From contig OY979730.1 in assembly GCA_963855995.1 (NCBI GenBank), forward strand, positions 7,975,300-8,039,299: 64,000 nt of DNA, written 5' to 3'. This document shows, in pieces, positions 1-64,000 of the stretch; the stretch's first letter is position 1; every line of letters starts with the position of its first letter. The DNA is from Muricea muricata. Taxonomy: Eukaryota; Cnidaria; Anthozoa; Malacalcyonacea; Plexauridae. A model generated the notes under the pieces. That model ran no database searches and had not been told where the DNA came from. It saw only the letters and a program-made list of their open reading frames with translations. The position numbers were made by a program, and so were the translations under genes.

Positions 1-130
1 ATCCAGATGATCAATCGTGAGGAAGTGAACTCTGTTGATGAAAAGTGCACAAAACGTCAATATCTTAATGTTTTATGTTGAATTGAAGTGCTTTGAATAT
101 TGCTTGGGTGATTCTGACACGTGATATTGC
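1..130 (+). repeat. Inverted repeat R, copy at window edge
   Basis: Bases 1-130 match 4440-4556 in reverse complement with roughly 85-90% identity, including the run GGAAGTGAACTCTG. The two copies bracket a 4.3 kb block holding the Penelope-like and Tc1-like remnants. Homology continues outward past 4556 and, in the mirrored right arm, past 51450, so R is at least 300 bp long and is cut by the window start. Confidence 0.7.
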
Positions 131-848
131 TATTTATTTTGGAACCATTTATCATGGTAAGTCTCGTGTGCTTAAACATTTTAATCTCATGGACAGGCAG
201 ATAGAAGAAAAAAATATTTTGGGACAATTCACATTAGGCTTTTTCATGTACCTTTAGGTCTATCAAGTGCATTTCTGGATGTTGACCATGCTCAAATTGC
301 TTGTGTGCTCCCCTATAGAACCCAAGTTATTGCTGCTTCAAAGTGTACAAAAAGGATAAAATGTTGCAAAATTTCTGGGAACCAATCCGAATATATATTT
401 TCAAAGACTCTTAACTCAGTAATATTGAATAAAATCTTGTTGGCAGGAGTCCACAAGAAATTTGAACGAATCCAACATCCGGAAATGCATTTGTGAGGTA
501 CTAGTAAAAGCCAAAATGGAATCATCCCATGAAACAGTAAGTCTTTGTCATTTTCATCCCTTTATCTGCCAGTCAAATAATGATGAACTGTGTTAAATTT
601 AAAGTCCTGTTTGGCTAAATTACTCTAGTTGTATTCTTGTTTGCCCAGTTTGAATAAATTCTTGTTAGTGCTTGCTATCACAATTATTGTATTTAAAAGG
701 AATTTTAGCAGGAATTTTACAAGTATGGCGTTAACTGTAAGCGCGGGCTATTTAAATTAAACTTACTATGCGTCAGCAAAAATTACGTGAGCAAATTAAT
801 TTAACGATTACGTTACAAGTTCTCTGCTGTTATAATTGTTCAGCGGTA

Positions 849-1175
849 TTAAATGAACAACTGCAGATTTCTGCTTGCCTTTAGTCCATTATTTAATATG
901 GATTTGCGTCTTTTGATGTGTAATGCTTCTTTGTAGAGTAATAGATTCCAGTTATTGGATGAGTCTATGATTTTTGAGTTGATCATTACGAATTTTGTCA
1001 GTTCATTGTTAGTTTTACTGTCCAAATAGTTGGTGTCATGACAAGAATTTAAATGTTTGTTGACAGCGCTTTCTTGGTCTTTGTAAGCGTGTTCTTTCGC
1101 CCGTTCTAGTAGAGTCCTGTCAGTTTTACCAATGTAGCTACTATTACATTTAGGACAAGTAAATTCGTAGACAAC
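849..1175 (-). pseudogene. Penelope-like element GIY-YIG endonuclease domain (left arm)
   Basis: Mirror copy of 50276-50602. On the minus strand this is the C-terminal endonuclease of a Penelope-like retroelement: a CPKC zinc-knuckle-like pair, then SSYIGKT, which is the YIG half of GIY-YIG, and a conserved YKEALHIKRR-like helix near the end. It lies directly downstream of the RT-derived segment at 1176-1644. Confidence 0.8.
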
Positions 1176-1644
1176 ATTGGATTTGTTTTGTTTAGGAACC
1201 TAATCTTTGGTGTTAGTAAACAAGTTTAGTTTGGTTGTTGTTATTCTCGTTTTAATTTGTACGTTAACGTTAAGACAACGTTAAAGTTTCTTTTTGAAGC
1301 CACGTAGTAGTTGTTCACCTCTTGTACCAATATGTGGCATTTCTAACCATAATATTGGTCGATTGTCATTGGTTTCTGTCTTGTTGTTGTCCTCGTTGCT
1401 TGTAGATTGGTGTTGTTTGAAGCGTTTTATTAGTAAAGAGACAAGTCAGACAACATGTTTGGGATAGCCATTCCAAGAAGCAATTTTCTTTAACAAATTG
1501 CAGTTCTTGTGAAAGTTTGGTAGGTGAACAGATTTTATGAATGCGACTGAGGAGAGAGCGAATCCAAGCAATACGATGTTTCCATGGTACAAAGCTGTCA
1601 AAATGTGTGTATTGTCCTGTAAATGTACGTTTCCGACATTTTGA
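1176..1644 (-). pseudogene. Penelope-like element, RT C-terminal/linker remnant (left arm)
   Basis: Minus-strand reading gives RKRTFTGQYTHFDSFVPWKH followed by a helix-rich stretch, as at the end of Penelope-type reverse transcriptases just before the linker to the endonuclease. The catalytic YADD part is absent. The frame is interrupted before the endonuclease by a frameshift and stops (one a TAG just upstream of the endonuclease), so this is a dead fragment. The segment at 1645-1881 repeats part of it in the opposite direction. Confidence 0.7.
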
Positions 1645-1881
1645 CAACGAGGACAAGAACGAGACAGAAACCAATGACAATCGACCCATATTATGGTTAG
1701 AAATGCCATATATTGGTACAAGAGGTGAACAGCTATTACGTGGCTTCAAAAAGAAACTTTTACGTTGTCTTAACGTTAACGTACAAATTAAAACGAGAAT
1801 AACAACAACCAAACTAAACCTGTTTACTAACACCAAAGATAAGTTCCTAAACAAAACAAATCCAATGTTGTCTAACTCTAC
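1645..1881 (+). repeat. Inverted duplicate of the Penelope linker region (left arm)
   Basis: About 230 bp that repeat, in opposite orientation, the linker section of the adjacent Penelope-like remnant. Both copies encode the stretch WLEMPYIGTRGEQLLRGF or a near variant with H for Y. The result is a fold-back arrangement within the element. Mirror copy at 49570-49806. Confidence 0.75.
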
Positions 1882-1889
1882 CTGAGTTA

Positions 1890-1980
1890 ACTAAGGTAAC
1901 TCTAGTCTACTAGTAAGGCAGACTAGAGTTTCTTGTAGTTAACTAAGGTAAGACATAGTAGACTAGACTAGACTTACCTT
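1890..1980. repeat. Short palindromic cluster
   Basis: AT-rich stretch with repeated ACTAGAGT / ACTCTAGT and TTAACTAAGGTA motifs in both orientations, able to fold into small hairpins. No gene. It sits beside the inverted linker copy of the Penelope-like remnant. Confidence 0.5.
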
Positions 1981-2159
1981 GTGCGCACGACATGTGGAGT
2001 TACCTAATGTTAACCATAATAACTAGAAAACAGAGAACTATAAAGTTACGAAAACTGGGATTAGTATAAAGTACTGTAAGTATCTAGTACTATTTTATAT
2101 TTAGTATGCTCACCTTCTACTAACTATACTGATAGTTAGTGTACATCATTATTATAGTT

Positions 2160-2225
2160 ATTGCACATCTATACGGCTCCAGGAATTGAACCTGGAAACC
2201 TAATTAGGTCCACTCTAATTAGGTC
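2160..2225 (-). repeat. tRNA-like T-arm remnant
   Basis: On the minus strand a T-arm of the form CCAGG-TTCAATT-CCTGG is seen, with the Pol III B-box GGTTCAATTCC, followed by an acceptor-like tail. No D-arm or A box is recognisable upstream; two direct copies of GGACCTAATTAG are there instead. It is probably a truncated tRNA-derived SINE rather than a tRNA gene. Mirror copy at 49226-49291. Confidence 0.5.
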
Positions 2226-2480
2226 CCCTCCAGGGTCATTTTTTTGTTAAAACATGGTAATGGTCACAGGCGTGACATAACAAAACGTAGGTAGAAAAAC
2301 TAGTAATAAGGTTACATGCGCGACATAACAAAACAGTAGAAACTATAGCAATAAGGTTATATGCGTGGCATAACAAAATATTTCAAAATATTGGGCGCTT
2401 AACGAAAATTTGATGGCAAATGACTTTGGCAAACCGTACAATATGATAGTATTTCATCTTGACATCTTTTGATGGATATA

Positions 2481-3508
2481 CAGGGGGAGGACCGAAAAAA
2501 GTGGCCCCCTATGAAGATAGGGTTTTTAGACTATAATTGTGTAAAGCGTGCGGAAAACGTATAGAAATTCATAAACAGGACTGTACAATTACCAAACATG
2601 ACCGAAGGACTAACACTTTTGAACCTCAAGTGTAATTTTCATCACACAAACAGATAAATAATAGTATGTTTTGTGATTAAATTGAATAGTTCAAATGGCT
2701 TCCCATCAACCGTTGCTGCAGTTGTTTGGCGGTATTAAAAACGTTTTCACGTAATGAACACGTTAACAACTCAACATTACGTCACATTTGTACAATTTAC
2801 AATGCCATTGTCACATTAACTTAATTTCTCGTTATCGTGTTGTGTCTTATTTTCAGTACTTTGTTGGCATTCCCTTCGATTTAATAACAGCTTTGCATCT
2901 ACTACCCATGCTCTACACAAGTTTTTTCAAGTATTCGTCATTTATTTCGTTCTATGCAGTTTTAAGAATTTGGAAAAGTTCATCTTCATTCTTTGGTTTT
3001 CTATTTTTAGTCTTACGATTCATTTCAGACCATAAATTTTCAATAGGGTTTAAATCTGGTGACTGAGCTGGCCATCGCATGACATCAATCTTCTTATTTG
3101 CAAGATATTTGGAAACAACTCCACTTGTGTGTTTGGGATCGTTGCGATCGTTGAACTTTTCCAAATTCTTAAAACTGCATGCAACGAAATAAATGACGAA
3201 TACTTGAAAAAACTTGTGGAGTGCATGGGTAGTAGATGCAAAGCTGTTATTAAATCGAAGGGAATGCCTTCAGCAACGGTTGATGGGAAGCCATTTGAAC
3301 TATTCAATTTAATCACAAAACATACTATTATTTATCTGTTTGTGTGATGAAAATTACACTTGAGGTTCAAAAGTGTTAGTCCTTCGGTCATGTTTGGTAA
3401 TTGTACAGTCCTGTTTATGAATTTCTCTACGTTTTCCGCACGCTTTACAAAATTATAGTCTAAAAACCCTATCTTCATAGGGGGCCACTTTTTTCGGTCC
3501 TCCCCCTG
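2481..3508 (-). mobile_element. Tc1-like fold-back element (left arm)
   Basis: A 1028 bp element bounded by perfect CAGGGGGAGGACCG ends and flanked by TA on both sides (2479-2480, 3509-3510), the Tc1/mariner target duplication. The inverted repeats are very long: about 2481-2715 plus 2866-2980 pair with about 3163-3508. The left repeat is interrupted by about 150 unrelated bases. The loop carries the end of a Tc1 transposase. A diverged empty-site copy of the surrounding sequence at about 20930-21250 lacks the element, which supports these ends. Confidence 0.9.
2952..3164 (-). pseudogene. Tc1 transposase C-terminal fragment (left arm)
   Basis: Minus-strand translation contains NDPKHTS, then WPAQSPDLNPIENLW, the hallmark end of the DD34E catalytic domain of Tc1-like transposases. 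The N-terminal DNA-binding half and the first catalytic Asp are absent. The residue expected to be the second catalytic Asp (normally two before NDPKH's D) reads Arg, at the junction with the inverted copy. The sequence ends ELFQILKTA, and the same C-terminal segment is repeated on the opposite strand at 3129-3347. Not functional. Confidence 0.88.
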
Positions 3509-3790
3509 TATGGCTAGTGATTCACTTCTTAACTCGATATCAATTATTTCCATCTTGTTCTCTCATTGGTTGGTGGTTGGTGTATTCACTTTTTACAAGT
3601 TGATACCTTTTGAAAAAATGAACAATTACGACGTTTACAAAACTATTTGCAAGATAAGCAAAGAAAACAACGTTATTTAATAAGCTTTAGAGAGGAGGAC
3701 TAAAATAGATAATTACTGAGGCCGAGGGTATCGTTCGATATAATCGCAACCAGCTCAGAAGCCCGAGGCTAAACTGCAATACAGGGTGTA

Positions 3791-4005
3791 TAGACCACTT
3801 GCAGTTACGTCACACGTCGCGTTGCCATCCGCCATATTGGAGGCAAATTTTGTTGTGTGAAATGTCAACAAATGCAAAAAGCACAGTTAAGCACAGTTGC
3901 AATTCAAAAATGAACATACATTCACCATATTTCATTAAAAAACACGTACGCCGCGCGTATTAATATTGTGTTTGAAAAATACACATTTTGTTTGTGGTCT
4001 ATTTT
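3791..4005. mobile_element. MITE with TAGACCACTTGC ends, one end deleted (left arm)
   Basis: Begins TAGACCACTTGCAGTTACGT and ends in GTGGTCTA. In the mirror copy (47387-47663) the other terminal repeat is longer, reading GCAAGTGGTCTA outward and preceded by GTGACGTCACGC. The left copy lacks 61 bp of that terminal repeat. The body encodes nothing. Confidence 0.75.
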
Positions 4006-4439
4006 TAAACATACAGCAATAATTTTTTTAGAGTTGGAAAGACCAGACATTTAGCTTTTACATGTCACTGTCCATTGTTAAATTCAGCAAATACGATTTA
4101 GATAAAAATTGCTCATCGAAATCGCTTTTTCTTACCCGTTGAGAACTTAGTAAAAATCTGTTGAAATTTATGATCCATTTAGGAATTAAAATTGACAAAT
4201 TTTAGCTTAGATAGTAAAAATTAATGCATCTAATTAGCCACGGTGATTTTTTCTCGTAACAGATCAGTTATTAATGGCATTTTGTTTTCTGAGGTAAAAA
4301 TTAACGATTTTGACCGGTTATTTCTATTTGATTCGTATTTGTATTTTTTCAAAACATAAACATAGTCACTCATTGTGGAAATCAAGTTCCACGGTTTTTT
4401 GTGACAAGAAAATAAATAGCCATATATAGCAAACAATAT

Positions 4440-4750
4440 TAAATAGCAGCCAAACAATATTCAAAGCACTTCAATTCAAAATAAAACATGAAAAATATTG
4501 ACCTTCTGTGCACTTTCCATCATCAGAGTTCACTTCCTCATGATCGATCATCTGGATAAGCCTTTGCCCTAACTTTCAACGCACTGTACAGATCTACAAA
4601 AAGGTCAAAATATATGAGCAAAAAAAATTTTGTTTTTGTTAAGGGGGCATATATATTACTGTGTTTAGCTTTGATCAAGGGCAGTGCAACCACAACAGTA
4701 CTGTACATAACAATTAATGTGCACACATGCTATCTAACCCTGCCAAATTC
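4440..4750 (-). repeat. Inverted repeat R, internal copy
   Basis: Partner of the repeat at the window edge. The outward part (about 4557-4750) aligns with 51451-51640 beyond the right arm: both contain ACTTTCAAC, GTAGATCTACAAAAA-like and GTGCACACAT-like stretches. This links the unmirrored flank to a repeat family inside the arms. The mirror copy is at about 46640-46950. Confidence 0.65.
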
Positions 4751-4751
4751 C

Positions 4752-5025
4752 CAGCCTCATACCCAGGCACTTTTAGTCATTAATAAAAGTGTCAGTGTTA
4801 CATATACAGACCAATTGCAGATTAAGCATGCATGCAAGTATGTTTTCATTTTCTCCTCCACTTCATAACTGGACAACTTTTGATTCTTATGTTATTAACT
4901 ACACTGTAATGTTACTGCAATACGATTCTTATGCGCTTGCTCAATTTGCAACTGATCTGTATATGTAACAGTAGTAACACTGGTTGAAATGATGAACTTT
5001 TCGTAAAAGCACCTGGGTACGAGGC
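4752..5025. repeat. Imperfect fold-back repeat
   Basis: The outer segments CAGCCTCATACCCAGG-like and CCTGGGTACGAGGCTG pair, as do two copies of GTTACATATACAGA / TCTGTATATGTAAC nearer the centre. It is an old, diverged fold-back of about 270 bp. Mirror copy at about 46365-46638. Confidence 0.6.
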
Positions 5026-5429
5026 TGTATGACTTGACAAGAAGAGTTTGAATCACAGTCACAGTTAAAAAGCGTTCCAAAGGGTTTACTTTTTTATACA
5101 CCCTGTAGTAAACCATATTTGTAGAACTAAAGTTATTTGATTCATGCATTGTTTGGTAGACATGCATTTTTATATAGATTTTTATCGACCAATAATATCC
5201 AAATTTGGTTCCAACAATTATTGTGATAAATGCTAAAATATTTCAAATGTTTACTTCTGAAATGATACCGTTATTAAAAGTTTATGTTATATTCATTTCA
5301 AATATGTTTTTATTTAAAAGTTTATATTATACAGTAATCATTTCAAACACATCGTACTATTTATTTCAATATTTATTCAACTCAATCATTGCACTACATA
5401 TTTAATGCTGTGGGCAGCACTATTTTTTG

Positions 5430-6500
5430 TTTAACTTGTCAATTCCCATGGGAATTGAATTTTTAATGAAATGGGGCCACGCGTAAATTTTTTAAACAAA
5501 TAATTGAAAAGAATTTCTAAAATCACAATTTGAATAACAATAAAAATAGATTAACTACCACACACTACACTCGTTCAAATAGCAATGCAAGAAAAGAGAA
5601 CACGGGAGAAAAAGGACAAAGACAATGTTAAAAAAATTGCTATTCTCAAGATAAATCTTTATTCTTGCAGATAAATAATCATAAAACAACTAGCTAGGAG
5701 TGCATATATGTTGCAATCTTGACACAGAAGTGAAAGGTACAACATGTTATTTCATAGTTACAAATAAATATATGTTTCAAAGATATATTATAATAATAAT
5801 TTAAGCGGGCATTACGACTTATTTTGCAGGCTAAAACGAACAAATTATAGCGGGCTAAAATACAGTTTAATTTGTTTACATCAACAGGCAAATTGTTTTT
5901 CATCCGAGCGTTTTAAATACGATAAAACCCAATCTTTTTAGTGTATTAAATGACTTCAAATATGATAATTTTATACACATCTTGTCAGTTTGTTTGGTAA
6001 ACAATTTTCAATATAAATGTTGTATTAGCCAAGAAAATCGGAGCAAAAGTTTTGAAAAAATCTCCTCCACGGGTATGAAAGACTCCTTCAGGGGTATGTT
6101 CCCTTTATGTTCATGAATTATTACTCCGTTTTTGAGGAATAATTCTCACATGTTTTATATACGAGTGACTGTGCAATGGTGGAGTGAGGGTAACGAATGG
6201 AATGCAGGAGCTTAGGACTGAGGAAGACAGGTTTAAACTTATTAGGCAGGTAGTTGTAGGATCATTTTGACCTTGTGGATCAAATTTACATATTGCTTAA
6301 CGTTTGTTGTTTTATTTGTTTGATACATGCTCGGGCTGCTCTCAACAAAAGATCAACTTAGCAATTTGCATTTAGCATTTGCAGATTCATTCGCTAATTC
6401 TCATGGGAATTGAATTTTTAATTTAAACTGGTCACATGTACATTTTGTAAATAAATTTATATAAAAGTATTGGTAAAAATAATCAGGCAGTGAATTTTTG
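5430..6500. repeat. Dispersed repeat family containing CAATTCCCATGGGAATTG
   Basis: Two stretches of one family. At 5430-5640 the 18 bp perfect palindrome CAATTCCCATGGGAATTG is followed by a tail, and 6160-6480 carries a related body. The same family recurs in opposite orientation at about 16630-17390, where the palindrome is again followed by AATTTTTAAT and the GGAATGCAGGAGCTTAG-type stretch. Non-coding. The region 5640-6160 between them shows nothing recognisable. Confidence 0.6.
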
Positions 6501-6985
6501 TTCCATTTTTTGGAAACGTCAGTCATACTTTTAATACCTACCCTAACCTACCCTGTCAACCTTCCCCTATGGAAAGTAGTACATGGAGTGGATTGTTTGT
6601 GATAAAACCACCTCATCATCTGCATGTTTAATCAGTAAAATATGACAAAATCAAATCCACGGCGCTCCAGGATGCAAATTCAATAATTAATAAAAACAGG
6701 TGAAATGCCATTATTGATTGTTTGTTACTATTGTCCATATACTGTACAAGACTCGCTCAATTCAGAACATTACAACCGCCGTGGCTGCTATTTTCGGGAT
6801 TTTTTGCTGTCCTTAATGTTTCACACTATATGCAAATGCAGAAAAGCATATATGAAATGTCAAAAATAGGATAAATTAGGAGGGGAAATCAGACAAATAT
6901 CCTAAGGCTGGCAACTCTTTCACCACGTAAACTGACACACGTTTATACTTTTGCTTCAAACAAATAAAATAGGGTATAACTAATG

Positions 6986-8231
6986 GGAGAGTTATGAAAT
7001 GGAGAGTTATGTTGGAACCACGCCCAAACCACGCCCACCTTTCTAAACCACCACGCTCAGTTTGTTAACTCTCCCGATGTTTGCTTAAGCAGACATGAGA
7101 AAGTTATATTTCTACGTAACTCTTCTCTTGTCAACATTATAAAGATGTTAAAGAGTTATAATTTTTTCATACGAGAGTTATGATTTAGGAGAACTACACT
7201 ACAATACATTTGTTCTAATCACTACATTACTTTCTGTATATTACCCAACGCCAAAGCTTTCCTTCCTTCGCTTATGATTATCGCTGATTATCACTGATTT
7301 TAGCTTATGGTTATGTACACGTGATTGATGCTAGGTAAGTTTGAACAGGTTTTGAAGGATTTAAAAGGTTTTATTTAGCCTTTACCTGTATTTCCGGCGC
7401 ATTATATATTGTTTGTTTGGGGGACCTGTTTGTTTAATAGCTTTGTTGAAAGTTAAAACAATCATAAAAACTACCGAATATACCTGTTTATTTACCCGTA
7501 CTCCTAGCTAAAGTTTTCTGCTGTCAACTATCACTGTAAAGTGTTAGTATTATAGGTAATTATGCGGCCACCGGGCCAAGTCCGATTTGGCAAAATTTTA
7601 TCAAACATCTCGAGTACTATTAATCTATAATTGTACGAACAACATCGCATGATTACTTGTTTAATATTAGCATGACAAAATCGCATGTACCAACCTCACA
7701 ATTAGTATTAAAGCGCTTTATCCAGTTCTTGTAGATGATAATTCTCAGTGAAGACAATTATTACATTCCAGTCCTGCCAGACTTTTAGCGAAAATTTTGT
7801 GTTTTGTTTGTATCTTCTACAGGCATTCCGCTTTCTTAACAATTTTGTTTGTGTTTAAACTCGCCGATTCAATTTTACCACCATTTCGTAGTTTTGGAAA
7901 AATCATTAATCGAAATGCAGTGCAATTAATGAAATAATTGTATTCAACCAATCAGTAATTTTGTCATGCTAATAATAAACACCGAGCTCAAAACTCTCTT
8001 TATTTCCTCAATTGTGAGCACAGACAGTTATAAAAAATGATAACTCTCTAACATCTTCATAATGTTGATGAGAGAGAGTTACGTAAAAACATAACTCTCC
8101 CATGTTAATTCAGATAATAATCAGGAGAGTTAAGAAATTGGGTGTGGCTGTTTTAAAAAAGTGGGCGTGGTTCGGACATAACTCTCCGAAATCATAACTC
8201 TCCGAGATAACTCTCCACTTCATAACTCTCC
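6986..8231. mobile_element. Non-coding fold-back element with GGAGAGTTATG repeats (left arm)
   Basis: The ends read GGGAGAGTTATGAAATGGAG at the left and the matching complement at the right. Terminal repeats are about 230 bp and carry many subterminal copies of GAGAGTTA and the GCGTGG motif. The ~800 bp interior has no coding capacity that I can see. Repeated short subterminal motifs suggest transposase binding sites of a non-autonomous DNA element. Mirror copy at 43140-44385. Confidence 0.7.
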
Positions 8232-8285
8232 GTTCAGCCGGTCCCAATCAAAACGCCCGCGGAGGAGGTAGCTAGATACACATTA

Positions 8286-8665
8286 GGGACCTTACGATTT
8301 GTAGGACGGCAACGCGACGGCAACGGCAAGAAAACACTGTATGATATGTTCTTATAAAGGACACGAGTTTTTTAATATCAATAGTATTAGTGTAATACAT
8401 TTTAAAAAGTTGAGGACTTGAGTTACTGGTTTAGAATGAGTTCTACTAAACCGAATTTGCAATTCTACCGGCTGTATGCAATACGTCGGCGTTGTATACA
8501 GTACGGGAAAATATGTGATTTGCCGGTCTAAACAATACGAGAACCGCGTGTCCAATATTCAAATGAGTTGTTTACAACCGTAATTATTCATTTCTTTTCA
8601 ATTTACTCTTTGTCTTAAGACGTTGCCGTCGCGTTGTCGTTCTGTAAATCGTAAGGTCCCTAATA
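8286..8665. mobile_element. MITE GGGACC...GGTCCC, present only in the left arm
   Basis: Starts GGGACCTTACGATTTGTAGG and ends in the matching inverted sequence, with terminal repeats of about 43 bp that include CAACGCGACGGCAACG. The right arm at about 43091 reads straight across the site (ACACATTACCTTGG), so the insertion is about 380 bp. TA is present on both sides, consistent with a TA target duplication; a degenerate TTA cannot be excluded. No coding region. Confidence 0.88.
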
Positions 8666-9083
8666 CCTTGGATACCTCTTCTAAATTTCGATATAGTGTT
8701 CAGATAAAAACAACTGAGATTCCGAAATACCGAAATTTGCTCAATAAAATTTGTTCTTTGATAGAAATTTTCAGTGTAGATAGGCGGGATGCAAAGTGCC
8801 CAACAAACGTCATCTTCGGAAACAGCTTCAGCTAAGCAAGGCTAAGTTCCTATTGGCTGCTGTTGAATTCGTCTTTCTTCGGCGATTCCTCGTTCTCACC
8901 AGCCAATAGCAGCTTAGCAGAAGTTGCTTCCGATAGTGACGTTTGTAGGGCAATTTGCATCCCGCCTATCGACACGAAAAATTTCAATAAAAAACACTTT
9001 TTATTGAACAAATTTAAGTGTTTCCGAATCGTGTTTTTGTCTAAAAACTATCCTGAAATGTAGAAGAGATATTCAAGGTCATT
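8666..9083. mobile_element. Fold-back MITE around GATAGGCGGGATGCAAA (left arm)
   Basis: About 200 bp at each end are inverted copies: ACCTCTTCTAAATTTC pairs with GAAATGTAGAAGAGATA, and GATAGGCGGGATGCAAA pairs with its complement near 8950. The centre is TATTGGCTG-rich. The GGGACC MITE inserted right at its left edge. The conceptual peptides across it are by-products of the hairpin. Mirror copy at about 42671-43090. Confidence 0.7.
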
Positions 9084-9226
9084 TGTATCCAGTTTTTTTG
9101 CAGTAAATTGTATTAATTTTTTTCTTTGAAGCGTCTGTCAGTTTACTATGTTGAAAGAGTTGCCAGCCTCAGGATATTATAAATAATAATAATATGCACT
9201 GACGTGACGTGCGCTGGGATGCCTAT

Positions 9227-10202
9227 GGTATAGCTCGTTCAAAACAGCGTACTTAACCACCATGCACAACTCAGTTAATATTCTATACAACCACCATTCT
9301 TGGAAGTTGTGCAAAAAATCTTCAACCCATTCATAAGTTTAGACTCCTAACTGAATCACATGGAATATCTGTAGATGAAGGCGCAAAGGCGTTTCTATAA
9401 GATCATCTTTGAATTTGTACTGTCACACTTCAACGCGATCCCCGTCTTAAGGATGATCCGAACTTTTCATAGTGGGATTTACCCCTGGTGACCACGTTGG
9501 CTATTCCCTTTTTTCATATTTTACTAGAACGAAGTTGAGGGATATGACAGAAAGTCGTGTGGCATAAAAAACAACCCTATGGTGTATACTAAGCTGCTGT
9601 TCCTTTGTAATGGGTAAGTTTCTTCTTCCCGTAGTACATAAGACACAAAAAGCCATCATCAAAAACATATGATCAACATTGAAACATCTCATCATCGACT
9701 ATCACTGAGAAGATGAGCACGTTAATCTTGCCTAGATTAATGTACCTTCCGTGCCTTTTATCACCAGGCCCACCAAATTTCGCCATACAAAATGCATATA
9801 TCCGTGAAAAACTTGTTTTTTTATGCATGGCCAGGCAGGACGCCATTCATTATTATAAGTCCTTCCGCCATATACCTGGAATTTGTTTTAGCAATACATG
9901 AAAACAAATATCCAGCCTGATCTTCAGGGGCAAATCCAACTTAAAAAACATGGATCACCCTTAGGCGAGCGATCACGCAAACCGAAGGCAGTACAAATCT
10001 AAAGATGACCTTTAAAACGGCATTGTTGGTTTATACAAAGATATTCCACGTGATCCAGTTAAAAGTTGGACGATGTGAATAGATTGAAGATTTTTTCCAA
10101 CTTCGAAGAATGATGGTTGCATAAAATATTAACAGAGTTGTGCATGCTGGTCAAGTAGTTATAATGTTTACATTGACGCTGTTTTAAATTAACTATACCT
10201 AA
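9227..10202. mobile_element. Non-coding terminal-inverted-repeat element (left arm)
   Basis: Segment 9227-9480 is an inverted, roughly 80% identical copy of 9940-10202. Shared blocks include GTTGTGCA near 9306/10140, CTTCAACCCATTC-type sequence and GATCATCTTTGAA / GATGACCTTTAAA. The centre (9500-9935) has no recognised gene. Mirror copy at about 41552-42527. Confidence 0.65.
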
Positions 10203-10254
10203 CAGTAATAAACCGTCAAGCTTAATTTTCCCTTCAAATTTGGTCATGGCTTTA

Positions 10255-10680
10255 TAGGATACCCTAAAGGTCGAAATGTCGAGAGAGCACTGGGATAGAG
10301 TTACCACTGTGTTTTGTGTATTTCTCACTCACTGGGACTGTATCTACTTCACCAAATTTAGCTAAAGAGGGAGCGCGTAGCGCGACAATAAGCGTACTGT
10401 TTTGCTATATTAAAACTATTCTCACTCACTGGGACTGTACTTCACCAAATTTAGCTAAAGCGTGAGCCCGAAGGGCAAGTAATGATTGTCGCGCTACGCG
10501 CTCCCTCTTTAGCTAAATTTGGTGAAGTAGATACAGTCCCTAGTGAGTGAGAAATGTGACAACCCAAGAATGACTCGATATTGATAGTTATTATATGTAT
10601 GGGGATACGCAAAACACAGGCTAGGGCAACTCGGTCCCAGTGCTCTCTCGACATTTCGACCTTTAGGGTATCCTATAAAG
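10255..10680. repeat. Double fold-back with GCGCGTAGCGCGAC stem
   Basis: Outer repeats read ACCCTAAAGGTCGAAATGTC and its complement; inner repeats contain TTTAGCTAAAGAGGGAGCGC in both orientations, plus ACTCACTGGGACTGTA in direct copies. It could form a multi-branched cruciform. Non-coding. Mirror copy at about 41074-41499. Confidence 0.7.
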
Positions 10681-10849
10681 TCGTGACCCTTCAAATTTAT
10701 CCCATTTTGACATTTCCAATATGCTTTTCCTATAATGTGGAACACAAAGCCAAGCAAAAATCAGAATAATAATAATCAACAGAATTGAGTGAGTCTCGTA
10801 CAGTAAACTGTGGAAAAGAATAGTCAACAATCAATACTAGAATTTTGTT

Positions 10850-12200
10850 AAATATTGCAAAATATTTGGATTTGCATGTAAGTCTGGAATGCAGTGTAAT
10901 GACAAACCAATTTGTTTTGCCACTGATATAAACTTTGTTTTTTAATTGGGTATATAATTATGAATTTAGTCAAAATAGAAAATCCATGTTTTACAAACAG
11001 AATACTATGTTATCAAACTGCTTGAATAAAGAGCAATTTGTTTATGATGAATTTCAATTGACTGTATTTTATTTCATGTCAAAAGCCAGCAAAAAATGAA
11101 ATTGGATTGAAGAACATGCTTAGTTACAATGAGAAATTTGTCTTCTGTGCACAGTATTTTAAAAATTATAAGCAGCACTATCAGAAATTGCTGTCCAGCC
11201 AGTCCAGGCATTATATTGCCACTGTTCAATATAATAATTGTGAGTTTGTGACAGCAGGCAAAAGATATTTTCCCTAAAATGACCATTAACAACAGTTTAT
11301 CCAGGCAAGTGGTAAGGGAACCAGAAAAGTTATTCCTTTTTTAATAATTCCTTTTGTATGTTTTCACAAACTAATTTGGCCAAATATGAATACAATTATT
11401 ACTCCGCCTGCCGTAGGCGAGGCGGAGTTTTAAATTCGCCCCGTTTCTGTTTGTTTTTTTTTATTTTTTTTCGGTGTCAGAAGTCGGTGCAGCGCTCATG
11501 GGTGATACCGCTGGCACAAACCGCGTGAGCCGACCTAAACACGGCGTTTAAACTCAATTTCTAGCGAAATGTGTCAACAAAACACGCATTTAAACGTGCA
11601 TGCTAGAACATCTAAACCGCAAGAAGGTTTTACGTGCAAAGATTCTCATGCAAAATGCTTTAAAACGACAAATTCCAGTGATGTGTCGCGGTGAAGTTTT
11701 GAGAGCGTGTTTCCGTCATTTTCTGGTTTATTCCTACTTTTAAGGAAATTTAGAAATTTCTACACAAGAATCAAACGCAAATTCTACTGAAATATTTACA
11801 TACATACAAAATGAAGATCGGTGAAGGAACTTCGCAAAAATATTCATTTTTGTACTTTCGAACGGCGTTTTTCCTATGCTTTTGACTGAAAACACGACGA
11901 ACGACACTTGCCAGAGCAATTTGCGTGGCGCGTGGAATGACGTGAGCACGGGGACACAAAAATTGAGGTTATTGAGTGCGAGTTCCCTATCTGTATATAT
12001 CTGATCTGTGATACAGCTTCTTCTGAATCAGGAACAAGGAACTTGCTCGGAGCATGTCGACACAAAGTGGTAGTTTCGGCGTTCCTCGGAATTCGTCGGT
12101 TTCCGACGCTGCTCGAAGATTTTCCGAATACTATTTTTTCAAAATTTTTCTCTAGCTCGAAGATTTTGCTCCTTGAAAGTCCTCTAAATTTTCATGCATC
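10850..12200. other. AT-rich non-coding stretch with one GC-rich hairpin
   Basis: Nothing recognisable apart from a hairpin at 11401-11428, where ACTCCGCCTGCCG pairs with the GGCGAGGCGGAGT side, followed by a T-rich run. This resembles the terminal stem of a dispersed repeat. The arms differ here by small indels (about 9 bp near 11200 and 17 bp near 12130). Confidence 0.5.
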
Positions 12201-12865
12201 CTAACTTTGTTTTAAGGTAATATGCTTTATTTTCTATCATTATTTGTAGCAAAGTACTTAGATTGTGCATAGAGATCGATTTTTGAGAGATCAGACTGGA
12301 AATAAGTACAATTTTCGAGTATTGTAAGTTTGTGCTTTCCAAGCATGGCTATGGTCGCATGTAAGATTAAGGCTACCGTTTTCAGTTGAAGTTGGTTCGA
12401 TAATAATACCATGAAGTCCGCTATAGAAACTGAATGAGGTCTTGAATTGTTGAGATTGTCGAAGAAAGTATGCTGAGACAGTTCTATGTATAGAGTTGGT
12501 TCTGGTTCAAATTTATTGAAAAAAGGCAATTTAATTTTAATTTTGTGAATTTCGATTACAAAACATGCCTTGGACTGTCGACCAATTGATTTCGTCAGGC
12601 GATTACAGACTTGTGAGTGGAGGGGGGTAGCCTAATTACTAAAATGTAGTGAAAAAAGGACTTTCCATCTAATGGTGGGAGCAGGTTGGCGGGAACACTG
12701 GAGAATAAAGGTCCTGTCACAATGCAATTTTTCTTGCAACTTGAAATGCAATTCTACTATTGGGAGATGTAAAATTGGCAAATGCAAGTTTCCATCACAG
12801 TTTGCTGGGGTTTTTTAACGCACCAAACATTTGTCACAAATTTACTTAAGAGTAGATTTTCCCTG

Positions 12866-13098
12866 TAGCAAAAAAGATGGCAAATGTCGATTTTACCAGA
12901 GTGCATGGCAGTCTGAAATTGTTTAAAAAGGCAAATTAACGTCTTTTGAAGAACAGACAGAAGACAATAGGTTATTTTCACACTTGTGTTAAAATTTCAA
13001 TCCAGTAGCTTTGCTTCTTGTCATCTTTTCCCACGTATTCTTTCTTGATACCTGCAATGCATTCTGGTAAAATCGACATGTCGCCATCTTTTTTGCTA
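12866..13098. mobile_element. MITE family M1, copy A (left arm)
   Basis: Terminal repeats are TAGCAAAAAAGATGGC at the left and GCCATCTTTTTTGCTA at the right, each extended by TCGATTTTACCAGA and its complement. About 233 bp, no coding capacity. A second member is at 18540-18752, so the family moved more than once. Flanking sequence carries two copies of a CACCGTGTGACAGGGCCTT motif. Mirror copy at 38681-38913. Confidence 0.85.
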
Positions 13099-13299
13099 CG
13101 GTGAATGCAAGGAAAAGTGCACCGTGTGACAGGGCCTTAAGGGTAAGAGGTGGATAGAGAAGGAGACGGAGCAGTTACAAGTGCAAGAAAAATTGCACCG
13201 TGTGACAGGGCCTTGAGGGTGGGAGGTGGATAGGAGGAGACGGAGCAGGATGTGGGAGTCGTGCAAGGTCGGGATGTTAAAAAAGAACAAGGAATGTTA

Positions 13300-16200
13300 T
13301 GTTTTTAATGCCTTTTAGACTTTTCTTGAGGCAATTAAAATTCAAACTGTCAAATCCAAACACTGTACAGAATGGTCGACTTTACGTGGTCTTTAGTTTT
13401 TACACAACCACTTGCATTGTTATCTTTTGCAGTTTGTTTACCATTTCAGTTATCTATCTTCAATAGAATTCTTTGAAATTTGTTTGTAGATCGACAAAAT
13501 GCTTAACCTCGTCTCAACAACTGGCAGATTATGAAAAATGAAATTGTTAAAGGTATTGGAATATTGCATGTGCAATATTGAATATGGGACAATTTGGGAC
13601 AGTATAATTTTGGACATGACGGTTTCATTCTCACCTAATTTGACGATTATTTTGTGGGTACACATACCGTGGAATCTCATGTGCTCCAGAAGCATTTTAA
13701 TCTTAGAAAAAGTCAAATAATGATGAACTGTGTTTTAAAAGAAAGTTAGAATCTTATTTGGTTCAAATCAATTGAATTATGGCCCAAGAGTTCATGAAAA
13801 CACATACAAAAGGCTTTCTTAAAAAACTGAAATATCAAATCTAGCAATTTTATATGTTATGCCTCTAAACAACACAATTCTGTTTCTAAAAATTGGTACC
13901 CTACTAGACCTATATGCATGATTATACTAATTTGGACATATTTATTTTTACCCATTAAAATATAAATTTGTGTTTAATCATTCGTGTTTGTCATTATTTG
14001 ACTTTGTAATGTTGGTTAAACATAAGGAGATTGAGGTGACTTTGCCAGAAACAAAAACATCCATTATTTTACTAAAATTTCAATATATGTAGCAATTAAA
14101 ACTAACCACAGGAAATATATTTCTACTTTTTAATTGAAATGTTTCTGTTATATGCACTATATCATATTTTTGATAAAAAATTACAACACCTATGTTATTT
14201 CCTGGTTTACTATCTCAATCATCTTTTGTTTAAGCTGGCTTTGAGTGTTCATTTGAAAGTTTGGAAAGTTCATTTGAAAATCACAATAGTTCTCAATGTT
14301 ATATTGGACCCTTTAAAGTTAAAAAAATACTTTGTAATATTTTATACTTCTGGTAATTTATCTTAGATACAGACTTTGTGATTTTGTACTAGAATGTTGA
14401 CTTTCAAACTTTAAGATGAACTACTTATTAAGGACAAAATAAGCTAGCATATTGTCTTTTGTTTACAAAGTGGAACTTGTTTGGAATTGAGATGAACTGA
14501 TGCAGTTGTTCTTTAACTTTATCAATTAATTACATATCTTAAATGAAAAAGAAAACCACAACTTGCCAAATAAATTCTGTGGGCTCTTTTTATTAGCAAA
14601 GAAAAGATGTGGCGGATGTAAGAATTTAAGAGTAAAAAAGTTTCCTTGGACTAAAAAAATTGACAGTATGCCAGATTTTCTAGATAAACAAGCAGTACAG
14701 ATGTTGGCCAATAATAAGTATAAGTAACTACAATTTTTAATTTTAAAAGTTTTCTATTGATGCCTGGATACAGTAAATACTTTACCAGAGTTCTTCGTAT
14801 TACATCGACTTGAAAAAGTTTTAAGTCACATGAAGCTTTTAGTTGATACTATGCAATTTCAAATTTTACAGACTTCTTAATTAACATGCCAAATTTACCT
14901 TGTTGAACATAAGGTCTTTCCTGAGAAAAAGTAAAACTGTCTGGCATTATATGGAGTAGAATAATTTAAATTAGTTTGAGACTTTGATTTGATAACAATT
15001 TTGATTTGTACTATTTACAATACAAGTGACCGGGTTGTATCGGATATACAAACCCAAGCTGAAGGCGAGATATCTGACATACACAGATGCGAATGTTGTA
15101 AATGGCTTGTGAAACTCGTCAATTTTATACATCAGATCTATAGCAAAGTGATTTTGAAAATACCGATTCTGTAAGATGAGAAAATGATTTCTTTTGTGTT
15201 TCCTGTATGATTTATTACTTTATAAGTTTCTTAATTAAAATTACAACATATTGCCTACTGGAACTTTTTATATTGTTTGGTTGTGGTGAATTTGTATTTT
15301 GGCAATTGAAATATTTCTGAATTTGTATGTGCATTTCCTTTGCTTCAGTTCAAGTTTACATTTCAAATATTCCACTTTGTAATACTTGCGTGGTAATAAT
15401 AATATAAGAAAACAGGTTTACATGGCTCTTGAATATAGTCTTTTCAACAAGTAAGTAAAGATGAATTTATACTTCAAAGAGATATGTTCCTAACCTGACA
15501 ATGGTACCTTCCAAAAAGACTAAATTTAAATTGATTCTTCGAATACATTTTTTACTTTTCAATCCAAGATCAATCTAAGTTATGTATTTCTACTTTTATT
15601 TTGGTCTCTTTAACACTGAAACTATCAATTGTATATAAAGCAACTTCACTATCGAGTGACTTCATTAGTTGCTGGGCAAAGCCAAAGCATTGATTTTTCG
15701 GCTGTTTTCAATGAAAAATAGAATTTTGCCCAAAGTTATCTCAAATAAATTATCACAATTTGAACAAAAAGCTTCTGTTAATTCTTGTGCCCACCAGAAA
15801 AATGAGATGTCTGAGACTTTCTTTGTATTTTTTTGCGAAAAATAGATCGCATGCACTGTTATGCAAAGAAAAGTGTAAGAGATTGGTTTCTGAAAAATGT
15901 CGTGCTACACACAATATTCTAAAAATGCTTGGTTTTTATTCTATGTATTTTTGAATTTTTTGTTAAAAAAAGTAAAGGTAGCAATGTTTAGTGCATTTCA
16001 CATTGTCAGGTTAGAAACGCAATAAGAAAAATGTGGCTCCGAACATTACAGCTTGGTCAATTTGGAATTTATAAAAAAATCGTTTCTTCGTTGTTTTTCG
16101 ACGTTTTGAAGGGTTGTTTCGAGTACAAAAAAGTATTTTTAGGAAGAATTATGTGCCCACGTTACATGTCTCAAAGCCATCAAAATTCGTTGGTAATTCG

Positions 16201-16300
16201 TGCATGTATTTTTTCTGACTTATAAAAGCACAATTGATTAAAAATGATATTTTTCTTTTGACAAAAATACCTTTCTTCTGTGAGGCTGGCTGTATTTGAA
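13300..16300. other. AT-rich stretch without recognisable genes (left arm)
   Basis: About 3 kb of AT-rich DNA in which I found no conserved coding motif, no RNA gene and no clear terminal repeat. The short open frames are equally present on both strands and carry no family signature. The mirror region is 34450-38480, where the retrotransposon at 36888-37913 interrupts it. Confidence 0.6.
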
Positions 16301-16629
16301 AAAGCGTTGGTCAACGCTCCGCCCACTGGGAGAGTTGCCACTGGGAGAGTTGACAGGGTAGTTACATATGGTTATAAAAATGTGACTAACTTTTGAAAAC
16401 CTTTCTACTTAGACTTGTTAAGCCTTCTCGTCATCTCTATCAGTTGCATGTTTTGAGCCACATGTTTTTCTTTGTAATTGTGAAACAACTCGTTATATGC
16501 TGGGTAAACCTTTGCAAAACTCTCAAAATTTATCACTTCAAGTTGTTTCATTGTTATAATATATTTTGAAGTATAAACATTTACTTACGTTGAAAAGACC
16601 CAAGTTTTTTAGGACTTTGTTCATTCACT

Positions 16630-17390
16630 TGTGTTATTGTTCTCTTTGCCATGTTCTGTTTTCTTCTGTTGTTATTTTAATAAGTACAATGTGTGGTAGT
16701 TAATCTCTTTTTATTGTTATTCAAATTGTATGTAATCTTTACAAATTTTTTTAATAAATTGTTTACAAAATTTACTTGTGACCCCTTTTTAATTAAAAAT
16801 TCAATTCCCATGGGAATTGAGAAATTGAATAAAAAAAATCCCCCTACCCCGGCCAGCTCCCCAAGTGCCACTTCCACCTAAGTAGAAGTACTTATACATG
16901 TAGTACAAGTACTTCTACTTATTCACGGTGGAAGTAGCACTCGGAGAACTGGCCGGGGTAGCCGGCAAAGAGAAGACCAACTTTGCAAGTGCTAATACAA
17001 TTGCTAAGTTGATCTTCCCTAGAGAGCAGCCGCGCGTACCTAACAAATTAAAACAACAAACGTTAGTGACTTAAGTACTTAGCATGCAAATTTGATTCCC
17101 AAAGCCAAAATGTCAAGTGCCCCCCGCTGATCCTACCAACTGCCTACCTGCCTCAGTTCTAAGCTGTCTTCCTCAGTTCTAAGCTCCTGCATTCCATTCG
17201 TTACCTTCACTTTCCTCACCATCGCACAGTCACTCACAGCTGATAAACCCGCATGCACCACCACCACCCCGACTGCCACCCAATTTCGAAAATTAAAAGA
17301 GTTAAAATTTTGGTAAAGTATGCATTTTAAATGCAATTTATTTGGATATTTTAGATCAAACGTAAACAGAAAAAGCTCGTACATAAAAAC
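16630..17390. repeat. CAATTCCCATGGGAATTG family, second member (left arm)
   Basis: Reverse-oriented relative of 5430-6500: the palindrome is at about 16801-16818, and the complement of the GGAATGCAGGAGCTTAG-type stretch is near 17190. Between them is a hairpin of TACTTCTAC-type repeats (16880-16925) beside CCCGGCCAG-type sequence on both sides. Mirror copy at about 33340-34100. Confidence 0.6.
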
Positions 17391-17795
17391 AGGTGAGAAT
17401 TCTATTTAAAATTTGCTTGCAAAATATAAAACTTAATTCGCATTTTTCTTAGTTAATAGTATAAATCAATTTAGTTGATGTTGAAACCTACTCTTAACTG
17501 TTTTATTAGAAGTGACGACAGATTTTGGTTTTTAAGCATACTTTCAAAAATTTTAATTCGTTTAATAAACCTAATCCCATGCAACTTACACACGGCGCAC
17601 ACCCTCGCAGTCCATACATTTAGCTAATAAATTACGTTATAAACAAAAAAGCAAAATAAAAAGATAAATTACGTTATCTCTAGCTACTTAAACCCACTTA
17701 GACTGAGTTTTTGATTGAATTTTCAAACGTAAAACCTTAGCTGAATGGGCATGGGCTTTTCGTTGTGTTAACTGTTCCGGAGTAAATATAAACCT

Positions 17796-18037
17796 GGGGC
17801 CGGTTGTATCAAAGGCGTTTAGCTTAAACGGTGGATAAGTGAAATTTAAAAATCAGTTTTACACCTAGTACGGAACCGAAATTATGAGTTGAAATAGAAT
17901 AAATATTTAGTTTTATATATAATTGTTCTTCTCAGGTCAAATAACTTCAGCTGGTTTGTTTATACAACATGGAAACTTGTTTCATATTTTTGACTTATCC
18001 ACCGTTTAAGCTAAACGCCTTTGATACAACCGGCCCC
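17796..18037. mobile_element. MITE with GGGGCCGGTTGTATC ends (left arm)
   Basis: Near-perfect 45 bp terminal inverted repeats begin GGGGCCGGTTGTATCAAAGG, continue through GTTTAGCTTAAACGG, and mirror exactly at the right end. Total 242 bp, non-coding. No unambiguous target duplication is visible. The high identity of the ends suggests a fairly recent element. Mirror copy at 32692-32933. Confidence 0.88.
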
Positions 18038-18539
18038 TGATACTTACCAAAGTCCAAGGCTGGGTCAAATAAGCATGAGAATTGGGCAAAAATAAAAAGC
18101 AATTGAAACTCAACAGATTCACTAAAGTTGTTTTTTTTTTGGCAACTTATATCCTTAAGTGTAGATGACATGCAATTTTTAATGCCGTAATTCTCACACT
18201 TATTTAACCGAAACGCCTTCATTTGCATGGTACCTCGCAGCTGCTCTCAAACCACCTTCGTAATTTGCTTTAGTGTACACAAACAATGACTTCATTGTTC
18301 CTGCTTACCAAAACAAATCTGAAAGCACCAAGATACTTATCATATTAATAATCAAAGAGGATTCGCATTATGCAGTAATTACCATAAACAGACGCATCAC
18401 CATTGAAACAAAGCATGCCGTATTCCCATGGGAATTTAAAATGCACAAAAAAATATAATGATCCTACTGATTTGCATGGATGTATGAACCAAATTAGCTA
18501 AGAAACAAAGAAATGATATATTCCCTTGGGAATTTAATG

Positions 18540-18752
18540 TAGCAAAAAGATGGCGGGTGTTGATTTTACCAGAATGCCTTGCGGTCTGAAATCGTTTAAA
18601 AACTTAAGGTAAATTAACCTCGTTTGAGGAACAGACAGATAGGTTATTTTGTCACTTCCATTAGCTTATGTTAAATATCATTTCACTGCTATTCTTGATT
18701 GATACCCGCATTAAATTCTGGTAAAATCGACATGCCACCATTTGTTTTGCTA
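18540..18752. mobile_element. MITE family M1, copy B (left arm)
   Basis: Same family as 12866-13098: starts TAGCAAAAAGATGGC, followed by TTGATTTTACCAGAATGC, with the complement at the right end. About 213 bp. Internal sequence (GAACAGACAGATAGGTTATTTT) matches copy A with scattered changes. Mirror copy at 31977-32189. Confidence 0.85.
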
Positions 18753-19687
18753 CGGTGAATTGGAATACAAGTCAAATTTTCTCGCTTTTTAACCAGAGAA
18801 CACATTCTTTAAAGGTAGAACGACGGAATTGATCGTTTACAATCGACGCCATCTTTGTTGACGTTTGAAACACATGGCAACCACAAAGTATCTATTCATT
18901 ATATCTGATCCTATCGAGCCATACATCTTTAAAGTATCATTCATAATACGCTAAAACTAACGATGAAATAGTAAATTGACACAAGTACTTCGCTGTAAAC
19001 AGCTGAAGTAATCTGCAGAGTCAACCAAGATGGCGCCCAATCACACGAAATGACGGCATGTGCAAACCAAAAATAGTGACCAAATGCATCAACTATAATT
19101 TAGTGGCATTATTACGAAACTTATTTTTGTAAAACGTTCAATCCTACATGTTATTTTGTTTTGTTTTTAGAAATATCCAAATCCAAATGTTAGAGACGAA
19201 ATTTCCAGGCGTTAAGGTATTGTTTCTTTAAAAAATATTGTCGACATTTACCATATTTTTACCTGTTTTTTGACTCGAAAATTGACTGCCAAACTCCTAG
19301 GTATTCTATTTAATTATTTTGTTGAATGTATTTGATATCAATGTTATTTCAATCCAATTTTTTTCACTTAATTTGCTGTCTTCTCTTTTTCATTAACGAG
19401 AAATATCTATTAAATCCTCTTTGATCCCTCAATAATAAGTATCTTGTTTTCTACTAACTTGCACATTACCACTACTTTCTATTACAATGTCGTGTCTTCT
19501 CATTCTTGTGGATTGTTGTTTTGTGGGTCTTGTCGTCCAGGATCGTTCATTCTTTTCTTTTCTTGTGCGTTTTTTTCACATCCCATCACCCTTTGCAATA
19601 GTAGAAAGAATTAAATCATGAGATGATAGTTACGAGTAATTTATAAACTATAACATATTAAACAATTATTGGATGAGGTTTTTGTGA

Positions 19688-19783
19688 TATGCGGAATTAT
19701 CAATGTCGAGGTAAGAGTTATCAGCCGAGCCGAAGGCGAGTCAGATAACTCTTACCGAGAGATTGATAATTTTGCGTATCAGA
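19688..19783. repeat. Fold-back hairpin with TAAGAGTTATC stem
   Basis: GATATGCGGAATTATCAATG pairs with the complement ending in GCGTATC, and GGTAAGAGTTATC pairs with GATAACTCTTACC around a CGAGCCGAAGGCGAG loop. Non-coding; the peptide read across it on the minus strand is incidental. Mirror copy at about 30946-31041. Confidence 0.7.
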
Positions 19784-19985
19784 AAAACCGAATCCGATAA
19801 TTGCTTTATTATACATTTTAAGTCTTTTTCCTCGAGCAATTGACGCATTTCGCCCTCGGAAGAGCTTAAAAAGGAAGATGCCATAACATGAAACAGAAAA
19901 TATCGAAAAAATGTTGTTGCCATGCCAACCATTGATGCCAACGAATACCGCATACTGTAATAATCTGCACCGTAGGCTCAACATC

Positions 19986-20027
19986 CAGATAACTCAGTTA
20001 TCTGCTAGCAGATAACTGAGTTATCTG
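19986..20027. repeat. Perfect 42 bp palindrome
   Basis: A perfect palindrome centred on GCTAGC; each half contains AGATAACTCAGTTATCT, itself a palindrome. It is retained exactly in the right arm at 30702-30743. Confidence 0.9.
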
Positions 20028-20929
20028 CAAATTGTGTGATAGTCGCATTTATCTGCATACAACTGATCAATCACAACGCATAAAACAACTGCAATGTATA
20101 ATAAAATAGTTTATTAATTAGGCCGGCCAAATTATTGTGTAAGCTGTTAATATGAAATTTTTTTATTAAAATCTCGAGAATCATTAGTAAATCGTGAACA
20201 AAACACAAAAGAAAATCATAGCCGTGAAGGAGTCTTTATTTCTCACACGCACACAACTTGCAGCTACCCTAATTTATGATTTTAAATCAAAATATCTCGA
20301 GAATTAAACAACACGTAAGGAATGTGTAAATTCTTAAAGCTCTTTCGAACAATAAAAATTAATATCTCGCACTAATCTCTCTCAAAAGCTCTCTCAAATT
20401 TATTACCAATATCTCTTCAACTATTACTTTGCAGGTGAAATGTAACTTCTATCAAAACTAGCTTACTTCAAGTTGTTTGGGAATTAAGATTTTACGTGTC
20501 AACGAGATCAAATATGAATCTAAGATGGCAGACAGCGCATTAAATTTCTATCTTTACGACCAACTCCCCAACGAAAGGCTTTAATTCGCTCGAAAGTCGA
20601 ATTTTGTTCTTTTATTGTTTAATGTAGTGAAAGATCCTGTGTGCTTTTTACAGCACTGCCAACACTAGCAACGTTAGTGCGAGATGTTAATTTTTATTGA
20701 AACGAAAGCTGAACTGCTAAAGAAAATAGAAACGACAAGATAAAATCAAAAAACTTACTTTCACTCTATCTTTGGATCTTCTTGGCTTCGGTTGTTCTCG
20801 TTTCATCATGCTGTTTATGGTTTCATCTGGTTGGCGCACTCTCTTCACGGAACATCACGCCGGTCCAGTAGGTAACTAGCTCACTCGTGTCCAGTCAACC
20901 AACATAAAATAAGGAGAAAATTAATGTTA

Positions 20930-21250
20930 CAAAATATTTTAGAATATAGGACACTAAGCGTTAATTGAAATTGACTTTAACAAACCGTACATTGTGATAG
21001 TATTTGCATCTTAACATCTGATGGAGACGGCTTGTGATTTACTTCTTATGTCGATATGAATTCTTTCCCATCTTGTTGCGTCATTAGTTGATGGTTGTTG
21101 TATTCACTTTTTACTTGGCATTCTTTGAAAAAAAAATTACGATGTTCAGAAAACTGTTTACAAGATAAGCAAAGAAAACTACGTTCACAAGCATTAGAGA
21201 GGACTAAGTAATTATAATAGGCGTGACAGGTCACAGAGGTTAGTCGACGA
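20930..21250. repeat. Empty-site relative of the Tc1-bearing repeat
   Basis: Aligns with 2370-2480 joined to 3509-3740: both contain AAACCGTAC, ATAGTATTT, GTATTCACTTTTTAC and ACAAGATAAGCAAAGAAAAC. Here GATGGAGACGGCTTGTGATT runs through the position where the Tc1-like element sits in the other copy. The mirror copy, at about 29480-29800, is also empty. Confidence 0.75.
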
Positions 21251-21784
21251 AGAAACTCATGGACAAATTCCCGGCATGATGATATTCCGATAGCAAGAAG
21301 TACAGCAAGTGTAGAACGTGTACGTGTAAGCTTAAACTGTATCTATGCAACTCCAAGAAAAGCGCAACACAAAATGGCGGAATTTAAAGACATTTCTGGT
21401 GTCATTTCCAGTTCCCTAACTTTCGCGGACAAATATATTTATATATTTTTCTCAAATTTTTTTGAAGTAAATCTAGATGGATTTTGTGAATAAACAAATT
21501 GAAAAAAGTATTGCCCACGTTAGGAAACTAGAACGGGCGCCCAAGAATGCCCACAATTTCTCCAATCTGGATTATATTTATTGATTGCGCAAATGACTGA
21601 TAAAAAATAAGAGAGTAATAAAATACCAAATGGTTTCCTCTTCAAGATAGTGTCATACATGCGCGCGGCATTTCGGGATATTTGGGAAAACTCATGTTGA
21701 AGTTGAACCTAAGGCAACATGCCAAGTACATGGATGACGCTATCCTGCTCAGGAAACTATTTAGTAATTGTCTTACAAAATGAT

Positions 21785-22112
21785 TACAGTGAAACACAAG
21801 TCAACGCCACGGCATTTAAATTTCTCGTGTAGGATTGTTTGATCCTGCACAGTAATAGCCAAGTGGCGCAATCGTCAGAGCAAACGCCTATCACATGTGA
21901 GGTCGTGGGTTCAATCCTTACTTCAGACTCGTGACACCCATGTGAGGAGTTAGTCAGTCGTGGGTTTATCCCGGGTACTCCGGTTTGCGAATGTTGACTG
22001 GATGGTTAAAATTGTAAAATATCAGTAATCACCGGAACACGGGTACTTAACTAAACTGCTGACGATGAGGCGGAACTCATAATGAATTAATGAAAATGTG
22101 TTTCACTGTAGT
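21785..22112 (+). mobile_element. tRNA-derived SINE within short inverted ends (left arm)
   Basis: Near 21852 the sequence TAGCCAAGTGGCGCAATCGT carries a Pol III A-box-like TGGCGCAATCG, and GGGTTCAATCC about 50 bases later is a B box. A body follows with CCCGGGTACTCCGGTT, a motif common in invertebrate SINE tails. The unit is flanked by ACAGTGAAACACA and TGTGTTTCACTGTA, so it may sit inside a small terminal-inverted-repeat element. The arm-loop geometry is too degenerate for a working tRNA. Mirror copy at about 28614-28943 on the minus strand. Confidence 0.7.
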
Positions 22113-22189
22113 TATCATATAATGTAATTGCCAAGCTGAATGAATAATTCTCCAGTAACTACGTCATATGAATAATTTACAATTATGAG

Positions 22190-22460
22190 AGTAGTGGGGG
22201 GGGGGGGCAGCATAAAGATTGAAGTAGTGTCAAGGAAGGGGTACTACCCTGCGGGTACTAGGCGAAGAAGTAGAGTAAACAGGAGGAAGAAAATTAAATT
22301 GGAGTAAATAAGGGGGGATTGGGGTAAAGAAGGGGAGAAGCAGGATAAAGAAACCAGTGGAAGGGGGTGCTATCCTGGAAGGAGTACCCGGGAAAGAAGA
22401 GGGTGAACAGGAGGAAAAGTAGATTGGAGAAAAGAAAGGGTAAATTAAACGGATCAGGAA
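22190..22460. repeat. Poly-G and purine-rich tract
   Basis: A run of 12 G at 22196-22207 is followed by about 250 bases of G/A-rich sequence (GGGGATTGGGG, GGGGAGAAG and similar). A second G run of 9 is at 22746-22754. In the right arm the matching C runs are 16 (28521-28536) and 11 (27971-27981) long. It could form triplex or quadruplex structure. The apparent peptide on the opposite strand is low-complexity. Confidence 0.7.
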
Positions 22461-23789
22461 ATTCAGACTTGCAATTCAAATGAAAGGCAGCTCATTGGTC
22501 ATGTAAACACTCGTTAAATCATGGTTCTCGCTTGCCTTTAGCTTGGAATCATCTTTGAATTTGAACTGAAAGTCTGAATTTGCATGTTTCTTGTATAGAG
22601 TGCAGTGTATCAGAACAGAAGAGGTTTTGAAGAAAAAGAAAGAAAGAATAAAAGTAAGTTAAAATTTGTAAAGAATAATGAAGAAACTATTGGTACAGCA
22701 CTTGATACATGGTGATAATCATCATTATAAACTCTCTATTAATCCGGGGGGGGGTATAATAGAGAATTTGCAATGATAGTAAGTATATTGTAATATTTGG
22801 GTTTTTACCACTAAATCCTCTTGAAAGTTCTTTTTGGCTGTGGCTTCTCTCATCACAGTTGTCTGTGCTTGTCTTGCAAAATCTCTGGAATATCTATAAC
22901 GTGAAGGTCAATATTTAAGATCAGAAAAATAGAAACCGTAAAATAGAAAGAAATTTAAATCGTGGCGAATACTTTTTACGGTCTTGCTGGCATGACAAAA
23001 AGGGAGTATAGATTTATAAGATCATGTTGATTTATCCTTTATCTGAACTATATTTAACTTAGATTTTAAAATAGATTTCACCCTGGTAAGCAGACCGAAT
23101 GGGTTTTCAAACAAGATAACATTTAATGACTAAAACGTGCACAGAATAGTTAGAGAATGCTTACATGTCGAATAAAAATCCAATACTTTTAATGTCCAAC
23201 TACACAATAGCGATTTTCGTTGCATTTCTAGACTGGAGAAGAAGACGACGCCATTTTGATTTTGATTTCTCCCGACAACGGCAGATTTGTCTTCGCAATT
23301 TTTTTCCATTTCTTCGTCGTTTTAGCTCCAATTTGCTCGTTGTGTTTCTTTCGTACCTTCCTCGCCATTTCCGTACAATCAATGGACATTTATACTCAAG
23401 ATTAAGACTGTATTGAGACTTTCAAAATGTTCGTCAGGAGACATAAAAATCGAAGCTTCTTCTTCGGGTTGCAGAAGCAAATGACGTCAGACGACCTTTG
23501 TCCGCCAGCAAATACCCGTATGTATAACATTCAATGATCTTTTTAGGAAGCTGAAAATCAGTTTTTATTGCGCGAACGAAATGTTTTTGCCATTATTTCT
23601 TACTCAGGTCTTTGTTCTACTACTTTACTTCCAGTTTAGTTAGGTAACTTGCCAAAAGAAACGCCTGTAAGGGACAATTTTGCATTTTTTTTTTATTTCG
23701 ATGCTGATGAAGAAGAGAAGACTCGTTAGAGCTTTCATTGGCAAATATCTTTCCCTCCGTGGCCGAGAGGTAAAGACAACTGTCTTGAC

Positions 23790-23880
23790 TTCGATTTTGG
23801 GTGGATCGAGGACCGGTCCAGTTCAACTGAGTTTGGTAAGAATTTAATTCTGATCGGTGCTCGATCCACCCAAAACTGAA
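23790..23880. repeat. Inverted repeat with GGGTGGATCGAG arms
   Basis: TTCGATTTTGGGTGGATCGA pairs with its complement near 23862, enclosing GGACCGGTCC and about 40 bases of loop. Mirror copy at about 26845-26935. Confidence 0.7.
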
Positions 23881-24027
23881 TTCAAAGCTGGGCGTGGAGT
23901 GCAGGAAAACACTAGGCAGTACCGCGAGGCCAAGGAGGCAAACGTTATTTTCCTAGTGTTGTTAACTAATATTTAAGCAAATTTCATTAACTTGACTGTT
24001 GGGGACAGACCTGTAGGGTTGGTGCAT

Positions 24028-24106
24028 TGAAGACTTCTCGTCGTTATTTCCCTTCGTTCAAGAAGACAAGTTGTCTTCATCGAGAAATAACGACGAAAAG
24101 ACTTCA
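24028..24106. repeat. Near-perfect hairpin with AAATAACGACGA stem
   Basis: TGAAGACTTCTCGTCGTTAT pairs with the complement ending ACTTCA; the apex is itself AAGACAAGTTGTCTT. It lies about 1 kb from the palindrome centre and is conserved in the right arm at about 26625-26702. Confidence 0.75.
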
Positions 24107-24117
24107 AGACACCACTA

Positions 24118-24176
24118 AACCACTACACTTTAAAGCTACAGTGTAGTGGTTTAGCTAGCTAAACCACTACACTGTG
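24118..24176. repeat. Palindromic cluster differing between the arms
   Basis: AACCACTACAC and GTGTAGTGGTT alternate around TAGCTAGCTA. In the right arm (about 26556-26614) one GTGTAGTGGTT copy is missing and the TAGC core is longer (TAGCTAGCTAGC). Confidence 0.7.
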
Positions 24177-24590
24177 CCAATAATATATGGCTGACTTCTT
24201 CCTAACGCTTACGGTACGACCATGGATGCGCAAAGATGCGCAAACACATTAAAGCCTTGAAAGCAAGTGTTTTCTTTTAGGAAAGAATCAAGGACGACAA
24301 CGCTTACTAAATCAAAGCCGTCTAGTCATGTTTTAAGTATTTCAGCTATGTTTAACGATCTTTTACCAGATCTTTGCAAGAGGAAAAGTAAAATTTTGCA
24401 TCATTATTATTAACTTTCCGTCAGTCGTTTCTTTCTTGATCGAGCATTATATGCCATTGTGTTCAGTGTCCTTGATATAGGAGCCATATACTTATGGCCT
24501 TGGGTTTAATTCCCAAACACTGAATGGCAGTGTTTTGCTCTTCCAATGAGATAACAAGATGGCACTGTAGAACGCGTGGTTTTATATAAG

Positions 24591-25010
24591 CTACGAGCGT
24601 CAAGATATCCTTGATAGGTAACTATTGATCCTACAATGGACACTTATGTTCACTGCCAATAGGAACGTTTCCAACTCACAGCTTGTACATAATGGATTTT
24701 ATAGGTTGTGTCACAAGGAAACTGCAGTTCGGTCGTAAAATCAACTTGTTTTCAAGGTTGCCGGGTTTTAAACATTACTGACACTGTTAATGTTGTAGCT
24801 CGGAATTGTAAAACAACGGCGGCAATGCAGTTTTCTTGTGCCATAACCTGTAAAATGGGTGGTTTTATCATTTATATAAGCTACGACCGCCAAGCTTTAT
24901 CCTTGATAGGAAACAATTGATCCCACCAACGACATTTGTATTCTCTACCGATAGGAACGTTTGAGACTTACAGCTTGTACATAACGCATTTTATCGGTGA
25001 GTCGTAAAAC
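24591..25010. repeat. 290 bp direct repeats near the palindrome centre
   Basis: CTACGAGCGTCAAG at 24591 and CTACGACCGCCAAG at 24881 begin two diverged direct copies that share CCTTGATAGG, ATAGGAACGTTT and CAGCTTGTACATAA. The same family supplies the spacer. The mirrored pair is at about 25722-26141. Confidence 0.75.
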
Positions 25011-25078
25011 CAACCTGTTACTGCTCAGCAAATTACCAGTTCCCTCGATCAACGATAGTCGATGAAGCTTGGCGCTCG

Positions 25079-25653
25079 TAGGTTGTGTAAAACCAAGCAT
25101 TTTACAGGTTATAGCCAGGTTAGCAGTATCTGCAATGTTTCAAAGCAACCACGAATAGAAACTGACAGCCAACGTTCTGAGTTAAGGTTTGTAGAATATA
25201 CTACATGATTAGTTACAGCATGACCAGGCATATAGTAAATAACGCATTGCCATCTTGTTCCAAAGTTATCTTATTACTTGAAAGAGCTGAAGACTGCCAT
25301 GCAGTGTTTGGGAATCAAACCCAAGGCCATAAATATATGACTCCTATATCAAGGACACTGAACACAATGACATATAAAGCTCGATCAAGAAAGAAACGAC
25401 CGACGGAAAGTCAATAGTATATGCAAACTTCGACTTTCCTTCTTGCAAAGGCCTGGTCATAAAAGATCGTTAAACATAGCTGAGCAACTTAAAACATGCC
25501 TACACAGTTTTGATTTAATAAGCGTTATCGTCTTTGACTCTTTCCCGAAAGAAGACATATTCTTTACAGGCTGTACAGTGTTTGCGCATCTATGCTTCAT
25601 GCCTTCTTGAAAAGACCTCGCCATAAAAGATCGTTTAACTTAGCTGAACAACT
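25079..25653. repeat. Palindrome spacer made of a diverged copy of the arm tip
   Basis: Arm homology stops at 25078 on the left and resumes at 25654. The 575 bp between is not unique. Bases about 25075-25610 resemble 25850-26510 of the right arm in the same orientation but much more diverged; both share the stretch reading GTGTTTGGGAAT and the run CAAGAAAGAAACGAC. The motif AAAAGATCGTT with its flanks occurs twice inside the spacer (about 25458 and 25626). The spacer therefore looks like an older tandem copy of the arm tip, with the inversion breakpoint falling inside a local repeat cluster. Confidence 0.8.
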
Positions 25654-28600
25654 CGAGCGCCAAGCTTCATCGACTATCGTTGATCGAGGGAAATGGTAGT
25701 TTGCTGAGCAGTAACAGGTTGGTTTTACGACTCACCGATAAAATGCGTTATGTACAAGCTGTAAGTCTCAAACGTTCCTATCGGTAGAGAATACAAATGT
25801 CGTTGGTGGGATCAATTGTTTCCTATCAAGGATAAAGCTTGGCGGTCGTAGCTTATATAAATGATAAAACCACCCATTTTACAGGTTATGGCACAAGAAA
25901 ACTGCATTGGCGCCGTTGTTTTACAATTCCGAGCTACAACATTAACAGTGTCAGTAATGTTTAAAACCCGGCAACCTTGAAAACAAGTTGATTTTACGAC
26001 CGAACTGCAGTTTCCTTGTGACACAACCTATAAAAGCCATTATGTACAAGCTGTGAGTTGAAAACGTTCCTATTGGCAGTGAACATAAGTGCCATTGTAG
26101 GATCAATAGTTACCTATCAAGGATATCTTGACGCTCGTAGCTTATATAAAACCACGCGTTCTACAGTGCCATCTTGTTATCTCATTGGAAGAGCAAAACA
26201 CTGCCATTCAGTGTTTGGGAATTAAACCCAAGGCCATAAGTATATGGCTCCTATATCAAGGACACTGAACACAATGGCATATAATGCTCGATCAAGAAAG
26301 AAACGACTGACGGAAAGTTAATAATAATGATGCAAAATTTTACTTTTCCTCTTGCAAAGATCTGGTAAAAGATCGTTAAACATAGCTGAAATACTTAAAA
26401 CATGACTAGACGGCTTTGATTTAGTAAGCGTTGTCGTCCTTGATTCTTTCCTAAAAGAAAACACTTGCTTTCAAGGCTTTAATGTGTTTGCGCATCTTTG
26501 CGCATCCATGGTCGTACCGTAAGCGTTAGGAAGAAGTCAGCCATATATTATTGGCACAGTGTAGTGGTTTAGCTAGCTAGCTAGTGGTAGCTTTAAAGTG
26601 TAGTGGTTTAGTGGTGTCTTGAAGTCTTTTCGTCGTTATTTCTCGATGAAGACAACTTGTCTTCTTGAACGAAGGGAAATAACGACGAGAAGTCTTCAAT
26701 GCACCAACCCTTCAGGTCTGTCCCCAACAGTCAAGTTAATGAAATTTGCTTAAATATTAGTTAACAACACTAGGAAAATAACGTTTGCCTCCTTGGCCTC
26801 GCGGTACTGCCTAGTGTTTTCCTGCACTCCACGCCCAGCTTTGAATTCAGTTTTGGGTGGATCGAGCACCGATCAGAATTAAATTCTTACCAAACTCAGT
26901 TGAACTGGACCGGTCCTCGATCCACCCAAAATCGAAGTCAAGACAGTTGTCTTTACCTCTCGGCCACGGAGGGAAAGATATTTGCCAATGAAAGCTCTAA
27001 CGAGTCTTCTCTTCTTCATCAGCATCGAAATAAAAAAAAATGCAAAATTGTCCCTTACAGGCGTTTCTTTTGGCAAGTTACCTAACTAAACTGGAAGTAA
27101 AGTAGTAGAACAAAGACCTGAGTAAGAAATAATGGCAAAAACATTTCGTTCGCGCAATAAAAACTGATTTTCAGCTTCCTAAAAAGATCATTGAATGTTA
27201 TACATACGGGTATTTGCTGGCGGACAAAGGTCGTCTGACGTCATTTGCTTCTGCAACCCGAAGAAGAAGCTTCGATTTTTATGTCTCCTGACGAACATTT
27301 TGAAAGTCTCAATACAGTCTTAATCTTGAGTATAAATGTCCATTGATTGTACGGAAATGGCGAGGAAGGTACGAAAGAAACACAACGAGCAAATTGGAGC
27401 TAAAACGACGAAGAAATGGAAAAAAATTGCGAAGACAAATCTGCCGTTGTCGGGAGAAATCAAAATCAAAATGGCGTCGTCTTCTTCTCCAGTCTAGAAA
27501 TGCAACGAAAATCGCTATTGTGTAGTTGGACATTAAAAGTATTGGATTTTTATTCGACATGTAAGCATTCTCTAACTATTCTGTGCACGTTTTAGTCATT
27601 AAATGTTATCTTGTTTGAAAACCCATTCGGTCTGCTTACCAGGGTGAAATCTATTTTAAAATCTAAGTTAAATATAGTTCAGATAAAGGATAAATCAACA
27701 TGATCTTATAAATCTATACTCTCTTTTTGTCATGCCAGCAAGACCGTAAAAAGTATTCGCCACGATTTAAATTTCTTTCTATTTTACGGTTTCTATTTTT
27801 CTAATCTTAAATATTGACCTTCACGTTATAGATATTCCAGAGATTTTGCAAGACAAGCACAGACAACTGTGATGAGAGAAGCCACAGCCAAAAAGAACTT
27901 TCAAGAGGATTTAGTGGTAAAAACCCAAATATTACAATATACTTACTATCATTGCAAATTCTCTATTATACCCCCCCCCCCGGATTAATAGAGAGTTTAT
28001 AATGATGATTATCATCATGTATCAAGTGCTGTACCAATAGTTTCTTCATTATTCTTTACAAATTTTAACTTACTTTTATTCTTTCTTTCTTTTTCTTCAA
28101 AACCTCTTCTGTTCTGATACACTGCACTCTATACAAGAAACATGCAAATTCAGACTTTCAGTTCAAATTCAAAGATGATTCCAAGCTAAAGGCAAGCGAG
28201 AACCATGATTTAACGAGTGTTTACATGACCAATGAGCTGCCTTTCATTTGAATTGCAAGTCTGAATTTCCTGATCCGTTTAATTTACCCTTTCTTTTCTC
28301 CAATCTACTTTTCCTCCTGTTCACCCTCTTCTTTCCCGGGTACTCCTTCCAGGATAGCACCCCCTTCCACTGGTTTCTTTATCCTGCTTCTCCCCTTCTT
28401 TACCCCAATCCCCCCTTATTTACTCCAATTTAATTTTCTTCCTCCTGTTTACTCTACTTCTTCGCCTAGTACCCGTCAGGGTAGTACCCCTTCCTTGACA
28501 CTACTTCAATCTTTATGCTGCCCCCCCCCCCCCCCCACTACTCTCATAATTGTAAATTATTCATATGACGTAGTTACTGGAGAATTATTCATTCAGCTTG

Positions 28601-31600
28601 GCAATTACATTATATGATAACTACAGTGAAACACATTATTAATTCATTATGAGTTCCGCCTCATCGTCAGCAGTTTAGTTAAGTACCCGTGTTCCGGTGA
28701 TTACTGATATTTTACAATTTTAATCATCCAGTCAACATTCGCAAACCGGAGTACCCGGGATAAACCCACGACTGACTAACTCCTCACATGGGTGTCACGA
28801 GTCTGAAGTAAGGATTGAACCCACGACCTCACATGTGATAGGCGTTTGCTCTGACGATTGCGCCACTTGGCTATTACTGTGCAGGATCAAACAATCCTAC
28901 ACGAGAAATTTAAATGCCGTGGCGTTGACTTGTGTTTCACTGTAATCATTTTGTAAGACAATTACTAAATAGTTTCCTGAGCAGGATAGCGTCATCCATG
29001 TACTTGGCATGTTGCCTTAGGTTCAACTTCAACATGAGTTTTCCCAAATATCCCGAAATGCCGCGCGCATGTATGACACTATCTTGAAGAGGAAACCATT
29101 TGGTATTTTATTACTCTCTTATTTTTTATCTGTCATTTGCGCAATCAATAAATATAATCCAGATTGGAGAAATTGTGGGCATTCTTGGGCGCCCGTTCTA
29201 GTTTCCTAACGTGGGCAATACTTTTTTCAATTTGTTTATTCACAAAATCCATCTAGATTTACTTCAAAAAAATTTGAGAAAAATATATAAATATATTTGT
29301 CCGCGAAAGTTAGGGAACTGGAAATGACACCAGAAATGTCTTTAAATTCCGCCATTTTGTGTTGCGCTTTTCTTGGAGTTGCATAGATACAGTTTAAGCT
29401 TACACGTACACGTTCTACACTTGCTGTACTTCTTGCTATCGGAATATCATCATGCCGGGAATTTGTCCATGAGTTTCTTCGTCGACTAACCTCTGTGACC
29501 TGTCACGCCTATTATAATTACTTAGTCCTCTCTAATGCTTGTGAACGTAGTTTTCTTTGCTTATCTTGTAAACAGTTTTCTGAACATCGTAATTTTTTTT
29601 TCAAAGAATGCCAAGTAAAAAGTGAATACAACAACCATCAACTAATGACGCAACAAGATGGGAAAGAATTCATATCGACATAAGAAGTAAATCACAAGCC
29701 GTCTCCATCAGATGTTAAGATGCAAATACTATCACAATGTACGGTTTGTTAAAGTCAATTTCAATTAACGCTTAGTGTCCTATATTCTAAAATATTTTGT
29801 AACATTAATTTTTTCCTTATTTTATGTTGGTTGACTGGACACGAGTGAGCTAGTTACCTACTGGACCGGCGTGATGTTCCGTGAAGAGAGTGCGCCAACC
29901 AGATGAAACCATAAACAGCATGATGAAACGAGAACAACCGAAGCCAAGAAGATCCAAAGATAGAGTGAAAGTAAGTTTTTTGATTTTATCTTGTCGTTTC
30001 TATTTTCTTTAGCAGTTCAGCTTTCGTTTCAATAAAAATTAACATCTCGCACTAACGTTGCTAGTGTTGGCAGTGCTGTAAAAAGCACACAGGATCTTTC
30101 ACTACATTAAACAATAAAAAAACAAAATTCGACTTTCGAGCGAATTAAAGCCTTTCGTTGGGGAGTTGGTCGTAAAGATAGAAATTTAATGCGCTGTCTG
30201 CCATCTTAGATTCATATTTGATCTCGTTGACACGTAAAATCTTAATTCCCAAACAACTTGAAGTAAGCTAGTTTTGATAGATGTTACATTTCACCTGCAA
30301 AGTAATAGTTGAAGAGATATTGGTAATAAATTTGAGAGAGCTTTTGAGAGAGATTAGTGCGAGATATTAATTTTTATTGTTCGAAAGAGCTTTAAGAATT
30401 TACACATTCCTTACGTGTTGTTTAATTCTCGAGATATTTTGATTTAAAATCATAAATTAGGGTAGCTGCAAGTTGTGTGCGTGTGAGAAATAAAGACTCC
30501 TTCACGGCTATGATTTTCTTTTGTGTTTTGTTCACGATTTACTAATGATTCTCGAGATTTTAATAAAAAAATTTCATATTAACAGCTTACACAATAATTT
30601 GGCCGGCCTAATTAATAAACTATTTTATTATACATTGCAGTTGTTTTATGCGTTGTGATTGATCAGTTGTATGCAGATAAATGCGACTATCACACAATCT
30701 GCAGATAACTCAGTTATCTGCTAGCAGATAACTGAGTTATCTGGATGTTGAGCCTACGGTGCAGATTATTACAGTATGCGGTATTCGTTGGCATCAATGG
30801 TTGGCATGGCAACAACATTTTTTCGATATTTTCTGTTTCATGTTATGGCATCTTCCTTTTTAAGCTCTTCCGAGGGCGAAATGCGTCAATTGCTCGAGGA
30901 AAAAGACTTAAAATGTATAATAAAGCAATTATCGGATTCGGTTTTTGTGATATGCAAAATTATCAATCTCTCGGTAAGAGTTATCTGACTCGCCTTCGGC
31001 TCGGCTGATAACTCTTACCTCGACATTGATAATTCCGCATATCACAAAAACCTCATCCAATAATTGTTTAATATGTTATAGTTTATAAATTACTCGTAAC
31101 TATCATCTCATGATTTAATTCTTTCTACTATTGCAAAGGGTGATGGGATGTGAAAAAAACGCACAAGAAAAGAAAAGAATGAACGATCCTGGACGACAAG
31201 ACCCACAAAACAACAATCCACAAGAATGAGAAGACACGACATTGTAATAGAAAGTAGTGGTAATGTGCAAGTTAGTAGAAAACAAGATACTTATTATTGA
31301 GGGATCAAAGAGGATTTAATAGATATTTCTCGTTAATGAAAAAGAGAAGACAGCAAATTAAGTGAAAAAAATTGGATTGAAATAACATTGATATCAAATA
31401 CATTCAACAAAATAATTAAATAGAATACCTAGGAGTTTGGCAGTCAATTTTCGAGTCAAAAAACAGGTAAAAATATGGTAAATGTCGACAATATTTTTTA
31501 AAGAAACAATACCTTAACGCCTGGAAATTTTGTCTCTAACATTTGGATTTGGATATTTCTAAAAACAAAACAAAATAACATGTAGGATTGAACGTTTTAC

Positions 31601-31976
31601 AAAAATAAGTTTCGTAATAATGCCACTAAATTATAGTTGATGCATTTGGTCACTATTTTTGGTTTGCACATGCCGTCATTTCGTGTGATTGGGCGCCATC
31701 TTGGTTGACTCTGCAGATTACTTCAGCTGTTTACAGCGAAGTACTTGTGTCAATTTACTATTTCATCGTTAGTTTTAGCGTATTATGAATGATACTTTAA
31801 AGATGTATGGCTCGATAGGATCAGATATAATGAATAGATACTTTGTGGTTGCCATGTGTTTCAAACGTCAACAAAGATGGCGTCGATTGTAAACGATCAA
31901 TTCCGTCGTTCTACCTTTAAAGAATGTGTTCTCTGGTTAAAAAGCGAGAAAATTTGACTTGTATTCCAATTCACCG

Positions 31977-32189
31977 TAGCAAAACAAATGGTGGCATGTC
32001 GATTTTACCAGAATTTAATGCGGGTATCAATCAAGAATAGCAGTGAAATGATATTTAACATAAGCTAATGGAAGTGACAAAATAACCTATCTGTCTGTTC
32101 CTCAAACGAGGTTAATTTACCTTAAGTTTTTAAACGATTTCAGACCGCAAGGCATTCTGGTAAAATCAACACCCGCCATCTTTTTGCTA
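31977..32189. mobile_element. MITE family M1, copy B (right arm)
   Basis: Mirror of 18540-18752, ending in GCCATCTTTTTGCTA. No arm-specific rearrangement seen. Confidence 0.85.
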
Positions 32190-32691
32190 CATTAAATTCC
32201 CAAGGGAATATATCATTTCTTTGTTTCTTAGCTAATTTGGTTCATACATCCATGCAAATCAGTAGGATCATTATATTTTTTTGTGCATTTTAAATTCCCA
32301 TGGGAATACGGCATGCTTTGTTTCAATGGTGATGCGTCTGTTTATGGTAATTACTGCATAATGCGAATCCTCTTTGATTATTAATATGATAAGTATCTTG
32401 GTGCTTTCAGATTTGTTTTGGTAAGCAGGAACAATGAAGTCATTGTTTGTGTACACTAAAGCAAATTACGAAGGTGGTTTGAGAGCAGCTGCGAGGTACC
32501 ATGCAAATGAAGGCGTTTCGGTTAAATAAGTGTGAGAATTACGGCATTAAAAATTGCATGTCATCTACACTTAAGGATATAAGTTGCCAAAAAAAAAACA
32601 ACTTTAGTGAATCTGTTGAGTTTCAATTGCTTTTTATTTTTGCCTAATTCTCATGCTTATTTGACCCAGCCTTGGACTTTGGTAAGTATCA

Positions 32692-32933
32692 GGGGCCGGT
32701 TGTATCAAAGGCGTTTAGCTTAAACGGTGGATAAGTCAAAAATATGAAACACGTTTCCGTGTTGTATAAACAAACCAGCTGAAGTTATTTGACCTGAGAA
32801 GAACAATTATATATAAAACTAAATATTTATTCTATTTCAACTCATAATTTCGGTTCCGTACTAGGTGTAAAACTGATTTTTAAATTTCACTTATCCACCG
32901 TTTAAGCTAAACGCCTTTGATACAACCGGCCCC
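32692..32933. mobile_element. MITE with GGGGCCGGTTGTATC ends (right arm)
   Basis: Mirror of 17796-18037, same length, both 45 bp ends intact; a few internal substitutions (for example ACACGTTTCCGTG here against ACAAGTTTCCATG on the complement of the left copy). Confidence 0.85.
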
Positions 32934-34380
32934 AGGTTTATATTTACTCCGGAACAGTTAACACAACGAAAAGCCCATGCCCATTCAGCTAAGGTTTTAC
33001 GTTTGAAAATTCAATCAAAAACTCAGTCTAAGTGGGTTTAAGTAGCTAGAGATAACGTAATTTATCTTTTTATTTTGCTTTTTTGTTTATAACGTAATTT
33101 ATTAGCTAAATGTATGGACTGCGAGGGTGTGCGCCGTGTGTAAGTTGCATGGGGTTAGGTTTATTAAAGGAATTAAAATTTTTGAAAGTATGCTTAAAAA
33201 CCAAAATCTGTCGTCACTTCTAACAAAACAGTTAAGAGTAGGTTTCAACATCAACTAAATTGATCTATACTATTAACTAAGAAAAATGCGAATTAAGTTT
33301 TATATTTTGCAAGCAAATTTTAAATAGAATTCTCACCTGTTTTTATGTACGAGCTTTTTCTGTTTACGTTTGATCTAAAATATCCAAATAAATTGCATTT
33401 AAAATGCATACTTTACCGAAATTTTAACTCTTTTAATTTTCGAAATTGGGTGGCAGTCGGGGTGGTGGTGGTGCATGCGGGTTTATCAGCTGTGAGTGAC
33501 TGTGCGATGGTGAGGAAAGTGAAGGTAACGAATGGAATGCAGGAGCTTAGAACTGAGGAAGACAGCTTAGAACTGAGGCAGGTAGGCAGTTGGTAGGATC
33601 AGCGGGGGGCACTTGACATTTTGGCTTTGGGAATCAAATTTGCATGCTAAGTACTTAAGTCACTAACGTTTGTTGTTTTAATTTGTTAGGTACGCGCGGC
33701 TGCTCTCTAGGGAAGATCAACTTAGCAATTGTATTAGCACTTGCAAAGTTGGTCTTCTCTTTGCCGGCTACCCCGGCCAGTTCTCCGAGTGCTACTTCCA
33801 CCGTGAATAAGTAGAAGTACTTGTACTACATGTATAAGTACTTCTACTTAGGTGAAAGTGGCACTTGGGGAGCTGGCCGGGGTAGGGGGATTTTTTTTAT
33901 TCAATTTCTCAATTCCCATGGGAATTGAATTTTTAATTAAAAAGGGGTCACAAGTAAATTTTGTAAACAATTTATTAAAAAAATTTGTAAAGATTACATA
34001 CAATTTGAATAACAATAAAAAGAGATTAACTACCACACATTGTACTTATTAAAATAACAACAGAAGAAAACAGAACATGGCAGAGAGAACAATAACACAA
34101 GTGAATGAACAAAGTCCTAAAAAACTTGGGTCTTTTCAACGTAAGTAAATGTTTATACTTCAAAATATATTATAACAATGAAACAACTTGAAGTGATAAA
34201 TTTTGAGAGTTTTGCAAAGGTTTACCCAGCATATAACGAGTTGTTTCACAATTACAAAGAAAAACATGTGGCTCAAAACATGCAACTGATAGAGATGACG
34301 AGAAGGCTTAACAAGTCTAAGTAGAAAGGTTTTCAAAAGTTAGTCACATTTTTATAACCATATGTAACTACCCTGTCAAC

Positions 34381-34445
34381 TCTCCCAGTGGGAAGAACCG
34401 GAGTACCCGGAGAAAACCCACGAGTTTTGGCGGAGCGTTGACCAA
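34381..34445. repeat. SINE-tail motif present only in the right arm
   Basis: Reads GAACCGGAGTACCCGGAGAA followed by an AACCCACGAG stretch between CCCAGTGGGA and GGCGGAGCG. The left arm (16310-16360) instead has a direct duplication of ACTGGGAGAGTTG. The segment is thus replaced rather than simply inserted. Confidence 0.7.
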
Positions 34446-36888
34446 CGCTTTTTCAAATACAGCCAGCCTCACAGAAGAAAGGTATTTTTGTCAAAAGAAA
34501 AATATCATTTTTAATCAATTGTGCTTTTATAAGTCAGAAAAAATACATGCACGAATTACCAACGAATTTTGATGGCTTTGAGACATGTAACGTGGGCACA
34601 TAATTCTTCCTAAAAATACTTTTTTGTACTCGAAACAACCCTTCAAAACGTCGAAAAACAACGAAGAAACGATTTTTTTATAAATTCCAAATTGACCAAG
34701 CTGTAATGTTCGGAGCCACATTTTTCTTATTGCGTTTCTAACCTGACAATGTGAAATGCACTAAACATTGCTACCTTTATTTTTTTTAACAAAAAATTCA
34801 AAAATACATAGAATAAAAACCAAGCATTTTTAGAATATTGTGTGTAGCACGACATTTTTCAGAAACCAATCTCTTACACTTTTCTTTGCATAACAGTGCA
34901 TGCGATCTATTTTTCGCAAAAAAATACAAAGAAAGTCTCAGACATCTCATTTTTCTGGTGGGCACAAGAACAGAAGCTTTTTGTTCAAATTGTGATAATT
35001 TATTTGAGATAACTTTGGGCAAAATTCTATTTTTCATTGAAAACAGCCGAAAAATCAATGCTTTGGCTTTGCCCAGCAACTAATGAAGTCACTCGATAGT
35101 GAAGTTGCTTTATATACAATTGATAGTTTCAGTGTTAAAGGAGACCAAAATAAAAGTAGAAATACATAACTTAGATTGATCTTGGATTGAAAAGTAAAAA
35201 ATTTATTCGAAGAATCAATTTAAATTTAGTCTTTTTGGAAGGTACCATTGTCAGGTTAGGAACATATCTCTTTGAAGTATAAATTCATCTTTACTTACTT
35301 GTTGAAAAGACTATATTCAAGAGCCATGTAAACCTGTTTTCTTATATTATTATTACCACGCAAGTATTACAAAGTGGAATATTTGAAATGTAAACTTGAA
35401 CTGAAGCAAAGGAAATGCACATACAAATTCAGAAATATTTCAATTGCCAAAATACAAATTCACCACAACCAAACAATATAAAAAGTTCCAGTAGGCAATA
35501 TGTTGTAATTTTAATTAAGAAACTTATAAAGTAATAAATCATACAGGAAACACAAAAGAAATCATTTTCTCATCTTACAGAATCGGTATTTTCAAAATCA
35601 CTTTGCTATAGATCTGATGTATAAAATTGACGAGTTTCACAAGCCATTTACAACATTCGCATCTGTGTATGTCAGATATCTCGCCTTCAGCTTGGGTTTG
35701 TATATCCGATACAACCCGGTCACTTGTATTGTAAATAGTACAAATCAAAATTGTTATCAAATCAAAGTCTCAAACTACTGTAATTTAAATTATTCTACTC
35801 CATATAATGCCAGACAGTTTTACTTTTTCTCAGGAAAGACCTTATGTTCAACAAGGTAAATTTGGCATGTTAATTAAGAAGTCTGTAAAATTTGAAATTG
35901 CATAGTATCAACTAAAAGCTTCATGTGACTTAAAACTTTTTCAAGTCGATGTAATACGAAGAACTCTGGTAAAGTATTTACTGTATCCAGGCATCAATAG
36001 AAAACTTTTAAAATTAAAAATTGTAGTTACTTATACTTATTATTGGCCAACATCTGTACTGCTTGTTTATCTAGAAAATCTGGCATACTGTCAATTTTTT
36101 TAGTCCAAGGAAACTTTTTTACTCTTAAATTCTTACATCCGCCACATCTTTTCTTTGCTAATAAAAAGAGCCCACAGAATTTATTTGGCAAGTTGTGGTT
36201 TTCTTTTTCATTTAAGATATGTAATTAATTGATAAAGTTAAAGAACAACTGCATCAGTTCATCTCAATTCCAAACAAGTTCCACTTTGTAAACAAAAGAC
36301 AATATGCTAGCTTATTTTGTCGTTAATAAGTAGTTCATCTTAAAGTTTGAAAGTCAACATTCTAGTACAAAATCACAAAGTCTGTATCTAAGATAAATTA
36401 CCAGTAGTATAAAATATTACAAAGTATTTTTTTAACTTAAAGGGTCCAATATAACATTGAGAACTATTGTGATTTTCAAATGAACTTTCCAAACTTTCAA
36501 ATGAACACTCAAAGCCAGCTTAAACAAAAGATGATTGAGATAGTAAACCAGGAAATAACATAGGTGTTGTAATTTTTTATCAAAAATATGATATAGTGCA
36601 TATAACAGAAACATTTCAATTAAAAAGTAGAAATATATTTCCTGTGGTTAGTTTTAATTGCTATATATATTGAAATTTTAGTATAATAATGGATGTTTTT
36701 GTTTCTGGCAAAGTCACCTCAATCTCCTTATGTTTAACCAACATTACAAAGTCAAATAATGACAAACACGAATGATTAAACACAAATTTATATTTTAATG
36801 GGTAAAAATAAATATGTCCAAATTAGTATAATCATGCATATAGGTCTAGTAGGGTACCAATTTTTAGAAACAGAATTGTGTTGTTTAC

Positions 36889-37770
36889 ATATATGATTGC
36901 TTCTCTGAATGGGGAGCAGTCCCCTCGGGTGTGCCTCAGGGAACTAAACTTGGCCCTTGGCTCTTCCTGATTATGATAAATGACTTGTCAGTCTCAGACC
37001 CATTCAGCTTCTGGAAATACGTTGATGATTCGACTGTATCCGAAACTGTTATTAAGGGCAACCCAAGTGAAGTCCAATTGGCAGCCGACCAAATTCATGA
37101 CTGGTCAAAAGAGAATAAGTTCCAACTTAACTGTGACAAAACTAAAGAACTCACTATTACTTTTACTCATTCGCATCAGGAAGCCAATCTACCACCTATA
37201 CATGTTGAAGGCAACCCGATAAGAACAGTAACCAGTGCCAAGTTATTGGGTGTAACAATAAATTCCAAACTCTCGTGGAATGACCACATTGCAAATCTAG
37301 TGGCAAAGGCATCTCGGAAACTATATTTTCTCGTACAATTAAAACGAGCCAAAGTGTCCACTGCGGATATGGTGGCATATTATTGTACATGTATTAGATC
37401 CTCCTTAGACTATGCTTGCCAAGTGTTCCATCACGCGCTACCAAAATACTTGCGTGCAGACCTGGAACGCATCCAAAAGAGAGCAATGCGTTGTATTTTC
37501 CCGCACCTGCCATACTCTGCTGCACTGGTCGAAGCAAATATCAATTCCGTCAATGAGCGACATTGTTACCTCACCGCGAAACTCTTCAAAGAAATTTTAG
37601 AGAACCATAATAATAAATTGAATCATCTTATCCCAAAAGTTAATGAAACTCCCAGACCCATTTTAAGGAAACAAAGACCACTGAATGTACCACGAGCAAA
37701 AACTGATCGCTTCTTTAACTCCTTTATAGTATCTGGTTGTAGGGCATATAACGACAGTAACAATTTCTAA
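36889..37770 (+). CDS. Reverse transcriptase C-terminal half of a CR1/Jockey-type element
   Basis: An uninterrupted frame of about 293 codons to the stop at 37770. It enters the RT palm at SGVPQGTKLGPWLFLIMINDL-type sequence (the conserved PQG.-.GP.LF motif), followed about 20 residues later by the catalytic box KYVDDST, where V replaces the usual A of ADD. The thumb region carries KLLGVTINSKLSWNDHI, then a region with a CIRSSLDYACQVFHHALP stretch common to the ends of CR1/Jockey-group ORF2 proteins. The endonuclease domain and N-terminal RT motifs are missing through 5' truncation, and no ATG precedes the frame, so no product is expected. There is no partner gene nearby. The open frame and the absence from the left arm mark it as young. 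Confidence 0.92.
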   Translation: MYDCFSEWGAVPSGVPQGTKLGPWLFLIMINDLSVSDPFSFWKYVDDSTVSETVIKGNPSEVQLAADQIHDWSKENKFQLNCDKTKELTITFTHSHQEANLPPIHVEGNPIRTVTSAKLLGVTINSKLSWNDHIANLVAKASRKLYFLVQLKRAKVSTADMVAYYCTCIRSSLDYACQVFHHALPKYLRADLERIQKRAMRCIFPHLPYSAALVEANINSVNERHCYLTAKLFKEILENHNNKLNHLIPKVNETPRPILRKQRPLNVPRAKTDRFFNSFIVSGCRAYNDSNNF

Positions 37771-37891
37771 ATAATTCTTAGAGAATTTTATTGTATATAT
37801 TCTACCTAACATTCTTACTATTGTATTATTTATTTTCATGTAAAGTTACGCAATTCAGCTTTTTGTGGCTGCAACGTATTTCTAATAAAAC

Positions 37892-37913
37892 GATCTATCT
37901 ATCTATCTATCTA
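37892..37913 (+). repeat. (TATC)n tail microsatellite
   Basis: Five TATC-type units close the retrotransposon insertion and abut host sequence GAGGCATAAC. Confidence 0.9.
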
Positions 37914-38680
37914 GAGGCATAACATATAAAATTGCTAGATTTGATATTTCAGTTTTTTAAGAAGGCCTTTTGTATGTGTTTTCATGAACTCCTGGGCCAT
38001 AATTCAATTGATTTGAACCAAATAAGATTCTAACTTTCTTTTAAAACACAGTTCATCATTATTTGACTTTTTCTAAGTTTAAAATGCTTCTGGAGCACAT
38101 GAGATTCCACGGTATGTGTACCCACAAAATAATCGTCAAATTAGGTGAGAATGAAACCGTCATGTCCAAAATTATACCGTCCCAAATTGTCCCATATTCA
38201 ATATTGTACATGCAATATTCCAATACCTTTAACAATTTCATTTTTCATAATCTGCCAGTTGTTGAGAGGAGGTTAAGCATTTTGTCGATCTACAAACAAA
38301 TTTCAAAGAATTCTATTGAAGATAGATAACTGAAATGGTAAACAAACTGCAAAAGATAACAATGCAAGTGGTTGTGTAAAAACTAAAGACCACGTAAAGT
38401 CGGCCATTCTGTACAGTGTTTGGATTTGACAGTTTGAATTTTAATTGCCTCAAGAAAAGTCTAAAAGGCATTAAAAACATAACATTCCTTGTTCTTTTTT
38501 AACCTCCCGACCTTGCACGACTCCCACATCCTGCTCCGTCTCCTCCTATCCACCTCCCACCCTCAAGGCCCTGTCGCACGGTGCAATTTTTCTTGCACTT
38601 GTAACTGCTCCGTCTCCTTCTCTATCCACCTCTTACCCTTAAGGCCCTGTCACACGGTGCACTTTTCCTTGCATTCACCG

Positions 38681-38913
38681 TAGCAAAAAAGATGGCGACA
38701 TGTCGATTTTACCAGAATGCATTGCAGGTATCAAGAAAGAATACGTGGGAAAAGATGACAAGAAGCAAAGCTACTGGATTGAAATTTTAACACAAGTGTG
38801 AAAATAACCTATTGTCTTCTGTCTGTTCTTCAAAAGACGTTAATTTGCCTTTTTAAACAATTTCAGACTGCCATGCACTCTGGTAAAATCGACATTTGCC
38901 ATCTTTTTTGCTA
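38681..38913. mobile_element. MITE family M1, copy A (right arm)
   Basis: Mirror of 12866-13098 with intact TAGCAAAAAAGATGGC ends. Confidence 0.85.
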
Positions 38914-40913
38914 CAGGGAAAATCTACTCTTAAGTAAATTTGTGACAAATGTTTGGTGCGTTAAAAAACCCCAGCAAACTGTGATGGAAACTTGCATTTG
39001 CCAATTTTACATCTCCCAATAGTAGAATTGCATTTCAAGTTGCAAGAAAAATTGCATTGTGACAGGACCTTTATTCTCCAGTGTTCCCGCCAACCTGCTC
39101 CCACCATTAGATGGAAAGTCCTTTTTTCACTACATTTTAGTAATTAGGCTACCCCCCTCCTCTCACAAGTCTGTAATCGCCTGACGAAATCAATTGGTCG
39201 ACAGTCCAAGGCATGTTTTGTAATCGAAATTCACAAAATTAAAATTAAATTGCCTTTTTTCAATAAATTTCAACCAGAACCAACTCTATACATAGAACTG
39301 TCTCAGCATACTTTCTTCGACAATCTCAACAATTCAAGACCTCATTCAGTTTCTATAGCGGATTTCATGGTATTATTATCGAACCAACTTCAACTGAAAA
39401 CGGTAGCCTTAATCTTACATGCGACCATAGCCATGCTTGGAAAGCACAAACTTACAATACTCGAAAATTGTACTTATTTCCAGTCTGATCTCTCAAAAAT
39501 CGATCTCTATGCACAATCTAAGTACTTTGCTACAAATAATGATAGAAAATAAAGCATATTACCTTAAAACAAAGTTAGGATGCATGAAAATTTAGAGGAC
39601 TTTCAAGGAGCAAAATCTTCGAGCTAGAGAAAAATTTTGAAATCTTCGAGCAGCGTCGGAAACCGACGAATTCCGAGGAACGCCGAAACTACCACTTTGT
39701 GTCGACATGCTCCGAGCAAGTTCCTTGTTCCTGATTCAGAAGAAGCTGTATCACAGATCAGATATATACAGATAGGGAACTCGCACTCAATAACCTCAAT
39801 TTTTGTGTCCCCGTGCCACGTCATTCCACGCGCCACGCAAATTGCTCTGGCAAGTGTCGTTCGTCGTGTTTTCAGTCAAAAGCATAGGAAAAACGCCGTT
39901 CGAAAGTACAAAAATGAATATTTTTGCGAAGTTCCTTCACCGATCTTCATTTTGTATGTATGTAGATATTTCAGTAGAATTTGCGTTTGATTCTTGTGTA
40001 GAAATTTCTAAATTTCCTTAAAAGTAGGAATAAACCAGAAAATGACGGAAACACGCTCTCAAAACTTCACCGCGACACATCGCTGGAATTTGTCGTTTTA
40101 AAGCATTTTGCATGAGAATCTTTGCACGTAAAACCTTCTTGCGGTTTAGATGTTCTAGCATGCACGTTTAAATGCGTGTTTTGTTGACAAATTTCGCTAG
40201 AAATTGAGTTTAAACGCCGTGTTTAGGTCGGCTCACGCGGTTTGTGCCAGCGGTATCACCCATGAGCGCTGCACCGACTTCTGACACCGAAAAAAAATAA
40301 AAAAAAAAAAAAACAGAAACGGGGCCAATTTAAAACTCCGCCTCGCCTACGGCAGGCGGAGTAATAATTGTATTCATATTTGGCCAAATTAGTTTGTGAA
40401 AACATACAAAAGGAATTATTAAAAAAGGAATAACTTTTCTGGTTCCCTTACCACTTGCCTGGATAAACTGTTGTTAATGGTCATTTTAGGGAAAATATCT
40501 TTTGCCTGCTGTCACAAACTCACAATTATTATATTGAACAGTGGCAATATAATGCCTGGACAGCAATTTCTGATAGTGCTGCTTATAATTTTTAAAATAC
40601 TGTGCACAGAAGACAAATTTCTCATTGTAACTAAGCATGTTCTTCAATCCAATTTCATTTTTTGCTGGCTTTTGACATGAAATAAAATACAGTCAATTGA
40701 AATTCATCATAAACAAATTGCTCTTTATTCAAGCAGTTTGATAACATAGTACTCTGTTTGTAAAACATGGATTTTCTATTTTGACTAAATTCATAATTAT
40801 ATACCCAATTAAAAAACAAAGTTTATATCAGTGGCAAAACAAATTGGTTTGTCATTACACTGCATTCCAGACTTACATGCAAATCCAAATATTTTGCAAT
40901 ATTTAACAAAATT

Positions 40914-43900
40914 CTAGTATTGATTGTTGACTATTCTTTTCCACAGTTTACTGTGCGAGACTCACTCAATTCTGTTGATTATTATTATCCTGATTTTTGC
41001 TTGGCTTTGTGTTCCACATTATAGGAAAAGCATATTGGAAATGTCAAAATGGGATAAATTTGAAGGGTCACGACTTTATAGGATACCCTAAAGGTCGAAA
41101 TGTCGAGAGAGCACTGGGACCGAGTTGCCCTAGCCTGTGTTTTGCGTATCCCCATACATATAATAACTATCAATATCGAGTCATTCTTGGGTTGTCACAT
41201 TTCTCACTCACTAGGGACTGTATCTACTTCACCAAATTTAGCTAAAGAGGGAGCGCGTAGCGCGACAATCATTACTTGCCCTTCGGGCTCACGCTTTAGC
41301 TAAATTTGGTGAAGTACAGTCCCAGTGAGTGAGAATAGTTTTAATATAGCAAAACAGTACGCTTATTGTCGCGCTACGCGCTCCCTCTTTAGCTAAATTT
41401 GGTGAAGTAGATACAGTCCCAGTGAGTGAGAAATACACAAAACACAGTGGTAACTCTATCCCAGTGCTCTCTCGACATTTCGACCTTTAGGGTATCCTAT
41501 AAAGCCATGACCAAATTTGAAGGGAAAATTAAGCTTGACGGTTTATTACTGTTAGGTATAGTTAATTTAAAACAGCGTCAATGTAAACATTATAACTACT
41601 TGACCAGCATGCACAACTCTGTTAATATTTTATGCAACCATCATTCTTCGAAGTTGGAAAAAATCTTCAATCTATTCACATCGTCCAACTTTTAACTGGA
41701 TCACGTGGAATATCTTTGTATAAACCAACAATGCCGTTTTAAAGGTCATCTTTAGATTTGTACTGCCTTCGGTTTGCGTGATCGCTCGCCTAAGGGTGAT
41801 CCATGTTTTTTAAGTTGGATTTGCCCCTGAAGATCAGGCTGGATATTTGTTTTCATGTATTGCTAAAACAAATTCCAGGTATATGGCGGAAGGACTTATA
41901 ATAATGAATGGCGTCCTGCCTGGCCATGCATAAAAAAACAAGTTTTTCACGGATATATGCATTTTGTATGGCGAAATTTGGTGGGCCTGGTGATAAAAGG
42001 CACGGAAGGTACATTAATCTAGGCAAGATTAACGTGCTCATCTTCTCAGTGATAGTCGATAATGAGATGTTTCAATGTTGATCATATGTTTTTGATGATG
42101 GCTTTTTGTGTCTTATGTACTACGGGAAGAAGAAACTTACCCATTACAAAGGAACAGCAGCTTAGTATACACCATAGGGTTGTTTTTTATGCCACACGAC
42201 TTTCTGTCATATCCCTCAACTTCGTTCTAGTAAAATATGAAAAAAGGGAATAGCCAACGTGGTCACCAGGGGTAAATCCCACTATGAAAAGTTCGGATCA
42301 TCCTTAAGACGGGGATCGCGTTGAAGTGTGACAGTACAAATTCAAAGATGATCTTATAGAAACGCCTTTGCGCCTTCATCTACAGATATTCCATGTGATT
42401 CAGTTAGGAGTCTAAACTTATGAATGGGTTGAAGATTTTTTGCACAACTTCCAAGAATGATGGTTGTATAGAATATTAACTGAGTTGTGCATGGTGGTTA
42501 AGTACGCTGTTTTGAACGAGCTATACCATAGGCATCCCAGCGCACGTCACGTCAGTGCATATTATTATTATTTATAATATCCTGAGGCTGGCAACTCTTT
42601 CAACATAGTAAACTGACAGACGCTTCAAAGAAAAAAATTAATACAATTTACTGCAAAAAAACTGGATACAAATGACCTTGAATATCTCTTCTACATTTCA
42701 GGATAGTTTTTAGACAAAAACACGATTCGGAAACACTTAAATTTGTTCAATAAAAAGTGTTTTTTATTGAAATTTTTCGTGTCGATAGGCGGGATGCAAA
42801 TTGCCCTACAAACGTCACTATCGGAAGCAACTTCTGCTAAGCTGCTATTGGCTGGTGAGAACGAGGAATCGCCGAAGAAAGACGAATTCAACAGCAGCCA
42901 ACAGGAACTTAGCCTTGCTTAGCTGAAGCTGTTTCCGAAGATGACGTTTGTTGGGCACTTTGCATCCCGCCTATCTACACTGAAAATTTCTATCAAAGAA
43001 CAAATTTTATTGAGCAAATTTCGGTATTTTGGAATCTCAGTTGTTTTTATCTGAACACTATATCGAAATTTAGAAGAGGTATCCAAGGTAATGTGTATCT
43101 AGCTACCTCCTCCGCGGGCGTTTTGATTGGGACCGGCTGAACGGAGAGTTATGAAGTGGAGAGTTATCTCGGAGAGTTATGATTTCGGAGAGTTATGTCC
43201 GAACCACGCCCACTTTTTTAAAACAGCCACACCCAATTTCTTAACTCTCCTGATTATTATCTGAATTAACATGGGAGAGTTATGTTTTTACGTAACTCTC
43301 TCTCATCAACATTATGAAGATGTTAGAGAGTTATCATTTTTTATAACTGTCTGTGCTCACAATTGAGGAAATAAAGAGAGTTTTGAGCTCGGTGTTTATT
43401 ATTAGCATGACAAAATTACTGATTGGTTGAATACAATTATTTCATTAATTGCACTGCATTTCGATTAATGATTTTTCCAAAACTACGAAATGGTGGTAAA
43501 ATTGAATCGGCGAGTTTAAACACAAACAAAATTGTTAAGAAAGCGGAATGCCTGTAGAAGATACAAACAAAACACAAAATTTTCGCTAAAAGTCTGGCAG
43601 GACTGGAATGTAATAATTGTCTTCACTGAGAATTATCATCTACAAGAACTGGATAAAGCGCTTTAATACTAATTGTGAGGTTGGTACATGCGATTTTGTC
43701 ATGCTAATATTAAACAAGTAATCATGCGATGTTGTTCGTACAATTATAGATTAATAGTACTCGAGATGTTTGATAAAATTTTGCCAAATCGGACTTGGCC
43801 CGGTGGCCGCATAATTACCTATAATACTAACACTTTACAGTGATAGTTGACAGCAGAAAACTTCAGCTAGGAGTACGGGTAAATAAACAGGTATATTCGG

Positions 43901-44656
43901 TAGTTTTTATGATTGTTTTAACTTTCAACAAAGCTATTAAACAAACAGGTCCCCCAAACAAACAATATATAATGCGCCGGAAATACAGGTAAAGGCTAAA
44001 TAAAACCTTTTAAATCCTTCAAAACCTGTTCAAACTTACCTAGCATCAATCACGTGTACATAACCATAAGCTAAAATCAGTGATAATCAGCGATAATCAT
44101 AAGCGAAGGAAGGAAAGCTTTGGCGTTGGGTAATATACAGAAAGTAATGTAGTGATTAGAACAAATGTATTGTAGTGTAGTTCTCCTAAATCATAACTCT
44201 CGTATGTAATCATAACTCTTTAACATCTTTATAATGTTGACAAGAGAAGAGTTACGTAGAAATATAACTTTCTCATGTTTGCTTAAGCAAACATCGGGAG
44301 AGTTAACAAACTGAGCGTGGTGGTTTAGAAAGGTGGGCGTGGTTTGGGCGTGGTTCCAACATAACTCTCCATTTCATAACTCTCCCATTAGTTATACCCT
44401 ATTTTATTTGTTTGAAGCAAAAGTATAAACGTGTGTCAGTTTACGTGGTGAAAGAGTTGCCAGCCTTAGGATATTTGTCTGATTTCCCCTCCTAATTTAT
44501 CCTATTTTTGACATTTCATATATGCTTTTCTGCATTTGCATATAGTGTGAAACATTAAGGACAGCAAAAAATCCCGAAAATAGCAGCCACGGCGGTTGTA
44601 ATGTTCTGAATTGAGCGAGTCTTGTACAGTATATGGACAATAGTAACAAACAATCA
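40914..44656. repeat. Nested stack of fold-back elements (right arm)
   Basis: Mirror of 6715-10840. The only large difference is the empty site for the GGGACC MITE at about 43091. The GGAGAGTTATG element is at 43140-44385. Confidence 0.75.
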
Positions 44657-45939
44657 ATAATGGCATTTCACCTGTTTTTATTAATTATTGAATTTGCATC
44701 CTGGAGCGCCGTGGATTTGATTTTGTCATATTTTACTGATTAAACATGCAGATGATGAGGTGGTTTTATCACAAACAATCCACTCCATGTACTACTTTCC
44801 ATAGGGGAAGGTTGACAGGGTAGGTTAGGGTAGGTATTAAAAGTATGACTGACGTTTCCAAAAAATGGAACAAAAATTCACTGCCTGATTATTTTTACCA
44901 ATACTTTTATATAAATTTATTTACAAAATGTACATGTGACCAGTTTAAATTAAAAATTCAATTCCCATGAGAATTAGCGAATGAATCTGCAAATGCTAAA
45001 TGCAAATTGCTAAGTTGATCTTTTGTTGAGAGCAGCCCGAGCATGTATCAAACAAATAAAACAACAAACGTTAAGCAATATGTAAATTTGATCCACAAGG
45101 TCAAAATGATCCTACAACTACCTGCCTAATAAGTTTAAACCTGTCTTCCTCAGTCCTAAGCTCCTGCATTCCATTCGTTACCCTCACTCCACCATTGCAC
45201 AGTCACTCGTATATAAAACATGTGAGAATTATTCCTCAAAAACGGAGTAATAATTCATGAACATAAAGGGAACATACCCCTGAAGGCGTCTTTCATACCC
45301 GTGGAGGAGATTTTTTCAAAACTTTTGCTCCGATTTTCTTGGCTAATACAACATTTATATTGAAAATTGTTTACCAAACAAACTGACAAGATGTGTATAA
45401 AATTATCATATTTGAAGTCATTTAATACACTAAAAAGATTGGGTTTTATCGTATTTAAAACGCTCGGATGAAAAACAATTTGCCTGTTGATGTAAACAAA
45501 TTAAACTGTATTTTAGCCCGCTACAATTTGTTCGTTTTAGCCTGCAAAATAAGTCGTAATGCCCGCTTAAATTATTATTATAATATATCTTTGAACCATA
45601 TATTTATTTGTAACTATGAAATAACATGTTGTACCTTTCACTTCTGTGTCAAGATTGCAACATATATGCACTCCTAGCTAGTTGTTTTATGATTATTTAT
45701 CTGCAAGAATAAAGATTTATCTTGAGAATAGCAATTTTTTTAACATTGTCTTTGTCCTTTTTCTCCCGTGTTCTCTTTTCTTGCATTGCTATTTGAACGA
45801 GTGTAGTGTGTGGTAGTTAATCTATTTTTATTGTTATTCAAATTGTGATTTTAGAAATTCTTTTCAATTATTTGTTTAAAAAATTTACGCGTGGCCCCAT
45901 TTCATTAAAAATTCAATTCCCATGGGAATTGACAAGTTA

Positions 45940-45975
45940 AACAAAAAATAGGTACGCTACGCGTACATGTATCTG
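45940..45975. repeat. 19 bp right-arm-specific insert
   Basis: GGTACGCTACGCGTACATGT lies between AAAAAATA and ATCTGCCCAC; the left arm at about 5409-5428 lacks it. The inserted bases are largely palindromic (GTACGC...GCGTAC). Confidence 0.75.
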
Positions 45976-47386
45976 CCCACAGCATTAAATATGTAGTGCA
46001 ATGATTGAGTTGAATAAATATTGAAATAAATAGTACGATGTGTTTGAAATGATTACTGTATAATATAAACTTTTAAATAAAAACATATTTGAAATGAATA
46101 TAACATAAACTTTTAATAACGGTATCATTTCAGAAGTAAACATTTGAAATATTTTAGCATTTATCACAATAATTGTTGGAACCAAATTTGGATATTATTG
46201 GTCGATAAAAATCTATATAAAAATGCATGTCTACCAAACAATGCATGAATCAAATAACTTTAGTTCTACAAATATGGTTTACTACAGGGTGTATAAAAAA
46301 GTAAACCCTTTGGAACGCTTTTTAACTGTGACTGTGATTCAAACTCTTCTTGTCAAGTCATACAGCCTCGTACCCAGGTGCTTTTACGAAAAGTTCATCA
46401 TTTCAACCAGTGTTACTACTCTTACATATACAGATCAGTTGCAAATTGAGCAAGCGCATAAGAATCGTATTGCAGTAACATTACAGTGTAGTTAATAACA
46501 TAAGAATCAAAAGTTGTCCAGTTATGAAGTGGAGGAGAAAATGAAAACATACTTGCATGCATGCTTAATCTGCAATTGGTCTGTATATGTAACACTGACA
46601 CTTTTATTAATGACTAAAAGTGCCTGGGTATGAGGCTGGGAATTTGGCAGGGTTAGATAGCATGTGTGCACATTAATTGTTATGTACAGTACTGTTGTGG
46701 TTGCACTGCCCTTGATCAAAGCTAAACACAGTAATATATATGCCCCCTTAACAAAAACAAAATTTTTTTTGCTCATATATTTTGACCTTTTTGTAGATCT
46801 GTACAGTGCGTTGAAAGTTAGGGCAAAGGCTTATCCAGATGATCGATCATGAGGAAGTGAACTCTGATGATGGAAAGTGCACAGAAGGTCAATATTTTTC
46901 ATGTTTTATTTTGAATTGAAGTGCTTTGAATATTGTTTGGCTGCTATTTAATATTGTTTGCTATATATGGCTATTTATTTTCTTGTCACAAAAAACCGTG
47001 GAACTTGATTTCCACAATGAGTGACTATGTTTATGTTTTGAAAAAATACAAATACGAATCAAATAGAAATAACCGGTCAAAATCGTTAATTTTTACCTCA
47101 GAAAACAAAATGCCATTAATAACTGATCTGTTACGAGAAAAAATCACCGTGGCTAATTAGATGCATTAATTTTTACTATCTAAGCTAAAATTTGTCAATT
47201 TTAATCCCTAAATGGATCATAATTTTCAACAGATTTTTACTAAGTTCTCAACGGGTAAGAAAATGCGATTTCGATGAGCAATTTTTATCTAAATCGTATT
47301 TGCTGAATTTAACAATGGACAGTGACATGTAAAAGCTAAATATCTGGTCTTTCCAACTCTAGAAAAATTATTGCTGTATGTTAAAA

Positions 47387-47663
47387 ATAGACCACTTGCG
47401 CGTGACGTCACACTCAACGATTTCGTAATTTAGCGGCCATGTTGGGGGCAAATTTAAAAACAAAATGTGTATTTTTCAAACACAATATTAATACACGCGG
47501 CGTACGTGTTTTTTAATGAAATATGGTGAATGTATGTTCATTTTTGAATTGCAACTGTGCTTAACTGTGCTTTTTGCATTTGTTGACATTTCACACAACA
47601 CAATTTGCCTCCAATATGGCGGATGGCAACGCGACGTGTGACGTAACTGCAAGTGGTCTATGC
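47387..47663. mobile_element. MITE with TAGACCACTTGC ends, complete copy (right arm)
   Basis: Complete version of 3791-4005: both ends read TAGACCACTTGC inward, each followed closely by a GTCACAC-type box, with GGCCATGTTGGGGGCAAATT on one side and its CCTCCAATATGGC relative on the other. TA-flanked. Confidence 0.8.
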
Positions 47664-47942
47664 ACCCTGTATTGCAGTTTAGCCTCGGGCTTCTGAGCTG
47701 GTTGCGATTATATCGAACGATACCCTCGGCCTCAGTAATTATCTATTTTAGTCCTCCTCTCTAAAGCTTATTAAATAACGTTGTTTTCTTTGCTTATCTT
47801 GCAAATAGTTTTGTAAACGTCGTAATTGTTCATTTTTTCAAAAGGTATCAACTTGTAAAAAGTGAATACACCAACCACCAACCAATGAGAGAACAAGATG
47901 GAAATAATTGATATCGAGTTAAGAAGTGAATCACTAGCCATA

Positions 47943-48970
47943 CAGGGGGAGGACCGAAAAAAGTGGCCCCCTATGAAGATAGGGTTTTTAGACTATAATT
48001 TTGTAAAGCGTGCGGAAAACGTAGAGAAATTCATAAACAGGACTGTACAATTACCAAACATGACCGAAGGACTAACACTTTTGAACCTCAAGTGTAATTT
48101 TCATCACACAAACAGATAAATAATAGTATGTTTTGTGATTAAATTGAATAGTTCAAATGGCTTCCCATCAACCGTTGCTGAAGGCATTCCCTTCGATTTA
48201 ATAACAGCTTTGCATCTACTACCCATGCACTCCACAAGTTTTTTCAAGTATTCGTCATTTATTTCGTTGCATGCAGTTTTAAGAATTTGGAAAAGTTCAA
48301 CGATCGCAACGATCCCAAACACACAAGTGGAGTTGTTTCCAAATATCTTGCAAATAAGAAGATTGATGTCATGCGATGGCCAGCTCAGTCACCAGATTTA
48401 AACCCTATTGAAAATTTATGGTCTGAAATGAATCGTAAGACTAAAAATAGAAAACCAAAGAATGAAGATGAACTTTTCCAAATTCTTAAAACTGCATAGA
48501 ACGAAATAAATGACGAATACTTGAAAAAACTTGTGTAGAGCATGGGTAGTAGATGCAAAGCTGTTATTAAATCGAAGGGAATGCCAACAAAGTACTGAAA
48601 ATAAGACACAACACGATAACGAGAAATTAAGTTAATGTGACAATGGCATTGTAAATTGTACAAATGTGACGTAATGTTGAGTTGTTAACGTGTTCATTAC
48701 GTGAAAACGTTTTTAATACCGCCAAACAACTGCAGCAACGGTTGATGGGAAGCCATTTGAACTATTCAATTTAATCACAAAACATACTATTATTTATCTG
48801 TTTGTGTGATGAAAATTACACTTGAGGTTCAAAAGTGTTAGTCCTTCGGTCATGTTTGGTAATTGTACAGTCCTGTTTATGAATTTCTATACGTTTTCCG
48901 CACGCTTTACACAATTATAGTCTAAAAACCCTATCTTCATAGGGGGCCACTTTTTTCGGTCCTCCCCCTG
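47943..48970 (+). mobile_element. Tc1-like fold-back element (right arm)
   Basis: Mirror of 2481-3508 with the same CAGGGGGAGGACCG ends, TA flanks and length. Confidence 0.9.
48287..48499 (+). pseudogene. Tc1 transposase C-terminal fragment (right arm)
   Basis: Identical in translation to the left-arm fragment at 2952-3164: NDPKHTS, WPAQSPDLNPIENLW and the ELFQILKTA end. It lacks the DNA-binding half and the first catalytic Asp, and has Arg in place of the second. Confidence 0.88.
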
Positions 48971-49569
48971 TATATCCATCAAAAGATGTCAAGATGAAAT
49001 ACTATCATATTGTACGGTTTGCCAAAGTCATTTGCCATCAAATTTTCGTTAAGCGCCCAATATTTTGAAATATTTTGTTATGCCACGCATATAACCTTAT
49101 TGCTATAGTTTCTACTGTTTTGTTATGTCGCGCATGTAACCTTATTACTAGTTTTTCTACCTACGTTTTGTTATGTCACGCCTGTGACCATTACCATGTT
49201 TTAACAAAAAAATGACCCTGGAGGGGACCTAATTAGAGTGGACCTAATTAGGTTTCCAGGTTCAATTCCTGGAGCCGTATAGATGTGCAATAACTATAAT
49301 AATGATGTACACTAACTATCAGTATAGTTAGTAGAAGGTGAGCATACTAAATATAAAATAGTACTAGATACTTACAGTACTTTATACTAATCCCAGTTTT
49401 CGTAACTTTATAGTTCTCTGTTTTCTAGTTATTATGGTTAACATTAGGTAACTCCACATGTCGTGCGCACAAGGTAAGTCTAGTCTAGTCTACTATGTCT
49501 TACCTTAGTTAACTACAAGAAACTCTAGTCTGCCTTACTAGTAGACTAGAGTTACCTTAGTTAACTCAG

Positions 49570-49806
49570 GTAGAGTTAGACAACATTGGATTTGTTTTGT
49601 TTAGGAACTTATCTTTGGTGTTAGTAAACAGGTTTAGTTTGGTTGTTGTTATTCTCGTTTTAATTTGTACGTTAACGTTAAGACAACGTAAAAGTTTCTT
49701 TTTGAAGCCACGTAATAGCTGTTCACCTCTTGTACCAATATATGGCATTTCTAACCATAATATGGGTCGATTGTCATTGGTTTCTGTCTCGTTCTTGTCC
49801 TCGTTG
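49570..49806 (-). repeat. Inverted duplicate of the Penelope linker region (right arm)
   Basis: Minus-strand copy of the linker segment that appears on the plus strand at about 50062-50283. Mirror of 1645-1881. Confidence 0.75.
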
Positions 49807-50275
49807 TCAAAATGTCGGAAACGTACATTTACAGGACAATACACACATTTTGACAGCTTTGTACCATGGAAACATCGTATTGCTTGGATTCGCTCTCTCC
49901 TCAGTCGCATTCATAAAATCTGTTCACCTACCAAACTTTCACAAGAACTGCAATTTGTTAAAGAAAATTGCTTCTTGGAATGGCTATCCCAAACATGTTG
50001 TCTGACTTGTCTCTTTACTAATAAAACGCTTCAAACAACACCAATCTACAAGCAACGAGGACAACAACAAGACAGAAACCAATGACAATCGACCAATATT
50101 ATGGTTAGAAATGCCACATATTGGTACAAGAGGTGAACAACTACTACGTGGCTTCAAAAAGAAACTTTAACGTTGTCTTAACGTTAACGTACAAATTAAA
50201 ACGAGAATAACAACAACCAAACTAAACTTGTTTACTAACACCAAAGATTAGGTTCCTAAACAAAACAAATCCAAT
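49807..50275 (+). pseudogene. Penelope-like element, RT C-terminal/linker remnant (right arm)
   Basis: Starts at RKRTFTGQYTHFDSFVPWKH and stays open to about 50085, then continues in another frame (ILWLEMPHIGTRGEQLLRGF) with stops, one of them a TAG at 50249-50251 just upstream of the endonuclease. In Penelope-like elements this region joins the RT thumb to the GIY-YIG domain. The catalytic RT motifs upstream are lost and are replaced by the inverted copy at 49570-49806. Confidence 0.7.
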
Positions 50276-50602
50276 GTTGTCTACGAATTTACTTGTCCTA
50301 AATGTAATAGTAGCTACATTGGTAAAACTGACAGGACTCTACTAGAACGGGCGAAAGAACACGCTTACAAAGACCAAGAAAGCGCTGTCAACAAACATTT
50401 AAATTCTTGTCATGACACCAACTATTTGGACAGTAAAACTAACAATGAACTGACAAAATTCGTAATGATCAACTCAAAAATCATAGACTCATCCAATAAC
50501 TGGAATCTATTACTCTACAAAGAAGCATTACACATCAAAAGACGCAAATCCATATTAAATAATGGACTAAAGGCAAGCAGAAATCTGCAGTTGTTCATTT
50601 AA
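50276..50602 (+). pseudogene. Penelope-like element GIY-YIG endonuclease domain (right arm)
   Basis: An open frame of 108 codons plus stop. It begins VVYEFTCPKCNSSYIGKT: the VYEF strand stands where GIY is expected, the CPKC pair is the Cys box typical of Penelope endonucleases, and YIGKT is the YIG motif. The catalytic Arg follows in LLERAKEHA. The C-terminus has LLYKEALHIKRRKS, with the conserved Glu of the fold. In the parent element it nicks target DNA to prime reverse transcription. Here it has no start codon and is separated from the RT remnant by a stop, so it is a fossil. The preserved frame suggests the decay is not very old. Confidence 0.85.
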
Positions 50603-51450
50603 TACCGCTGAACAATTATAACAGCAGAGAACTTGTAACGTAATCGTTAAATTAATTTGCTCACGTAATTTTTGCTGACGCATAGTAAGTTTAATTTAAA
50701 TAGCCCGCGCTTACAGTTAACGCCATACTTGTAAAATTCCTGCTAAAATTCCTTTTAAATACAATAATTGTGATAGCAAGCACTAACAAGAATTTATTCA
50801 AACTGGGCAAACAAGAATACAACTAGAGTAATTTAGCCAAACAGGACTTTAAATTTAACACAGTTCATCATTATTTGACTGGCAGATAAAGGGATGAAAA
50901 TGACAAAGACTTACTGTTTCATGGGATGATTCCATTTTGGCTTTTACTAGTACCTCACAAATGCATTTCCGGATGTTGGATTCGTTCAAATTTCTTGTGG
51001 ACTCCTGCCAACAAGATTTTATTCAATATTACTGAGTTAAGAGTCTTTGAAAATATATATTCGGATTGGTTCCCAGAAATTTTGCAACATTTTATCCTTT
51101 TTGTACACTTTGAAGCAGCAATAACTTGGGTTCTATAGGGGAGCACACAAGCAATTTGAGCATGGTCAACATCCAGAAATGCACTTGATAGACCTAAAGG
51201 TACATGAAAAAGCCTAATGTGAATTGTCCCAAAATATTTTTTTCTTCTATCTGCCTGTCTATGAGATTAAAATGTTTAAGCACATGAGACTTACCATGAT
51301 AAATGGTTCCAAAATAAATAGCAATATTACGTGTCAGAATCACCCAAGCAATATTCAAAGCACTTCAATTCAACATAAAAAATTAAGATATTGACGTTTT
51401 GTGCACTTTTCATCAACAGAGTTCACTTCCTCACGATTGATCATCTGGAT

Positions 51451-51690
51451 TAGCCTTAATGGAACTTTCAACACTGTAGATCTACAAAAATATATTAAGC
51501 AAATTAATATATGTATAAGCAAATAAAATTTCGTTTTGTATAAGGGTCATGTACACATATTATTAGATTCGCTACAAGGGCAGGGTCACCACAAGATTGC
51601 ACCAATTACTGTGCACACATATTATCTAACCCTGTCAATTTTCCATATAGAAAAAAACCTTTTGGCAGTGATGACTTGATAAGGAAAGGG
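51451..51690. repeat. Diverged R-family repeat flank beyond the right arm
   Basis: First sequence outside the visible mirror. It aligns with 4557-4750 at reduced identity (shared GTAGATCTACAAAAA, GTGCACACAT and ATCTAACCCTG). Confidence 0.6.
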
Positions 51691-51699
51691 TCCCATTAA

Positions 51700-51785
51700 A
51701 GAGACCCCATCAAGCATCAAACCTGCAATGTTTGAGGTGCAAGCCAAGTGATCTAACCAATTTACAGCTCCATACACCAGCTGAT
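51700..51785 (-). mobile_element. Degenerate tRNA-derived SINE head
   Basis: On the minus strand GGAGCTGTAAATTGGTTAGA resembles a D-arm/A box, TTGCACCTCAAACATTGC an anticodon arm, and GGTTTGATGC a decayed B box, followed by GATGGGGTC. The order and spacing fit a tRNA-like SINE head, but every arm has mismatches. Confidence 0.5.
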
Positions 51786-51789
51786 GCAT

Positions 51790-53770
51790 ACGGTGAAGGC
51801 CACAAGCTTTTTAACATTAACATGCGTGTAATTTGTGTGTAGTTTAGGTGTACCACATGGGTATGTATGCATGCATTTCAAAATAAAACTTCACATTATC
51901 GACACTACACTAAATAGTATATATGCCATTTTTTTTTAATTTACTGGCAAGAATAATGGAGAACGAGCAAGTTCAGCATTTCTAGTGGCTAGAAAATGCA
52001 TTTGAATAGCCAGAGCTTGAATAATGAACATAATAAGTGGAAATTAGGCCAGTTCAACAGACAATCTTTCGCAGATATTAAAGAGGAAAATAAGAAATAT
52101 TAGTAGGAATCGTTAAAATCCAATATTAAATAACTCAGGATCAATTGAAGTTATCCCCCACCACTTAGCATGCATGGCATATATTCAGATGGCATATATT
52201 CAAATATAAGCTACCCCTTCCGCGTGCGAAGTGAAAAGACAAACATGAGTATTTCTTTTTGTATGATATTTAGTCACTGACATTTTAATTTTTGTTTTGA
52301 TACTGGGTATTTATACAAAGTAATTGCATTTAAAAGTGTGTTAAACTTTCTTGCGACCGGCTCTTACTGTCATTGCTATGTATCCATCAAGGCAACTTTT
52401 GTTAACTTTATAATATCTTCTAGGACATTTTATCAATTCAATAATTTTTCATGGCAGTTAGTCAAACATTTTAAGAGTTCATAATGAATTGTCCTAATAA
52501 ATGACAAAATCCAGTTTGTTTTAAACAAAACACACCACACATCGAGACAGGATTGTGTTAATTTATGCAGGGTGTTAGCTATAGTCACAAATACCACATT
52601 AAACACAGTTTTCTCAATTACTTTGAGGCTGCAATTTCCCAATTTCATAAAATCTACATATAAGACAATTAGTAACACTGATTTATACAACAGCAATGCT
52701 GATTTTCAAATGCTTTCTGAGTTCAAAGTCTTTGAAAACATACACTCACAATAGTTCCCTAAATACTTTGACAGTTCCGCATGGTACGCTGATATATGGG
52801 AATGGCAGTTCAAAGAAATTGTCCATGTAAATTAATTGGAGGGGTGTGTGCCCCCAGACCCAGAAAGAAATGTAAAACTGTTACAAATGCATGAAATTTT
52901 TATGTAAATATGAAGCAATTCATCTTAAAATATTACCACATATGTAGTATATAAAGTTCCAAATTAAAATAGAAAAGAATGTACAATAAATATGTGTGAT
53001 ACTCCATAATATTATAGAGGGGGCACCAGGTTGCAAAGTTTGCTGTGTGCACGGAGAAGTACAGTATGTTATTTATTTTCAAATAATCTGGTTTTATATC
53101 ATACTATCCATGCAATATTTTGCAAGAAACTGTATTTTAAGAATTGAAAAACATTCAGAATGGAAAATGGCAATGTGCTTCTGATGCAAACATCAACATG
53201 TACAGCCGAATGAACATACGTTGAACATATTTATCATTCAGTAGAACTAACACTCATTGAAATTCTGTCATGAAAAAATGCCGTTTTGGTACCTCTTAGT
53301 CTTGTGTTTTTGTGTGGGCATTGGAGCGTTTTTCATTTGTGCACTAGTGGTCATTTCAATTGTCTTCCCGGCACACTTTGCAAACTCTGCAATCTGGAGG
53401 GGGCATATATATTCAGCAAAATTTTGTATATGGGGAAGGGGCAATAAGTTCAATTGATCCAAAACTAATTTGTTTCTGTCAAATCAATTATAAAGTGAAC
53501 ACGATGGGAATGGGAAATATTGGCACTTACATGTATTTGTAGCAACGTTATAGCTCAAAAATACACAAATTTGCTGGAATTTTTATACTTTATTTATCAA
53601 GACCTTGTTAGTTTTCTTACTAGCAAACATGGAAACTGATGGTAGATTTTATCTATCGTTTTTGTCCTAAAGCACACTGGACCGGGTGTGCTGTCTATGG
53701 CCAACTCAGGGCCAAATACAATCAAATCACAATTCTTCAGCTGTGGTTTTGACTAACGACAATTGACAAT
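51790..53770. other. Unmirrored AT-rich DNA without recognised genes
   Basis: No family motif, splice-supported exon or terminal repeat recognised. A stretch near 52690-52780 weakly resembles the arm sequence near 51020-51090 (TTTGAAAAYATA context), suggesting another diverged dispersed repeat. Short frames here show no signature. Confidence 0.5.
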
Positions 53771-53775
53771 AGAAT

Positions 53776-53920
53776 TTATGCATAAATCGTGATCCTAACT
53801 GTGTATTCTAGGAAACAGGAATTTATGCATTATTGGTCACTCATTGCAAACAGTGACCAATAACAATGCGTTAATTTCCATTTCCTAGGAAACACAGTTC
53901 GGATCACGATTTATACATAA
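53776..53920. mobile_element. Small fold-back MITE
   Basis: About 66 bp arms: TTATGCATAAATCGTGATCC pairs with the complement ending ACGATTTATACATAA, and CTAGGAAACA and TTGGTCACT also pair, around a loop of about 12 bases. 145 bp in all, non-coding. Confidence 0.8.
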
Positions 53921-54994
53921 GGTCTATAGCAATGATTTTACATGTACAAAATATGGCTGGTGAATTTGATTAAATCTGCCAGTACCACGTTTTAATAAAT
54001 AGGAATGTATAGGGTATAATCCACCAGAAATATGTGAACATTGTTCTAATTCATCGTTTTGGTGTATATGCTGAGTTGCAAGCACTTTTGTGAACTAAAA
54101 AATTCACCAGCCGTGCAAAATACAGACTTTGTATGTTCAAATATTTCGCTAAATTGAGTCCGGTTGCCCACAAAACTCATCTATATCAGGGATATAGATT
54201 GTCTTCTACAACTAATGATAGAAAATAAGGCATAATACCTTAAAATAAAGACAGGATTTCTTCGACCTCATGAGGTTTCAAACTTCGTTCGAAGAAACAA
54301 ATTAAATTTGATTATTTCCGACGCCAACGAGCGAGCCCGACGCTGTGCGCAAGCAAGTCGATGAATCCCGAGCAACTGGAAAGGGAGCAAAAACCAGGGG
54401 TCTGGTGACGAAACATAAACAGGAACTGGGAAAATGGGATCTAGTCAAATTTTGGGAAAATGAGAATAGCTAGGACCCTCCCTTCAGGACTCTCAACGTT
54501 GTCATAAGCATACACATACTCTGCTTTACACCTTTGTGCATACTTTACATAGTCTAGGTGTTGTATAGGGTTTTGTAGGCGTTTCACTTACCAGAAATAA
54601 TCTCAACTGTTTTAGGGTAAAATGACCACGGCGGTCAACATGGCATGTGTGCCGAAACCCGAATTCGGGACAAAAGTCCTTAAAATGACCCCGCCCTGAA
54701 ACGGCAGTGTCGACATAGCTCTAACTTCAGACCAATGCAAGCAACAGCCTTTCTGAAGTGCCTATAGTGTCAGAGGGGTTGCTTATAGGGGTGGTTATTA
54801 GAAGCAAAACATTGCCTAACTATAATATATTCCATGAAAATCATACCATTCAAAATGCCAGGTCAGCAGCTAATTATGCATAAAATCATTAAAATCGCTG
54901 TCAGAAATTAAATTGTCATGTTTCCTAAAAAAAACTATTATAACCAAGAAGTTGCAAAAGCATGAACGACTGCGGAAAAATCCATGTTGTGCAT

Positions 54995-55758
54995 TATTGA
55001 TTACATCACGAATGTGTTCATATAGTCGGGTACAAACGCAAAGCTCCAAGATTTTGCTGATTGGTAAGAGTGATATTGGCCGGTAGTTACAGCAGTTTCT
55101 TTATTGTCCTTTTATAAACAGGAGCGACATCGGCCGATTTCCATTCACAAGGAACAGGTCCAGCGCTCAGTGATTGATTGAAAAGTACGCAAAGACTAGG
55201 AGCAATGGCGGAACTACATTCTCTCAATATTCAACCCAGGATACCGTGAGGGCCAGAAGCTTTCGTCTGACCAAGTTTGACAGATGACAAGCGACCTCAT
55301 CTTCTGACACAGTTATATCACATATTTCACCAGAAAGTTCTAGCGAAGGTAGGGATAGGTCGTGATTGGTTGAAACTATTGATTACATCACGAATGTGTT
55401 CATATAGTCGGGTACAAACGCAAAGTACCAAGATTTTGCTGATTGGTAAGAGTGATATTGGCCGGTAGTTATTGCAGTTTCTTTATTATCCTTTTATAAA
55501 CAGGAGCGACATCGGCCGATTTCCATTCACAAGGAACAGGTCCAGCGCTCAGTGATTGATTGAAAAGTACGCAAAGACTAGGAGCAATGGCGGAACTACA
55601 TTCTCTCAATATTCGACCGAGGATACCATCAGGGCCAGAAGCTTTCGTCTGACCAAGTTTGACAGATGACAAGCGACCTCATCTTCTGACACAGTTATAT
55701 CACATATTTCACCAGAAAGTTCTAGCGAAGGTAGGGATAGGTCATGATTGGTTGAAAC
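54995..55758. repeat. 382 bp tandem duplication of a retrotransposon fragment
   Basis: The segment beginning at 54995 (TATTGATTACATCACGAATG) recurs at 55377 with very few differences (for example CTCCAAG versus TACCAAG). Both copies contain part of the RT fragment on the minus strand. Confidence 0.88.
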
Positions 55759-55925
55759 TTTAGCTGAACCAAAAACGGAACAAAAATAGGATTTGAAGAG
55801 TTCTGCTTTCTCTTCGGGAGTTTGGGCAAATTGATTGTCATATCAAATCACAGGATTTATTGCAGAACGCAACTGAAGTTTAGCCTTGTGGTAATTCCAG
55901 AACAGCTTTAGACTTTCTTTAAAAG
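55080..55925 (-). pseudogene. Non-LTR retrotransposon RT N-terminal fragment
   Basis: Reading down the minus strand: KESLKLFWNYHKAKLQLRSA, then TPEEKAELFKSYFCSVF, then after a frameshift KASGPDGILGRILRECSSAI and SLSAGPVPCEWKSADVAPVY. This is the conserved start of the RT domain of CR1/Jockey-group elements (the SGPDGI and P..WK.A...P.YK motifs). It stops before the catalytic box. It has at least one in-frame stop and one frameshift, and its last part is duplicated in tandem. It is a different insertion, and much older, than the element at 36888-37913. Confidence 0.85.
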
Positions 55926-55929
55926 ATGC

Positions 55930-57570
55930 CTCTACCTTACACTGATTTACTTTATGTTTACTTCGAATTACATACTTTACTTGTTGACACAATGATCGTA
56001 GTTTCAAGCTTACGCTCTGGCTGTTTGTTCATTCCATACTTTCGTAGAGCCATCATTGAAGGCAAATTGAAAGTCACCATCGATAACCAGCAGACGCAAA
56101 ATTCACCCATTTTCAAACAGGTTTTAAGGTCTAGAGTATAATTTAATTACTGCAGATTTCGATTTACCGTTACAAGTAGAAGTACGAAACCACTCTTAGA
56201 AATAGTAGCTTTTACATTCCATGCATATTTTTAGTGGGAATCACTCGGAATACAAACAGCTAAAACCTTTACCTAATTGGGAAAGAGCTTCCGAGGAGGT
56301 GCAGCTCAAATATTCCGTTCTCTTTTACTGCACATTGCAAGTTAACGTGGCACTTAATTATCATGCTGGCTATAACAAACACCCCTCACCTTTTATTCTA
56401 CATACATATTTCTCTCCCTGGTGAAATTTACTTGCCAACAAATATATATTTAAAGACATAGTTTTTCACATTTTTAAAAAATAAAAAAGGTCACTCATTG
56501 CAAAAAAGTCAAGGTTTAGTCTTCTCACTGAGGAATTTTGAAGCATTTCAGTACGAAACTGTCGTGAAAATGGCGATATACTTTGACACACACATTTTTA
56601 AAACATTTAATACAAAATAATTTCTAAACACGGGCGTAACTAAAACGTTAATTGGGGGGGGGGGGGGGGCGGTGTAGTTTATTCATACACGAATGTATTC
56701 ATACATTCACTCTGCCCCACAGATTTCTTTTGGAATCTAATCGATTTACAAAACATTATATTCCTAAATGGTAATCATGCAATAAAAAAATCTGTCATGT
56801 ATATTTATGTCTACCTTTTGTTCTTTCAAGAAACCATATACTTTGATGAGTCTGTTTTATACTGATTACTATCTTTATTAGGGTCCATTAAATATATTTA
56901 CAAAGACCTATTTATAAACAATCATTCTAAGACCCTAAATGGGCGAGGCGCAAAGGCAACTCAAGGAACCATGCACGGAACCTGCCAGACTTAGCGAAAG
57001 TAATTAATGAATTAAATAAAATTGATTAATGTCCAAAATTATATTTTCAATAAGCTTTCTGGACAAAACAGAGAAACCACAGGCAATCAGAACAAATTTG
57101 AATGTCATAAAGGAGTCATTGAGTAATACTGTATCAATTATATTATATTTCTCAAAACTTTTTTTCAAACCTATAATTTTTAAACCTATAATTTAAACCT
57201 TTTCCAAGCACTCCCGACTCCCTGTCCGGGAAAAGGGATGATTGAAACTGCTGCTCAAGTTGAAAATGTTAAAGTTATTGTTATTGTCAACCCTAGAGGT
57301 GCACGATCTCATAAGCAAAGGTTACAAATATGAACAAATAGTACAAATTATAAAAAAAAACACCTCCGAGAGATATACTGTTTCATGATTATATTGTTCA
57401 AGATGCACAAGTAAAAAAGCAGCCCCCTTCCCCGAAAGCAGCCGCAATATATCCTATACATAGGTTTCTTTGAAAGAACGAGGCAAACGCATTTAAATAT
57501 ACATACTATAACATGACAACAAGTTATTTCGAGTGATTCAGATATTTGCTCAATGGTTATTTTTTAAAGG
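55930..57570. other. Non-coding stretch with a 16 G run
   Basis: No gene recognised. A run of 16 G lies at 56654-56669. The remainder is AT-rich with no terminal repeats that I could pair. Confidence 0.55.
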
Positions 57571-57580
57571 GTTTAAGCGA

Positions 57581-57731
57581 CAGTATAGGGTATGGACGTA
57601 AAAGAATTTTTATGTGTATTTTGCATTTTCTGGCCAATAAGCACGCCGAACTGACTGGTTGCGGGCAGTAAACTGCATAAAAAATGTGTCACGTGCACGG
57701 TGAGGGGCGGTACTTTTCATTCGCTATACTG
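57581..57731. mobile_element. Short MITE with CAGTATAG ends
   Basis: Starts CAGTATAGGGTATGGACGTA and ends TTCATTCGCTATACTG. About 150 bp, non-coding, with imperfect terminal repeats of about 25 bp. Confidence 0.6.
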
Positions 57732-57818
57732 TGTTTTGAACTTACAGGCGCGTGTTTCGGCATACGTGTAAAACGCGAAACTGGAAAGCAGCCCTCACAT
57801 TACTAGCATACATGATAT

Positions 57819-58064
57819 TAGAGAGCTTAAGCAAGCGACGCTTTTGTCAACACGGACGGCAGCCGGAAGTAAGTCGCGTCGTTATAGATGGCGAATGATG
57901 GCGTCAGCCGTTCTTGTTTGAGATCAACAACGACAGTCAGTCAACTTTGACGTTCATGATTTCAAACAAAAACGGCTGACGCCATCATTCGCCATCTATT
58001 ACGACGCAACTAACTTCCGGCTGCCGTCCGTGTTGACAAAAACGTCGCTTGCTTAAGCTCCCTA
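57819..58064. mobile_element. MITE with GAGCTTAAGCAAGCGACG ends, next to Rae1
   Basis: Long, near-perfect terminal repeats (about 100 bp) include GAGCTTAAGCAAGCGACG, ACGGACGGCAGCCGGAAGT and GATGGCGAATGATGGCGTCA, with complements on the other side. Flanked by TA. It lies 77 bp downstream of the Rae1 stop codon, so it may be part of the transcribed 3' UTR. Confidence 0.85.
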
Positions 58065-58140
58065 TTGTGAGGTGACTGAGCCAGCAAGTGCAGCGCTTGC
58101 TATGAAAGCGAGAAAAAATGTTTCATGGAGAAACATTGTT

Positions 58141-58227
58141 TTACTTCTTTCCTCTTGGTCTTAATTCGTCCATACAACTGCGAAGTAGAATCATCGGTTT
58201 CACGGACGGGTTGAAGTATTCGTGCCC
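58141..58227 (-). CDS. RAE1: Rae1 terminal exon
   Basis: Acceptor GTTCTTTTTAG precedes GGGCACGAATAC. The 87 bases encode [20 protein letters not shown] and ELRPRGKK, then TAA. Many animals have NPQKKN where this copy reads NPSVKP; the rest of the tail is conserved. Confidence 0.93.
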   Translation of the reverse strand, partial: GHEYFNPSVKPMILLRSCMDELRPRGKK

Positions 58228-61200
58228 CTAAAAAGAACGGGAAATTGTTTTCAACATTATCGAAGACCAGCTTTCAAATAAGGGAGTAGCAAGCGCTTAG
58301 CGCGTTGAGCCTCTCCCTACTGGGACCAAGTCTGGTGTGGTGTTTCATGCGAGTAGAGCTCCAGTTGTTGATCTGTCTGGTGATTCGAGGGTTTATGGGT
58401 TGTAGGGTCGCTGTGTGTTTATATTTCGACTCTATTTCAAAGTCATTGTCAAACCAGAATAAGCTATTTACAAACTTGCTATTATATTATATGCAAAAAA
58501 ACAGAAAGAGATGACACTATGATGATACTTAGGACAAGACCATGAGTTCTTTAGACGCTCTTAATCCATTGTTTAGCACGGGCTTTCAGAATTTAATAAA
58601 CAAAGCTTCAAGGATCAGAATAGGTTAGAATTGGTGTGTTTATAAGAGTGTGTAGAGTTCAAGTGTTGGCCATGATAAGAGTGTGAAGAGAACGAGGTGT
58701 GTCCGGTTTCCCTCCCTAACTAAAATCAACAAACATACGTATCTAGGCAGTACGGCATCAACTTAATCTCAAATGTAACCATCATGTTGATATCAAAGAA
58801 ACTAGACTCTCGAGCCGACTTGACCACGTAGCTCAGTTGGCATAACATTGGGCTATAGCATTCAATGGTGGTAGGTTCGATTCCTAGCGTGGTAGGTTCA
58901 ATTCCCACCGTGGTAGGTTCAATTCCCACCGTGGTAGGTTTGATTCCTAGCGTAGTAGGTTCGATTCCCACCGTGGTAGGTTCGATTCCTACCGTGGTAG
59001 GTTCGATTCCCATTGTGGTAGGTTCAATTCCCACCGTGGTAGGTTCGATTCCTAGCGTGGTAGGTTCGATTACCACCGTGGTAGGTTCGATTCCTAGCGT
59101 GGTAGGTTTGATTCCTAGCGTGGTAGGTTTGATTCCTAGCATGGTAGGTTCGATTCCTAGCGTGGTAGGTTCGATTACCACCGTGGTAGGTTCGAGTCCC
59201 ACCGTGGTAGGTTTGATTCCTAGCGTGGTAGGTTCAATTCCCACCGTGGTAGGTTCGATTACTACCGTGGTAGGTTCGATTCCTAGCGTGGTAGGTTCGA
59301 TTCCTATCGTGGCAGGTTTGATTTATACTGTAGTCGGGTATATTTTTTAGCTTGCCTAGTTTAGATATAAAACTCATGCCGAGTAACACCAGAAACACGA
59401 ACGGAATTCTTCACAAACGGCAGTATTTGACTACTTGCGTTCTCCATGATCTAACACTTGATCAAAGACAATGACACCAAACCAACAACCTAATTTGTAT
59501 CATACCTTTGACCAGTCGTAGCAGACTGAGTATGCAAAAATAGTTCCAGTCGAATCGAAACTGCATGCAGATATGGGCAGATTCGCAGCAGGATCTGACG
59601 TCTAAAAGTGACAACAATGAAACACCACGTGTTTAGATAAGGTAATTCATATACCATACATTTGTGGCATCAATATGTTTTACAATGTAGTTTTATACAC
59701 ATGTATACAATGATCGAGGGACTTCCTAAGGCCTTGTGCAAACTACGAAACATCGTTTTCTATCAATGTGCTGCCATGTTTTCCAGTGCATGTAAACTAG
59801 GAGACATTGTTGCGGAAATATTGTTTCCTATCAAATGAATGTTTTGTCACGTTTCCAGTGTTGGCAAACTAGGTAACATAGTTGCGGAAATATTGCTTTC
59901 TATCTATGTTTTTTCATGTTTCCCAGTGAAAACAATATTTCGCACGAATCTGCACGAATCACAAAGCGTTGTCAGTACAACAGGCCTATAAAAGGAAATC
60001 GTATCGTGTCGGCAAATTCATGCGGGAAAACACGCAAAGAGGGCTTGCGCTACCAAGATGTCTTTAAATTTGCTGCAAGCATTTTTGCTTCATGGGAAAC
60101 AAGTGTTGTTAAGAATCATTTATCCCACATTATTTATCCCAATTATTCAAATGCTTGCTACCATGACAACTATTTATTCAATGATTTATCAAGTGCATGT
60201 ATGGGAAATATCTTCTCATTTTTATTATTTCTGTTACTTTCTTCTGAGACTTGTCAAATTTTACAGTTTCGCCTGCTTTTTTTTCCGCCAACCTTAAAAC
60301 CTTTTCTGGGACCAATGTCCTGCCGCCTGCCATACTATGAAACCCTACATATACTCTATCATCGTGCTTTAAATTATACTCTACCTTTAACTTTGTGCGT
60401 GCATCCTTGTCCCAAAAACTAAACTTCCCATCCGATCCAACAGTCGCTAATGTACCGAACTGAGGATGAAAGGATATACCGTTGACCTAAAGATAGCATA
60501 TAAGATTTATTAAGTCTAAAATCCAGAAGCTTAAAGTCAGAGGCAACTGCAAAAATATCTTAAAAAGCAAAAGACAAATTCAGGTTTCGCTCCTCATACA
60601 CACCATACCCAAGGCCGAAACTAGCGTTCTAATTGGGGTTGCTTCAATCTTCATATATTCAACCTTGAAACACTTTTAGTAAGAAAAATTTGAACTTTAC
60701 TTTCATTTAGCTCTCCAGATTTGTAGGCAATTTTGTTTACATTTTCCCACTATTAGGATATGAGCTAATATCCTATTAGTAGATGAACCAATCAGATTGC
60801 AAAATAGCTGAAATCTATGGTGCTTGTGTACATAATAATAATATGTATTTTCCCAATTGAAGCGCCAGTTCCCGTCCTGGCTATCATTATATAATTTGAA
60901 CTCATTCGCATTTTGATATACATGTAGACTGACAAAAAATACTATTTCTTACAGCATAAATATCTTGACTATTGCTTGAGCTGGCCGGGTTACTTCTGTG
61001 GCATTTGAAGGTGAAATTATCCTTTCTAAAAAGAGAACATTATTATAGATGATTGCGATCTTGAAAATGGTCAATGAAGAATGTGCATGACAAGGAATTT
61101 GAAGACAAATTTCATGTTTTTACCCCCAGGTCCTCTGACCTTGACGCTAAGCATCTGTTGTGGCTTAAAGAATGTGTGTCAACCGTCATGTATTGCGCGT

Positions 61201-62045
61201 CGAAATCAATACAGCGGCCATTATAGTGGTCAAGAAATTCTGGTTTTCATTTTGTATCCATAAAAAACCCCTACCATGGTAGGGATACACTTGCTCATTT
61301 TAACATATTTTTAATGAAAATGCAATAAAAAAATATTTTTGCCTATATTTTGTTACAGGATTTCCCAGGTAAGATGTTAACAATAACAACGCAAAGCATG
61401 ACGGTTTACACACACTCTTTAAAGATAGGTTCTAGTCTCTTCTGTGCATCGGTTCTGCTCATAACCAATGACCCACAGATGCAGACATTGTCCAAATTTC
61501 GCATCTTTCGAACCTCTACATTTACTGTATTTACGAGCAAATCAAACCAGAACAGTGTCAAATATTTAATTGATATTCTAATATAAAAGTTCAAAATGCA
61601 AACAAAGGGTTTGTTGACATTGAAGACTGTAACCCTCCCTTCTTTAAGAATAATACGTGATAATCTAAAGTTCGTTAACACATGCCCGATTCGACGAAGC
61701 GCGTCCATAATGTAAACTATTTGAATCATATTAAGTCGTTTTTATCGACACAAACATGTTGGGTTTTTCTTTGAATAAAGATGAAAATTCGTTCGTTGCT
61801 CATACAAACATCGCCATTTTGAAAACAGAAAATTACTGGCAGGAAACGACCACGTGATCGATATCTTCACTAGAGAAGAAATATCCCACTGCGTATTTGT
61901 AGTATCTTACTGTCTACTATATGCTAATCGTTACTTACGGATTAGCAGGATTAATATAATGAATCGCGACTCTTCCTTCGACAGATCCCAAAGCAAATCC
62001 AGTCGGCTGTTGGTTTTTATCTTTAAAGATTGTCACACAACGATG
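58141..62045 (-). CDS. RAE1: Rae1 mRNA export factor, C-terminal half (five exons)
   Basis: Five exons joined in frame give 154 residues ending at the TAA at 58141-58143. Exons run from 62045-61939, 61025-60953, 60486-60385, 59601-59506 to 58227-58141; every visible intron is GT-AG and phases agree. The product matches the last ~40% of Rae1, a WD40 propeller of about 370 residues that binds the GLEBS motif of Nup98 at the nuclear pore, promotes mRNA export and acts in spindle assembly. Diagnostic stretches are [75 protein letters not shown] and DELRPRGKK. The N-terminal blades are not found before the window end and probably lie beyond 64000. The last intron contains the tRNA-like B-box array. 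I saw no AATAAA signal within about 400 bases after the stop. Confidence 0.96.
58822..58894 (+). repeat. tRNA-like sequence (SINE head or tRNA pseudogene)
   Basis: A 73-base tRNA-sized unit. GACCACG at the 5' end pairs at six of seven positions with CGTGGTA at the 3' end. TAGCTCAGTTGG is a good A box and GGTTCGATTCC a perfect B box. The D-stem is weakened (TAAC in place of GAGC) and the anticodon loop is ambiguous, so it is unlikely to be a working tRNA. It lies in the last Rae1 intron, antisense to the gene. Confidence 0.75.
58868..59342 (+). repeat. 21 bp minisatellite: ~22 tandem T-arm / B-box units
   Basis: From 58868 a 21-base unit repeats without spacing about 22 times plus a partial unit. 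Each unit is the 3' acceptor strand and T-arm of the adjacent tRNA-like sequence: GTGGTAGG, then TTCGATTCC, then a TAGC or CACC pair. Most units keep GGTTCGATTCC or GGTTCAATTCC, which fit the Pol III B-box consensus. Units differ by one to three bases (TTTGATT, TTCGATTACC, CATTGTGG), so the array is not brand new. Because 21 is divisible by three, both strands show long low-complexity open frames that are not genes. Confidence 0.92.
59506..59601 (-). CDS. RAE1: Rae1 exon ending YDWSK
   Basis: Acceptor TCACTTTTAG; donor GTATGA after TCAAAG. The 96 bases encode [20 protein letters not shown] followed by [12 protein letters not shown], in phase 0 at both ends. Confidence 0.94.
59736..59934. repeat. 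Three ~75 bp tandem repeats in a Rae1 intron
   Basis: Three imperfect copies share AAACTA-GRAACAT, TTGCGGAAATATTG and ATGTTTTCCAGTG-type blocks. Located between the exons at 59601 and 60385. Confidence 0.7.
60385..60486 (-). CDS. RAE1: Rae1 exon, WD repeat with FSFWDKDAR
   Basis: Acceptor CTATCTTTAG; donor GTAGAG after TTAAAG. The 102 bases are in phase 0 at both ends and encode [20 protein letters not shown] followed by [14 protein letters not shown], one of the best-conserved parts of Rae1. Confidence 0.95.
60953..61025 (-). CDS. RAE1: Rae1 exon
   Basis: Acceptor TCTTTTTAG; donor GTAAG after TATGCT. The 73 bases contribute the A that completes Pro, then [20 protein letters not shown] and DIYA. 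The SSSN-rich linker is shorter or different from the vertebrate protein, where this loop varies. Confidence 0.93.
61939..62045 (-). CDS. RAE1: Rae1 exon (first one visible)
   Basis: Acceptor TTATGTAG precedes CATCGTTGTGTGACAATC; donor GTAAGT follows AATCC. The 107 bases encode [20 protein letters not shown] and on to NPANP, with the last codon split after two bases (CC, completed by A in the next exon). The HRC start matches the middle of Rae1, so at least one upstream exon is missing. Confidence 0.93.
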
Positions 62046-62490
62046 CTACATAACAAACATTAAAAATATTGATCCTGTGTTGTTTTCGAACACAGTAATA
62101 TTGAGCTCTTTTCATTTCCTCATCTTCAGCCCAAATCCTTCTATTCGCATGCGGTGATTCGACTCAAGAGCGAGTAATCTAATCGTTTTAGTAAAATTAG
62201 AAAAAAATTATCTTTAAATCATTTTGTTAAAAATACTACAAATGAATTGTTTTTGACTTGAAAAAATACACCAGGAAAACTATCGACTTGCTGCTCCCTA
62301 TCTGTAATTTTGATTAGAATCACATGTTTTAGTAGAAGTCGGGTATCTTCGAGTTAAGCCCTTCGAGTTAGGCCCCTCGAGCTAAGCCCTTACCACGCCC
62401 TTTTATGCCCGACCAAATTTTTACAGTAATGGAAATAAGACAAAACACAGAAATTTCTTCCATTCCGAAAAGAACTAATAAATCGCTAAT
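62046..62490. other. Intronic sequence with a small tandem repeat
   Basis: Upstream of the first visible Rae1 exon; presumably intron. Contains three copies of a 15 base unit of the TTCGAGTTAAGCCC type at about 62346-62392. Nothing else recognised. Confidence 0.5.
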
Positions 62491-62495
62491 GTAAC

Positions 62496-62687
62496 AACCG
62501 ATCCGAACGTTGTATTCCAATAAAATTACTGGTTACAACGTTTGATAATTCCAATAGTTACTAGAATTGTCATTTCATGCATATAAAATGAACCCTGACC
62601 CAAACCCAGCCCTGACCCTAACCCTAACAATCCCAGTAATTTATTGGAGACAATAATTTTATTGGGATACAACGTTCGGATCGGGTG
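62496..62687. mobile_element. hAT-like MITE with telomere-like core
   Basis: Terminal repeats of about 31 bp contain CCGATCCGAACGTTGTAT, with the complement at the right end. Flanked by AATGTAAC on both sides (62488-62495 and 62688-62695), an 8 bp target duplication as made by hAT-type transposases. The 192 bp interior includes ACCCTAACCCTAAC, resembling the animal telomere repeat. Confidence 0.82.
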
Positions 62688-62699
62688 AATGTAACATGA

Positions 62700-63740
62700 T
62701 TATTAACGACTATATCGTTAACAATATTTCAGATTTTTTCATTCTTTTGGTAGTTCGTTTTTCCACAACAATACAAAAAATAAAACTCCAAAACGATCCA
62801 TACATACTGACAAGTCATTATTTTTTTAAATATAGTCAAACGATTTGAGCTACAGATGCACAATGTCTCTGCTTCAAAGTCGCCACGCTCTGTCTCGGCC
62901 AAATAAATTTGCAAAGATTGATGCAAAGCACTTGACTCAGATGAGTTGCAATAGAGAATATTTGCAGAGCGGATGTTAACTTTATATTAATAAAACGTAT
63001 GTAGCGCATGCAACGAAATACTACGGGGAAAAATTGTTACATATGGGTATTTTACTTAACTCGTTCGAGCCTGGGTCGAAGTCTTTACGGCGAATGGCAT
63101 TTGATTTTAAGCCGGTAAAATAAATCGTATTCTCCAATACAAATATTTGCTTAAAGGGACATAGCAACAAATTTTTTTATCGTCTCTTTGAAAGAGTCTC
63201 CAAAACAATCTATAGAAGTCTATTACAGAATTTTTATATCTGCCTTACTTGATGAGATATTTTGATTAGAAATATCAAGTTGTCCGCCATTTTGGATATT
63301 TGTTGAAATGTATAATACGTCACAACTGGGGTCATGCAATTTTATTTTCTTATGAAACAATGATTAATATGCGCACATAACCGCATCAACTATGTTAAAC
63401 AACGTGAATATACAAAAATTCCTCCCTTTCCCTTTAGTTATTACGTGCATGCTTTTTATTTTCGATTATTTCATGAGTAGGTTAGTTTTGTTCAAGGTGA
63501 CGGGAAAGGGTTCCACCATTTCTGTCACAGCAACATGTTGATAGGATGAAATAATATTGTTTATTGTTTAGTTGTCGAATCACCAAAGGTATGAAAAACC
63601 TAAAATAACAGTGTTAACGATATAGCTAATAGTTAATAATCATGTTCCATTAGCGATGTATTAGTTCCGTTCGGGAGAAATTTCAGTGTTTTGGCTCTGT
63701 TGTTGTGCTGTTGTTGATTATTATTTATTATTATAGGTAA
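62700..63740. other. Non-coding, probably Rae1 intron
   Basis: AT-rich. No WD-repeat exon was found on the minus strand here. About 63155-63330 resembles a dispersed repeat (AAAGGGACATAGCAACAAAT, then GTCCGCCATTTTGGATAT), unpaired in this window. Confidence 0.5.
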
Positions 63741-63741
63741 A

Positions 63742-63879
63742 AGCATCGTTTCTCGTGCAATTTGGAAACAACATACATGAGTGAAGTTTTCAACGACGCC
63801 AAAACTGTTTGATTCAATTTGGCGTCATTGAAAAACTCACGGATGCATGTTATTACCAAATTGCACAAGAAGCCATGCT
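63742..63879. mobile_element. Fold-back MITE with AGCATCGTTTCTCGTGCAAT ends
   Basis: The left end reads AGCATCGTTTCTCGTGCAAT and the right end is its imperfect complement; inner CGACGCCAAA pairs with TTTGGCGTC. About 138 bp, non-coding. Confidence 0.75.
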
Positions 63880-64000
63880 ATTACGTGTTAAAAATAAAAA
63901 AAAAGAAATGTTCGAGACAAGAAGACAAGCAATACAATTGTACTTACATCGCGATCGCTCCCCTTCACTTTTTCCTTTAAAAACTTTAAATTTACGAGCA

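Follow-up and report, generated by a model that had tools for sequence, protein, structure and literature searches.

A large palindrome in assembled Muricea muricata DNA, with arms of 25 kb or more, and the anatomy of its central junction

Several described systems resemble the locus reported here. The palindromes of the human Y chromosome are large inverted repeats of high identity, and their arms are kept at >99.9% identity through gene conversion (PMC3723533). In the human fold-back duplications with a disomic spacer described by Hermetz et al. (2014; PMC3907307), the inverted copy lies next to a short single-copy spacer of at least 766 bp, one junction is native and the other new, and the join has hardly any homology or none; among the junctions given there, 13 have microhomology of 2-8 bp, three have ~300-bp repeats and five have insertions. 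Template switching with later erosion of the palindrome (ODIRA), as discussed for inverted copy number variants, also yields inverted copies that meet at a spacer-bearing palindromic junction, and predicts an inverted triplication and a second palindromic junction; reviews of this type describe long palindromes with short spacers as unstable and seldom found in natural genomes (PMC10766186). Chimeras of multiple displacement amplification likewise have an inverted join, with a stretch of unduplicated sequence in between, and short complementarity, with 406 of 475 chimeras being inverted and more than 70% of the junctions having 2-21 nt of complementarity (PMC1855051). Among invertebrates, the first Adineta vaga assembly contained inverted copies, possibly allelic, on single contigs, which were found as collinear gene blocks (PMC7749112, PMC7953838), and a later, independent assembly, fragmented and of low N50 according to its authors, recovered a single palindrome, against several in the genome published first (PMC7749112). 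The large Bs1/Bs3 palindromes of Botryllus schlosseri, for which the same question of artefact arises, were identified from gene synteny and accepted as real once depth, duplicated BUSCOs and CRAQ had been checked (PMC12448946). The invertebrate precedent points both ways. At the locus described here the junction itself is readable, unlike in Adineta, and the evaluation is based on the DNA sequence, unlike in Botryllus.

The window, a stretch of 64,000 nucleotides of Muricea muricata DNA, was compared with itself by BLASTN and by base-level alignment. In this 64-kb window a stretch of at least 25 kb is followed by its own inverted copy, forming a large palindrome (Table 1). The minus-strand self-matches consist of four collinear pieces pairing 1-25086 with 25648-51450, and the window contains no N's. 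The presence of the palindrome in the sequence is thereby confirmed, and chance is no issue at such a length. An initial annotation had placed a palindrome with arms of about 25 kb in the left part of the window, which was borne out with the scale as a minimum, and its position for the spacer (25079-25653) was correct. Its end of the palindrome at 51450 did not hold, as this position pairs with window base 1 and similarity shows no decay there. The left arm thus runs undiminished into base 1, and 51450 merely mirrors the window edge and is not a biological end. Either the palindrome continues upstream of base 1 or the contig begins there; the outer ends lie beyond the window, and the arm length is a minimum. 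Only one palindromic junction is seen in the window, where ODIRA predicts two.

Table 1. Features of the palindrome; coordinates are window positions.
Feature	Coordinates	Strand	Details
Left arm	1..25078	-	Reverse complement of right arm; reaches window edge at base 1; self-BLASTN and alignment
Spacer, asymmetric, 575 bp	25079..25653	.	Exact mirror starts at 25078 and 25654
Right arm	25654..51450	+	End is the mirror of window base 1; no boundary observed there
Old repeat unit across left junction	25061..25115	+	47/62 to 25831-25892
Repeat X in spacer	25278..25595	+	271/320 (85%) to 26185-26501 (direct) and 24230-24546 (inverted)
Partial repeat, 52 bp	25602..25653	+	45/52 to 25438-25489; halts exactly at right junction, next 18 bases 1/18
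Difference-free run between arms (no substitution, no indel)	47663..51259	+	3598 bp separate the flanking substitutions; p = 0.001 (2000 shuffles, uniform placement)
Left-arm-only insertion, 380 bp	8286..8665	-	44-bp terminal inverted repeats, 91% (BLAST)
Right-arm-only insertion, 1026 bp: partial non-LTR reverse transcriptase with TCTA-repeat tail	36886..37911	+	5' end absent; RVT_1 profile positions 117-205 only
Right-arm-only piece, 62 bp	47396..47457	+	Alignment
Tc1/mariner-type transposase fragment (DDE_3)	48182..48499	+	Pfam; mirrored in left arm
GIY-YIG endonuclease relic	50252..50602	+	20.8 bits against Pfam cut-off of 22.6; mirrored at 849-1199 (-)

The spacer and the inner arms share diverged copies of local repeats. 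Within the window, the relatives of the spacer are older, cover parts of it only, are ~76-89% identical and are all located at 24230-26501; when the spacer was used as a query, none of its repeats turned up in the unique flank, and the native continuation past 25653 is thus absent from the window. At the left junction, an old repeat unit crosses from the spacer into the arm, where 16 of the 18 arm-side bases are identical, and similarity is gone before 25061 (5/18 further out). The binomial chance of such a match is ~4e-8 at fixed register, a figure that is optimistic because the register was picked by BLAST. A second copy of the repeat (26120-26137) matches the arm side at 11 of 18 positions, ten of them within the last 11 bases. 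At the right junction, a partial repeat is cut. Since a repeat spans the one junction and is cut at the other, the left junction probably preserves the original arrangement and 25653|25654 is probably a newly formed breakpoint, a call made from related repeat copies rather than from ancestral sequence and with a left crossing that covers 18 arm bases. The opposite assignment, a native right and a new left junction, was rejected on the same grounds. Strictly, microhomology at the new junction is 0 bp. An imperfect 5-mer, ACAAC, lies within ten bases, and as 3.1% of 20,000 random pairs show the same, it is possibly of chance origin. Beyond this 5-mer the join shows no inverted overlap. The closest inverted similarity of greater length, the 320-bp pair of repeat X (85%), is an older inverted pair around the palindrome centre and is not located at the join.

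Between the arms, 80 substitutions (50 transitions and 30 transversions) were found in 24,638 aligned columns (0.325%), corresponding to an identity of 99.67%. The difference of about 1% proposed in the initial annotation is therefore too high for substitutions and is reached only with gaps counted as in BLAST, where the identity of the self-match pieces is 98.98-99.83%. That the arms differ by indels was also proposed, and the alignment contains 25, namely those of 1026, 380 and 62 bp and 22 smaller ones, some of the latter being adjacent pieces of a single complex change. Sixteen indels are of 5 bp or less; part of these are changes in homopolymer length and part are not, and in appearance the arm differences are thus not explained by sequencing error alone. 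The differences nearest to the join lie 39 and 45 bp from it (25693 and 25699, followed by 25910), and the innermost 2 kb of the arms contain seven substitutions. With scattered substitutions from 39 bp outwards and transposon insertions in one arm only, the arms are independent copies of the DNA, as had been suggested, and do not stem from a duplicated read. A missed-adapter hairpin was rejected on the same evidence, since a single molecule read through a hairpin should not give arms that differ from 39 bp outwards. Our literature search found no paper on palindromic reads from missed adapters and, judged by title, none on point for head-to-head haplotig palindromes. The substitutions are clustered (dispersion of 1.69 for 1-kb bins; p = 0.024 in 2000 shuffles with uniform placement), which suggests some recombination, either between the arms or between alleles. 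Likewise, the difference-free run of ~3.6 kb is compatible with arm-to-arm gene conversion and equally with allelic patches.

In the left arm, the site of the largest insertion, which carries the reverse transcriptase fragment, is cleanly empty, and no clear target-site duplication was seen by eye. The inserted reverse transcriptase has 1552 relatives. Among the 120 listed, the named ones that carry an organism are from stony corals (Acropora palmata, Oculina patagonica and Stylophora pistillata, 49-51% identity), and the closest are unnamed ENA proteins, P0001 (82% over 76% of the query) and P0010 (97% over 52%). The 380-bp element of the left arm is present in one copy in the window and, based on its terminal inverted repeats, is a putative miniature DNA transposon.

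On balance, we favour a genuine event, in which fold-back copying would have produced a large inverted duplication whose arms measure 25 kb or more. An unduplicated spacer lies between the inverted copies, with one junction apparently native and one apparently new; together with the lack of inverted overlap and the arm differences close to the join, this argues for a fold-back event, as judged from sequence. Also in favour, the left arm contains 11 inverted pairs of at least 60 nt, nine of them with less than 800 nt between the copies, a count made without a chance control. As in the duplications of Hermetz et al. (PMC3907307), there is little homology at the join, but the 575-bp spacer is shorter than in the human cases described there, and the arms, having diverged by 0.33%, are not de novo. 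We infer that a break or replication stall would have occurred inside the repeat at 25653, on DNA that comprised the left arm plus the spacer. The 3' end may then have folded back over the loop of 575 bases and landed beside 25078 on a short stretch of imperfectly complementary bases, from where the left arm would have been copied outwards to give the right arm. Later the copies would have drifted apart by substitutions, small indels and the entry of one transposable element into each arm (a retroposon on the right, a miniature DNA transposon on the left), and the identical ~3.6 kb may represent a recent tract of arm-to-arm conversion. Several observations argue against such an origin. A divergence of 0.33% with private transposons matches alleles of an outbred invertebrate, and the left arm reaches the first base of the window, as would a shorter haplotig fused to a contig. 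In addition, the left-junction repeat is only 18 arm bases deep, in a register chosen by BLAST and with a weaker second copy; strict microhomology is absent and the spacer falls below the human range (PMC3907307); the window lacks the native sequence that would follow 25653; amplification chimeras share the anatomy (PMC1855051), and long palindromes with short spacers are described as unstable (PMC10766186). The palindrome is probably without function. If it exists in the animal, it would be a large, gene-poor invertebrate palindrome with its birth point still legible, and a natural test of fold-back duplication as an origin and of the rate of arm divergence outside sex chromosomes. The junction test used here, an old repeat that crosses one side and is broken at the other, works without reads and can be used on other palindromes in assemblies.

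The strongest competing explanation, to which we give appreciably less credence than to fold-back copying, is that two alleles of one locus were assembled head to head, in which case the arms are haplotypes and both truly adjoin the sequence that starts at 51451. The 0.33% divergence, the one-arm transposons and the patchy density of substitutions all look allelic, although paralogous arms would look the same, and the extension of the left arm to base 1 also agrees with such a misjoin. Joins made by overlap or k-mer assemblers require common inverted sequence at the join, and scaffold joins normally leave N's. The join here is sharp and lies inside a repeat, with neither an inverted overlap that could serve graph or overlap joining nor an N gap, and this central architecture speaks against a simple overlap misjoin. 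We also rejected a collapse onto an inverted repeat common to both sides of the join, since none was found there. The lack of inverted overlap and of N's, combined with differences near the centre, leaves either a real fold-back that later diverged or a haplotype join by a rarer route, such as an inter-haplotype chimera, gap filling or polishing that mixes alleles. The misjoin would presumably require either a scaffold closed by gap filling or a chimeric molecule in which two different haplotypes of the locus are united. Palindromes that arise from erroneous scaffolding are warned of by Jaron et al. (PMC7953838), and if the present one is an artefact, it calls for caution with palindrome claims in heterozygous genomes.

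A more speculative extension of the fold-back origin, which we consider rather improbable, is that the locus is a hot spot where copying back took place at a site already holding an older inverted repeat pair (~75-85% identical), in arms with several small short-spacer inverted duplications that would now be partly homogenised by conversion. Large palindromes would then recur at the same sites in this genome, with neither genes nor sex linkage maintaining them.

It is quite unlikely that the inverted molecule at the centre was made in vitro by whole-genome amplification or a library step and that the assembler extended its two sides with reads of either haplotype. The anatomy fits, as more than 85% of amplification chimeras are inverted with an intervening deletion (PMC1855051), but both sides of a chimeric junction come from one molecule and are expected to be identical near the join, which the Muricea arms are not. 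Polishing would have to mix alleles to account for their substitutions, and a lone chimera should lose to normal reads by vote.

A Pfam scan covered 122 reading frames of the right arm and the flank, out of 178 open reading frames of at least 55 amino acids listed for 25087-64000, a floor at which short exons may escape. It gave matches to five families: reverse transcriptase (two reading frames), a Tc1-type DDE transposase, GIY-YIG, ALKBH8_N and PTPLA. The ALKBH8_N match is inside a reverse transcriptase reading frame and below the cut-off, and the PTPLA match at 40256-40447 (-) was dropped as a phenylalanine-rich stretch (20.1 bits against a cut-off of 27). Scans of other reading frames taken one by one (60 scans) gave no family. 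The GIY-YIG reading frame had no match in the PDB, no tRNA genes or Rfam matches were obtained, and a 26-base pattern from the arm was not found in viral contigs. No host gene was recognised among the scanned right-arm reading frames, which hold only transposon domains and the low-complexity match. An ampliconic palindrome like those of sex chromosomes, in which gene conversion homogenises the arms and so preserves genes, was the comparison drawn in the initial annotation and is very improbable, for although the ~3.6 kb run free of differences would suit it, no host gene or ampliconic gene family was recognised in the scanned reading frames, the arm identity is below that of the human Y arms (PMC3723533) and the window gives no hint of sex linkage. 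In the unique flank, where a motif search gave no additional exons of the gene, an exon-like match of 39 residues to the mRNA export factor RAE1 (E 8e-15) was observed at 60178-60486 (-).

The left palindrome arm contains small inverted duplications, one nested in another, which are mirrored at the matching position of the right arm, and whose ORFs, as judged by eye, resemble the C-terminus of Tc1 transposase in both orientations. An inverted pair with a short spacer is also found in the left arm, and a hairpin almost without spacer lies in the unique flank, to the right of the palindrome.

Inverted and tandem repeats and the RAE1 match
Feature	Position	Arm or unit (bp)	Alike (%)	Between arms (bp)	Copies
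Inverted pair	1187-1398 / 1645-1856	212	93	246	
Nested inverted duplications	2478-3511; mirrored 47940-48973				
Outer	within 2478-3511	244	99	546	
Inner	within 2478-3511	117	97	169	
Tandem duplication	54995-55759	382	97		
Hairpin	57810-58073	126	89	12	
Tandem repeat	58868-59323	21			21.7
RAE1 match	60178-60486, minus strand				

In the same flank, one exon-like match to the mRNA export factor RAE1 was identified, and a motif search found no further RAE1 exon adjoining it. The flank also carries a tandem repeat in which several frames are open, as well as a tandem duplication overlapping ORFs that resemble a non-LTR reverse transcriptase remnant, where the match of ORF 54870-55100 to the Pfam reverse transcriptase domain RVT_1 was below the cut-off.
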